A stretch of 60,000 bases of DNA, taken from NCBI RefSeq assembly GCF_026151205.1, contig NC_087076.1:5138902-5198901 (forward strand), written 5' to 3'. A program made the translations under genes and the position numbers. This document shows, in pieces, positions 1 through 60,000 of the stretch. The stretch's first letter is position 1; every line of letters begins with the position of its first letter. Origin of the DNA: Bolinopsis microptera (taxonomy: Eukaryota > Ctenophora > Tentaculata > Lobata > Bolinopsidae). The notes under the pieces are model-generated. The model was not told the DNA's origin, searched no databases, and saw nothing but the letters and a program-made list of their open reading frames with translations.

Positions 1-1026
1 ACTGGGATACAGATATTGTTAAGGCTATGTACCATACTCAGACGAAAGCGCACACTCTCGACTGGGATCCAGATATTGTTAGCTTGACCATACTCAGACG
101 ACAGTGTCTCTACTCTAAACTGGGATACGGATATGGTTAAGCTTGTACCATACTCAGACGACAGCGCTCTACTCTAAAACTGGATTACAGATATTGTTAG
201 CTTGTACCATACTCAGTACGACAGTGCTCTACCTCTAAACAGGGATACATATTTTGGTAGCTTGTACCATACACATGACGGACAGTTGCTCTACTCTAAA
301 CAGGGATACAGATATTGTAGCTTGTACCATACTCAGACAGACAGTGCTCTACTCTAAACTGGGATACAGATATTGTTAGCTTGACCATACTCAGACGACA
401 GTGTTCTACTCTAAACTGGATACAGATATTGTCAGCTTGTACCATACTCAACGAACAAGAGCGCTCTACTCTAGACTGGATACAGATATTGTTAGCAGTA
501 CCATAAGCTCAGACGATCAGTGCTCTACTCTAAACTGGATACTGAAATTTGATAGCTTGTACCATGACTCAGAACGACAGCGCTCTACTCTAAACATGGA
601 GTACAGATAAAGTTCGCATGTACCATACACAGAAGACAGCGCTCTAACTCTAACTGTATACAGATATTGTTACTTGTGCCATACTGCCGACACAGCGCTC
701 CCATACTACTCTAAACTGGTATACAGATATTGTTAGCTAGTTACCATACTCAGACGACAGCGCACTACTGTCAACTGGAGATACAGATATTGTTATCTTG
801 TACCAACACAGACGACAGCACACTACTCTAAACTGGGATACAGATTATTGTTAGCTGTACCTTACTCAGCAACGACAGCGCTCTACTCAAACCGTGTGAA
901 ACTTATATTGTTAGCTGTACACTACTCAGACGACAGCGCATGTCTACTCCTAAACTGGTAAACAGATATTGTTAGCTTGTACCATACTCAGACGACATAG
1001 CTCTACTCTCACTGTGATACAGAAGG
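1..1026. repeat. 58-bp satellite A, first block (noisy)
   Basis: About 17 head-to-tail copies of a 58-bp unit. Recognisable unit pieces are CAGATATTGTTAGCTTGTAC, CATACTCAGACGACAGCGC and TCTACTCTAAACTGGGATA. Copies differ mainly by scattered one-base insertions and deletions, so exact copy boundaries drift. No reading frame persists and nothing suggests coding. The window starts inside this block, which is the same family as the long block at about 7,955-14,430. Confidence 0.93.
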
Positions 1027-2830
1027 TTTTTTTACAAATGTCTCAGACCCAAAGCTAGATCGTGAATTTTAGGCAGACCCACTCGACAGCGCCAAATTTT
1101 AGCGCATTTGACCCCAACCCGAATACCCCACTTGCCTCCCAATGTATATTATCATCTCGTAACTTCATAATTAAGGTGGTCCGATATTTCATTTAAAGAG
1201 TAAGTTTTTCGATTCCTCGGCACGTAGCCCGACACGTGGACACGTAGCCGGGCGAACTTCTTTGGTTGGCTAAGGGAGGGGGAAGGCGCAGCCCCCCAGA
1301 ACATTTTTGAGAAATTATGTGTTTTAGAGACGACATTTGGCTTTAAAGAAATTTTAGGACAGTAATAATCAGACATCACAATAATACACATTTGGGGTCT
1401 TAGGGGGGGGGGCGCAGCCGCTGGCCTTCTGGACAAAATTTTGAGAAATAGGTGTTCCAGACTACATTAGAGACGCAAGTATCAGAACATTACAATAATA
1501 CAATGTTGGCTGGGACTGGGGGGGGGGGGGGGGGGGCGCAACCCCCGAAAATATTTGAGAATAGGGTGATGTCAGGACGAACATTGGGCATAAAAAAATT
1601 TGTAGGAGAGCAATAATCAATACTTCAGAATAATATAAAGTTGGAGGCTAGGGGAGCGAACCCCCCAGGAAAATTTTGAGAAATAGGTGATTAAAACGGC
1701 ATTTGGCATTAAAGAAATTTGGGGCTAGTAAAAATCAGACCAATCACAATAATATAAAGTTTGGGGGGACCGGGGGGGGGGGGGGGGCGCAAGCCCCCCA
1801 GAAATTTTTGGAGAAATAATGTTTTTTTAACAGACATTTGCATTAAATAAATTTGTAGGACAGTAAAAAATCAAACATCTACAATAATCTAATAATACAA
1901 AGTAGGTGAGCTAGGGGGGCGCACCCCCCGAAAATTTTGAGAAATAGGGTATTCAGACGACATATAAGCGTTAAAGAAATTTAGTAGGGCAGTAATAATC
2001 CTGAGACATCACAATAATATAAAGTTGGTTGGCATAGGGAGGGGGGGGGGGGGGGGGTGGGGGGGCGCAGCCAATTCAGAAAATTTTTGAGAAATTATGT
2101 GTTCGGACGACATTTGACATTAAAGAAAATTTGTAGACAAGTATGTATAATCTGACATCACAATAATAAGTGGAGGGCTAGGCAAGGCGCAGCCCTGGCC
2201 TTCGGAAACTTTTTGAGAAATAGGATGATCCAGACGACATTTGTGGGACTGCAATAGTTCATACATTACAAAAATACAAGGTTGTGGGCTGGGGGGTGGG
2301 CGCAGTAATAATCAGACATCCACAAAAAGATAAAGTTGTGGACTGGGGGGGGGGGGGGCGCAGCCCCAAGAAAATTTTTAGAAATTATTGATGTAGAACG
2401 ACATTATCATTAAAGAAATGTTGTAGGACGCGATAATACAAAGTTGTGGGTGCAGCCTCCCGGAAAATTTTTGAGAAATGGGGTGTTCCAAACGACAAAT
2501 GTGAGACGCGCATAATCGACATGACAATAATACAAATTGGTGGGCTGGTGGGGGGGCGCAGTAATAATCAGACATCACAATAATAAAAGTTGGGGGACTA
2601 GGGGGGTTGGGTGGGCGCAGCCCCCAAGAAAATTTTTATGAAGAGTAATTTGTTTTAGAACGACGTATGAGGCATTTAATGAAATGTTGTAGAACGCGGC
2701 GGATAATACAAGTTGGGGGTGCAGCCCCCGGAAAATTTTGAGAATAGGTGTTTCAGACGACATTGGCATTAGTAATTTGTATTACAGACATCACAATAAT
2801 ACAAAGTTGGGGGCTAGGGGGAACTCAGTA
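1026..2830. repeat. G-rich ~115-bp satellite C, copy 1
   Basis: About 14 degenerate copies of a unit of roughly 115 bp. Each has a G run followed by GGCGCAGCCCCC, then GAAAATTTTTGAGAAAT, CAGACGACATTTGGCATTAA and CATCACAATAATA. Homopolymer G tracts vary from about 5 to 20. The first 165 bp or so, with AAAGCTAGAT and TTTTAGGCAGACC, is a transition segment that recurs at 14,430. Short translated ORFs on the minus strand here are repeat shadows. Confidence 0.85.
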
Positions 2831-3050
2831 CTTGTCACATTGAATAAGTACATATTTGTATAGTGGGATTGGGAAATACTTTACGAAATGCTAAAGCGAT
2901 GCCCTGTCGTGTCGTTTAATGCAACAGACATAAACACACCCAGCTTACCAAGCGCGACCATTGCATGTGGACTAGGGGGCCTTATTTATTTTGGGGTTCA
3001 ATATTTTTTTCCGGGGGTCTTCCCCTTGGCTACGTGTCTGCGATACTAGT
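2830..3050. other. Junction segment between satellites C and B, copy 1
   Basis: Non-tandem spacer of about 220 bp containing CTTACCAAGCGCGACCATTG and TTTTTTTCCGGGGGTCTTCC. The same segment, with indel differences, recurs at about 16,250-16,470. It therefore belongs to the macro-unit. I see no coding or RNA signal. Confidence 0.7.
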
Positions 3051-5660
3051 TGCCAGACCCAAAACTCTATTAGAGTGCAGTACTCAACATTTTGGTCGCC
3101 AGACCCACTATTCTAGAAGTCCAGACCCACAATCTGGTTGTCATAATCTCCTATACATACTATTCATAGTCCCCCAAATTCTGTTGAACAGAGTGAAGAA
3201 GATTACCATTCTGTTGCCAGATTCACTGCTTCTAGAGAGGAGACCCAATTCTTCTAGTAGGTACAGAGTCAAGACCCACTAATCAAAAATGCAGACCCAC
3301 CAGTCTGGTTGCCCGACGCTCACTTCATCTGAGGCGAAGACCTACCATTCTGGTTGCCAGCCCCACTCTTCTAGAGTGTAGACGCACACAACTGATTAGC
3401 CAGACCCCCGAATCTTGAGTATAACACCCACCTTTCCGGGTTGCCGGACCCACATTCTAGACTCTAGACTCCAGAATCACAATTCTGGTTGCCATATATC
3501 CTATAATCTAGTTTAGACCCCCATTCAGGGTTGACTACTTGACAGAGTGTATACTTACCATTTCTGGTTGCCAGACCCACTCTTCTAGAGTGAAGACCAC
3601 ACATTCTAGAATCTTACCCACCATCATGTTGTGCCAGACCCACTCTTAGCTCGAGGTGGAATGACCCACTATTCAAGAATTCTGACCCACCAATCTTGTT
3701 TCCGATCCGCACTACCCTAAGGTGTCAGACCCACCATTCTGATGCCAGACTCACTCATCTTGGATCCCTTGATAGCGACCCACAATTCTGGTAGCCAGAA
3801 ACCCACTCTTATAGATTGCAGACACACCAATCTAGTTGGCCAGACCTAGCTCATCTAAAGTGTAGACCCACCTATTATTCTAGAGTGAAACCCCACCATC
3901 GGGTTGTCAGACTCACACTTCAAGGGTGTACGTAACACCACCCATTCTGTTGCCAGACCAACTTCTCGATTGCAGACCCCACCATGTTCCAGCATGCCAC
4001 ACCCTCTCTCCATCAAGTCCAACCCCACTACTCTGGTTGGTCCGAGAACCCATTCTTGCAAGGGTGTACTACACCCACCATTCAGGTTCCAGACCAACCC
4101 CCCATTACTATGATTCAGACCCACCATTTCCAGCTGCCAGACCCACCACGATCGGGTGTCAGACCCACTCTTCAAGGGTGGGGGTGGGGGTACGTACACC
4201 CGACCGATTCTGGTTGCCAGACCAACTTCTGAGATTGCAGACCCACATTCCAGCTGCCAAACCACTCATCTCAATGCAATATCTACCACTCTGGTTGTCA
4301 GACCACACTTTAAGGGATGCAGACAGCAGGACCGACCGTCTTGTTGCCAACCCACTTATAGGAATGCAGACCCAACATTCTATCTGCCAGACCCACTCTT
4401 CCCACAAGTGCAGACCCACCACTCTGTTGTCAGAACCCACTCTTGATCTTGAAGCCTGAAGGTTCGACCCACCATTCTGGTTGTTAGCCAACTTCTAGAT
4501 TGCAGACTCCACATTCCTGGCCAGACCCACACTTCTCAAGTGCAGATCCCTACCACTCTGGTTGTCAGACCACTCTTTAAGGCCTGAAGGGTGCAGACCC
4601 ACCATTCATGATGCCAGATCACCACGTCTAGATTGCAGACGCCACCATTCCTAACTGCCAGACCCACTTCTAGATAGCAGACCCAACAGTTCTAGCTGCC
4701 AGACCCACTCTCTCAAAGTGCGCAGACCCACACACTGGTTGTCAGACCCACTCTTCAGGGTGCAGACCCACCACACTGGTTGTCAGACCCCTCTTCAAGG
4801 TGTACGTACAACCCACCCATTCCTGGTTGCCGACCCACTCTAGATTGCAGACCCACCATTCCAGCTGCCAAACCCACTCTTCTCAAGTATCAGACCCACC
4901 ACTCGGGTTCAGACCCACTCTTCAAGGGTGTACGTACACCCACTATTCTCTGGTTGCCAGACCAACTTTATAGATTGCAGTCCGTCCCACCCATTCCACT
5001 GCCAGTTGATGGCCAGACCCACACTTGCTCAGTCCATACCCACCATTCTGGTTTGTCAGACCCACTCTTAAGGTGCAGACTCACCAATTAGCGTCCAGAC
5101 CCACACACGCTTCTCAAGTGACAGACCCACCATCAGGTTGCGGACCCACTCTTGCAAGATTGAAGACTCATTATTCTCGAATGCAGATCCAACAATCTGT
5201 TGCTATACTCAAACTTCTGAGATTTCCATACCCACCATTCCAGCCGCCAACCACTCTTCTCAGGTGCAACCCACCATTCTGGTTGTCAGACACCACTCTT
5301 CTAGAGTGAAGACACATTATTCTCGAAGCAGATCCACAATACTGGTTGCTAGACCACTTCTAGAATGCAGACCCACCATTCCAGCCGCAAGAACCACTCT
5401 TCTCAAGTCAGACCCACATTCGGTTGTCATACCACTCATCAAGGGTTTAGACCCACAGTGTCTGGGTTAACAGACCCACCTTCTAGATTGCAATACCCAC
5501 CGATTCAAGCTGCCAGAGACCCCACTATTCTCAAGTGCACAAACTCCACCACTCGGTTGTCCAGCCCTCTTTAAGGGTACAGACCCATCATCTGTTGCCA
5601 GAACCTTCTAGATGCAGACCCACCATTCTACGGCCAGACCCACTCTTCTCAGTGCAGACC
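3050..5660. repeat. 21-22-bp satellite B with higher-order pattern, copy 1
   Basis: Basic unit of about 21-22 bp built around CAGACCCACCATTCTGGTTG and CCAGACCCACTCTTCTAGA. Variants alternate in a recurring order (GGTTGCCAGACC, GATTGCAGACCC, CAGCTGCCAGACC, CTCAAGTGCAGACC, GGTTGTCAGACC, CAAGGGTGTACG), giving a higher-order unit of about six monomers. Several ORFs of 70-180 aa open in different frames of the same DNA, which is expected of a repeat and is not evidence of protein. Confidence 0.88.
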
Positions 5661-7740
5661 CACCACCAAAGGCAACAGGGTGAATAATATCAACAAATGT
5701 CACGAAATCCCCTCGAACCTGCCACGAGGTGTGGCCTGTGTTGGCACTAACGGGTGGGTGTCTCAGCGTTGTTGAGACAAATTGGGCCTTGGGCCAACTC
5801 AAAGTTCCCATAGGAACCAGGAATCAACACTAACAGCTACCAAGCACCAGAAATTTCTCTTCAGATATCAGGTTACAAATAGTACAGCACACAAAGAGCG
5901 ATACATTGGAGCATGTCCTGGTGATTTAGTAGCTCTACGAGCTACTAAAATCCCAGAACTCTCTTTCACTTTTCCAGCTTTCAGGGTCCCCCATCGAAGT
6001 CACCCCATCCACAGAGCTAGGGGATTCCAATTCGGCTCATCCTGACTACAATACACCACTGATTTGAGTAGTCCTGCACTTCTCCCACCCAGTAACCACT
6101 TTTCAGGTCTTATTCAGTAAAGAACAGCTAATGCGTAAGGCTGACACACGCCTAGTACACAGGCACGTGGATAAGTACAGATTAGGATTAAACCTGACTA
6201 CGAGGACAACACTGAAAGCGAGAATTCCTTACACTTCATCCACAGTAACCCCTTTCAGGGACCGGGTTAGCTTTCCACACTCTTCATATTGAAGGTGACT
6301 GGAACGCTCAACAATCATCTACTAGCAGCAGAGTTAGACTGACAAACGCCTTACTGTTTCTATTCAGATTCTAACATGCGGAAGATCTCAACACTCGTAA
6401 AAAAAACAGTTCATCCTCGGCCATCCTGGCAGAGCTGGCTTTTTCACGAGCCTGCCCCATTGACACGGTGAACCCTTAGTCTACAGTACCCTGGTGGCGA
6501 GCATAGGCTCACTAAAGCATAGAGGACCACTTTAGTTTCGAGACTGCAAAGCTAACCGGATCAGGATAATCATCAATGCAAATGCTTATTGGATGCAAAT
6601 AGAACATTACAATTTATATGCGAATGTCATAACTCAATCTTTGATTAACATTTTTTTTAGCTCGACGTTACATTAAACTTTTCAGGACTGACATACCTCC
6701 TTCAGGTTAATGAGGAAATTCAACCCGCTAATTGCGTTATACATGGCAAGAATCCTGGACTTCTGAATAAACTTATGATCTCCATCAATCATAAATTCCT
6801 CTCATATTCCGCAGGCTGCCATTTAAAGCCTTAACATCACCAGTTTTAACTCCAGGTTCGATCTAACATCTCAGAACCAACTCACTAGGGTAATTCACAT
6901 CGAGTTAGTACTTCGTTCCCAGACATTAAGGAATATACGGCAAAGAACTAGCGGAATAATTCGCAAGGGACGATCAATCCAACAACATCCCCATAGGAAC
7001 CATGAACCCTGTCCTCCCAAATAGCCACACTCAGTGACAAAGGAACATTCCATTCCACTTGTGATGTTTTCCACCACAAATTAAATACAGGAACTTTATT
7101 TTTCTGGAACTCACATCAGATGGCTAACATGGTCGCTTCTCAGAATAGTCACAGCCCACTAGTTTATTTTCAGAACGTGGCAACACAACGTCAACTTCAA
7201 GACGCAAGATTGCGAACGACTTTCAGAGAAGGAACAGCAACATCCCAGCACCTCCTCTACAAGTGCATCCAGATCATGACCGTTCAGAATGAGAATAATT
7301 TGGTAAACTCTACCTTAACACCAGTAACAACATCATAAACTTCAAAGTTGTGGAACAGTCGCCAAGACTGGAAGGGAAAACACTTTGGGTAACTCCTGTA
7401 TCTTCACCAGAACTTTTCCGGCTAAACCCCATACTAGGAACTCAACCTAGGCCCCATCTCCGCATAGAGACATATCTCCCCAAGCTTTGACCTTGCTGCC
7501 GGAAGTCACCTTGTCTACCCCGCAGAATTACAACAACGAAGTGTTTTGCTCTGAGACAGGTAGTGACAGCTTTCAAGACTCCATGGGTCCTGTGCATTGA
7601 TATTTATGTATTTGTATGAATTCGTATATACTTAGGGAGTCCTGGAGTGCAGCTAGCAGCAGAGTTGCATTCTGTGGGCACGGTGAGGAAGGCCTCCATC
7701 TTAACGTAAGAGCCAGAACCGTTGACCAGAACAGGAGAGA
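5660..7740. other. Non-tandem segment U of the macro-unit, copy 1
   Basis: About 2.1 kb of mostly single-copy-looking sequence between satellite B and the next satellite A. It starts near GCAACAGGGTGAATAATATC and ends in a GA microsatellite near 7,735. The same segment recurs at about 19,070-21,165. Small ORFs (for example 5,782-6,045 plus, 7,120-7,338 plus, 7,573-7,911 minus) are not preserved as frames in the second copy, because indels break all of them. I do not recognise any protein. It could be a non-coding part of a large repeat or a decayed or error-broken gene. Confidence 0.6.
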
Positions 7741-7954
7741 GAGAGAATAAGCAACAAATAAAGATGTTTTAAATTTTTGCAAAAAATTTCTCGTCATGGT
7801 AGACACCCTTCGCCAACCCCCCTCACCCCCGTACCCCACCCCCCCTAAAAAACTCATCGGATTTTTGCTTCCCGCGAAACAATGATTTTTTCGAAAATTT
7901 TTGTCAGCCAATCTTTAAATAAAATCAAATATGTAAAAAAAAAAACCGTAGATA
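7741..7954. other. Spacer present only in copy 1, ending in an A run
   Basis: About 210 bp between segment U and the next satellite A block. It contains a CCCCC-rich stretch (7,815-7,850) and a run of A near 7,936-7,946, immediately before satellite A begins. The second macro-copy has no counterpart: there the GA microsatellite runs straight into the TTAGAG array. No gene seen. Confidence 0.6.
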
Positions 7955-10900
7955 CAGATATTTTTATCTTGAACGCATACTCAGACGACAGCGCCTACGC
8001 TAAACTGGGATACAGATATTGTTTAGCTTTGTACCAAACTCAGACAACAGCGCTCTACCTCTAAACAGGGATACAGATATTGTATACTTGTACCAAACTC
8101 ATACGACATGCTTCTCTCTAAACTGGATAACAGAATTGATGTAGCTTGGTAGCCATCCTCAGACACGCGCACTTAACTCTAAACTGACTGGATCTACAGA
8201 TATTGTTAGCTTGTAGCCATACTCAACGACAGCGCTCAACTTCTAAACAGGGATACAGATATTGATAGCTTGTACCATCCTCAGACGACAGCGCTCTACT
8301 CTAAACTAGGATAACAGATATTGTTGCTTGTACCATACTCAGACGACAGCGCTCTACTTCTAAACTGGATACAGATATTGTTAGCTTGTACCATACTCAA
8401 CGACAGCGCTCTACTCTTAAACTGGATACATATATTGGTTAGCATTACGCAAACTCCAGACGACAGCGCTCAACTGTAAACTGTTATCCAGATATTGTTA
8501 GCTTGTACCAAACTCAGACGACAGGCGCTCTACTCTAAACTGGGAAACAGATATTGATTAGCTTGTACCATACTCAGACACAGTGCTCTACTCTAAACTG
8601 GATAACAGATATTGGTTACTTGTACATACTCACGACAGCGCTCTACTCTAAACAGGATAACAGATATTGTATTAGCTTACCATACTCAACGACAGGCTCA
8701 ACTCTAAACTGGATACCGATACTGTTAGCATGTACCAAACTCAGACGACAGCGCTCTACTCTAAACTGGGATACAGATATTTGTATGCTTGTGCATACCG
8801 CAAACGACAGAGCTCTTCTCTAAACTGGGATACCGATATTGTTAGCTTGTACCATACTCAGACGACAGCGCTCTACTGTAAACAGGGATACAGATATTGT
8901 TAGCTTGTACCAGACTCGATACGAACAGCGCACTACTCCTAAACTGATACACATAAAGTAAGCTTGTACCATACTCAGACTCAGCGCTCTACGCTAAACT
9001 GGGATACACATATTGTTTAGCTTGTACCATACTCAACACAGCAGTCTCTACTCTAAACTGGGATATACACATAATGTTAGGCTTGTACCATACTCAGACG
9101 ACAGTGCCACTACTACTCTAAACTGGTATACAGATATTGTTGCGTGTTACCATCTCAGAATAACAGCGTGCTTCTACTGCTAAACGGGATACACATAAGA
9201 AGTTAGCTTGTACCATACTCAGACGACCGTACTCTACTCTAAACTGATAACCGATATTGTTAGCTTGTAGCCATACTCAGACGACAAGCGCTCTACTGTA
9301 AACAGGGATACAGATATGTTATGCTTGTACCATACTCAGGACGACAGCGCTCTACTTCTAAACTAGGATAACAAGATTATTTAGCTTGTACCATATCCAG
9401 ACGACATCGCTCAACTACACTAAACTTGGTATATACAGATATTGTTAGCTGTAACCATACGCAGACACAGGCGCCTCAGACTGTAAACTGGGATACAGAT
9501 AGTGTTAGCTTTTACCGATACTCATACACAGCGCTCTACACTATACTGGGATACAGATATTTTAGCTTGTACCATACTCAACGACAGTGCTCTACTCGAA
9601 ACAGGGATACAGATAGATGTTAGCTTGTACCATACCCCAGACGACAGCGCTCTACTCTAAACGGAGATAAGATATGTTAATCTGTACCCATACTCAGACG
9701 ACAGTGCTTCTAACTCTAAAACTGGGGATACAGAATTTTTTTAGCTTGTAACCAGTACTGCATGACGACAGCGCTCTACTCTAAACGGGATACAGAGAAG
9801 TTAGCTTGTGCCATACTCAGACAACAGCGGTCTACTCTACACTGGATTCAGAATATAAAGTTAGCTTGTAGACCATACTCAACGACAGCTGCTCTACTCT
9901 AAACGGGATAACAGATAATGTTAGCTTTTACAACACTCAACGACAGCGTAAGCGCCTCTCCTCTACACTGGATACAGAATATGTTAGCTTTACCTACTCA
10001 TAACGACAGCGCTCTACTCCTAAAACTGGGATACAGATATTGTAGCTTGAACCATACTCAGACGACAGCGCTCTACTCTTAAACTGGGTACGATATTGTT
10101 TAGCATGAACCAATACTGCAGGAGACGACATGATTCTACTCTAAAAACTGGGATACCAGATATTGTAAGCGTTGTACCATACTAAGACACAGCGCCCTTC
10201 TCTAAACAGGGTACAGATATTGTTAGGCTTGAACCATACTCAGACCTACAGCGCTCAACACTAAACTGGATACAGATATTGTTAGCTTGTACATACTCCA
10301 CGAACAGCGCTCTACTCTAAACTGGATACAGATAATGTTAGCTTGTACCATACTCAGACGACATAGCTCTACTCAACACTAGTGATACAGATATTGTTAG
10401 CATGTACCAAACTCAGAACAGTCGCTCTAAACTCTAAACAGGGATAACAGATATTGTTTACTTGTACCATACTCAGACGACAAGCGCTCAACTCTAAACT
10501 GTGATACAGATATTTTAGCTTGTACCATACACATACGAAACAGCGCTCTACTCTAAACTGGGATACATATATTGTTACTGAACCAAACCAGACACAGCGC
10601 CTACTCATAAACTGGGATACAGATAATGGATTAGCTTTACCAAACTGCAGACACCAGCCGCTCTACACTCAACTGGGATACAGAAATGTTTAGCTTGTAC
10701 CATACTCATACGACAGCGCACTACTGTAACCTGGGATACAGATAATGTTAGCTTGTACCATACTCAGACACGCGCTCTACTCTAAACTGGGATCACATAT
10801 TGTTTAGCTTGTACCATACTCAGTACGACAGTCTCTACACTAAACAGGGATACAGAAAATGTTAGCTTGTACATACCAGACGACAGCGCCATACTACTAA

Positions 10901-13900
10901 ACTGTATACAGATATAGTTAAGCTTTTACCATACTCAGTTACGCCAGCCTCTACACTAAACTTGAGGATACAGATAATTTAGCTTGGTACCATACACAGA
11001 CGCCAGCGCTCTACTCTAAACTGGATAATCAGATATAGTTTACGTGTGCCGATACTCAGACACAGTGCTCGTTCTAAACTGGATTACAATATTGTTAGCT
11101 TGTACCAACCTTCAGACGACAGCGCCTACTGTAAACTGGGATACATAATATTGATAGCTTGTACATACTCAGACGACAGCGCTCTACTCTAACAGGGATA
11201 CAGATATTGTTAGCGATGTACCATACTCAGGACGACAGAGCGCTCTACTGTTAACTGGAATACAGATATTGTTTTCGCTTGTACCATACTCAGACGACAG
11301 CCGCAGCTACACTAAACTAGGATACAGATATTGTTAGCTTGTACCATACTCAGACGACACGCTCTACCCTAAACTGGGATACCAAGAAATTTTATTGTTA
11401 GCTTGTACATACACAGACGACAGCGCTCTACATGTAAACTGGATACAGGATATAATTAGCTTGTACCATACTCAGAACGACAGCGCTCTACTGTAAAACC
11501 GGGAGACAGAAATTTTAGCGTTGTACCATACAACGACATCGCTCAACTCTAAACTGAATACAGATTAATTGTTAGCTTGTACATACACAGACGCCGCGCT
11601 CTTAAACTCTAAAACTGGATACAGATATTAGTTAGCTTTACCAACTCAACGACAGCGCTCTACTCTAAACAGGGATACAGATAATGTTAGCTTGTGCCAT
11701 ACTCAGTACGACAGCGTCTACTCTAAACTGGATACAGAAAAATTTAGCTGTACCATACCTCAGACGACAGGCGCTCTACTCTAACTGGATACAGATATTG
11801 TTAGCTTGTACCGTACCATACTCAAGACGACAGCGCTCGTACTCAAAACTAGGATACAGATATTGTTAGCTGTACCATACACAGACGACAGCGCTCTACT
11901 CTAAACTGGGATACATATATTGTTAGCTTGTACCGATACACAGACGACAGCGCTCTGATCTAAAACTGGGATCAGATATTGTTAGCTGTACCAACTCAGA
12001 CTGACATTGTTCACTCTAAACTGGGATACAGATATGTTAAGCTTGTACCATACTCAGACGACAGCGCTCCTACTCTAACTGGGGATAACAGATATTGTTA
12101 GCTTTGTAACCATACGCCAGACGACAGCGCTCGACACTCTAAAACTGGGATAAACAGATTATTGTTAGCTTGTACCATACTCGAAAAGAACGAAAGCGCT
12201 CTTCTCTAAAACGGGGATACGATATTGTTTAGCTTGTTACCAATTCCAGTACGACAGCGCTGCTACTCGTAAACTTGGGATACAGATATTGTTAGCATGT
12301 ACCATACTCAGACGACGCGCTCAACTCTAACTGGATACAGATATTGTTTAGCTGTACATACTCAACGACAGTGCTCTACACGGAAAACTAGGATACAGAT
12401 ATTGTTAGCTTGTACCATACTCAACGGACAGCGCTCTACTCTAAACTGGATAACAGATATTTTAGCTGTACCATACTCATACGACAGTCGCACTACTCTA
12501 AACTGGGAATCACAGAATGTTAGGCTTGTACCAATACTCGAGACGACAGCGCTCAACTACTAAACAGGGATAACAGATATTGTTAAGCTAGTACCATACA
12601 CAACGACAGTGCTCTACTCTAAACTGGGATCTACAGATATTGTTAGCTTGTCAATGGTACCATATCTCAACGACAGCGCTCTAACTCTAAACTGGGATAC
12701 AGATATTGATAGCTTGTACCCTACTCAGAACGACAGTGTTCTACTCTAAAACTTGGGATACAATATTGTTTAGCTTGTACCATACTCACCGACAGCGTCT
12801 CTACTCTAAACTGGTATACAGATATGTTAGCATGTACCATACTCAGACGACCAGTGCTCTTCATCTAAACTGGATACAGCATATTGTAAGTTGTACATAC
12901 TCATAACGACAGCGCTCAACTCCTAACAGGATACAGATATTGTTTACTTGTACCATACTCAGACGACAGCGCTCCTACTCTAAACTGGGATACAGATATT
13001 GGTTAGCTTGTACCAGACCAGACAACAGTGCTCTAACTCTAAACTGGGATACAGATATTGTTTAGCTTGTACCATAACTCAGACGACAGCGCACTACTCT
13101 AAACTGGGATACAGATATTGTTAGCTAGTACCATACTCAGACGACAGTGTTTACTCTAAACATGGATAACTGATATTGTTAGCTGTAACCATACACACCG
13201 ACAGCGCTCACTGTAAACTGGATCAGAATTGGTTAGCTTTGTACCAATTACTCAACACAGCGCTTCTACTCTAAAGCTAGATACAGCTCGTGTTTTATCT
13301 GTACCATACTCAGACGACAGCGCACTACTAAAACTGGATACAGCTATTGTTACTTTGTACCAACTCAACGACAGCGCTCTACTGTAAACTCTGGGATACA
13401 GATATTGTTTAGCTTGTACCATACTCAGTCCTACAGCGCTCTACTCTAGGACTGGATCACAGATATTGGTTTTAGGCTTGTACCATACTCAGACGACAGT
13501 GCACTATACTCTAAACGGTATACAGGATTTTGTTACTTGTACCATACTCAAAGACAGCGCTCTACTCTAAACTTGGAACGCGATATTGTTAGCTTTAACC
13601 ATACTCAGACGACAGTGCTCTACGCTAAACTGGATAACAGATTTTTGTAAGCTTGTACCATACTCAGACGACAGTGCTCTAACTCTACACGGGATTACAG
13701 ATATTGTTAGCTTGTACCAGACTCAACGACATTGCTCCTACTAAATACACTGGATACAGATAGTGTTACTATGTTTACCAACTCAGACGACAGTGTTCTA
13801 CTCTAAACTGGGATACTGATAATTGAAAGCTGTACCATACTCAGACGACAAGTCGGCTCAACTCTAGACTGGGGAACAGATAATGTTAGCTTTGTACCAT

Positions 13901-14430
13901 ACTCAGACGACAGAAGCACTACTCTAAACTGGATACAGATATAGTAGCTTGTACCCATACTCAGACTGTACATCGCTCTACTCTAAACTGGGATACAGAT
14001 ATTGTTAGGCTTGTACATACTCCCGACTACAGCGCTCTACTCAAAACTGGGATACGATATTGTTAGCTTGTGCCAGACTCAGACGACAGCGCTCTACTCT
14101 AAACCTGGGATACAGATATTTTAGCTTGTACCGATCACTCAGAACGAACGAGCGCTCTACTTACAGTAAAACTGGGATACACCAGATAATGTTACTTGTA
14201 CCATACTCAGACGACAGCGCTCTACTCTAAACAGGATACAGATAATGTTTTAGCTTGTACCATACTCGCCAGAACGAAGCGCTCTACACTAACTGGGATC
14301 GCATGATATAGTTTAGCTTGTACCATAGCTCAGACTACCGCTCTCTACATCTAAACTGGGATACAGAAATGTAGTTAGCTATGTGACCAGACTCAGACGA
14401 CAGTGCTCTACTCTAAACTGGATACAGAAA
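7955..14430. repeat. 58-bp satellite A, long block (~112 copies, noisy)
   Basis: About 6.5 kb of the same 58-bp unit as at 1-1,026, around 112 copies by length. Units keep GATACAGATATTGTTAGC, TTGTACCATACTCAGACGAC and AGCGCTCTACTCTAAACTGG. Divergence is dominated by single-base indels rather than substitutions, and no higher-order pattern is obvious by eye. The 60-90 aa ORFs here are chance openings. Confidence 0.93.
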
Positions 14431-16250
14431 GGTTTTTTTTTTACAATACTCATACCCAAAGCTAGATACTGTGAATTTTAGGCAGACCACTCGACTCGCG
14501 GCCAAATATAGCGCATTATAGACCCCAAGGCCCGATACCCCCTATGCCTCGCCAATTATATAATCATCTCGTAACTTCATAATGAAGGTTCCGTTATTCA
14601 TTAAAGATTAATGTTTATTTTCGATTCTCGCACTATCCCGACACCGACACTAGCCAGGGGCGACGCTTCATTGGTTGGCTAGGGAGGGGGAAGCGCAGCC
14701 CCCCAGAAAATTTTTGAGAAATTATGTGGTATTTTTAGACGACAATTGGCTTAAAGAAATTTTTTTAGGACGTAAAAATCAACATCTACAATAAATACAA
14801 AAGAGTGGAGGGGTCTAGGGTGGCTCAGCCCTGGGCCTTCGAAAATTTTTTTGAAAATAGGGTGTTCCAGACGACATTAGTAGACAGGCAAATAAACAGA
14901 ACATTACAAATAATACAAGTTTGTGGGCTGGGGGGGGGGGGCGCAACCCTCGGAAAATTTTTGAGACTAGGGTGTATTTCGAACGACATTTTTTCATAAA
15001 GAACTTGTAGTAATCAATAAACATACAAACAGAATAATATAAAGTTGGTGGGCTAGGGAGCTAACCCAGGGACAAATTAATAGAGAAAATAGGGTTGTAA
15101 TAAATTCGGCATTTGTGGCATTCAATGAAAATTTGGGATAGTAAATAATCAGACATCACGAAAAATATAAAGATGGGGCCGGGGGGGGGGGGGGGCGCAG
15201 CCCACCAGAAAATTTAATTGAGAAAATAAATTGTTATTAGGGACGACATTTGGCATTAAAGAAATAGTGAAGGAACATAATAAACAACAACACAATAATC
15301 TCATAAGTACAAAGTTGGGAGCTAGGGGGCGGGCACCCCCGCCGAAATATTTGATAGACTAGGGGGTGATTCAGACAGACAATAGGCAATAAAGAAATTA
15401 GAAAGGGCCGTAATAATCCGTGAGACAATCACAATAATATAAAGTTGGTTGGCAAGAGGGGGGGGGGGCGCAGCCAATCAGAAAATTTTTAAGAATTAAT
15501 GTGTATTATGACGACATTTGACATAAATATAATTTGTAGGACAGTAATTAAAATCAGACATCACAAAATAATTAGGAGGGCTAGGCAGCGCAGCCCTGGC
15601 CTTCGGAAACATTTTGAGAAATAGGGTGTTCCATACACAAATTTTGGGACAGGCATAATGCAGACATAACAATAAAACAAGGTAGTTGGCTGGGGGGGTG
15701 GCGCAGTAATAATCAAGACATCACCAAAATATACAGTTTGGGGACAGGGTGGGGGGGGGGGCGCAGCCCCCAAGAAAATTTTAAGAAAATTATTTTGATT
15801 TAGACGACATTAGGGCATTAAAGAAATTTGAATAACGGGCGATAATACAAATGTTGGGGGTGCAGCCCCCGTAAAAGTTTTTGAGAAATATAGGGTGTAC
15901 CAGACGACATATGTGAGACAGCATTAATCAGTGACATTACAATAAAACAAGATATGTGATGGCTGGGGGGGCGCATAAATCAGAACATCACAACAATATA
16001 AAGGTTGGGGGACTGGGGGGGGTTGGGGGGGCGCAGCCCCAAGGAAAATTTTTAGACATTATTCGTTTTAGAAACGACTAAAGGCATTAAAAATGTGTAG
16101 AACGAGGGGGGGCGATAATACAAAGTTGGGGGTTCAGCCCCCGAAAATTTAATAGAGAAAAAAGGTTGTTTCAGACGACATATAGCGATTAAGAAATTTG
16201 CATTCAGACATCACAGATAATAAAAAGTGGGGTGGCAAGGGGTGGGAACT
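14430..16250. repeat. G-rich ~115-bp satellite C, copy 2
   Basis: Second occurrence of the G-rich satellite. It shows the same internal order of variant units as 1,026-2,830 (for example the unit with GCAGCCCTGGCCTTCGG and the late GGGGGTGCAGCCCCCG unit). Preserved order of variants shows the two blocks are copies of one ancestral block, not independent amplifications. Confidence 0.83.
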
Positions 16251-16470
16251 CAGTACTAACACATTAATAATTACATATTTGTATAGAGTGGATTTGTGAA
16301 TAATTTAGAAATGCTAAAGTCGATTGCCTTCTGTCCGTTAATCAACAGTCATAAACACCAGCCCACTTACCAGGCGACCATTCTATGGGGACTAGGGGCT
16401 TCTATTTTTTGGGGGTTCAAAATTTTTTTCCGGGGGTCTTCCCCATGGCTACGTGTCTGCATTCTAGTTG
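16250..16470. other. Junction segment between satellites C and B, copy 2
   Basis: Counterpart of 2,830-3,050, again with TTTTTTTCCGGGGGTCTTCC and GGCTACGTGTCTGC. The offset to the first copy is about 13.4 kb. No gene seen. Confidence 0.7.
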
Positions 16471-19070
16471 CCCAGACCCACTCTAATAGAGTGCAGACAC
16501 AACATTTTGGTTGCCAACCCACTATTCTAGAGTTCCAGACCCACAATTCTGTTGTCATATCTCCTTATTCTTCAGTTCATAGACCCCCCAGATTCTGGTT
16601 GAACAAGAGTAAGAATTACCATTCTGGTTGCCAGATTCACTCTTCTAAGAGGAGACCCAATCTTCTAGTAGTACAGAGTCAAGACCCACTATTCAAAAAT
16701 GCGACCCACCATTCTGTTGCCAGACCCACGCTTCTGAGGCGAAACCTAGAACCATTCTGGTTGCCAGCCCCACTCTTCTAGAGTGTAGAACCGCACATTC
16801 CGATTGGCCAGAGAACCCCTATTCTTGATTGAACACACCACCTTGCTGGTTGGCCGGACTCCACTATTCTAGACTCTAGACTCCAGACCCATATCTGGTT
16901 GCCAATATCCTATTTCTAGTTTAGAACCCCCAATTCTGGTTGACACTTGACAGGAGTGTAGACTTACCATACTGTTGCCATACCCACTCTTTCTAGAGTG
17001 AAGAGACCCACTATTTCTAGAAATTCTATACCGCACCATTCTTGTTGCCTAGACCCCTCTCTTAGCCTAGAGGAAGACCCCCTATACAAGAATTCTGACC
17101 CCACCATTCATGTTCCAGACCCTCTACCCTAAGTGCAGACCCACCATTCTGATTGCCAACTCACTCAATCTTTGATTCCACTTGAATTGCCGACCCACTA
17201 TTCTGGTTGCCAGACACCACACTTATAGATGCGACACACAATCTAGTTGCCAGACCACTCTTCTAAAGTAGACCCACCTAATATTCTGAGAGTGAAGACC
17301 CATCCACCATTCAGTGTTTCAACTCACTCTCATGGGTTAACGTACACCCACCATTCTGGTTGCCAGACCAACTTCAAGATTGCAGACCCCCATTCCAGCT
17401 GCCAGAACCTCTCTCTCAAGTCAGACCCACTACTCTGGTTGTCAGACCCATTCTTCAAGGGTGTACGTACACCCACTTCGGTTGCCAGACCAACTTCAAG
17501 ATTGCAGACCCACCATTCCAGCTGCCAGACCCACCCTCGGTTGTCAGACCCACTCTATCAAGGGTGTACGAGCACCCACCATTCTGGTTGCCAGACCAAC
17601 TTCTCGATTGCAGACCCCCACCATTCCAGCTGCCAGGACCCACTCATCTCAAGTGCTTATCTACCACTCTGGTTGTCAGACCCACACTTTAATGTTGCAG
17701 ACTGCAACCGACCGTTCTGGTTGCCATGACCCACTTATTAGATGCAGACACAACATTCTAGCTTCCAGACCCACTCTTCTCAAGTGCAGACCCACCACTC
17801 TGTTGTCAGACCCACTCTTGATCTTGAAGCCTGAAGGGTGCAGACCCACCATTCTGGTTGTTAGACCAACATCTAGATTGCAGACCCACCATTCCAGCTG
17901 CCAACCCAAACATCTCAAGTCAGATCCTACCGCACACCTGGTTTCAGAAACCATCCTAAAGGCCTGAGGGTAGCAGGACGCCAACCATTCATGATGCCAG
18001 ACCCACTCCCTAGATTGCAGACCCACCAGTCTAACTGCCAACCCACTTTCTAGATATGCAGACCCAACATTTCTAGCTGCAGACCCACTCTTCTCAAGTG
18101 GCAGACCCACCACAACTGGTTGTTCATAACCCACTCTTCAAGGGTGCAGACCCACCACTCTGGTGTCAACCCACTCTCCAAAGGGTGGACGTAACACCCA
18201 CCATTCTGGTTCCGACCGCACTTCTAGATTGTCAAGACCCATCCAATCAGCTGCCGACCCCCTCTATCTCAAGTTCAGACCCACCACCGGTGTCGAGACC
18301 CACTCTGTCAAGTGTGTACAACACCCACTATACGGTTGCCGAGACCTAACTTATAGATTGCAGGTCCCCACCATTCCCAAGCTGCCAGATGAGATCCACA
18401 CCACTCTTCTCAAGCATACCCACCATTCTGGTTGTCAGACCCACTCTTAAAGGTGCAGACTCACCATTTAGCGGCCTACCCACGCTTCTAAGTGCAGACG
18501 CCACCACTCAGGTGCCGGAGACCCACTCGTCTAAGTGAAGACTCATATTCTCGAATGCAGAACCACTAATTCTTTGCCAGAAAAACCAACTCTAATTGCA
18601 TACGCCACCATTCCCGCCCCCAGACACCACTCTCTCAAGTTCAGACCCACCATTCTGGTATGTCAGACCGCACTCTCTAGAGTGATACTCATTATCTCGA
18701 ATGCAGGAACCATCCACATTCTGGTTGCTATACAACATCTCCTAGGAAGGCAGAACACCCACCATTCCAGCCGCAAGAACCACTCTTTCACAAGTTCAGA
18801 CCCACCATTCAGGTTGTCGCAGACCCAGCTCTTCAAGGGTGTAGACCCACCAATTCTGGTTAACAACCCACTTCTAGATTGCATACCCCCATTCTAGCTG
18901 CCAGTAACCCACTAAAATCTCAGTGCAACACCCACCACTCAGTTTGTCATACCACTCTTTAAAAGGGTACAGACCCAACCTTCCTGGTTGCCAGAGAACC
19001 CACTTCTTCTAGATTGCAGACCCCAATTCATCTAGCGGCCATACGCCACTCTTCACAAGTGAAGACTCCA
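16470..19070. repeat. 21-22-bp satellite B, copy 2
   Basis: Same CAGACCCACCATTCTGG family and same higher-order variant order as 3,050-5,660. Overlapping ORFs up to 195 aa in several frames are repeat shadows. Confidence 0.87.
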
Positions 19071-21165
19071 CCACCTCCTAGCAACAGGGTGAATAATATC
19101 AACAATGGGTCACAAATCCTCTCGCGAACCTCCACGTGGTGTGGCCTGGGTTGGCACTACGGTGGTGTCTCTCTTGATGATTACAAAAGGTATGGGACCT
19201 AGCCAACCCAAAGTCCCATAGTGCACCAGGGAAGTCAACACTAACAGCTACCAAGCACCAGAAATTTCTCTTCAGATATCAGGTTACGAAGATAGTCCAC
19301 ACACAAATGGAACGATTACAATTGACATTCCTGGTGATTTAGTACTCTAAGAGCTACCAAATCACCAGGAAATTCTCTTTCGCTTCAGTCCCATCGAATC
19401 ACCCACACACATAGCAAGGGATACCATTCGCCTCAACCTGACTACAGTACACACTGATATTGAGTAGAGTCCAGGCACTTCTCCCTCCAGGTAACCACTT
19501 TCAGGTCTTTTCAGTAAAAACATGCTAATGCCGTAAGCTTGGACACACGCAAGAACACAGCTCGATAAAAGACAGAATTAGGGAAATAAACTCTGTACCT
19601 ACGAGACATCACACTGAGAGCGAAGAATTCCTGACACAGGTTCTTCCTCCAGTAACCACTTTTCAGGGGACCGGGTTAGCTTTGGGCCACACACATCAAA
19701 TGAAGTGTGACTGGACGCCTCTACAATCATGCTAGTAGCACAGAGTTTGACTGCACCCTTAGACAGGTTTCATTCCTGTTTCTACAGCGGAAGATCTCCA
19801 CATCGAAAACAGTTCATCTCGGACATCCTGGCAGAGCTGCTATATCACAGCCAGCCATTACACTGGGAAACCCCATATATCTACAGTACCAGGAGGGCGA
19901 GCATAGATCACTAACGCAAAAGTGGAGCCTCTTTTAGTATCTGAGACGCAATCTAACCGGATCAGAATAAACATCATGCAATGCTTTAGGGGATGCAAAT
20001 AGAACATACAATGTTTATCGAATGCATTACTACCATTCTTGTTGAAACAATTTTGTTAAGCTAGCTCGTACGTTACATGGTAACATATCATGACTGACAT
20101 ACCTCTTCAGTTCATTGAGGGAAACATACCGCTATTGCGTAAACATGGCAAAGTACTGGGACTTATGAAACTTAGGATCTCCATCAATCATAAATTCTCT
20201 CTCATAATCCCCAGGCTGGCATTTAAAGCGCTAACCGAGCACCATTTTAACTCCAGATCGTTCTGAACATCTCAGACCAACTCACTAGGTATTTCAGCAT
20301 CGAGTAGTACGTTCGTTCCAGGACAATTAAGGAGTATAGTAAAAGAACTAGCGGAAGAACTCGCAAGGGACGATCAATCCAACACCATCCCCATGTAGTG
20401 ACGTCCAGGTAGCGACCTACTAGCTATCCGACTCCACCAAATAGGCCAGCACTTCAGTGACAAAGGAACATTCCACTGTGTTGATCCTCCACAAATAAAA
20501 TACAGGAACTTTTATTTTTTCTCCTGGAACTCACATCAGATGGCAAACATGGACGCTTTCAGAATAAGGCCACACCCACTAGTTTAATTTTCGAACGTGG
20601 CAAACAACGTCAACTTCAAGACCAAGATGCGGAACACATGTTCAGAGAAGCAGCAACATCCCAGCCACCTCCTCTACAAGTGCCCCAGCCCCTTCGAAGG
20701 GGATCCAGTCAGACGTTCAGAATGAGGATAATTGGTAAACTCTACCTTAAAAAACAGTAAAACTACAATCATATCTTCAAATTTGTGGAACAGTCGACAA
20801 GACTGGATAGGGAAACCCTTTTGGGTAACCTCCTTGGATTCTTCACCAGGAACTTTCGCTAAATCCCATACTAGGAACTCAACCTAGCCCCATCTCCGCA
20901 TAGAGACATATCTCCCAGGCTTTGACCTTGCTCGGAAGTCCCTTGTCTGCCCGCAGAAGTACTACAACGGAAGTGGGTTTGCTCTGAGACAGGTAGTGAC
21001 AGCTTCAAGACTCCAGGGGTCTGTTGCATTGATATTTATTATTTTATGATTTCGTATATACTTTGGGAGTCCTGGCGTGCAGCTAGCAGGAGTTGCACTC
21101 TGTGGGCACGGTGAGAAGGCCTCCATCTTTTAGTAAGAGGCCAGAAACCGTTGACCAGAACAGAG
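19070..21165. other. Non-tandem segment U of the macro-unit, copy 2
   Basis: Counterpart of 5,660-7,740, from GCAACAGGGTGAATAATATC to the GAGAGAGAGAG run at about 21,165. Stretches such as GAGACAGGTAGTGACAGC are shared exactly, while other parts differ by many one-base indels. No frame is open in both copies. It ends abruptly against the TTAGAG array. Confidence 0.6.
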
Positions 21166-21171
21166 AGAGAG

Positions 21172-21624
21172 AGAGGGGTTAGAGTGGGATTAGAGTGGGG
21201 TTAGAGTGGGGTTAGAGTGGGTTTAGAGGAGGGTTAGGGTGGGGTTAGAGTGGGGGTAGAGTGGGGTTAGAGTGGGGTTAGAGTGGGTTTAGAGGAGGGT
21301 TAGGGTGGGGTTAGAGTGGGGGTAGAGAGGGGTTAGAGTGGGGTTAGAGTGGGTTTAGAGGAGGGTTAGGGTGGGGTTATAGTGAGGTTAGAGAGGGGTT
21401 AGAGTGGGATTAGAGTGGGGTTAGAGTGGGGTTAGAGGAGGGTTAGGGTGGGGTTAGAGTGGGTTTAGAGGAGGGTTAGAGTGGGATTAGAGTGGGGTTA
21501 GAGTGGGTTTAAAGGAGGGTTAGGGTGGGGTTAGAGTGGGATTAGAGTGGGGTTAGAGTGGGGTTAGAGTGGGATTAGAGTGGGGTTAGAGTGGGGTTAG
21601 AGTGGGTTTAGAGGAGGGTTAGAG
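21172..21624 (+). repeat. Telomere-like TTAGAG/TTAGGG-type array
   Basis: About 38 copies of a unit near 12 bp, mostly GGGGTTAGAGTG, with variants GGGTTAGGGTGG and GTTTAGAGGAGG. A longer period is visible, since GTTTAGAGGAGGGTTAGGGT recurs. The G-rich strand is the plus strand. The unit resembles a degenerate metazoan telomere repeat (TTAGGG) with inserted bases, but it is not the canonical hexamer. It lies exactly where indel-rich sequence gives way to clean sequence. Confidence 0.85.
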
Positions 21625-22028
21625 CGGATAGGAGGTACACTTGTAGAAACAATTTTCAAACACAATCTTATCATATTCTTATGGTTTTACAGCCTTGTGG
21701 AGGAGTTACTGTTGTTATCATCGTCGTCAAAATAATTGATTCATGATTTTTGTAATTAATATTAATGGCTTGGAGAATATATTCAGATATCAGAAAATAT
21801 TGTTTTATGATCATTAAATAACTATTCGATATGAAGTATGGGCCATTATTAGCAACTCCATAATAACACTGTTTTGAGGCTTTCTTATCTCATTTTTCAT
21901 TACATTTTAAAATCTAAATTTTTCTCGGAAACAAATCAGTTGCTATTTAACAGTCGTCTGAGAAGCTTAATGTTTATATCTCCACGGTTATAAAGATACC
22001 ACCCGCTCAGTCTGCCTTCCCACGACGC
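21625..22028. other. AT-rich stretch, no gene seen
   Basis: About 400 bp of unique, AT-rich sequence. Neither strand shows an exon with convincing splice signals. It lies past the last exon I can identify of the minus-strand gene, so it could be intron or 3' flank. Confidence 0.5.
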
Positions 22029-22182
22029 TAGTCACGTGGTACCTTCTCTAGTCACGTGGTACCTTCTCTAGTCACGTGGTACCTTCTCTAGTCACGTGGT
22101 ACCTTCTCTAGTCACGTGGTACCTTCTCTAGTCACGTGGTACCTTCTCTAGTCACGTGGTACCTTCTCTAGTCACGTGGTAC
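22029..22182. repeat. 20-bp minisatellite with CACGTG, 8 copies
   Basis: Eight essentially perfect copies of GTCACGTGGTACCTTCTCTA, starting at 22,031 and stepping by 20. Each contains the E-box palindrome CACGTG next to GGTACC. Perfect identity suggests recent expansion or homogenisation. Confidence 0.97.
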
Positions 22183-22627
22183 GGTCACAACTATGCGTTT
22201 TATTCACTTTACTTTACAGATAGTTCTATAAACTCCTCCCTTATTAGCAGGATGATGTTTCCTACAACTGATAACCATGAAACACCTGGCTACCTACCAC
22301 TACCCAACTCAACTGCCTACCATTCCTATTGGAAGCTTTTTCACAACCTTCGGCAAAAGAGGTGGATGAAAAAGTAAGCGACTATAACTAATTTACTATC
22401 AGTAAGAATTAGATGTGCAATATATAATATATACATTATATCATATACATTATACATTATACGTGCATAATATACGTTGGTTTGAGTTTCGCTACTCGTC
22501 GTGTTAAAGCTCCTAAGATAGAGGATACAGTGTGAAACAAGAAATGGTAGTTTGTTAACGCTATCCGTTATATTCACCTCATCAACAGCGAGGAAGAACT
22601 GTTTAGCGACGAGGATCTGGTCATGTT

Positions 22628-22669
22628 TGTCATGACACGTGGTGTGACGTCACACCACGTGTCATGACA
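22628..22669. repeat. 42-bp perfect palindrome
   Basis: Uninterrupted inverted repeat with its centre between 22,648 and 22,649. Each half reads TGTCATGACACGTGGTGTGAC on its own strand apart from the last bases. It contains two CACGTG motifs and a central TGACGTCA, and sits between two duplicated copies of the E14 exon end. Confidence 0.93.
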
Positions 22670-22790
22670 TCACACCACAGGTCACACGTGTGTATTGTAG
22701 TTTATTATATTCACCTCATCAACAGCGAGGAAGAACTGTTTGGCGACGAGGATCTGGTCATGTTTGGAGGTGAGCCGGGTGTCGAAGTGG

Positions 22791-22850
22791 GACGTAATTG
22801 TGACGTAATTGTGACGTAATTGTGACGTAATAGTGACGTAATAGTGACGT
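22791..22850. repeat. 11-bp GTGACGTAATT array
   Basis: Five tandem copies of GTGACGTAATT, the last two with GTGACGTAATA. It abuts the donor side of exon E14 and is intronic for the minus-strand gene. Confidence 0.92.
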
Positions 22851-22859
22851 TATATTCAC

Positions 22860-22997
22860 CTCATCAACAGCGAGGAAGAACTGTTTAGCGACGAGGATCT
22901 GGTCATGTTTGGAGGTGAGCCGGGTGCTGAAGTGGGACCAGGTGGATAACAGCGCCTCTTCGTTTAGCGTCTCCACCTTCTCACGTACTCCTGATAC
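22860..22997 (-). CDS. Spectrin-repeat gene, exon E14
   Basis: 46 codons, phase 0 at both ends. The acceptor on the minus strand is AATTGCCCAG and the donor is GTGAATATAA. The product starts VSGVREKVETLNEEA and ends QILVAKQFFLAVDE. It continues the repeat begun by E13: together they give the W-containing helix A and most of helices B and C. A purely helical, charged composition fits a spectrin repeat. The donor end of this exon is copied twice more in the following intron. It is the last exon I can place; further exons would lie beyond 22,500 or in the noisy region. Confidence 0.78.
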
Positions 22998-23228
22998 CTG
23001 GGCAATTAGCTAATTAGTTAATTAGATATTTGGTTAATTGATTATTTAGTAATATATATATAATTACTAAATACGGTTTGACAATTTATTAATAAATCGG
23101 TCGTCAAGAGCAAATCCAGCCATTTAGGTATAATTGGTTGACATAAACATTAAACAGTTGATTACTTATAGGATATTTAATTAATCAAGGATCGTCCAGG
23201 AACAAATAATACTATCTTGCTAACTTAC

Positions 23229-23345
23229 TTCGTCTAGAAAGGATGTAAACTCGTTGCAGTATTTCTCGGTAAGCTCCAGACTGCTACCAATATCTACGTG
23301 ATCACGCAGAAAGGGCTCTCCTATCTCATCAATCCACTTGTCTAT
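23229..23345 (-). CDS. Spectrin-repeat gene, exon E13
   Basis: 39 codons, phase 0 at both ends. The acceptor is GTTATTTCAG and the donor GTAAGTTA. The product starts IDKWIDEIGEPFLRDHVDIG and ends CNEFTSFLDE. A tryptophan in helix A followed by E-x-F-L-x-x-H and G-S-S-L-E is a pattern I associate with the rod repeats of Trio/Kalirin-type proteins; this is recall, not a search. It reads directly into E14 without a frame change. Confidence 0.83.
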
Positions 23346-23351
23346 CTGAAA

Positions 23352-23495
23352 TAACAAATACTCTTTAATTCTCTATTTAAATCTGTACTGTTTTAATTAA
23401 ACAAATACTGTTTAATTCTCTATTTAATTATGTACTGTTTTAATTAAACAAATACTCTTTAATTCTCTATTAAATATGTACTGTTTTAATTAAAC
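23352..23495. repeat. ~51-bp AT-rich repeat upstream of E13 acceptor, 3 copies
   Basis: Three copies of a unit containing TCTTTAATTCTCTATTTAA and TGTACTGTTTTAATTAAAC. On the gene strand it lies immediately before the E13 acceptor, so the repeated DNA forms the pyrimidine-poor, T-rich upstream region of that splice site. Confidence 0.85.
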
Positions 23496-25292
23496 TATTT
23501 ATGAAGTAAGATACTTAGAATGACATGTTTAAAAGAATTGTAACGGACAACCTGAGAAATTTCCAGTTAAAATTATTTGCTGATGCCTGATATAATTACA
23601 AAATAACAAGATATAGAGAATATATAGGATACCTTTCTATAAGAGATTGCAAAAATAACTGAAATAAACTGATGCCTGATACAGACAATGTACACTCAAA
23701 AGGCGTCACCAAAACAAGATATTATCATGTACAAGACGTGTAATAAATATGTGCAATTATACGGGATAAAATATGCAATTATTTGGTATATCCCACCTAA
23801 AGAATATAGAAGAAGAACTGCGCCAAAAGTTTCAAAACCTCGTGATTCTCAGGACAGTCAACATGTCAACAAATAGCTACGGTCAGGTTCAGGCTGTGTT
23901 CGAGTAACAGATAGTGAGCACGTAGTAGCAGTGAACTGTGGTATCCCTTCCTTGGTATTTCAACTTTACGCTTCAGTCAAAACACTTGCCAAAAAGTAAG
24001 GTAAATTCACTTTGTCGCAGAGCTTGTTAAAAGAGTGCTCTGTTAAAAGATAAGGTAAATTACGTAAGATAAGGTAAACTGGTGGACCACACCTCACCAC
24101 TAAAACAAAGATCAGAGAAATAACAACCGTAAAAAGGAAATACACTCTGCGGCAATCCCACAAATGTGGAAAGTGTCAAAAATGATGAGTCATGATAAAT
24201 TCTTGGCATCTTGAAATCAAAATATCCGGTTGTAATGTGTTGTTGTGTGGTCAGTACGTAGTGTAGAAGATACCCTCCAAAATTAAAGCAAGTAAAGTCA
24301 CTGGAATTTAACGATTGTTTGTGTTATTTGATGAGCTAAAAGCTGGGCCGCCACCAAACTGAGTGACTAATGTTACCAAATAATATTACTGAATGTAATG
24401 TAGTTGGTTACTGAGTGACTAGTGTTACTGTTGTTGGTTAATTGGTCAAACAGCTCACTTCCGGAGGGGAAACTAGTTACAAACAATTACCCGTTTATTT
24501 ATAAACCCAATCATTGAATGTGCTCTACTGAGATGAGTAATCAAGCAAACTGTGGAAACTGGAAACTGTGGAAACTGAGGAAACTGGAGTGACATAATAT
24601 TGTTAACTCTACCGTCTGTAACTAGTACAGTAGTAGTGTGGCATATCACAAAGATAACTATTGGTAATGTACTAGGCTCTACCAAGTGTACTACCAAGTA
24701 CAATTGGTAGAGCCTTCAGTTCCCACAGGACATATAGTGTTATTGTATGTAATATCACGTGTAATTGTGGATCATATCCGCATTGTACTCATGTAAACAG
24801 TGGACTTCATTAACACGTGTTAGTAAAGATGTTAAATAAGGAGACGTATAAAAGACAGAGTTGCAGGAAACAGTAACAAGAGTATAGTATACAGTATACG
24901 GATACTGGTAGCTTGTTAAGCAGAGCAGGATAACCATTAACCACTAGTTACATCTGTCAGATAACCGTTACAACACTCTGCTCCCTAAACAAGCGTCATT
25001 CTGACGATAACGAGTATGAATATGCAGATATTTAGATTTTTAGAATATTAGGTCCCACTATTATAGACTACAATGTGCGGCCTCCCCACAAGGTTAGTCT
25101 CTACTCCGAGCATAACTAAATATCAGTATTATGCAGGCTGGGTATTAAAGTCTCTGTACTCCAATACTTCTTGAGAGAACAAAAGCAGCGAGTAACGTGA
25201 CACGCGATTAATTAGACACGTACAGAGCTCTTCAAACTTTCCATGTAACTACACAAGCGATTGAGCAATAGTAGCAATAGTTAAGGGGGCAA
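23496..25292. other. Intronic stretch (E12-E13 intron), no gene seen
   Basis: About 1.8 kb of AT-rich intron sequence. It holds short ORFs without splice support, a local GAAACTGTG micro-repeat near 24,553-24,590, and an 11-bp inverted repeat (24,675-24,685 with 24,704-24,714). I see no exon that would fit between E12 and E13, and none is needed by phase. Confidence 0.5.
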
Positions 25293-28200
25293 CAGGTAGA
25301 AGGAGGAGGTAGTGCGATTAAGGATACAGGTACTGTATGTCAGGTAGAAGGAGAAGGTAGAAGGAGGAGGTAGTGCGATTAAGGATACAGGTAGTGTATG
25401 TCAGGTAGAAGGAGAAGGTAGAAGGAGAAGGTAGTGCGATTAAGGATACAGGTAGTGTATGTCAGGTAGAAGGAGAAGGTAGAAGGAGAAGGTAGTGCGA
25501 TTAAGGATACAGGTAGTGTATGTCAGGTAGAAGGAGAAGGTAGAAGGAGGAGGTAGTGCGATTAAGGATACAGGTAGTGTATGTCAGGTAGAAGGAGAAG
25601 GTAGAAGGAGGAGGTAGTGCGATTAAGGATACAGGTAGTGTATGTCAGGTAGAAGGAGAAGGTAGAAGGAGGAGGTAGTGCGATTAAGGATACAGGTAGT
25701 GTATGTCAGGTAGAAGGAGAAGGTAGAAGGAGGAGGTAGTGCGATTAAGGATACAGGTAGTGTATGTCAGGTAGAAGGAGGAAGGTAGAAGGAGAAGGTA
25801 GTGCGATTAAGGATACAGGTAGTGTATGTCAGGTAGAAGGAGAAGGTAGAAGGAGGAGGTAGTGCGATTAAGGATACAGGTAGTGTATGTCAGGTAGAAG
25901 GAGAAGGTAGAAGGAGAAGGTAGTGCGATTAAGGATACAGGTAGTGTATGTCAGGTAGAAGGAGAAGGTAGAAGGAGGAGGTAGTGCGATTAAGGATACA
26001 GGTAGTGTATGTCAGGTAGAAGGAGAAGGTAGAAGGAGGAAGGTAGTGCGATTAAGGATACAGGTAGTGTATGTCAGGTAGAAGGAGAAGGTAGAAGAGG
26101 AGGTAGTGCGATTAAGGATACAGGTAGTGTATGTCAGGTAGAAGGAGAAGGTAGAAGGAGGAGGTAGTGCGATTAAGGATACAGGTAGTGTATGTCAGGT
26201 AGAAGGAGAAGGTAGTGCGATTAAGGATACAGGTAGTGTATGTCAGGTAGAAGGAGAAGGTAGAAGGAGGAGGTAGTGCGATTGAGGATACAGGTAGTGT
26301 ATGTCAGGTAGAAGGAGAAGGTAGAACGAGAAGGTAGTGCGATTAAGGATACAGGTAGTGTATGTCAGGTAGAAGGAGAAGGTAGAAGGAGGAGGTAGTG
26401 CGATTAAGGATACAGGTAGTGTATGTCAGGTAGAAGGAGAAGGTAGAAGGAGGAGGTAGTGCGATTAAGGATACAGGTAGTGTATGTCAGGTAGAAGGAG
26501 AAGGTAGAAGGAGAAGGTAGTGCGATTAAGGATACAGGTAGTGTATGTCAGGTAGAAGGAGAAGGTAGAAGTTAAGGAGGAGGTAGTGCGATTAAGGATA
26601 CAGGTAGTGTATGTCAGGTAGAAGGAGAAGGTAGAAGGAGAAGGTAGTGCGATTAAGGATACAGGTAGTGTATGTCAGGTAGAAGGAGAAGGTAGAAGGA
26701 GGAGGTAGTGCGATTAAGGATACAGGTAGTGTATGTCAGGTAGAAGGAGAAGGTAGAAGGAGAAGGTAGTGCGATTAAGGATACAGGTAGTGTATGTCAG
26801 GTAGAAGGAGAAGGTAGAAGGAGGAGGTAGTGCGATTAAGGATACAGGTAGTGTATGTCAGGTAGAAGGAGAAGGTAGAAGGAGGAGGTAGTGCGATTAA
26901 GGATACAGGTAGTGTATGTCAGGTAGAAGGAGAAGGTAGAAGGAGAAGGTAGTGCGATTAAGGATACAGGTAGTGTATGTCAGGTAGAAGGAGAAGGTAG
27001 AAGGAGGAGGTAGTGCGATTGAGGATACAGGTAGTGTATGTCAGGTAGAAGGAGAAGGTGGAAGGAGGAGGTAGTGCGATTAAGGATACAGGTAGTGTAT
27101 GTCAGGTAGAAGGAGAAGGTAGAAGGAGGAGGTAGTGCGATTAAGGATACAGGTAGTGTATGTCAGGTAGAAGGAGAAGGTAGAAGGAGGAGGTAGTGCG
27201 ATTAAGGATACAGGTAGTGTATGTCAGGTAGAAGGAGAAGGTAGAAGGAGGAGGTAGTGCGATTAAGGATACAGGTAGTGTATGTCAGGTAGAAGGAGAA
27301 GGTAGAAGGAATGGGTAGTGCGATTAAGGATACAGGTAGTGTATGTCAGGTAGAAGGAGAAGGTGGAAGGAGAAGGTAGTGCGATTAAGGATACAGGTAG
27401 TGTATGTCAGGTAGAAGGAGAAGGTAGAAGGAGGAGGTAGTGCGATTAAGGATACAGGTAGTGTATGTCAGGTAGAAGGAGAAGGTAGAAGGAGGAGGTA
27501 GTGCGATTAAGGATACAGGTAGTGTATGTCAGGTAAGGAAAAGGTAGAAGGAGAAGGTAGTGCGATTAAGGATACAGGTAGTGTATGTCAGGTAGAAGGA
27601 GAAGGTAGAAGGAGGAGGTAGTGCGATTAAGGATACAGGTAGTGTATGTCAGGTAGAAGGAGAAGGTAGAAGGAGGAGGTAGTGCGATTAAGGTTACAGG
27701 TAGTGTATGTCAGGTAGAAGGAGAAAGTAGAAGGAGAAGGTAGTGCGATTAAGGATACAGGTAGTGTATGTCAGGTAGAAGGAGAAGGTAGAAGGAGGAG
27801 GTAGTGCGATTAAGGATACAGGTAGTGTATGTCAGGTAGAAGGAGAAGGTAGAAGGAGAAGGTAGTGCGATTAAGGATACAGGTACTGTATGTCAGGTAG
27901 AAGGAGAAGGTAGAAGGAGGAGGTAGTGCGATTAAGGATACAGGTAGTGTATGTCAGGTAGAAGGAGAAGGTAGAAGGAGGAGGTAGTGCGATTAAGGAT
28001 ACAGGTAGTGTATGTCAGGTAGAAGGAGAAGGTAGAAGGAAGAGGTAGTGCGATTAAGGATACAGGTAGTGTATGTCAGGTAGAAGGAGAAGGTAGAAGG
28101 AGGAGGTAGTGCGATTGAGGATACAGGTAGTGTATGTCAGGTAGAAGGAGAAGGTAGAAGGAGGAGGTAGTGCGATTAAGGATACAGGTAGTGTATGTCA

Positions 28201-30932
28201 GGTAGAAGGAGAAGGTAGAAGGAGGAGGTAGTGCGATTAAGGATACAGATAGTGTATGTTAGGTAGAAGGAGAAGGTAGAAGGAGAAGGTAGTGCGATTA
28301 AGGATACAGGTAGTGTATGTCAGGTAGAAGGAGAAGGTAGAAGGAGGAGGTAGTGCGATTAAGGATACAGGTAGTGTATGTCAGGTAGAAGGAGAAGGTA
28401 GAAGGAGGAGGTAGTGCGATTAAGGATACAGGTAGTGTATGTCAGGTAGAAGGAGAAGGTAGAAGGAGAAGGTAGTGCGATTAAGGATACAGGTAGTGTA
28501 TGTCAGGTAGAAGGAGAAGGTAGAAGGAGAAGGTAGTGCGATTAAGGATACAGGTAGTGTATGTCAGGTAGAAGGAGAAGGTAGAAGAAGGAGGTAGTGC
28601 GATTAAGGATACAGGTAGTGTATGTCAGGTAGAAGAAGAAGGTAGAAGAAGGAGGTAGTGCGATTAAGGATACAGGTAGTGTATGTCAGGTAGAAGGAGA
28701 AGGTAGAAGAAGGAGGTAGTGCGATTAAGGATACAGGTAGTGTATGTCAGGTAGAAGGAGGAGGTAGTGCGATTAAGGATACAGGTAGTGTATGTCAGGT
28801 AGAAGGAGAAGGTAGAAGAAGGAGGTAGTGCGATTAAGGATACAGGTAGTGTATGTCAGGTAGAAGAAGAAGGTAGAAGGAGGAGGTAGTGCGATTAAGG
28901 ATACAGGTAGTGTATGTCAGGTAGAAGGAGAAGGTAGAAGGAGAAGGTAGTGCGATTAAGGATACAGGTAGTGTATGTCAGGTAGAAGGAGAAGGTAGAA
29001 GAAGGAGGTAGTGCGATTAAGGATACAGGTAGTGTATGTCAGGTAGAAGAAGAAGGTAGAAGGAAGAGGTAGTGCGATTAAGGATACAGGTAGTGTATGT
29101 CAGGTAGAAGGAGAAGGTAGAAGAAGGAGGTAGTGCGATTAAGGATACAGGTAGTGTATGTCAGGTAGAAGAAGAAGGTAGAAGAAGGAGGTAGTGCGAT
29201 TAAGGATACAGGTAGTGTATGTCAGGTAGAAGGAGAAGGTAGAAGAAGGAGGTAGTGCGATTAAGGATACAGGTAGTGTATGTCAGGTAGAAGGAGGAGG
29301 TAGTGCGATTAAGGATACAGGTAGTGTATGTCAGGTAGAAGGAGAAGGTAGAAGGAGAAGGTAGTACGATTAAGGATACAGGTAGTGTATGTCAGGTAGA
29401 AGGAGAAGGTAGAAGAAGGAGGTAGTGCGATTAAGGATACAGGTAGTGTATGTCAGGTAGAAGAAGAAGGTAGAAGGAGGAGGTAGTGCGATTAAGGATA
29501 CAGGTAGTGTATGTCAGGTAGAAGGAGAAGGTAGAAGGAGAAGGTGGTGCGATTAAGGATACAGGTAGTGTATGTCAGGTAGAAGGAGAAGGTAGAAGAA
29601 GGAGGTAGTGCGATTAAGGATACAGGTAGTGTATGTCAGGTAGAAGAAGAAGGTAGAAGGAAGAGGTAGTGCGATTAAGGATACAGGTAGTGTATGTCAG
29701 GTAGAAGGAGAAGGTAGAAGAAGGAGGTAGTGCGATTAGGGATACAGGTAGTGTATGTCAGGTAGAAGGAGAAGGTAGAAGGAGAAGGTAGTGCGATTAA
29801 GGATACAGGTAGTGTATGTCAGGTAGAAGGAGAAGGTAGAAGGAAGAGGTAGTGCGATTAAGGATACAGGTAGTGTATGTCAGGTAGAAGGAGAAGGTAG
29901 AAGAAGGAGGTAGTGCGATTAAGGATACAGGTAGTGTATGTCAGGTAGAAGAAGAAGCTAGAAGGAGGAGGTAGTGCGATTAAGGATACAGGTAGTGTAT
30001 GTCAGGTAGAAGGAGAAGGTAGAAGGAGAAGGTAGTGCGATTAAGGATACAGGTACTGTATGTCAGGTAGAAGGAGAAGGTAGAAGGAAGAGGTAGTGCG
30101 ATTAAGGATACAGGTAGTGTATGTCAGGTAGAAGAAGAAGGTAGAAGGAGGAGGTAGTGCGATTAAGGATACAGGTAGTGTATGTCAGGTAGAAGGAGAA
30201 GGTAGAAGGAGAAGGTAGTGCGATTAAGGATACAGGTAGTGTATGTCAGGTAGAAGGAGAAGGTAGAAGGAGGAGGTAGTTCGATTAAGGATACAGGTAG
30301 TGTATGTCAGGTAGAAGGAGAAGGTAGAAGGAGGAGGTAGTGCGATTAAGGTTACAGGTAGTGTATGTCAGGTAGAAGGAGAAGGTAGAAGGAGGAGGTA
30401 GTGCGATTGAGGATACAGGTAGTGTATGTCAGGTAGAAGGAGAAGGTAGAAGGAGGAGGTAGTGCGATTGAGGATACAGGTAGTGTATGTCAGGTAGAAG
30501 GAGAAGGTAGAAGGAGGAGGTAGTGCGATTAAGGATACAGGTAGTGTATGTCAGGTAGAAGGAGAAGGTAGAAGGAGGAGGTAGTGCGATTAAGGATACA
30601 GGTAGTGTATGTCAGGTAGAAGGAGAAGGTAGAAGGAGGAGGTAGTGCGATTAAGGTTACAGGTAGTGTGTGTCAGGTAGAAGGAGGAGGTAGAAGGAGA
30701 AGGTAGTGCGATTAAGGATACAGGTAGTGTATGTCAGGTAGAAGGAGAAGGTAGAAGGAGGAGGTAGTGCGATTAAGGTTACAGGTAGTGTATGTCAGGT
30801 AGAAGGAGAAAGTAGAAGGAGAAGGTAGTGCGATTAAGGATACAGGTAGTGTATGTCAGGTAGAAGGAGAAGGTAGAAGGAGGAGGTAGTGCGATTAAGG
30901 ATACAGGTAGTGTATGTCAGGTAGAAGGAGAA
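25293..30932. repeat. 5.6-kb array of a 61-bp minisatellite (~92 copies)
   Basis: Unit of 61 bp containing TAGTGCGATTAAGGATACAG, GTAGTGTATGTCAGGTAGAA and GGAGAAGGTAGAAGGAGG. The period is confirmed by spacing of TAGTGCGATT. Variation is concentrated in the GGAGGA, GGAGAA, GAAGGA and GAAGAG positions; GAAGGA variants cluster from about 28,560 on, and a few units are shortened. It lies wholly inside the E12-E13 intron. On the gene (minus) strand it is pyrimidine-rich and almost free of AG. Because 61 is not a multiple of 3, all frames close quickly, so it is not coding. Confidence 0.97.
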
Positions 30933-32236
30933 GTAATGTAATCATCCTAAATCCTCCACGCCCTGCCCTGTTCTGACCATCTTATGTATATCTAATGTAA
31001 TTACACATGTCTTGTAGTGTATGCCAGCCTCCAATCAAATCAGGAAATGTGCACCCATTTAGAAGTGAAGTTACCACTGTGTGTACCCCCCCCCCCCCCC
31101 CCCCCACTGAATACTGATTAATGTCGAGTTATTAGTATTTAGTGATGTTAGAATAGTATCGAGTTAGAGTACCTCCATTGGGTTAAATAATAAACAAATT
31201 AATCAATATCAACGTGTCTACCGGACAAACAAGATCTAATCAAGAACAATTAAACCAGTAGCTTGTTAGCTCTGTGACAGACGAAGTAATGTTGGCTAGA
31301 CAAGGGCAAAACTAAAACACCAGGTAACATATTTATAAATTATAAGCCTGATTCGGAACTTGGAGTGGTAATCCAAAAACATTATCATGAAGTCATGAGG
31401 ATAACTTTTAATATAAAACGGGGAAGATAACCAAGATCTGAACAAATAAACAGTAAACACTGCACCTACAGCTCTAATACACACAAAGAGTTCTGCAAGT
31501 TTGAGAGGGAACTAAAAGAGGAAGTGAACTGGAGGAGGAGGAGGAGGTGTGAATATACAGTCTACACTACACAGCAGGCAGCAATAGGTAGTACGCAGCA
31601 CGCAGCACCCTCGCAGCAGTAGGCAGCACCCTCACAGTAGGCAGCACCCTCACAGTAGGCAGCAACCTCACTTGGTGGCAGACACAGGGACACACTGTAT
31701 TTAGTGTACTACAGACAGAGAGACAGAGCGTCCCTAGTAGACTGGGAGTGACGTGGAAGTGGGCGAGTAATATGGGAATAATATGAGAATAATATGAGAA
31801 TAATATGCGAATCAGAGGATTATTCATTGCATGTGAATAATGTAGCTAGATAGAACCTGTGCATAAAATGGGGATGCGCAGTATATCTTTAATATTTATA
31901 ATATCCATACAAAAAAGTGACAAATTGTCAGAAAATGGGTTATTTTCCAAGACAGACAGAAAGAGACAACAAAGAACAATAACAAATTACACCAGTACAA
32001 AAAGGAAGAGTGATCTGCAGCTTCACGGACTGGGAGGAGAAGAGGCTGTTCGTGGGGAGGACACAGGCCGGAACCGCCAACCAACCGCACTCCGTGACGG
32101 TTGTTAGAATAGTGACTGAGTTATAGACAGCAGAAACATGTCAACATTTGACACAGTCTGCGGAGGTTGTAGTACTGGGTTAGAGATTCTACTACAGATA
32201 AAGCAGATCATAAGCTAGTTACAAAGTAATATTTAC
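30933..32236. other. Intronic stretch (E12-E13 intron), no gene seen
   Basis: About 1.3 kb between the 61-bp array and exon E12. It contains a C homopolymer (about 31,087-31,106) and a 21-bp minisatellite. ORFs at 31,567-31,827 and 31,859-32,107 have no splice or composition support. Confidence 0.5.
31563..31680. repeat. 21-bp GCAGCACCCTCACAGTAGGC array
   Basis: Three to four copies of a 21-bp unit around GCAGCACCCTCACAGTAG, plus related GCAGCAC repeats at its left end. Intronic. Confidence 0.8.
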
Positions 32237-32317
32237 CTCTTCCTTTCTCCGCTCTACTTTCTGTAACCTTAGTTCCCGTACTACTGTGTCGGCTCCCCTA
32301 AACTTCTCTATTACCGT
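32237..32317 (-). CDS. Spectrin-repeat gene, exon E12
   Basis: 27 codons, phase 0 at both ends. The acceptor is TTGTTTTTCAG with a good pyrimidine tract; the donor is GTAAATA. The product starts TVIEKFRGADTVVREL and ends RLQKVERRKEE, a highly charged helix of the kind that ends one spectrin repeat and runs into the next. E13 then supplies the tryptophan helix. The upstream intron is partly duplicated, with a second CAG. Confidence 0.75.
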
Positions 32318-32320
32318 CTG

Positions 32321-32440
32321 AAAAACAACAAGTTTAATTTAAGGTTCAGCTATAAATGTTAAATTGCTGCGAAAATAACAAGTTTAAAATAACAAGTTTA
32401 ATTTAAGGTTCAGTTATAAATGTTAAATTGCTGGTTCAAG
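32321..32440 (-). repeat. Tandem duplication carrying a second E12-like acceptor
   Basis: A segment of about 65-70 bp with AACAAGTTTAATTTAAGGTT and TATAAATGTTAAATTGCTG occurs twice just upstream (gene sense) of E12. On the minus strand the duplicate presents TTGTTATTTTCGCAG at 32,367-32,369, a near copy of the authentic TTGTTGTTTTTCAG. It is a possible decoy 3' splice site. Confidence 0.75.
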
Positions 32441-32807
32441 TAGTGAGTGAACAAAATTTAAAATCTAAAACCGGGGTAAAATCTACAACTGTATATTGGT
32501 GAATTGAGAAGAATAAGAAACTTTAAAATACAATAAATGTAGTAAGCTAACGTTACAAACCTAAACTACAATGTTACTTCCAACCTTTCACCAGCCCTCT
32601 AACTATCTAATAAGCAAACGGTTAACACACTAAATTAACACACTAAACGCAAGAATAACTACAGAAGAAAAACACAAAATACCACATTTCACATATTATA
32701 CTTTGCAAAGTGTCTCCCTCACACAGGACTATAGACACCTATATCCGGACCATGGGTAAAAGGGACAACCTTCAAACAGGGTGCCGACAACTAGTATTCT
32801 TAGTGAC

Positions 32808-32886
32808 AAAGTGCACGTGCAATGGCGTAAAGTGCACGTGCAATGGGGTAAAGTGCACGTGCAATGGCGTAAAGTGCACGTGCATT
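32808..32886. repeat. 21-bp minisatellite with GTGCACGTGCA, 4 copies
   Basis: Four copies of AAAGTGCACGTGCAATGGCG plus T, starting at 32,808, 32,829, 32,850 and 32,871. The core GCACGTGC is palindromic and contains CACGTG. The last copy is truncated. Confidence 0.95.
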
Positions 32887-33892
32887 AACACGCGGTGTTA
32901 GTGAGTGTATCTAGCACGTGTTACAGTAAGCAAGATCAGGTAGATACTGCAGGTGAGGGATGTAATTAATTTGTCAGATTAATTGGAGGTCATTAGGAAG
33001 TGAGGCAGCAGTTTCAAGTAGTAGCCAGTAGGATGTAGTTATAAGCTATTGAAGAATAGTATTTCATGATTCTACACGTACTTTAAAAATTGAATCACAG
33101 ACTTTAAGCAAAACATAAACGTTACATAACGTTAATATTTATAAATAATAATAATTATAAAAGTTTCCGAGCATAATAGAATTTCACGAACAAAAGCACG
33201 ACTAAAAACACAGACGGAGCGATAACGAAGTTACTTCTGGCAATAAAACTAGCTAATACCCAACAGTGCTAAGTGTGCACCAAGGACACGGACCGGATAA
33301 TACAATATAGTATCTACTAACTATCAACTAACCCAGCCAGACCGGGGGGAGGGGGGTCAGCTGTTATTTGCGGCTAAAAACAGCTGCACCCCCCTTCCTA
33401 CTAGCCTGCATATTACTTTACAACTGTTGCTCTACCACCACTGACCACTAGGCTTGTGAGAATCTAGTATATTACTCCTTAACTGTCACAGCTCAAGTGA
33501 TACAGGTATAGTACCAGGTATAGTAGTTACAGTTACTATCTGAACGAATGAGATGTGTGGATATAAAGATCCCTTCTACCACTCAGTCCACAGGAGCTAG
33601 GAAACATTAACAGAGAGGTATTAGCCAGCTATTAACAGAGAGGTATTGGGATTATTAATAACACTACTCCTCATAACCTATTACCTACCTGTAAACTTGT
33701 GTAGTATTACTAACTTAGAGCATCGATGGTAAATACGTCAAAAAATCGCCTGTAAATACGCCGTATTCAAAAATTCTAAGAAATACGTGAAATAGGCAAA
33801 ATTTGGCGCTTAAATTCTTTGATGGTAAAATTGCTCAAAATACGCGCGTATCTCTTTCGAAATACGTGATTACAGATTAGTGATATTTGCGC

Positions 33893-33996
33893 GTGCGTCG
33901 CTGGCCCAGTGGTATATTAATATAGCAATACTGACAGTCGTTTTGGAGACTTCACGGTGCTCGAATGAAAACGCTGCAGCGACTTGCTATTCTTAT
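33893..33996 (+). pseudogene. tRNA-like module in the hAT-like element, plus strand
   Basis: The sequence TGGCCCAGTGG matches the Pol III box A consensus. A weak box B, GGTGCTCGAATGA, lies downstream at roughly tRNA spacing. The flanks GTCGC and GCGAC can pair as an acceptor-like stem. Box B has an extra base and the arms are irregular, so this is a tRNA-derived (SINE-like) relic and not a working tRNA gene. Confidence 0.4.
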
Positions 33997-34367
33997 GCTG
34001 AACTGCAACCAATCAGTCGGTCTGCTGCAGAGCAGAGCTTCTCAGGTTATAAAGCAGTTATGCCTTTCAACCGAGACCCAGTTCCAGTGCATTTTTATCT
34101 ATTACAATATTCGCAGACTAAGATCACAAGTCTCTCTTGCTTGAATTTTGAAACCGGTTACCGGATTAACACGGACTTCCCAGTGGCATAAGTTTAAAAA
34201 GTGACTAGGAATCCAGCCTGGAAAGAAAAAACGGCTATAATAAACTTTTGAAACGGCTATAATAAATTTTTCGGCCGGATGACGATTTCATTTCACCTTG
34301 CTAGTTATATTACAGAGGTATTTTTAGTTATTCATTAGTTATTCATAATTGCCAAAAAGTATGGGAA

Positions 34368-34447
34368 AAAATGATCCTATCCGAGTCTCGAACTCGCAAT
34401 CTGCTGATATGGAACTAGCGTATTAACCAATTAGGCCACGATTTCAT
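34368..34447 (-). pseudogene. tRNA-like module with Pol III terminator, minus strand
   Basis: On the minus strand, box A TGGCCTAATTGG and box B GAGTTCGAGACTC are spaced as in a tRNA. The TTCGAGA T-loop has a four-pair CGAG/CTCG stem. A TTTTTT run follows about 14 bases after the T-arm, as a Pol III terminator would. The 5' and 3' acceptor strands do not pair, which argues for a tRNA-derived SINE head or pseudogene. The anticodon cannot be assigned safely. Confidence 0.5.
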
Positions 34448-34668
34448 ATACTGTGATGTAATATTCATATATAGATCTTCGCGCGTTACTGCAACTTAAT
34501 TTGAAATACGTAATTTATCATCGGGAAATACGTATGCGTAGTACCTACGCGTAGTCTCCCCAAAACGCATTTACCATCCTTGACTTAGAGAGCAATAGCA
34601 GACAGTGTCTCTAGAAAGGTTGCAAAGTTAAAGAGCACCAATTAGAAAGAAACAACCTCTGATCGGGT

Positions 34669-35556
34669 TTGGGGAGTAGGCACTGGGGAGTAGGCACTGG
34701 GGAGTAAGCACTGGGGAGTAGGCACTGGGGAGTAAGCACTGGGGAGTAGGCACTGGGGAGTAGGCACTGGGGAGTAGGCACTGGGGAGTAGGCACTGGGG
34801 AGTAGGCACTGGGGAGTAGGCACTGGGGAGTAGGCACTGGGGAGTAGGCACTGGGGAGTAGGCACTGGGGAGTAGGCACTGGGGAGTAGGCACTGGGGAG
34901 TAGGCACTGGGGAGTAGGCACTGGGGAGTAGGCACTGGGGAGTAGGCACTGGGGAGTAGGCACTGGGGAGTAGGCACTGGGGAGTAGGCACTGGGGAGTA
35001 GGCACTGGGGAGTAGGGACTGGGGAGTAGGGACTGGGGAGTAGGCACTGGGGAGTAGGCACTGGGGAGTAGGCACTGGGGAGTAGGCACTGGGGAGTAGG
35101 CACTGGGGAGTAGGCACTGGGGAGTAGGCACTGGGGAGTAGGCACTGGGGAGTAGGCACTGGGGAGTAGGCACTGGGGAGTAGGCACTGGGGAGTAGGCA
35201 CTGGGGAGTAAGCACTGGAGAGTAGGCACTGGGGAGTAGGCACTGGGGAGTAGGCACTGGGGAGTAGGCACTGGGGAGTAGGCACTGGGGAGTAGGCACT
35301 GGGGAGTAAGCACTGGGGAGTAAGCACTGGGGAGTAAGCACTGGGGAGTAGGCACTGGGGAGTTGGCACTGGGGAGTAGGCACTGGGGAGTAAGCACTGG
35401 GGAGTAGGCACTGGGGAGTTGGCACTGGGGAGTAGGCACTGGGGAGTAGGCACTGGGGAGTAGGCACTGGGGAGTAAGCACTGGGGAGTAGGCACTGGGG
35501 AGTAGGCACTGGGGAGTAGGCACTGGGGAGTAAGCACTGGGGAGTAGGCACTGGGG
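34669..35556. repeat. 14-bp minisatellite, ~63 copies
   Basis: About 63 copies of GGGGAGTAGGCACT with few substitutions (AAGCACT, TTGGCACT, GGGACT). Three minus-strand frames stay open for 300-400 aa here, because the repeat has no stops in those frames. The translation is a perfect 14-aa repeat in every one of them, so it is not a gene. On the gene strand each unit gives CCTACTCCCCAG, which resembles a 3' splice site. Confidence 0.97.
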
Positions 35557-35959
35557 AGACATATCCACCACGAGGAAATAGTTTCGTGTAGCCGAAAATA
35601 TAAGTGAAAATATAACTGATTGCTAATAGTACCATTTATAACTACAATTAATAAACAAGTCTGTATTGCGAAGTTTAATAAAATTAAACGTAGTGCAATA
35701 ACAGAGTTATTATCAATCAGGGCCGGGGAAGCAATCGCAGAGGTCTCCAGCAGTTCTAGCTGTCTCATCTTGCTAGGAATTTGTAGCCTTACAACTATTG
35801 AAATTATAGTGATCTCTTCCGACGTCAAGAATGCTAACTATGTTTGCCAAATGTATGTATTCAAAAAGCCTAGGGACAAGTTATTGCAAGCTCTGAAGTT
35901 AAATGGTTGTAAGTACTGACTACTGGTTGTAATCTATAAGCTTATTGGTAGATAACGCT
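35557..35959. other. Intronic stretch, no gene seen
   Basis: About 400 bp of AT-rich sequence between two arrays. The plus-strand ORF 35,620-35,919 (99 aa) has no recognisable domain and no splice support. Confidence 0.45.
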
Positions 35960-36151
35960 GTCACGTGCTATTAGTCACATGCTATTAGTCAAATAGTCAC
36001 GTGCTATTAGTCACGTGCTATTAGTCACGTGCTATTAGTCACGTGCTATTAGTCACGTGCTATTAGTCACGTGCTATTAGTCACGTGCTATTAGTCACGT
36101 GCTATTAGTCACGTGCTATTAGTCACGTGCTATTAGTCACGTGCTATTAGT
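35960..36151. repeat. 14-bp AGTCACGTGCTATT array, first block
   Basis: About 13 copies of AGTCACGTGCTATT, with CACGTG in nearly every copy; the first copies are degenerate (CACATG). Nearly perfect otherwise. Confidence 0.95.
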
Positions 36152-36322
36152 GAACCTAGCACTAAAAGGATTCTAAAAGATGCTGCAATATAAAACCTAC
36201 GAAATTACTTTACTCTAATTATGGACTATAAGAACTAACTATTAAACTATAATATAAACTGTACTAAAAACCTAACTTAACCCTTGACCATACTAAATTG
36301 ACCCTAATCCTACTTTACTACA
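36152..36322. other. Spacer between two CACGTG array blocks
   Basis: About 170 bp of AT-rich unique sequence separating the two blocks of the same 14-bp family. It suggests an insertion into, or deletion within, one formerly longer array. Confidence 0.5.
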
Positions 36323-36425
36323 CACGTGCTAATAGTCACGTGCTATTAGTCACGTGATATTAGTCACGTGTTATTAGTCACGTGTTATTAGTCACGTGTT
36401 ATTAGTCAAATAGTCACGTGCTAAT
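36323..36425. repeat. 14-bp AGTCACGTG(C/T)TATT array, second block
   Basis: About seven copies of the same family as 35,960-36,151, including CACGTGATATT and CACGTGTTATT variants and the same AGTCAAATAGTCACGTG irregularity seen in the first block. Confidence 0.92.
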
Positions 36426-38130
36426 GAAACGGAATAATGTGGAGAAATAAGGGTTGGTTATTAGACTTAACAGACAACGTCATCAGCCTCGCATATAAAC
36501 ATATGATATAATTTAATTTAATATATGCCCAAGCTTCGCAACAAAACCAACAAAAACTCCAAACACTAAACGAAGTAACAATAATAAAACACGATTAAAC
36601 CCGATGTTAAAAGAATGCAGTAAACTAGTTACTACTTATTCCGACCAGCGAGGAGATTAATTCTATTTTGATCTCGTTCCGTACCACGGTATTTGAGCAA
36701 AGGTCGACTACCTCGTACCCCTCGTACCCCTCCGCAAGCGTTATAGTACCCTATAATCCTGCTACGTGACTTAACCGGCTTTATTATCCTTGTTGCAGGA
36801 TAAAGCCGGAGTACGTGGCGGAGAATGAGCGTGATGAACGGATATCAATGTAACTGTTACACTTGAAATCATAACTTAATTGTGTATATCCTGAAGCTGC
36901 TCAGAAAGAAGATTAACCTGTCTGTGATGTTTCAGGAAGTTTGACAGAGAACACTGACTGGAAATATTCTAAATTTACAAACTCACGATTATCAAATTAC
37001 CAAGGTTATGTCTCTTAATTATTACCAACTTATGAGAATAATTAACTGGTTTATACAATAAGAAGTGCTACATGCGCAGTACAACGGCGAGCAGGAGTAA
37101 AGAGTGCTATTTGACGTATAATTATCACTGTAATATTATGACAAGCACAAACCATATTGAAACTTTTCAGTGATGGGAAATATTAGCCGACCATGGTAAT
37201 CGAATATTAACTGATACGGCCATATATTGATTAATATAAGATATCGATGAATTTTAGTGATATTGCATTTCGTTCAATCTATAAATAAATTTCGAGATAG
37301 CAATCAAGAGAAAAATGTGGGTCTTAAACCACTAAATACAAAACCATTAAATACGAGATATTAGAGACTTTTAAAAGGCAGGTGTAATGTGTATGCGCTA
37401 TTGAACTTGCTACGTGGTGTTCATCTAACACATGCCCTGACATGTTTTAGTGGCTGTGTTTTCCAAAACTGTGACGTCACACCACGTGTCATGACGTCAC
37501 GCCACGTGTGTGACGTCATCTAACACATGCCCTAACATGTAGTTTCTTAGTGCTGTGTTTTCCAAAACAACTGTAGGTCTTCCAATGGTTGTGTGACATT
37601 GAAGCCGCCCTAAGTCAAGTAATTGGTGCTGTCTTCCAATGGTTGTGTGACATTGAAGCCGCCCTAAGTCAAGTAAGGCAAATTGGTGCTGTCGCCAGGT
37701 CAGGAATACCACCAAAATGAGCAGATAAAAGATAACTTGAGCTAAACAAGATGGTAGAGGTTATCCGAGTATGGGGGAGTATCCAGTACTACAAGGTTAC
37801 ACTTGAAGTGTATTATACAATGTGGTGTTCCGGTTTCCAGGGTATAAAACCTGTGTCCTGTGGATTGTGGACTTTTAGAAATGTTTCAGAGTGGATATGT
37901 GGCTTCAACAACCTCCACAGTCTAGATCTTAGTTGTGTTATAATAACGTCACTAGTGATAACGTGAGCAGTGAAATCATTCTGCTATGACTTAATGCAAG
38001 GTACTATGTGTGAACTGTGAATAGACAAAAGATCTTTCAAAATTTTAACACATAACGCAACAGATACTCACAAAAACTAAAGTAAAGACGATATATAATA
38101 GAGATGCAACGAGTGAGGGTTACTGATACA
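36426..38130. other. Intronic stretch (E11-E12 intron), no secure gene
   Basis: About 1.7 kb. It holds a short hairpin (near 36,767-36,810), a duplication with TGACGTCA and CACGTG motifs (about 37,420-37,575), and a two-copy 42-bp spectrin-like segment on the plus strand (37,577-37,672). None of these is needed by the reconstructed minus-strand transcript. Confidence 0.45.
37577..37672 (+). repeat. Two-copy exon-like segment on the opposite strand
   Basis: Two identical 42-bp segments (37,577-37,618 and 37,631-37,672), 54 bp apart. On the plus strand each encodes VFQWLCDIEAALSQ and is followed by GTAA (GTAATT, GTAAGG), like a 5' splice site. The first is preceded by CTGTAG, the second has no AG before it. 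A tryptophan helix with D-I-E-A-A-L looks like the start of a spectrin repeat, but the strand is opposite to the gene. It may be an inverted exon relic or chance. Confidence 0.4.
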
Positions 38131-38235
38131 ATGTATTGCACTATGTATAGATACAGTAAACACTACATGTATACACTATGTATAGATACAGTATACACTA
38201 CATGTATACACTATGTATAGATACAGTATACAAGT
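38131..38235. repeat. ~41-bp AT-rich repeat, ~2.5 copies
   Basis: Units containing CACTATGTATAGATACAGTA and ACACTACATGTATA, the last truncated. Intronic. Confidence 0.85.
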
Positions 38236-38954
38236 ATATTATACTGTGGTACAATTGAAGGGGCAGAACGTTAAGAGCTATACTGTAAATATTTACACAA
38301 CTCTGACCACAGGACCACTATCTGGCAATAAAGGAGGCTCCCTTGTAGAAGTACCAGAGCTCTGGAGCTCTGGTACTTCTGAGTAATTCAACAATATTTA
38401 ATGTCGTTATGTCATTCTAAACGTGATGTAACTGTTGTCACATGTGTGTCACGGTACACTGCTGAAATTTAAAACCGATCTCGTGAAACTAGCTGAGCGT
38501 ATTCTAAAACTGTGGCCAAAACTTAATGATATTATTTACAATTTCGTGGAAATTATAAACTTATTGGCGGCCTATCGTGTGTTTATTATTATTGATTTGA
38601 AGAGGTTGCCCAACTCCTTATTCCTAACAAGTGCTGAATTAACTAACATGACAGTATATCCAGCTTGGGAGATGAAGTAGAAATACGTGAACCGTACTAG
38701 CTGCCATGTAATTAGCGATTAGCACATCTCATTTGTCACTCTGTACACATTTGTCACATAAATTAGGAGAACTAATATTAATAAGGACAAGTTCAGGACC
38801 TCTCTCATTGGAGATACACAGTTTTATTATAACATGATTGGTGACATATTATTATTAACACGTGAACATATAAGAGAGGGGGTGTTCGAGAACTGGGAAG
38901 AAGCTTAATGGTTGACTCAAGAGTGACAACCAGCGAGGAATTGAAAGTCAACCA
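38236..38954. other. Intronic stretch, no secure gene; includes a 34-bp hairpin
   Basis: Contains a perfect hairpin at 38,347-38,380 (16-bp arms, loop TG, arm AGAAGTACCAGAGCTC). The plus-strand ORF 38,435-38,680 (81 aa) has no recognised domain and no splice context. I see no exon on the gene strand. Confidence 0.5.
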
Positions 38955-40245
38955 GCGTGCACGTGCACCAGAAAATAAAATCCAACACAAGTAAAGTGCA
39001 CGTGCACAGACAATCTGTAATCCAGCACAAGCAAAAGTGTACGTGCACAGACAACCTGTATCCATCACAAGTAAAAGTGCACAGACAACCTGTATCCAAC
39101 ACAAGTAAAAGTGCACGTGCACAGAAAACCTGTATCCAACAAAAGTAAAAGTGCACGTGCACAGACAACCTGTATCCAATTCAACACAAGTAAAAGTGCA
39201 CGTGCACAGACAACCTGTATCCAACACGAGTAAAGGTGCACGTGCATAGACAACCTGTATCCAACACAAGTAAAAGTGCACGTGCACAGACAGCCTGTAT
39301 CCAACACAAGTAAAAGTGCACGTGCACAGACAACCTGTATCCAACACAAGTAAAAGTGCACGCGCACAGACAATCTGTAATCCAGCACAAGTAAAAGTGC
39401 ACGTGCACAGACAACCTGTATCCAACAAAAGTAAAAATGCACGTGCACAGACAATCTGTAATCCAGCACAAGTAAAAGTGCACGTGCACAGACAACCTGT
39501 AATCCAGCACAAGTAAAAATGCACGTGCACAGACAACCTGTAATCCAGCACAAGTAAAAGTGCACGTGCACAGACAACCTGTATCCAACACAAGTAAAAG
39601 TGCACGTGCACAGACAACCTGTAATCCAACACAAGTAAAAGTGCACGTGCACAGACAACCTGTAATCCAGCACAAGTAAAAGTGCACGTGCACAGACAAC
39701 CTGTAATCCAGCACAAGTAAAAGTGCACGTGCACAGACAACCTGTAATCCAGCACAAGTAAAAGTGCACGTGCACAGACAACCTGTAATCCAGCACAAGT
39801 AAAAGTGCACGTGCACAGACAACCTGTAATCCAGCACAAGTAAAAGTGCACGTGCACAGACAACCTGTAATCCAGCACAAGTAAAAGTGCACGTGCACAG
39901 ACAACCTGTATCCATCACAAGTAAAAGTGCACGTGCACAAACAACCTGTAATCCAGCACAAGTAAAAGTGCACGTGCACAGACAACCTGTAATCCAGCAC
40001 AAGTAAAAGTGCACGTGCACAGACAACCTGTAATCCAGCACAAGTAAAAGTGCACGTGCACAGACAACCTGTATCCATCACAAGTAAAAGTGCACGTGCA
40101 CAAACAACCTGTAATCCAGCACAAGTAAAAGTGCACGTGCACAGACAACCTGTATCCATCACAAGTAAAAGTGCACGTGCACAAACAACCTGTAATCCAG
40201 CACAAGTAAAAGTGCACGTGCACAGACAACCTGTAATCCAGCACA
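38955..40245. repeat. ~40-bp minisatellite with GTGCACGTGCAC, ~32 copies
   Basis: About 32 copies of a 39-41-bp unit: AAAAGTGCACGTGCACAGAC, AACCTGTAATCCAGCACAAG, T. The 12-bp palindrome GTGCACGTGCAC is in nearly every copy. Left-end copies are more divergent than right-end copies, which form higher-order groups with the CCATCACAAG variant. Long minus-strand ORFs (up to 393 aa) arise only because the unit happens to lack stops; they shift frame with unit length and are not genes. Confidence 0.96.
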
Positions 40246-40665
40246 ATATAGTAAACTCACTCTGATCCCGGGTGTCAGACAGAAAAGTAGCAGATCATAA
40301 GCTAAACTATATTGATATTGCTGGACTGTGTTCGGGACAGTAGAATGTAGGCTCACATAATATAATATAATGTCACATAATCTCACGCTATTAGATCATG
40401 AGGTGTAACAGAGCAAACTCCTGCTAGTGCCCTGGTATCCACTTTAAAGGGGATATTCACCCCCACTGGTCCCCAAATTCTGCACCTCTAAACTCTGTGG
40501 AATGTTAACCACACCTATCAGACTGCAAACCTTGCTGGGAAATATACACACTGGAAGTGCACATTTAACGGGTTTAAGGTAAGGTTATCAAATTATTCAC
40601 TTGAGCGCAGAAAAGGTGGCGTGAAGCTAATAAAAGCTCGGGGATAGAGTGTCATAACAACCCAC
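40246..40665. other. Intronic stretch, no gene seen
   Basis: About 420 bp between the 40-bp array and exon E11. A donor-like GTGAGT lies at 40,255-40,260 on the minus strand, but no acceptor with a usable frame precedes it. The 16-mer AGCAGATCATAAGCTA here (about 40,288) also occurs near 32,202. Confidence 0.45.
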
Positions 40666-40732
40666 GGACATTGAGCAGGTCGTGCTGTATCTGGGATGGA
40701 ACCATGCGTTTGTTAGCGAGTACGAATGGTAA
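40666..40732 (-). CDS. Spectrin-repeat gene, probable exon E11
   Basis: Reads LPFVLANKRMVPSQIQHDLL on the minus strand, phase 0 at its start. The acceptor is TATTATAGAG. Two donors are possible: GTGGGT (exon start at 40,666, leaving one extra base) or GTCCGT (start at 40,670, phase 0). Only the second joins E12 in frame without another exon; that join gives a continuous charged helix. Splice signals are weaker than at other exons, so the call is tentative. Confidence 0.5.
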
Positions 40733-40792
40733 CTCTATAATAACGGTTACAGATGGGGGATGGAGCACTGTCTACTTGACACGTTACCAGAG

Positions 40793-40925
40793 CCTAGCTT
40801 ATTATTGCACTTCCAGCTAGCTTATTATTGCACTTCCAGCTAGCTTATTATTGCACTTCCAGCTAGCTTCTTATTGTACTACTAGCTAGCTTATTATTGC
40901 ACTTCCAGCTAGCTTATTATTGCTT
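40793..40925. repeat. ~23-bp AGCTAGCTTATTATTGCACTTCC array
   Basis: Five to six copies of a unit with CTTATTATTGCACTTCCAGC, one copy diverged (TCTTATTGTACTACTAG). It is intronic, immediately upstream of E11 in gene sense. Confidence 0.92.
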
Positions 40926-41907
40926 TTCTTCAAGAACTGTTAACGTCAACACCAGTAAAGCTGAATTATGTCATAATACTATAAAGATATGATCTGGTGG
41001 GAACCTAACATTAGAAAATATCATTACACTTAAATGTACAGTAACTGCCGATAGAATAAGATACTTAGCCCGGAGTTCTACAGGTGGAAATTAAATCTTA
41101 GTTACGTCATGGCCTGTATGGACTATAGTCCGAGTCCTGTAATTAGCACTGTAGATCGGGTTCCAGCGGGGAATGAGATAACCAATATGTTGAAACAGAT
41201 CTCGTGTTGTGAAATAACTGAAGGAGCATGTCAGCTGTAGGAAGCTAAATGAGAGGAACTCTTTAGGAAACCAGCACAGCAACAAATACAGAGGTCACAC
41301 GACGCAATTTCAACTGTCACCTCAATTAAAGATAGAGAGAATGAAAAGCGGTATCAACATCACGAGAACACGACGTGATTATTTTAACAACTATTTTGCA
41401 ACACTTTAGTGAACTAAATTATAGTATATTTAACAGAGAAGAACTGTGATGATGTAGCCTCAAGCTGGGTAAAGTTGGAGATTGGAGATCATACGAATAG
41501 TTGGGAATCGCATTTGCACTAAAATGAACAATGTATGCAATTGCAAACAGAGATTGGAGGTTGAATATAAATAATGCAATTGAAAATTATAGACAGCACC
41601 TTTCTTATGCGGACAAGTATCTAGATGAAGATTGTTCAACGGCTGGAACTAAACTAACTTGCTTACTTACGAAGTGAACACTTACGCAGTGTTCACTTAC
41701 GCAGTGTTCACTTCGGTCATGTCACAACTCTATAGTGTGTTGTCATTGAATTGGACAGCATCTCAACTCCTTATTGGTAGTTGACTGTTTCTGCTAGGAG
41801 TGGTGTCGTAGCCGGGGCCAATTATTAATTAGATTGCTTGATCTACGTGCCAGACTGACAGTTATGCTGTTAAAGTTGGTTAATGGTCAGGGTTCAGCAG
41901 AACTCAC
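40926..41907. other. Intronic stretch (E10-E11 intron), no gene seen
   Basis: About 1 kb without an exon. It contains an inverted repeat with 13-bp arms (41,670-41,682 and 41,703-41,715, arm CGAAGTGAACACT) inside a short TTACGCAGTGTTCAC direct repeat. Confidence 0.5.
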
Positions 41908-41949
41908 TGCTCCGGGCTCCACTGTTGTGGCGTTCTCTTGTTGATGTTC
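41908..41949 (-). CDS. Spectrin-repeat gene, exon E10
   Basis: 14 codons, phase 0 at both ends, product EHQQENATTVEPGA. The acceptor is TTTGCCTTCTAG and the donor GTGAGTTCTG, both strong. The composition (polar, T/P/G) suggests a loop or linker between helices rather than helix. It follows E9, whose end is also loop-like, so this may be an extended inter-helix loop or an alternatively used microexon. Confidence 0.68.
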
Positions 41950-42674
41950 CTAGAAGGCAAACAACTATCTTTTTCAATTTTAACGAAACCATGATCATGA
42001 AAATATGAGAGTACGTGTGCACAACCACGTGGATTTGAAAATTTACAGAATCCTTAATCCACCAAAATTCATTTCGCGCGTTCCATAAGGTTTTCTCTCG
42101 TATTCCGCCATCATTTCATCAACTAAATTAGGACAAGGTATCTAGCCAAAAACTAAAAACATTGTGGTAAACAATTTACTAATAGTTTACGCAGACAGAA
42201 CTGGTAACAAATGTCAGTTTTCATTACATTTACCATTCCGATAGTATATACCGAGATACAAATACATTAATCAGTTCAATGAGCCTGCTACTAATGACAT
42301 TATAATGTACAGCTGCAGATAAAGATATGTACTCTGCAAATACTGTCACTCTTGCAGTTTTCAATACGTAATCGGAAACGAACTGGGAACTTGACCGTAT
42401 TACCAATATTATAAAATCTGGTAAATTAAACAGAGCATATGTAAATCTTCGATTGATTATACGTGAAAGTACAGATAAGATGTTGAAGATGTATACACGA
42501 TTACTATATCATGAATTATAAGCATTTAAAGTTGAACTGAAAACTAGTAACGTGTAAAGAAATGAGATGCGATAAAGAAAGAAAAAAACACATCAAAATA
42601 TGTTAGCTCTGAAAATGCAATATAATGTGGTGTGATGATATGTAGGAAGCCCGATAATAAAGCACTAAAACCTC
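41950..42674. other. Intronic stretch (E9-E10 intron), no gene seen
   Basis: About 725 bp of AT-rich intron. No tandem array or exon was recognised. Confidence 0.5.
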
Positions 42675-42724
42675 GTTAACCTGGGGAAGAGAAACAAACT
42701 AACCATGATGTGTTTAGCAGGCTT
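42675..42724 (-). repeat. Duplicate of exon E9 3' end with splice donor
   Basis: A copy of the E9 exon end plus intron start. The last 21 exon bases (42,704-42,724, coding AKHIM at the junction) are followed on the minus strand by GTTAGTTTGT, as at the real donor. The copies are separated by the 20-bp CACGTG/TGACGTCA array. The intronic part differs by a small deletion. It is a decoy donor with no acceptor of its own. Confidence 0.88.
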
Positions 42725-42798
42725 GTCACACCACGTGACATGACGTCACACCACGTGACATGACGTCACACCACGTGACATGACGTCACACCACGTGT
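42725..42798. repeat. 20-bp GTCACACCACGTGACATGAC array, 4 copies
   Basis: Copies start at 42,725, 42,745, 42,765 and 42,785. Each junction makes TGACGTCA and each unit has CACGTG. It lies exactly between the decoy and the authentic end of exon E9. Confidence 0.95.
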
Positions 42799-42829
42799 TA
42801 ACATGGAGAAGAGAACCAAACAAACTAAC

Positions 42830-42997
42830 CATGATGTGTTTAGCAGGCTTATCAAGCGCCCCCGCAGAACAAGTCTCCTTCATCAATCTAATCAGCTCCA
42901 GCATTGTCTCACTTTGCCTCACTATTTCGCTAGATTGGTGGAGCACTCCGCTCTTCAGGGACTGGAACTCGTTGTAAGTGGCAGCAGTAGCTTTAGC
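42830..42997 (-). CDS. Spectrin-repeat gene, exon E9
   Basis: 56 codons, phase 0 at both ends. The acceptor is ACACTAACCCAG and the donor GTTAGTTTGT. The product starts AKATAATYNEFQSLKSG, continues HQSSEIVRQSETMLELIRLM and ends ALDKPAKHIM. Long amphipathic helix with regular hydrophobic spacing fits helix B of a spectrin repeat; the C-terminal part looks like a loop. The exon end is duplicated downstream. Confidence 0.82.
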
Positions 42998-43083
42998 CTG
43001 GGTTAGTGTAATGTTAGTATAGTTTATAAATAGTACAACTGGAGTTATTGGTAAATCCTTTAAAATACAGTTAAAGTGCCTTT

Positions 43084-43142
43084 AACCCTAACTAATAACC
43101 CTAACTAATAACCCTAACTAATAACCCTAACTAATAACCCTG
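43084..43142. repeat. 13-bp telomere-like TAACCCTAACTAA array
   Basis: About four and a half copies of a 13-bp unit, ATAACCCTAACTA. It contains TAACCCTAA, matching two overlapping TTAGGG-type hexamers on the other strand, but the period is 13 and not 6. It lies in the E8-E9 intron. It may be a small interstitial telomere-like minisatellite. Confidence 0.88.
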
Positions 43143-43449
43143 ACGTATAACTGAGAACTGGAGCCTATAATTGTACAGCCTAAAGTACCTCTGACCCTAA
43201 CAGATAATCAGATAATAAGAGCCTACGATCTGGAGGTGTTTAAAACAACACTCATCATTTTATCACCACTCAATAAAGGTAACCATGACTACTAATATAC
43301 TTTTCATCACAGCGACCTCAGGACTCTTCTAGAGTTCACTCCTATTTCAGGATAAGTCTGAATATTCAACAAACACAGCTTCTCTTAGAGGTAATGTCAC
43401 TAGTAGAAACTAGTTTATTACTAAGTGAATAACGCAGCACTGGTCTTAC

Positions 43450-43557
43450 CTTGTGCACCTTGATGAGTTGTCGTAGTGATCTGATGTTAGTGTCTACATC
43501 TCTTATCTGTGTATAAAGGTGCGTGGTGAACAGTAGATACTGCTCACATTGCTGCTT
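43450..43557 (-). CDS. Spectrin-repeat gene, exon E8
   Basis: 36 codons, phase 0 at both ends. The acceptor is CCTTTATTTACAG and the donor GTAAGACC. The product starts KQQCEQYLLFTTHLYTQI and ends SLRQLIKVHK. The hydrophobic heptad pattern continues from E7 into helix A of the next repeat. A G homopolymer (about 43,586-43,597) lies just upstream of the acceptor in gene sense. Confidence 0.82.
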
Positions 43558-44142
43558 CTGTAAATAAAGGGGGGTGTTAAGTTAGGGGGGGGGGGGGCTA
43601 TATTACTTAGCTACGGAGATGGTAAAGGACTGTGCTGAAAGCTAGAAAGTATATTATACTGTACTACTATTATAGTTTAATGCGGAGATATAAACAGATT
43701 CCCCCAGCTTTTACCGATTATACTGTACTATTACTGTACTATTGAGCAACATGTCGCCTATAATGGAGTTGACACATAATATAGATCTTATTTACATGAA
43801 AAGTGCGTGAGTTGGGGTGTCTACTGTCTTTAGTGCTACGTTTAGTAACGGCACTACTTTGTACAGATAGTATTGGGGGATTAATATAGCAGGATCCGTT
43901 ACACCACATCTTTAAATTCTTTATATTTCAACTAAGATTTACCAGGCAGTATGGTAATAATACGGTTGCTAGGGGACTGATTGTGCTTGCTATGGTGGCC
44001 GTGGCCATGATGGTAACGTACGAAATTCAGAAGTCCCATTAAACCCTATTACATTTACTAGACCGAGGTTCGGAACATGCTAACGATGCCGACCAGGAGC
44101 AATATTGAAATTATAGCGTTTAAAGCTAAGTTAAGGGAATCC
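43558..44142. other. Intronic stretch (E7-E8 intron), no gene seen
   Basis: About 580 bp between exon E8 and the 30-bp array. It holds a G run and short AT-rich repeats such as TATACTGTACTA. No exon recognised. Confidence 0.5.
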
Positions 44143-45015
44143 ATCTGACCACAACTTCTACCAGACCAATGTATCTGACCACAACTTCTACCAGACCAAT
44201 GTATCTGACCACAACTTCTACCAGACCAATGTATCTGACCACAACTTCTACCAGACCAATGTATCTGACCACAACTTCTACCAGACCAATGTATCTGACC
44301 ACAACTTCTACCAGACCAATGTATCTGACCACAACTTCTACCAGACCAATGTATCTGACCACAACTTCTACCAGACCAATGTATCTGACCACAACTTCTA
44401 CCAGACCAATGTATCTGACCACAAATTCTACCAGACCAATATATCTGACCACAACTTCTACCAGACCAATGTATCTGACCACAACTTCTACCAGACCAAT
44501 GTATCTGACCACAACTTCTACCAGACCAATGTATCTGACCACAACTTCTACCAGACCAATGTATCTGACCACAACTTCTACCAGACCAATGTATCTGACC
44601 ACAACTTCTACCAGACCAATGTATCTGACCACAACTTCTACCAGACCAATGTATCTGACCACAACTTCTACCAGACCAATGTATCTGACCACAACTTCTA
44701 CCAGACCAATGTATCTGACCACAACTTCTACCAGACCAATGTATCTGACCACAACTTCTACCAGACCAATGTATCTGACCACAACTTCTACCAGACCAAT
44801 GTATCTGACCACAACTTCTACCAGACCAATGTAACTGACCACAACTTCTACCAGACCAATGTATCTGACCACAACTTCTACCAGACCAATGTATCTGACC
44901 ACAACTTCTACCAGACCAATGTATCTGACCACAACTTCTACCAGACCAATGTATCTGACCACAACTTCTACCAGACCAATGTATCTGACCACAACTTCTA
45001 CCAGACCAATGTATC
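44143..45015. repeat. 30-bp minisatellite, 29 copies, nearly perfect
   Basis: 29 copies of a 30-bp unit (CTGACCACAACTTCTACCAG plus ACCAATGTAT). I count only about three or four substitutions in 870 bp and no indels. Because 30 is a multiple of 3, several frames on both strands stay open (up to 297 aa). The translations are simple 10-aa repeats without a start context and are not credible genes. It lies in the E7-E8 intron. Confidence 0.98.
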
Positions 45016-46440
45016 GCACCTACCGAGCGGTTTAATTGAAGTGGCCAGCTTGCACATTGTATGCAAACAATAGAAGCAATAAGACACAGTAATATACTGA
45101 AGTAGTAGTACCACTGTAATAATACTGAGCACTAATACTTGACTACTACTATTGCAGGACTCCAGGAGTCACCCTCTCGTGATCAGGTCACAAAACACTT
45201 AGTTTGCAGGTTGCTATTACATTGCTATTACAATGCTACCTGCATTGCTATTAACAACTGTTACCTTTACAGAAGTAAACTATAATAACAAGGGACCATT
45301 TTGAGGGCTTGTGTAATATCTTATCTTATTCCTGGTAAGGACTAGACAAATATGAAGCCCTGATTTCTACACCACAAAACAGATGTTCAGGCAGCACAAG
45401 ATGACACTAAAGTTCACTTTTATCTCTTGTCAAAAAGCACCACACTCAGTGACTAGTAGTATTGACCACACTCTGTCACTATTTACTGTCTATTAAAACC
45501 ACTCTACCTCTCACCACTTATAATGTAGAGTGCTGATATAGGGACATGATAAACACGTGGGTATACACTACAACTACAATGAGAGTATGTAACCAGCTGT
45601 TACGTCTCACCATCTTCTATTCCACCACTTATTACTTGATTAGAAGACACACAAGTGTACACACTGAAACTGTATCTGATAAAACTCTCTGAAATTGAGC
45701 TGCAATTATATAAGACACAGTAAACACACTCTTTATGCGGAGACACTTTTTGCCGAAAGAGTATAATAATATATTGTTGTAATAATATGAAAGTTTTATG
45801 CGTATTATTTGTAATAATATGAAAGTTTTGTGCGTATTATTTGACGGGTCGCTAACTAGCATGCAGCTTGTGATATTGATATTAAGTAAGCGAGTACACA
45901 CAGTAGTAGGATTGCTTGTCAGTTGTAAAGAATAGTGTAATACAGGGCCAGATACTGTATTACTGTGCTGCACGCCAATATCTGATCTAATACTAGTAAT
46001 ACTCTGATTTAATACTGTTTTTAACCCTCTTATAATACTTTCAACACTATATAACAAATAATTTGAGAATTTAAGTATGACGTAGAAATGGAGATACGTG
46101 ATTTATTTATTTATCATTAGAACATTGTCATCACTGAGTCTATTCAGAAAAAAACAGAAGTTTTCTTGAAAGAATCTTCAGATATTTGATAAACACTGAA
46201 CAAGAGGTTGAAAGTAGTCTTCTTCAGATCTTTAACTTTCCCCAAAAAGTGCACGTTATTTTAATAGAATCAACAACTTAGACAGCTAACGACTAAATCT
46301 AAATATCTTACTTAATGTTTTTTCACCACCTAACTATTTATCCGATAGACACCAAAAAAAAATAGACACCAAAAATTAGATTACTGCACGGCTTATGAAC
46401 CATTTAAATATACCCAATATAAGGTAAGACTATCACGTAA
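45016..46440. other. Intronic stretch (E7-E8 intron), no gene seen
   Basis: About 1.4 kb. It contains a two-copy 31-bp repeat with AATAATATGAAAGTTTT (about 45,780-45,842) and small GCTATTACA repeats near 45,212-45,255. The ORF 45,632-46,057 (141 aa, minus) lacks splice sites and domain signals. Confidence 0.5.
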
Positions 46441-46454
46441 GAACCGGAAGGAGG

Positions 46455-46562
46455 CGGGGTAGTGGGGGGTGCAGTAGTGGGGGTAGTGGGGGGTAGTGGG
46501 GGTAGTGGGGGTAGTGGGGGTAGTGGGGGTAGTGGGGGGGGGGGGTAATGGTGTGGGGGTAG
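46455..46562 (+). repeat. GGGGGTAGT microsatellite
   Basis: About 11 short units of TAGTGGGGG type, then a G run and GGTAATGGTGTGGGGG. The dense G tracts could form a G-quadruplex on the plus strand, i.e. the strand opposite to the gene's RNA. Confidence 0.88.
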
Positions 46563-46860
46563 GTAGTAGGTAAGAACCGTAAGAACCCGTCAATAATACT
46601 CGTTAGAACACAACCCCAGAGTATCGGTACGGTATGTGTACAGTTTAGTGGTTGAGAATGGACAATACAATCTACAATCTCGACTCATTACCCTTATTCA
46701 AATACATATTATGAACATATTTATAATGATATGTTTCTCCAAAACAAGCTTTAGTCTGAAAACATTCACGAGGGACGAGTGAGGAATTTCACACGGAAAA
46801 ATTAACAAAACACATATTTTCAGAGCAGCAGCAAATATTTAAAGGTAAATATTATAACTT
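46563..46860. other. Intronic stretch, no gene seen
   Basis: About 300 bp of AT-rich sequence between the G-rich microsatellite and the donor-repeat array. Nothing recognised. Confidence 0.5.
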
Positions 46861-46861
46861 A

Positions 46862-47177
46862 ATAATATTCAACAGATCAAGAGTAACTCTTACCTTAATA
46901 ATATTGAACAGATCAAGAGTAACTCTTACCTTAATAATATTGAACAGATCAAGAGTAACTCTTACCTTAATAATATTAAACAGATCAAGAGTAACTCTTA
47001 CCTTAATAATATTGAACAGATCAAGAGTAACTCTTACCTTAAGTTTGAAGACAGATAAAGAGTAACTCTTACCTTAAGTTTGAAGACAGATCAAGAGTAA
47101 CTCTTACCTTAAGTTTGAAGACAGATCAAGAGTAACTCTTACCTTAAGTTTGAAGACAGATAAAGAGTAACTCTTAC
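46862..47177 (-). repeat. Splice-donor minisatellite downstream of exon E7 (8 decoys)
   Basis: A tandem array whose unit is the end of exon E7 plus the start of its intron. Donor motifs AAG|GTAAGAG on the minus strand occur with TACC at 46,891, 46,927, 46,963, 46,999 (36-bp steps), then 47,035, 47,070, 47,105, 47,140 (35-bp steps), and finally the authentic site at 47,175. The nearer four keep exon-like CTTCAAACTTAAG; the farther four have drifted to CAATATTATTAAG. All keep the donor itself unchanged. Confidence 0.92.
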
Positions 47178-47342
47178 CTTCAGTTTGAAGACAGCCCAAT
47201 GATTCATAACTTCTCCGATGATGTTGATGGCGTTCTCATTTCCCTCAGCTACAAGCTTGCTAGAACTGCACTTCAACCCGTCTATATCTGCTAACAGGGG
47301 ATCTAGTCTCCTTTCTAATTCCTCCAGCTTCTTCAACCTCCC
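47178..47342 (-). CDS. Spectrin-repeat gene, exon E7
   Basis: 55 codons, phase 0 at both ends. The acceptor is GTTGTCTAACAG and the donor GTAAGAGTTA. The product starts GRLKKLEELERRLDPLLADI, includes NENAINIIGEVMNHWAVF and ends FKLK. Charged heptads followed by a tryptophan segment are typical of helices B to C of a spectrin repeat. The last codons and the donor are the source of the eight-copy array next to it. Confidence 0.88.
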
Positions 47343-47730
47343 CTGTTAGACAACACATTATTTATACAGTAATTGATTACTTGGCCTGGTCAGTAGGCCG
47401 CATTTTGTCCATTTGGCTGATTTCGGTAATTTGAGACAATCAGCCAGTTGTACTGAGAATATTATGTGAATCCCAAATCCCATGATAACATCCATTAAAT
47501 AACACTGACGAGTCATAAGTGCTATTTAATAAATGTTATGACCTGTTTTGAAATAAGTAAGTTTCACACATTTCTCACATTTCAATTAGCATGGCCACGG
47601 ACTAATAAGTAATAAAATGGACTGATTAAAATGAACTTACTAAATGGTAAATTATCTACGGTACAACTACAATTGGTCTCATTATTCGATTTTGGCAGTA
47701 GTTTGAAATCTAGGCGTGACCAGGCACGTA
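47343..47730. other. Intronic stretch (E6-E7 intron), no gene seen
   Basis: About 390 bp of AT-rich intron upstream of the E7 acceptor. No repeats or exon recognised. Confidence 0.5.
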
Positions 47731-47882
47731 GCCAGGGGGGGGGGGCTGGTACGTAGCCAGGGGGGTTGGTGCGTAGCCAGGGGGCTGGTACGTAGCCAGG
47801 GGGGTGGGGGGCTGGTACGTAGCCAGGGGGGGGGGGCTGGTACGTAGCCAGGGGGGGGGGGGGGGCTGGGCGTGACCAGGCA
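47731..47882. repeat. ~20-bp ACGTAGCCAGGGGGGCTGGT array with long G runs
   Basis: About seven copies of GTACGTAGCCAGGGGGGCTG, with G tracts of 5 to 14. Two flanking segments GCGTGACCAGGCACG bracket it. Overlapping proline-rich ORFs on the minus strand are shadows of the repeat. Confidence 0.88.
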
Positions 47883-47893
47883 CGCAGCCACTA

Positions 47894-48325
47894 CCTACCT
47901 TGATAACCTCCAGACTAGTAGTGATATCATAGAAAGGTGTCATGAACTAACCCCCCCCCCCCACTACTACCCCCCCCCCACCACTACCCCCACTACCTAC
48001 CTTGATAACCTCTAGACTGGTGGTGATATCATAGAAAGGTGTCATGAACTAACCCCCCCCCCCCCCACTACTACCCCCCCCCCCCCCCCCCCCCACTACC
48101 CCCACTACCTACCTTGATAACCTCTAGACTGGTGGTGATATCATAGAAAGGTGTCATGAACTAACCCCCCCCCCCCACTACTACCCCCCCCCCCCCCCCC
48201 CACTACCCCCACTACCTACCTTGATAACCTCTAGACTGGTGGTGATATCATAGAAAGGTGTCATGAACTAACCCCCCCCCCCACTACTACCCCCCCCCCC
48301 CCCCACCACTACCCCCACTACCTAC
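47894..48325 (-). repeat. Four tandem copies of exon E6 3' end with splice donor
   Basis: Units of about 102-112 bp. Each holds the last 50 bases or so of exon E6 (coding FMTPFYDITTSLEVIK on the minus strand) followed by the donor GTAGGTAGTGG and then poly-G/CCACTACC spacer. Exon-like parts start at 47,899, 48,001, 48,113 and 48,220; the authentic exon starts at 48,326. Length differences come from the C runs. Each copy is preceded by TTAG on the gene strand but by G runs and not by a pyrimidine tract, so they look like decoy donors and not complete exons. Confidence 0.93.
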
Positions 48326-48437
48326 CTTGATAACCTCCAGACTGGTGGTGATATCATAGAAAGGTGTCATGAACTCCGCTTCTAACGTTTCTAGATATGC
48401 TCTCAGTTTATAACCCTGCTGTTCCAACTTTCTGATC
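48326..48437 (-). CDS. Spectrin-repeat gene, exon E6
   Basis: 112 bp: one base completing a codon from E5 (CG|G, Arg), then 37 codons. The acceptor is GTTTGTTTTCAG and the donor GTAGGTAGTG. The product reads IRKLEQQGYKLRAYLETLEA and ends YDITTSLEVIK. It is a spectrin-type helix running into the B helix of the next repeat. The phase-2/phase-1 match with E5 supports both exon calls. Confidence 0.88.
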
Positions 48438-49980
48438 CTGAAAACAAACAGTGTTATATCTTTATATTAGTATTCAACAAACAGTGTTATATTAGTATTT
48501 ATGTTTCAACTTGAAGTGATGACCGTAAGTTGGTGATGGAAACAATGTTCATATCATCATGACTCAGATCGCAAAGTAAAAACTTGGTCTGTCCCTTGAG
48601 TTTAATGTATTCTTCTCGAATGTTCCCTATAAAAATAACATAATTAAAATAGTGAGTGCTAAGTATGCAAGTATGTTGCGTTAAAATGAAACATGTAAAA
48701 TGTAACATAAGTACATTCCGTCCGAATACATTACACCACAAGTAATAGTAATAATACTAATAGTATTACACAGTGCTGGATATGCTCCAATAAGAACGGA
48801 GAACACTACTACTAGACAGGGTACTACAACTATACAGCTTTCTAATAGTTATTGGTTGGGTACGTTCCAGATCTGTATTTAGTAGTGCTCAATATTTGGT
48901 AGAATAATATTTAGTAGTGCTCAATATTTGGTAGAATAATATTTGTGTTTGACCATGTTGGCTAGCGCTGACAGAGACTTACCTTAATTAAATATTAATT
49001 ATACTTCACACCAGTGCAGGACATTTACTGTATCCTCGTACCAAGTCACGTGTTGTGACGTCACATGTTGACTGTATGTTCCTGCTGTTGTTGGCACTGT
49101 TCCAGTGACGCTGTCCTACTGACCCAATAATATCCACCACTCAGCTCACACAGCTGACATGCACATTACTAATATAATAATAATAACTGTATTTCACGGT
49201 TAATTATGATTACTACCCTATACTTGACTGATAAGCCTTGCTCTGTAAAATAGGTGGAATATAGCAGGTGGTATTATACTGAGGTGGTTGCAGATCAGAC
49301 CAAACAGAACGTCTCTCCCACCCATTAACCTGACAGTATAATTACATGTGGTACTTAAAATGGCTTTATAATTGGTTGTACACAGGGGGTACACAGTGCG
49401 GTTGCTTTACAGTTGTACCACGGCAGAAACCTGTCAAATGTAACGACGTGTCGCTAATTTGCGAGATAACATCTAACAGGTTCAGTAAACTGCAGAAAAT
49501 AACAGTTTGTGAGAGTAGGAGATGTGATCTCCTACACTCCCGTACAAATGGGCGTGAACACGCCCATTTGTACGGGAGTGTAATGTGTTAATATATATTT
49601 AGAAATTAGTAGACCCTATCAATAACTATTGTTGTAGTGTAGTTCCCTAGGGAGTAGTTTCTACTAACACTATCTCTAGTACTACTATTATAACTACTAC
49701 TAGTATAGCAGTAGATAGCAGCTGATATTGGTGTACTGAAGAAGGCACTCAGGCTGTACTGTATTGTGACGTCACGTGAGGGATTGTGACGTCACGCTAC
49801 TAGTATAGCAGTAGATATTGCTCATATTGGTGTACTGAAGAAGGCACTCAGGCTGTACTACAATAATGACATATAAAAATACTAAACTATGTTATTTGAT
49901 ATAATACTGCTGGATAAAATATGAAATAGTGGGTAGATATTACCATGAGATTTGTGAAAAATAAAATGACAATTACTGAG
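48438..49980. other. Intronic stretch (E5-E6 intron), no gene seen
   Basis: About 1.5 kb. It contains a two-copy 32-bp repeat with GCTCAATATTTGGTAGAATA (about 48,890-48,952), a 48-bp perfect hairpin (49,534-49,581), and a two-copy segment of about 65 bp with GTACTGAAGAAGGCACTCAG (49,690-49,760 and 49,797-49,862). ORFs at 48,499-48,741 and 49,346-49,591 have no support. Confidence 0.5.
49534..49581. repeat. 48-bp perfect hairpin (23-bp arms, 2-base loop)
   Basis: Arms 49,534-49,556 and 49,559-49,581 are exact reverse complements, separated only by AA. The arm begins ACACTCCCGTACAAATGGGC. Not part of a visible array. Confidence 0.95.
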
Positions 49981-50514
49981 ATTGTGAAATCACGTGAGGG
50001 ATTGTGACGTCACGTGAGGGATTGTGACGTCACGTGAGGGATTGTGACGTCACGTGAGGGATTGTGACGTCACGTGAGGGATTGTGACGTCACGTGAGGG
50101 ATTGTGACGTCACGTGAGGGATTGTGACGTCACGTGAGGGATTGTGACGTCACGTGAGGGATTGTGACGTCACGTGAGGGATTGTGACGTCACGTGAGGG
50201 ATTGTGACGTCACGTGAAGGATTGTGACGTCACGTGAAGGATTGTGACGTCACGTGAAGGATTGTGACGTCACGTGAAGGATTGTGACGTCACGTGAAGG
50301 ATTGTGACGTCACGTGAAGGATTGTGACGTCACGTGAAGGATTGTGACGTCACGTGAAGGATTGTGACGTCACGTGAAGGATTGTGACGTCACGTGAAGG
50401 ATTGTGACGTCACGTGAAGGATTGTGACGTCACGTGAGGGATTGTGACGTCACGTGAGGGATTGTGACGTCACGTGAAGGATTGTGACGTCACGTGAAGG
50501 ATTGTGACGTCACA
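49981..50514. repeat. 20-bp TGACGTCACGTGAGG array, ~27 copies
   Basis: About 27 copies of GATTGTGACGTCACGTGAGG. Each contains TGACGTCA (a CRE-type palindrome) overlapping TCACGTGA (with the CACGTG E-box). Copies fall into blocks: GAGG first, then GAAGG from about 50,218, then two GAGG, then GAAGG. No indels seen. On the gene strand the unit contains no AG. It is in the E5-E6 intron, and the first intron bases after the E5 donor already read GTACGTGACGTCAC, like the array. Confidence 0.97.
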
Positions 50515-50636
50515 GAATAGGTATGTAACAGTATATTCACTTGGTAGAAGTAGTGTGAGCGGCTCTGTAGACTTGCCACATCCCACAGGTAGCATTGTAG
50601 TGTGACGTCACGTGAGAGAGGTGTGACGTCACGTAC

Positions 50637-50728
50637 CGCTCAGCTGCTGAGTACTGCTTGTTCGACGCTAGCAGCTTAATCAGGTGCTTACTGTCTTGTT
50701 GCAGCCCGTTATACAGCTCCGTTAGTAC
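50637..50728 (-). CDS. Spectrin-repeat gene, exon E5
   Basis: 92 bp: 30 codons plus two bases (CG) that pair with the first base of E6. The acceptor is probably CTATCTGACCAG and the donor GTACGTGACG. The product starts VLTELYNGLQQDSKHLIKLL and ends NKQYSAAE-R. The open frame continues upstream to about 50,845, but those residues are less charged and look intronic; an acceptor at CATCAG (near 50,796) is the alternative. It follows E4 in phase 0. Confidence 0.77.
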
Positions 50729-51014
50729 CTGGTCAGATAGGGCGGTTAAACTCCACGTGCTATTAAAGCTAAACCAGATCCTTTCTAAGAGAGCTTGAGT
50801 TGGCTGATGTTTGATCGATAAGCCAAAACCAGTGTTAAAAAACACTGTCAGAATAAACTTATCTTAAATACACCATTACTTCGGACCTGGAAAATAAATA
50901 AATAATGAGGGAAGAACTATTATTTAGTGTTCTCATATTTGAGATGTGTTTGGTAGCCCTATTTGGATAGAAAGTATAAAGGTCTATAAATACTAAGTTG
51001 CCATGGTAACTAAC

Positions 51015-51113
51015 CTCCCCCTGTCTCTGTAACTGTACTAGCAGCTCTTGGCTAGCTAATCTGCTTTGTTGCTGTTCTATTGCTGACTGCCAGTTCGTCA
51101 ACCACGCTTTTAC
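51015..51113 (-). CDS. Spectrin-repeat gene, exon E4
   Basis: 33 codons, phase 0 at both ends. The acceptor is ACATGTTTGCAG and the donor GTTAGTTACC. The product starts VKAWLTNWQSAIEQQQSRL and ends LVQLQRQGE. The W-x-x-x-W helix A is a hallmark of a spectrin repeat start, and it follows directly on the SVTFHQKLEQ end of E3, the expected inter-repeat join. Confidence 0.88.
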
Positions 51114-51182
51114 CTGCAAACATGTATTAATTAAGTTAATATTAGTCACGTGACATTTCACCTGCAAACATGTATAAAGTTA
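51111..51182 (-). repeat. Tandem duplicate of the E4 acceptor
   Basis: A unit of about 50 bp with CACCTGCAAACATGTAT and AAGTTAATATTAGTCA occurs twice. On the gene strand both copies give ATACATGTTTGCAG|GT. The one nearer E4 is taken as authentic because it leads into the open exon; the other is a possible decoy acceptor. The intervening copy includes CACGTG. Confidence 0.82.
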
Positions 51183-51566
51183 ATATTAGTCAGGCGGATA
51201 GCTTTTACCCTTTATTTCTTATTTTGCAACCAAACTGTTCAAAATTTGAATTCCAAATTTTATCCTAAATTATTCTCTTCGTGTCAACTTATCGGTAATT
51301 GATTTCACTGACACATTTTACCACAATGATGATTCTAAGAGATTCTAATAAGAGATCCCTGTTCCACGCCATAAAGAATATATAAAATGCCGAATTTGTT
51401 CAATAATTACATTCTCACGGCACGAGTGGAGAGGCAACATGCCGCATTGCTCAGTGGAGATTTAATAGGCAGTAAGGCAGGGAGCTTTTCCTTGTCTTAT
51501 TATAGCGTGTACCAGTAATTGGTAAAATGTAGCGAGAGTGAGTCGTGTGCAGTGATGTGTAGTGGT

Positions 51567-51642
51567 AGTGTGACGTCACGTGAGGGATTGTGACGTCACG
51601 TGAGAGATTGTGACGTCACGTGAGAGATTGTGACGTCACGTG
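51567..51642. repeat. Second TGACGTCACGTGAG block, 4 copies
   Basis: Four copies of the same 20-bp family as 49,981-50,514 (GTGACGTCACGTGAGAGATT), about 1.05 kb away and in a different intron, with exons E4 and E5 in between. Confidence 0.93.
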
Positions 51643-52315
51643 ATGTGCTGCAACTTTTACACTTCTCTCAAACATTCTTACAGTTATAAACCTGCTCAAG
51701 TGGAGCATGGTATACACTCTGGGTAGAGGTGGCGATCACATACCATCCTGATTAGTAGTTTGTAGAATTAGTAGTTTGCAGAATTAGTAGTGTGCAGAAT
51801 GATAAGCTCAGTAAATACTCAGGTGAAATAATGTTTATTTTAGTAGGTCCAATCACACGAGTCTGATATCAGTATACCAGGGGTTAAGAGATGGGTTTTA
51901 GACAATAGAGGACTTCTATAAACTACATACTAAACACTCTAATTTTAAGAGCGTTTACTTCTACTTAGACAGCGTCAACATCTTCTTAATACTCCTATAC
52001 TTATGACAGTACTGCTAAAACTACGTCATCGTAAGACGATTACGAGATATGGCCAAATTGATGCATCGCTAGCCATGTGGATTCTCACATCTGAGATTAA
52101 AATAGGTTGAAATACTAATTACTAATTGCTAATTGGTTTTCAGTCTGCTAGAACTGTAGGACATGCAGATTGCAGATGACACGTGATAATAGCCAGTTCA
52201 AGCGGAACTCTTTCTAAAGGAGCTTATACACTACCAGTTTCTAAATGTGTGGATCTTACAAATTATCAGTATTTCCAGCCGGACATAGGTTTGTTACACC
52301 CAACAATCATTACAA

Positions 52316-52425
52316 TGTGTAATGGGAGTACCGCTACAATGTGGGAGTGTAATGGGAGTACCGCTACAATGTGGGAGTGTAATGGGAGTATCGCTACAAT
52401 GTGGGAGTGTAATGGGAGTATTGTA
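52316..52425. repeat. 30-bp AATGGGAGTACCGCTACAATG array
   Basis: Almost four copies of a 30-bp unit, with ACC/ATC/ATT variants. The multiple-of-three length keeps short ORFs open on both strands; not coding. Confidence 0.93.
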
Positions 52426-53035
52426 TAGTAGTTACCACACCAAACGTGTGTAAATAGTAATGGCATAAAGGGACCCTGGATCTGAACATGAGAACACTGT
52501 TGACCTACCTATCTCTCTATATAATATATCACTGTGATCTGAGATATTAGGGGGAGCGGCTCTTTCAAGAGGTATAATTATATTAGTACTATAGTGCTAG
52601 TAGTGTATTAATTATATTAGGCAGCTTCAGACTTGTAGATCTGCTGAATATCTAGTCAGTAGAGTAGTGTAGTAGTAGCACTACTGTACAGTACACAATG
52701 TATCCTCTGGTTATTGTTGGTGATTAATATTTCAAATAAGTAATAATAGAAACACAGACGAGGATCAACTGTTTTCTCTCCCACAATATTAATCACCTCT
52801 TGACAGATAGGATTAAAATATGTTTTCTCAGGGAAACCCCTCAGGTAAAACCCTTCATCAGGGCTAGTAAGGGATTGTGGAGGTCATGGCAGCGCGACTC
52901 CCTCTTCACGCAGCGCCTAGCATCCTGTCACAAGTAGTAGCGGCCTTGCAACCTGTATTTCCCGTTGTCGTACAATATGATCCCTGCTGTTATTGTTGGA
53001 GTCCACACTACTATCTGTCACTGTCTCAAGTAATG

Positions 53036-53413
53036 GTACGTGATGGTACAACACGCGGCACATAGTGAACACTGATAGTGTGGACGTGATGGTACAACAC
53101 GCGGCACATAGTGAACACTGATAGTGTGGACGTGATGGTACAACACGCGGCACATAGTGAACACTGATAGTGTGGACGTGATGGTACAACACGCGGCACA
53201 TAGTGAACACTGATAGTGTGGACGTGATGGTACAACACGCGGCACATAGTGAACACTGGTAGTGTGGACGTGATGGTACAACACGCGGCACATAGTGAAC
53301 ACTGGTAGTGTGGACGTGATGGTACAACACGCGGCACATAGTGAACACTGGTAGTGTGGACGTGATGGTACAACACGCGGCACATAGTGAACACTGATAG
53401 TGTGGACGTGACG
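53036..53413. repeat. 46-bp minisatellite, 8 copies
   Basis: Eight copies of a unit with GATGGTACAACACGCGGCAC and ATAGTGAACACTGATAGTGT. A GATAG/GGTAG variant groups copies into blocks. Minus-strand ORFs of 120-148 aa are repeat shadows. E3-E4 intron. Confidence 0.96.
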
Positions 53414-53546
53414 TACTCTAATCCTGAGTACGGAAACTGATGCTGATCAATGAGAGCACTCTGTCTTATCAAGTATTACAAAGTGCAGGTAAATAGCCTT
53501 TATGTAACTACATCTGATCACTATAGTACGTAACCAGTAACCAGGC
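53414..53546. other. Spacer between two intronic arrays
   Basis: Unique sequence between the 46-bp and the ~61-bp arrays; no gene seen. Confidence 0.5.
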
Positions 53547-54079
53547 GAGGTGTTTACTAGAAATATTACTACAGTACGTAACTACACATAGGTGTACTGT
53601 GTAGTATAGTAACCACTACACACTTTACTAGAAATATTACTACAGTACGTAACTACACATAGGTGTAGTATAGTAACCACTACATACTTACTAGAAATAT
53701 TACTACAGCACGTAACTGCACATAGGTGTAGTATAGTAACCACTACATACTTTACTAGAAATATTACTACAGTACGTAACTACACATAGGTGTAGTATAG
53801 TAACCACTACATACTTACTAGAAATATTACTACAGTACGTAACTACACATAGGTGTAGTATAGTAACCACTACATACTTTACTAGAAATATTACTACAGC
53901 ACGTAACTACACATAGGTGTAGTATAGTAACCACTACATACTTACTAGAAATATTACTACAGTACGTAACTACACATAGGTGTAGTATAGTAACCACTAC
54001 ATACTTTACTAGAAATATTACTACAGTACGTAACTGCACATAGGTGTAGTATAGTAACCACTACATACTTTACTAGAAA
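53547..54079. repeat. ~61-bp minisatellite, ~9 copies
   Basis: Units contain TACTAGAAATATTACTACAG, TACGTAACTACACATAGGTG and TAGTATAGTAACCACTACAT. Length alternates by one base (ACTTACTAG / ACTTTACTAG), apparently every other copy, so a two-unit higher-order repeat is likely. Confidence 0.95.
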
Positions 54080-55675
54080 TATTCTGGGAAATTGGGAGAC
54101 GGACTCAGCTTTAGACGGGACAAATTGAGCTGTTGATAAAGCAGTGTATTAACTCACTAGCACACGGGAATCCTGATTTGTCTATCATAATTCGGTGAAC
54201 TCGGTAAAATGGGCCAGAAACCCTGTAAATATTTAATTAACACTCAGTGAGGATATATTTACTTATTTAGTAAACACTATAACAAGGTAGGATAATATTC
54301 AGTGTTAGAAGCCTTAGCGAGTTATTAGCTAGTTATAGTCTTGATTTAGGATGTTTTAAGAGTACGAGAATATCAACAAGTTTAGAGCAGGAGCCAGGCT
54401 ATGTGTGGATATTATAGATGATATGTGAGAGAGCAGGTGATATGATGTGTCCAGAAAGGTATTCTTCCTCTCGACTGTGTGTTTAGCTTCTCTGAATCTC
54501 TCGGTTCTATATTTCTGTAATCACACAATGTTTACCTGTTATATTTACTGCCTTAACACCATGATAACCATTCTCAGGGGCCCTATTTACATCTGAATAA
54601 TGAATTCCATGATATTTGAGTTAAAAATGAGGGATGATAATGTAACAACTTATTATTTCTGATACTTGTAATCACAGTGACCACGTCTTGATGTACAATT
54701 AGATAAGATAATTAGAAGACAGAGAAGCATATTAATGCTGTGATCACGTGACCCTGATCGGCTTGTATCACAGTGACACTGTGTCACTGTGTCACTGTGT
54801 CACTGTGTCACTGTGATACAGTGACACAGTGACACAGTGACACAGTGACACAGGAACCGGGAACGTGTCCTACAATAGTGCTCGAAGTATAGCTTTTTGT
54901 GCAATATCTCCCGGCGAACTGTCAGAAAAACACTGAAATATTGAAATAGTGATATTGATGAGTAGCTCCAGTACATTAGTTTCTAGTACGTAGTTTAAGA
55001 GACCACTGCTTTGTTTATCTTCACTCACTAATATTACCTGTTAGTAATTTAATTCTGCAATTATTGTACCAGTATAAGATATATTCATGGGGAGACACAC
55101 ATTACCTACACACAGTATCACATTCCTTCAGGTTACTTTTCCTTTAGGAGCTATTCAGAGAAACCCAGCGTTTCCAGGGTTACGTGGTCACTGTCAGGCA
55201 GCAGAGAAGTTACGTGCAAAAACTTATTATATGCGAAGCAATATGGAGGGGGAGTCGGTCACATTTTCCGCATTATATCGCATTTTGTCGCGCTAAAATG
55301 CGATAGAACCCTCCCCCGTATCATGGCTAACTTATCTCACGTCATATAGGACAGATAATAATTTGGTGACACACCAGCAGGACGCTGAAGTATTAACATT
55401 TAATTTGTTGTTGGACAGGCAGTATATTTAATATCATGTCAAATTACCCCCTGTAGTACCTGTGTGTAGATATGTCACGTGACTGCCCAACTGTCACGTG
55501 ATCACACCACATAGTACCTTCACTTTTATAATATCAGCTGTGAACAACATTGGGTGATATCAGAGGAGAGGAAGGGTTTTAGGCAGGATACACACTAAAC
55601 TAGGTCCTAGGAAGGATACTCTGATACTATAAATAAGATCAAAATATCTAAATAACACATTAACAAGGTCTGATA
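54080..55675. other. Intronic stretch (E3-E4 intron), no secure gene
   Basis: About 1.6 kb. It contains a large hairpin (54,779-54,853) and a small inverted repeat (55,276-55,286 with 55,295-55,305). A charged open stretch on the minus strand ending at 54,514 has an acceptor but no donor and would interrupt a good E3/E4 join. Confidence 0.5.
54779..54853. repeat. 75-bp hairpin of CACTGTGT repeats (36-bp arms, 3-base loop)
   Basis: Left arm 54,779-54,814 consists of CACTGTGT-type 8-bp repeats; right arm 54,818-54,853 is its exact reverse complement; the loop is GAT. Tandem repeats in one direction turn into the same repeats inverted. Confidence 0.92.
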
Positions 55676-55957
55676 GTTAGGAGAGCAGCTAGGAGAGCAG
55701 ATAGGAGAGCAGCTAGGAGAGCAGCTAGTAGAGCAGCTAGGAGAGCAGCTAGGAGAGCAGCTAGGAGAGCAGATGGTAGAGCAGCTAGGAGAGCAGTAGG
55801 AGAGCAGCTAGGAGAGCAGACTAGGGAGCCAGCTAGGAGAGTGCAGTAGGAGAGCAGCTAGGAGAGCAGCTAGGAGAGCAGCTAGGAGAGCAGCTAGGAG
55901 AGCAGCTAGGAGAGCAGCTAGGAGAGCAGCTAGGAGAGCAGCTAGGAGAGCAGCTAG
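55676..55957. repeat. 12-bp GGAGAGCAGCTA array, ~23 copies
   Basis: About 23 copies of GGAGAGCAGCTA, with a more degenerate centre (about 55,770-55,850) that includes shortened units and cleaner flanks. E3-E4 intron. Confidence 0.95.
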
Positions 55958-56314
55958 TTCCACACACTCTAGTTTGACAGGAAGCCTCTGCTACAGGAGC
56001 GGCTAACTACTGAGAACTATTGTGGGAGAGTATTATAATACTCCCCCAGTGTGTAGCCGACACAGTGCTTTCTTTAGCTCACAGGTTTAGTTATTTAAAT
56101 ACTTAATTTCTATAACGTGAAACCTTTATTTTATCACCTCCAAATGGCACTATTTTCCCTTTTAATGTGAAGGTTGATAACCTTATTTTTAAAACTTCGG
56201 CAGACAATTGAGACTTGCCACTCAAGTACGCAGGAAGCACTAGTGAAGCACTTGTGAAGCATTTCCAGGGCTTCCTAAGTGCTAGGTTTCTAAACTAGTG
56301 TGAGAAAACCCGAA
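55958..56314. other. Intronic stretch, no gene seen
   Basis: About 360 bp of unique sequence with a short TTATAATACTCCCCCA inverted motif near 56,022-56,045. No exon recognised. Confidence 0.45.
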
Positions 56315-56592
56315 ACAGTGTTCTGAGAACGCCGCGCAGTGAGTCTGACACGTGCTACAGAGGGTTCTAACTGCACATTACAGAACGCCGCGCAGTGAGT
56401 CTGACACGTGCTACAGAGGGTTCTAACTGCACATTACAGATGGTTCTGAGAACGCTGCGCAGTGAGTCTGACACGTGCTACAGAGGGTTCTAACTGCACA
56501 TTACAGATGGTTCTGAGAACGCCGCGCAGTGAGTCTGACACATGCTACAGAGGGTTCTAACTGCACATTACAGATGGTTCTGACACGTGCTC
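56315..56592. repeat. ~67-bp minisatellite, ~4 copies
   Basis: Units contain GAACGCCGCGCAGTGAGTCT, GACACGTGCTACAGAGGG and TTCTAACTGCACATTACAGA. The first unit lacks the GATGGTTCTGA link. CACGTG is present in most copies. Confidence 0.93.
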
Positions 56593-57255
56593 TTGTTATA
56601 AGGTCTGCTCGTATTAGGTAGAACACGATGTTAGCTCAAAATGAGCGCTCTGTTAGATTAAGCATTTGTCGTATGATATGGATTAAACAGGATGGTTGCC
56701 CAGTTTATCAGAACCAGTCACTGGAAATAAACCTAAGCTGAGAGACTAATTACCGATAATCAGAGGCTAATACTCCTCTTTCAGCATGATTACCTGGGGA
56801 AATGCAATCGGATTCGGTAAAATTGGGTCTGTTAATTACGATGTTTAATCATGGTGATAATCTTGCTATCAAGATCACTCCTGATTGGACAGTCAATTTA
56901 TAGGATTGTGATCGGTGAAATTCATACGCAATTACTTCAGAGTCAGACCACTCAGTCAGAGTGGTCTGACTTTATGGTCACCACGGTTACCACCACGGTT
57001 ACCCTCACCACTCAGTTCATGACCACATATCTAAATTCCACTTTATAAGAAACATGCATCTCAGGTGAGAAATTCAAACTTAAACTCAACCAAATATCAT
57101 GAGCAAATAACCCTTATATAAACGAAATTCAAGTTCACCTTAGCAGAAAGAACAGTTTAGAGAACTCCAAAACTTAATGGAGGCCCACACTCCTTATATG
57201 GGCATCACGTGGGCCCACACTTATGGAAAGTAACACTGTATGATGTTGTTGGTAC
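56593..57255. other. Intronic stretch (E3-E4 intron), no gene seen
   Basis: About 660 bp. A short inverted pair, AGTCAGACCACTC and GAGTGGTCTGACT, lies at about 56,940-56,972. At 57,223-57,240 there is a copy of an 18-base piece from the end of exon E3. Confidence 0.5.
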
Positions 57256-57288
57256 CTGTTCTAGTTTCTGATGGAAAGTAACACTGTA
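57223..57288 (-). repeat. 48-bp-spaced duplicate of an E3 exon segment
   Basis: ATGGAAAGTAACACTGTA occurs in the intron (57,223-57,240) and in the exon (57,271-57,288, coding YSVTFH). The donor lies between them and is not itself duplicated. It looks like an incipient, single-step version of the exon-end arrays seen elsewhere. Confidence 0.8.
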
Positions 57289-57427
57289 GCTGAGTGCCTC
57301 CTTGTGAGTGTTGAGTCTAGAAGTAAGTCCCTGCCACAGAGTGTCCAGCCTCTTGGTCGTTTCCCTGACTCTCTCTCCGTCTACATTACCCGCCTTAACC
57401 AGCTGTTCTGCTGTCTTCAACAGTTGA
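57256..57427 (-). CDS. Spectrin-repeat gene, exon E3
   Basis: 172 bp: one base (T) completing AG|T (Ser) from E2, then 57 codons, ending in phase 0. The acceptor is TTTAATACTCCTCAG and the donor GTACCAACAAC. The product starts QLLKTAEQLVKAGNVDGERV, includes KRLDTLWQGLTSRLNTHKEA and ends SYSVTFHQKLEQ. TAEQLV-AG followed by helix C ending SVTFH is what I recall of Trio/Kalirin spectrin repeats. The most diagnostic exon in the window. Confidence 0.9.
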
Positions 57428-57816
57428 CTGAGGAGTATTAAACAAGTCAGTATTACACAGTATCTTCACCGCAATTACAAGTATCTCAACCAGTCAATGA
57501 TTTAAGAAACTGCTAGACGCTCTGATTCGATGAACGTTACAGTTGGAAATAGTTTGCGGTCACAATTCCCTTGATAGTTTACAAAACAGGTTTAGCTTAA
57601 TAAGTAAGAACCTTTTGCTCTTTTGTAAGACACGAGCTAGAAGCGTCTGAAAGCAAGACGGGGGGGGGGGGGGGGGGCTCCCAGCGAGACAGTAGTCTCT
57701 ATATTGTATCTAATTAATCAAATTTTACCTTTTTAAATTTCACGGACAAAGTAAATGAATCGAGGTTGTAACTTTAAAGTAATAACGGAAACACAACACC
57801 ACACAGAGGCCCTTAC
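57428..57816. other. E2-E3 intron, no gene seen
   Basis: 389 bp, with a G homopolymer at about 57,660-57,677. No array or decoy splice site. Confidence 0.6.
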
Positions 57817-57956
57817 CTTGCAGTGGCGTAAGTCCGGAGAGCTCCAGCTTCCAGCTGCTCGTGATCTCTCAGAAGTAGAGCTGCTTCAAGATGAGACTTT
57901 CCAATCTCACACTTCTGACCAAACGCAGCGAGATGTGCCTCTATCTGCTGAGTAAC
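57817..57956 (-). CDS. Spectrin-repeat gene, exon E2
   Basis: 140 bp: 46 codons plus AG. The acceptor is TCCCTCGACCCTCAG and the donor GTAAGGGCC. The product starts VTQQIEAHLAAFGQKCEIGK, includes SHLEAALLLRDHEQLEAGAL and ends RTYATA. Its phase joins E3 as AG|T. The IGKSHLEAA-LLRDHE stretch is helix B of a spectrin repeat, with the G-K-S-x-L-E form recalled for Trio/Kalirin rods. The upstream intron abuts it with an acceptor-like minisatellite. Confidence 0.9.
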
Positions 57957-57974
57957 CTGAGGGTCGAGGGAGAG

Positions 57975-58648
57975 AGGTGGTAAGTGGGGGTTGTGGGGGT
58001 GGACTAGAGGAGAAGTGGGGGTTTTGGGGTAGACTAGAGGAGAAGTGGGGGTTGTGGGGGTAGACTAGAGGAGAAGTGGGGGTTTTGGGGGTATACTAGA
58101 GGAGAAGTGGGGGTTTTGGGGTAGACTAGAGGAGGAGTGGGGGTTTTGGGGTAGACTAGAGGAGAAGTGGGGGTTTTGGGGGTAGACTAGAGGAGAAGTG
58201 TGGGTTTTGGGGGTAGACTAGAGGAGAAGTGGGGGTTTTGGGGGTAAACTAGAGGAAAAGTGGGGGTTTTGGGGTAGACTAGAGGAGAAGTGGGGGTTGT
58301 GGGGGTAGACTAGAGGAGAAGTGTGGGTTTTGGGGGTAGACTAGAGGAGAAGTGGGGGTTTTGGGGGTAAACTAGAGGAAAAGTGGGGGTTTTGGGGTAG
58401 ACTAGAGGAGAAGTGGGGGTTGTGGGGTAGACTAGAGGAGAAGTGGGGGTTTTGGGGGTAAACTAGAGGAAAAGTGGGGGTTTTGGGGTAGACTAGAGGA
58501 GAAGTGGGGGTTTTGGGGGTATACTAGAGGAGAAGTGGGGGTTTTGGGGTAGACTAAAGGAGGAGTGGTGGTTTTGGGGTAGACTAGAGGAGAAGTCGGG
58601 GTTTTGGGGGTAGACTAGAGGAGAAGTGGGGGTTTTGGGGGTAGACTA
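57975..58648. repeat. ~29-30-bp G-rich array, acceptor-like on the gene strand (~22 copies)
   Basis: About 22 copies of GACTAGAGGAGAAGTGGGGG plus TTTTGGGGTA (29-30 bp). On the minus strand each unit reads AACCCCCACTTCTCCTCTAG: a pyrimidine tract ending in TAG, i.e. a 3' splice site look-alike. It lies immediately upstream (gene sense) of the authentic E2 acceptor. The G tracts could also form quadruplexes on the plus strand. Confidence 0.95.
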
Positions 58649-59294
58649 ACGTACCTTGTTAGTAAAAGGAATGATCTAGATTAAACTAACGTACCTTGTT
58701 AGTAAAAGGAATGATCTAGATTGAACTGACGTACCTTGTTAGTAAAAGGAATGATCTAGATTGAACTAACGTACCTTGTTAGTAAAAGGAATGATCTAGA
58801 TTAAACTGACGTACCTTGCTAGTAAAAGGAATGATCTAGATTAAACTAACGTACCTTGTTAGTAAAAGGAATGATCTAGATTAAACTAACGTACCTTGTT
58901 AGTAAAAGGAATGATCTAGATTAAACCAACGTACCTTGTTAGTAAAAGGAATGATCTAGATTAAACTGACGTACCTTGTTAGTAAAAGGAATGATCTAGG
59001 TTAAACTAACGTACCTTGTTAGTAAAAGGAATGATCTAGGTTAAACTAACGTACCTTGTTAGTAAAAGGAATGATCTAGATTAAACTAACGTACCTTGTT
59101 AGTAAAAGGAATGATCTAGATTAAACTGACGTACCTTGCTAGTAAAAGGAATGATCTAGATTAAACTAATGTACCTTGTTAGTAAAAGGAATGATCTAGA
59201 TTAAACTAATGTACCTTGTTAGTAGAAGGAATGATCTAGATTGAACTGACGTACCTTGTTAGTAAAAGGAATGATCTAGATTAAACTAACGTAC
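58649..59294 (-). repeat. Splice-donor minisatellite downstream of exon E1 (16 decoys)
   Basis: 16 copies of a 40-bp unit, GTACC positions stepping by 40 from 58,651 to 59,251, then the authentic site at 59,291. On the minus strand each unit gives ACTAACAAG|GTACGTTAG, matching the real exon end GCCAACAAG|GTACGTTAG. One or two copies carry a substitution near the site (TAGCAAG; GTACATTAG). The rest of the unit, AATCTAGATCATTCCTTTT, is intronic. Confidence 0.95.
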
Positions 59295-59339
59295 CTTGTT
59301 GGCTCCCTCCATGAAAATCACCTCCTTATCTCTCACTAA
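59295..59339 (-). CDS. Spectrin-repeat gene, exon E1
   Basis: 15 codons, phase 0 at both ends, product LVRDKEVIFMEGANK. The acceptor is AATGTTTGTTTCAG and the donor GTACGTTAG. It is short but joins E2 in frame. Its end is the template of the 16-copy donor array. Exon numbering starts here only because it is the first exon readable in the window; the true 5' end of the gene is to the right. Confidence 0.72.
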
Positions 59340-59344
59340 CTGAA

Positions 59345-59480
59345 ACAAACATTGTTAACTATTTATTCAGTACAACAATATTATAGTTCATTTTACAAAG
59401 TAGTAATAAACATTGCATTGTTAACTATTTATTCAGTACAACAATATTTAATGTAGTTTATTTTACAAAGTAGTAATAAA
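59345..59480. repeat. ~65-bp AT-rich duplication upstream of E1
   Basis: Two copies of a segment with TTGTTAACTATTTATTCAGT, ACAACAATATT and TTTTACAAAGTAGTAATAAA. On the gene strand this is just upstream of the E1 acceptor. Confidence 0.85.
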
Positions 59481-59707
59481 TATCTTATTAACCAATAACC
59501 TGCCAAGTAAAGTTCTTGAATTTATGATTTACAACTAACTTATCCTCGAATCAGTGCACAACTATGTAAACTATGTGAACTGGGTGTTTCCAGTAAGTAT
59601 AATGTGACCTAAGCTAACTGCACAGTCCGCATTGATAATGATCAGGTTGAAGTGTAAATATAGTGAAACTGAGCCTTTAGAGTTTAGACACTGGTCAGGA
59701 ATAAGAT

Positions 59708-60000
59708 GAGATACTGTCACAGTGACATAGTACTGATACTGTCACAGTGACATAGTACTGATACTGTCACAGTGACATAGTACTGATACTGTCACAGTGA
59801 CATAGTAGTGGTACTGTCACAGTGACATAGTATTGGTACTGTCACAGTGACATAGTATTGGTACTGTCACAGTGACATAGTATTGGTACTGTCACAGTGA
59901 CATAGTACTGGTACTGTCACAGTGACATAGTATTGGTACTGTCACAGTGACATAGTACTGGTACTGTCACAGTGACATAGTACTGATACTGTCACAGTGA
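59708..60000. repeat. 25-bp TACTGTCACAGTGACATAGTA array, ~12 copies, runs off the window
   Basis: About 12 copies of a 25-bp unit around GTACTGTCACAGTGACATAG, with ACTGATACTG, TTGGTACTG and CTGGTACTG variants. Each unit is nearly palindromic around GTCACAGTGAC, so single strands can fold. It continues past the window end. Confidence 0.95.

Follow-up and report, generated by a model that had tools for sequence, protein, structure and literature searches.

Border repeats in other systems

Mirage minisatellites are known in amphioxus (lancelet) from Adh3, troponin C, the globins BflGb6 and BflGb9, and PGBD5. According to the parts of the two reports drawn on here, their units are 10–160 bp long, many units hold splice signals, the arrays are unstable in length and both exon borders are affected; the genes that carry them give normal RT-PCR products, and somatic instability is reported for the Adh3 mirage (PMC3087553, PMC3902484). 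The arrays described below resemble them in being tandem repeats across exon-intron borders, with splice signals in the units, length instability and cases at both borders. They differ in their host, a ctenophore and hence a member of another phylum, and in their occurrence at five donors within 37 kb of one gene, to which another two donors and an acceptor are added outside this stretch, as counted in this gene only. A further difference is that an exon and its decoys (intronic copies of a splice site) change jointly between two copies of a duplicated block.

Two other systems are related in part. In the potato RNA-dependent RNA polymerase gene, an intron is reported to have been gained by tandem genomic duplication (PMC4974935); the likeness lies in an intragenic tandem duplication that affects splice signals, but here no new intron arises and the copies sit in an existing one. 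The C. elegans minisatellite CeRep25B is likewise intronic and is linked, in the part of PMC4039745 considered, to multiple splicing decisions. However, it is one dispersed family, whereas the present arrays are copies of the adjoining exon end. The portions of PMC8527503 and PMC2206037 consulted do not mention border repeats.

The host gene and its exons

The window, i.e., the whole stretch of 60,000 nucleotides from Bolinopsis microptera that was analysed, carries on its minus strand a series of spectrin-repeat exons belonging to a Trio/Kalirin-like RhoGEF-kinase gene. The domain set of Trio/Kalirin (spectrin repeats, RhoGEF and kinase) is present, with spectrin matches that score below the Pfam cut-off. 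The exons were assigned to one gene by their order and strand rather than via a transcript. Two predicted spectrin-like exons at C5:5046081 and 5045769 matched no Pfam family. The exons in the window are as follows.

E1, 59295..59339 (-), 45 nt, LVRDKEVIFMEGANK, donor AAG/GTACGT
E2, 57817..57956 (-), spectrin repeat, start at 57956 picked by eye
E3, 57256..57427 (-), spectrin repeat
E4, 51015..51113 (-)
E5, 50637..50728 (-), donor picked by eye at 50636
E6, 48326..48437 (-), donor AAG/GTAGGT
E7, 47178..47342 (-), donor AAG/GTAAGA
E8, 43450..43557 (-)
E9, 42830..42997 (-), donor ATG/GTTAGT
E10, 41908..41949 (-), tentative exon, EHQQENATTVEPGA, prediction only
E13, 32237..32317 (-), TVIEKFRGADTVVRELRLQKVERRKEE, second copy at C5:5079034
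Exon IDKWIDEIGEPFLRDH..., 23229..23345 (-), spectrin repeat, second copy at C5:5069064
E14, 22860..22997 (-), VSGVREKVETL...FFLAVDE, donor GAG/GTGAAT, second copy at C5:5067456

An earlier note on this DNA had claimed 14 exons, five of them with copied donors. The five donors stand, but 12 exons and one tentative exon (41908–41949) were recovered, which makes the proportion 5/13. Two borders were set against the exon scorer, which ran E2 into a 31-bp array (start 58064, where 57956 was preferred) and favoured a longer E5 reaching to 50541 (donor 50540, where 50636 was preferred). Candidates that were repeat-like or on the plus strand, some of them with border-spanning repeats, were excluded before counting; examples are 5032338, 5044209 and 5183156 on the plus strand and 5117099, 5102677 and 5089607 on the minus strand. 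Secondary exon calls inside the E14 arrays were excluded as well.

Donor arrays in the window

Five of the 13 exons, the tentative one being counted, have a donor that heads tandem copies of the exon end and the donor itself. The 31 decoys reported earlier for these donors (16 at E1, four at E6, eight at E7, one at E9 and two at E14) were found again on recounting, four of the E7 decoys with the donor half only.

E1 donor array, 58650..59294 (-), 16 decoys, 40-bp unit starting 6 nt inside the exon
E6 donor array, 47880..48325 (-), 4 decoys at +106, +213, +325 and +427, with 50 exon nt each
E7 donor array, 46860..47177 (-), 8 decoys, spacing 35–36 bp
E9 decoy, 42691..42727 (-), a single copy 126 bp downstream, 24 exon nt (one mismatch) and 12 intron nt
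E14 donor array, 22567..22859 (-), 2 decoys at 145 and 282 bp, with 79 and 52 exon nt

As in mirages, the repeats span the boundary, with matched stretches of 6–79 exon nt and at least 10 intron nt at the five donors, and splice signals lie within the repeat units. The E1 decoys have the final 6 bases of the exon in common with it (8 if one mismatch is allowed), and 14 of the 16 score the same as the authentic donor. The E6 decoys are spaced by 102–112. At E7, the first four decoys retain 17 exon nt; in the last four the exon half is changed, and only the donor and the intron half are left. Several arrays (E1, E7, E9 and C5:5030753) start 6–25 nt from the exon end. The units differ in length and sequence from exon to exon, which agrees with the independent origins proposed earlier.

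The partial, donor-free copy attributed to E3 was also confirmed by eye: 18 exon bases (TACAGTGTTACTTTCCAT) are copied from 16 bp into the intron. The repeat criterion used for scoring does not count this copy. E8 has no border copy. The intron after E5 contains a 20-bp ACGTGACGTCAC array that is like the donor from +3 onward and has no copied exon part.

Beyond the window, the same gene region holds two more donor arrays, at C5:5030753 (8 decoys) and C5:5029159 (7 decoys). The pattern is not confined to donors. The acceptor of a kinase exon of the same gene, also beyond the window, has five decoys, and the acceptor of E4 (TTTGCAG) has one copy 48 bp upstream. Upstream of E2 lies the 31-bp intronic array, which contains ctctag decoy acceptors and ends about 25 nt before the exon. 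When read by eye, the kinase-exon acceptor gave six copies, two of them CTTCAG. At the plus-strand exon candidate C5:5044209, the acceptor is spanned by a 61-bp array.

Predicted effect of the decoys

If used, the 51 donor decoys are predicted to give a stop in 49 cases and a frameshift in two. That none of the 51 leaves an open in-frame message speaks against the suggestion that the copies provide donor redundancy. The donor score equals that of the authentic donor in 42 of the 51, which means that strength alone cannot decide donor choice.

Joint change of exon and array

The last exons of the window lie in a block that occurs twice.

Duplicated block, 20242..33720 (-), 13.5 kb; other copy at C5:5064484-5080458, 16 kb

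The block copies, which are alleles or paralogues, are 88–95% identical (longer matches, with the E14 array left out) and show length instability of the kind known from mirages, with two E14 decoys in the window block and five in the other. Within each block, one synonymous change is common to the exon and its full-length decoys, which indicates that exon end and array evolve together. The next-to-last E14 decoy is common to both blocks, with the same -28 T>C and the same downstream junction; it nevertheless bears its own block's -55 base, as does its exon. It is possible that the two copies are haplotypes that the assembly wrongly placed one after the other; in that case the comparison would mean something else.

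Comparison of exon and decoys across eight arrays gave 13 distinct differences in the exon half, nine synonymous and four not, where 3.2 synonymous ones were expected (P = 0.0012). The last four E7 decoys were omitted, and the exon half was limited to 6 nt (E1) or 75 nt (full decoys, second E14); the E1 -7 and E14 -76 differences therefore fall outside the 13.

Comparison with chance and with other genes

Local repeats cover 42% of intron positions. Bare coverage, by which five of 13 donors would be ordinary, was rejected as a test because it is dominated by big arrays, and random placement was used instead, with placements barred from swallowing exons or lying inside them. With 36 linked arrays (4000 runs), 0.96 donors were expected against the five seen (P = 0.0008 for at least five), a post hoc value since the arrays were the reason for picking this gene. 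With 55 unlinked intervals (3000 runs), the expectation was 1.12 donors against five (P = 0.0027). For acceptors, 0.98 was expected and one was seen, or two if E2 begins further upstream (58064).

The earlier note described a recurrent theme. This description fits the gene region, where another two donors and an acceptor outside the window show the pattern; the data do not extend it to exon borders in general. In four myosin genes, no clear border-copy case was found among the 36 exon pieces checked (36 of 83 matches; for two of these pieces there was no candidate acceptor, and C3:9154255-9154485, which repeats a neighbouring piece, was omitted), nor were border copies found at nine other exon candidates, taken from two stretches of 10 kb each. 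At one myosin border, two weaker donor and acceptor candidates have one spanning repeat, and the strongest donor has none.

Genome-wide, triples of donor words exceeded their backward-read controls (1508 vs 6, 460 vs 0 and 3483 vs 110), as did the acceptor word TTTGCAG (704 vs 62), whose backward form contains a CpG that may be depleted in this genome. A neutral word with matching base composition gave 1210 triples and its backward form 1561, so a few big arrays can rule such counts. Since matches also overlap inside arrays, the triple counts were dropped as proof. In the first donor-word search, all the places listed lay within one array, C1:1105103-1108952. Among the 134 arrays of the DNA stretches analysed (268 unit strands), donor-bearing units were not in excess at score 7 or 8 (25 vs 25 and 9 vs 15), only at 9 and 10 (5 vs 1 and 3 vs 0).

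Explanations

The arrays are probably exon-border minisatellites like the amphioxus mirages, arising by ordinary tandem duplication and tolerated as splicing uses the exon-adjacent donor. A short tandem duplication would by chance span both the end of an exon and the adjoining donor; as long as the exon-adjacent donor is used, presumably the case here, the message would be unchanged and the duplication could survive. The array might then grow, shrink and exchange sequence, and the exon end, as its first unit, would join in this exchange. The duplication itself, we infer, is not aimed at borders. Five donors and one acceptor, where about one of each is predicted, mean that plain tolerance needs either an extra asymmetry between donors and acceptors or a border-directed process. 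Such an asymmetry would be expected if decoy acceptors upstream, which are encountered first from the branch point, did more harm than decoy donors downstream. The asymmetry is itself soft, considering the five-decoy acceptor in the same gene, E2 if it starts at 58064 and the 61-bp array at C5:5044209. A directed process, in which transcription- or splicing-linked events (e.g., R-loops or fork stalling where the exon ends) duplicate preferentially at donors, would account for the donor excess in the window, the array starts close to exon ends and the donor-word triples. It seems unlikely, however, in view of the myosin pieces and the nine other candidates, the neutral-word counts, the lack of a donor-bearing excess at scores 7 and 8, and the copies of acceptors, whose word also exceeds its control. 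We are similarly doubtful of an extended form, in which some process linked to transcription or splicing goes on copying borders, mostly donors, and the intronic copies feed sequence back, partly rewriting coding exon ends.

The authentic scores of most decoys, and the stop codon that their use would nearly always bring, could also point to functional donor arrays, whose decoys would recruit U1 snRNP and so shield the nascent intron, slow splicing down or silence the gene by unproductive splicing. Yet copy number is unequal between the block copies, units and positions vary among exons, and repeats occupy much of the intron sequence anyway, and a function of this kind is very unlikely. Equally little can be said for coincidence in a repeat-laden gene or an assembly artefact: the repeat coverage and the choice of the gene for its arrays favour it, but the donors outnumber random placement, and the E14 array was read twice, in two block copies with differing copy numbers.

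Significance

Mirages, known from a few amphioxus genes, are extended by these arrays to a ctenophore, in which a single gene holds several of them. The arrays lend themselves to the study of how the spliceosome settles on a single donor when up to 17 (15 of them equal-scoring) lie behind E1, of sequence exchange between exons and their copies in the intron, and of how new introns could arise from border duplications.

Gene identity and border arrays

The exons on the minus strand between 59339 and 22860 code for spectrin-repeat sequence (Pfam Spectrin E-values of 1.2e-6 and 2.1e-4, both scores below the Pfam cut-off). Further on, the same strand carries a RhoGEF domain (Pfam RhoGEF, 1.1e-24) and a kinase domain (Pfam, 1.8e-28); in the PDB, the former is best matched by Trio and Kalirin. 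By the order and shared strand of these predicted domains, the gene is identified as Trio/Kalirin-like; its exons beyond the window (C5:5138902-5198901) are predictions of a purpose-made exon scorer. The 5' part is hidden, since C5:5198902-5262901 (64,000 bases of the same contig, upstream of the window) consists of N.

The earlier note had claimed about 31 decoy donors, i.e., tandem copies of an exon end and its 5' splice site in the following intron, at five exons and with unrelated units. A recount in the window returned 31, and both units and spacings are unrelated between exons.

Border arrays at exons of the window (E1 to E14, minus strand) and beyond it
E1: donor array, 16 decoys, 40 bp spacing
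E4: single acceptor copy at 48 bp
E6: donor array, 4 decoys, 102-112 bp spacing
E7: donor array, 8 decoys, 35-36 bp spacing; the last four retain the donor and intron half, and the exon half differs
E9: 1 decoy donor, 126 bp spacing
E14: donor array, 2 decoys, 137-145 bp spacing
C5:5030753: donor array, 8 decoys, 38 bp spacing, about 108-110 kb past the window edge
C5:5029159: donor array, 7 decoys, 65-71 bp spacing, about 108-110 kb past the window edge
Kinase exon, beyond the two preceding arrays: acceptor array, five decoys, 56-57 bp apart

The exon at C5:5030753 opens with its own ATG; it could serve as an alternative first exon or belong to a separate gene.

Other repeats and elements observed in or near the gene
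1-1023 and 7951-14428: two arrays sharing one 59-60 bp unit
4198-5665 and 17422-18187: CAGACCCAC arrays
37577-37717 (+): two tandem copies of VFQWLCDIEAALSQ within an intron of the minus-strand gene, the second followed by a donor-like CAA|GTAAGG
49990-50510: 20-bp array, ACGTGACGTCACAATCC(C/T)TC, behind E5
Near 42780, 51640 and 22650: TGACGTCA-like words again
57980-58650: 31-bp array upstream of E2, the unit ending in a pyrimidine tract and ctctag (repeated acceptor-like sites)
C5:5044209-5044342 (+): exon candidate, its acceptor at the edge of, or spanned by, a 61-bp array
C5:5061623-5064118 (+): open frames resembling LINE-type reverse transcriptase (by eye, among predicted exons only)

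Border overlap and chance

Local direct repeats occupy 42% of intron positions, so that border overlap alone is unremarkable. Arrays were therefore placed at random, barred from swallowing or sitting within exons, and the donors straddled were counted. With 55 unlinked intervals the mean was 1.12, and at least five donors were straddled in 0.0027 of 3000 runs; with 36 linked arrays the values were 0.96 and 0.0008 of 4000 runs, and all these P values are optimistic, as the gene was selected for its arrays. One acceptor was straddled against 1.09 (unlinked) and 0.98 (linked) expected, a count that hinges on the chosen E2 start. The scorer carried E2 into the upstream 31-bp array; E2 may start there, and if the scorer is right, a second acceptor is spanned.

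Genome-wide, words were sought three times with gaps of 10-42 bases and compared with the word read backwards. The triples numbered 1508 against 6 for AAGGTAAG, 460 against 0 for AAGGTAAGT, 3483 against 110 for AGGTAAG and 704 against 62 for the acceptor word TTTGCAG, these being numbers of matches, which overlap within arrays, and not of distinct arrays. A word of the same base composition as AGGTAAG, AGATGAG, yielded 1210 triples, and 1561 when read backwards. The counts are suggestive at most. Among 134 distinct arrays of the DNA analysed, units compared with backward-read units showed no excess at donor score 7 (25 against 25) or 8 (9 against 15), and a slight one at scores 9 (5 against 1) and 10 (3 against 0).

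The trait was not found in the other genes examined, whose repeats are sparser: no clear case emerged from 36 exon pieces of four myosin genes, where repeats cover 3-27%, and none from the nine exon candidates of two arbitrarily picked 10-kb stretches. In one myosin gene, head piece 105-167 was matched twice consecutively (C3:9154012-9154203 and 9154255-9154485), a tandem exon copy that possibly represents mutually exclusive exons.

Predicted consequences and possible renewal of the decoys

Use of a decoy donor is predicted to add a stop codon in 49 of 51 cases and to shift the frame in the other two, leaving an open message in none. The donor score equals that of the authentic donor in 42 of the 51, and donor choice must thus rest on position or exon signals. 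At the kinase exon, the nearest acceptor decoy would add 57 nt, in frame and open, so that a longer protein form is possible.

Exons and the exon halves of their decoys show 13 distinct differences over eight arrays, nine of them synonymous against 3.2 expected (P 0.0012). The effective number is small: E14 -28 (counted back from the exon end) was entered once per block, two of the changes fall in one codon, the comparison omitted the last four decoys of E7, and exon halves were capped. In decoys, which have no obvious coding role, this excess suggests renewal from the exon, itself under selection.

Block 20242-33720, which holds E13, the next exon and E14, is present again at C5:5064484-5080458. 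The copies are 88-95% identical (longer matches, E14 array excluded) and represent either a true duplication or unmerged haplotypes, i.e., paralogues or alleles. Both contain an array of a 61-bp AGGTAGAAGGAG unit (25294-30933, 5.6 kb, strongly G-rich on the plus strand; C5:5071117-5076800). E14 has two decoys in the window block and five in the other. The next-to-last is one unit common to both, sharing -28 T>C and the downstream junction; at -55 its base is C in the window copy but T in the second block, each matching its own block's exon. Exon and decoy were therefore altered jointly at -55, by conversion or unequal exchange.

Relation to mirages

Passages of two papers describe minisatellites spanning exon-intron borders in amphioxus Adh3, named mirages, and report them in the globin genes BflGb6 and BflGb9 and in PGBD5, at both borders, with apparently normal splicing by RT-PCR; intron gain was proposed in connection with them (PMC3087553, PMC3902484). 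Outside lancelets, none was recognised by title or abstract start among the papers listed in full-text searches of a collection with few subscription papers. By the sequence features tested, the arrays of the Trio/Kalirin-like gene are of the same kind as mirages.
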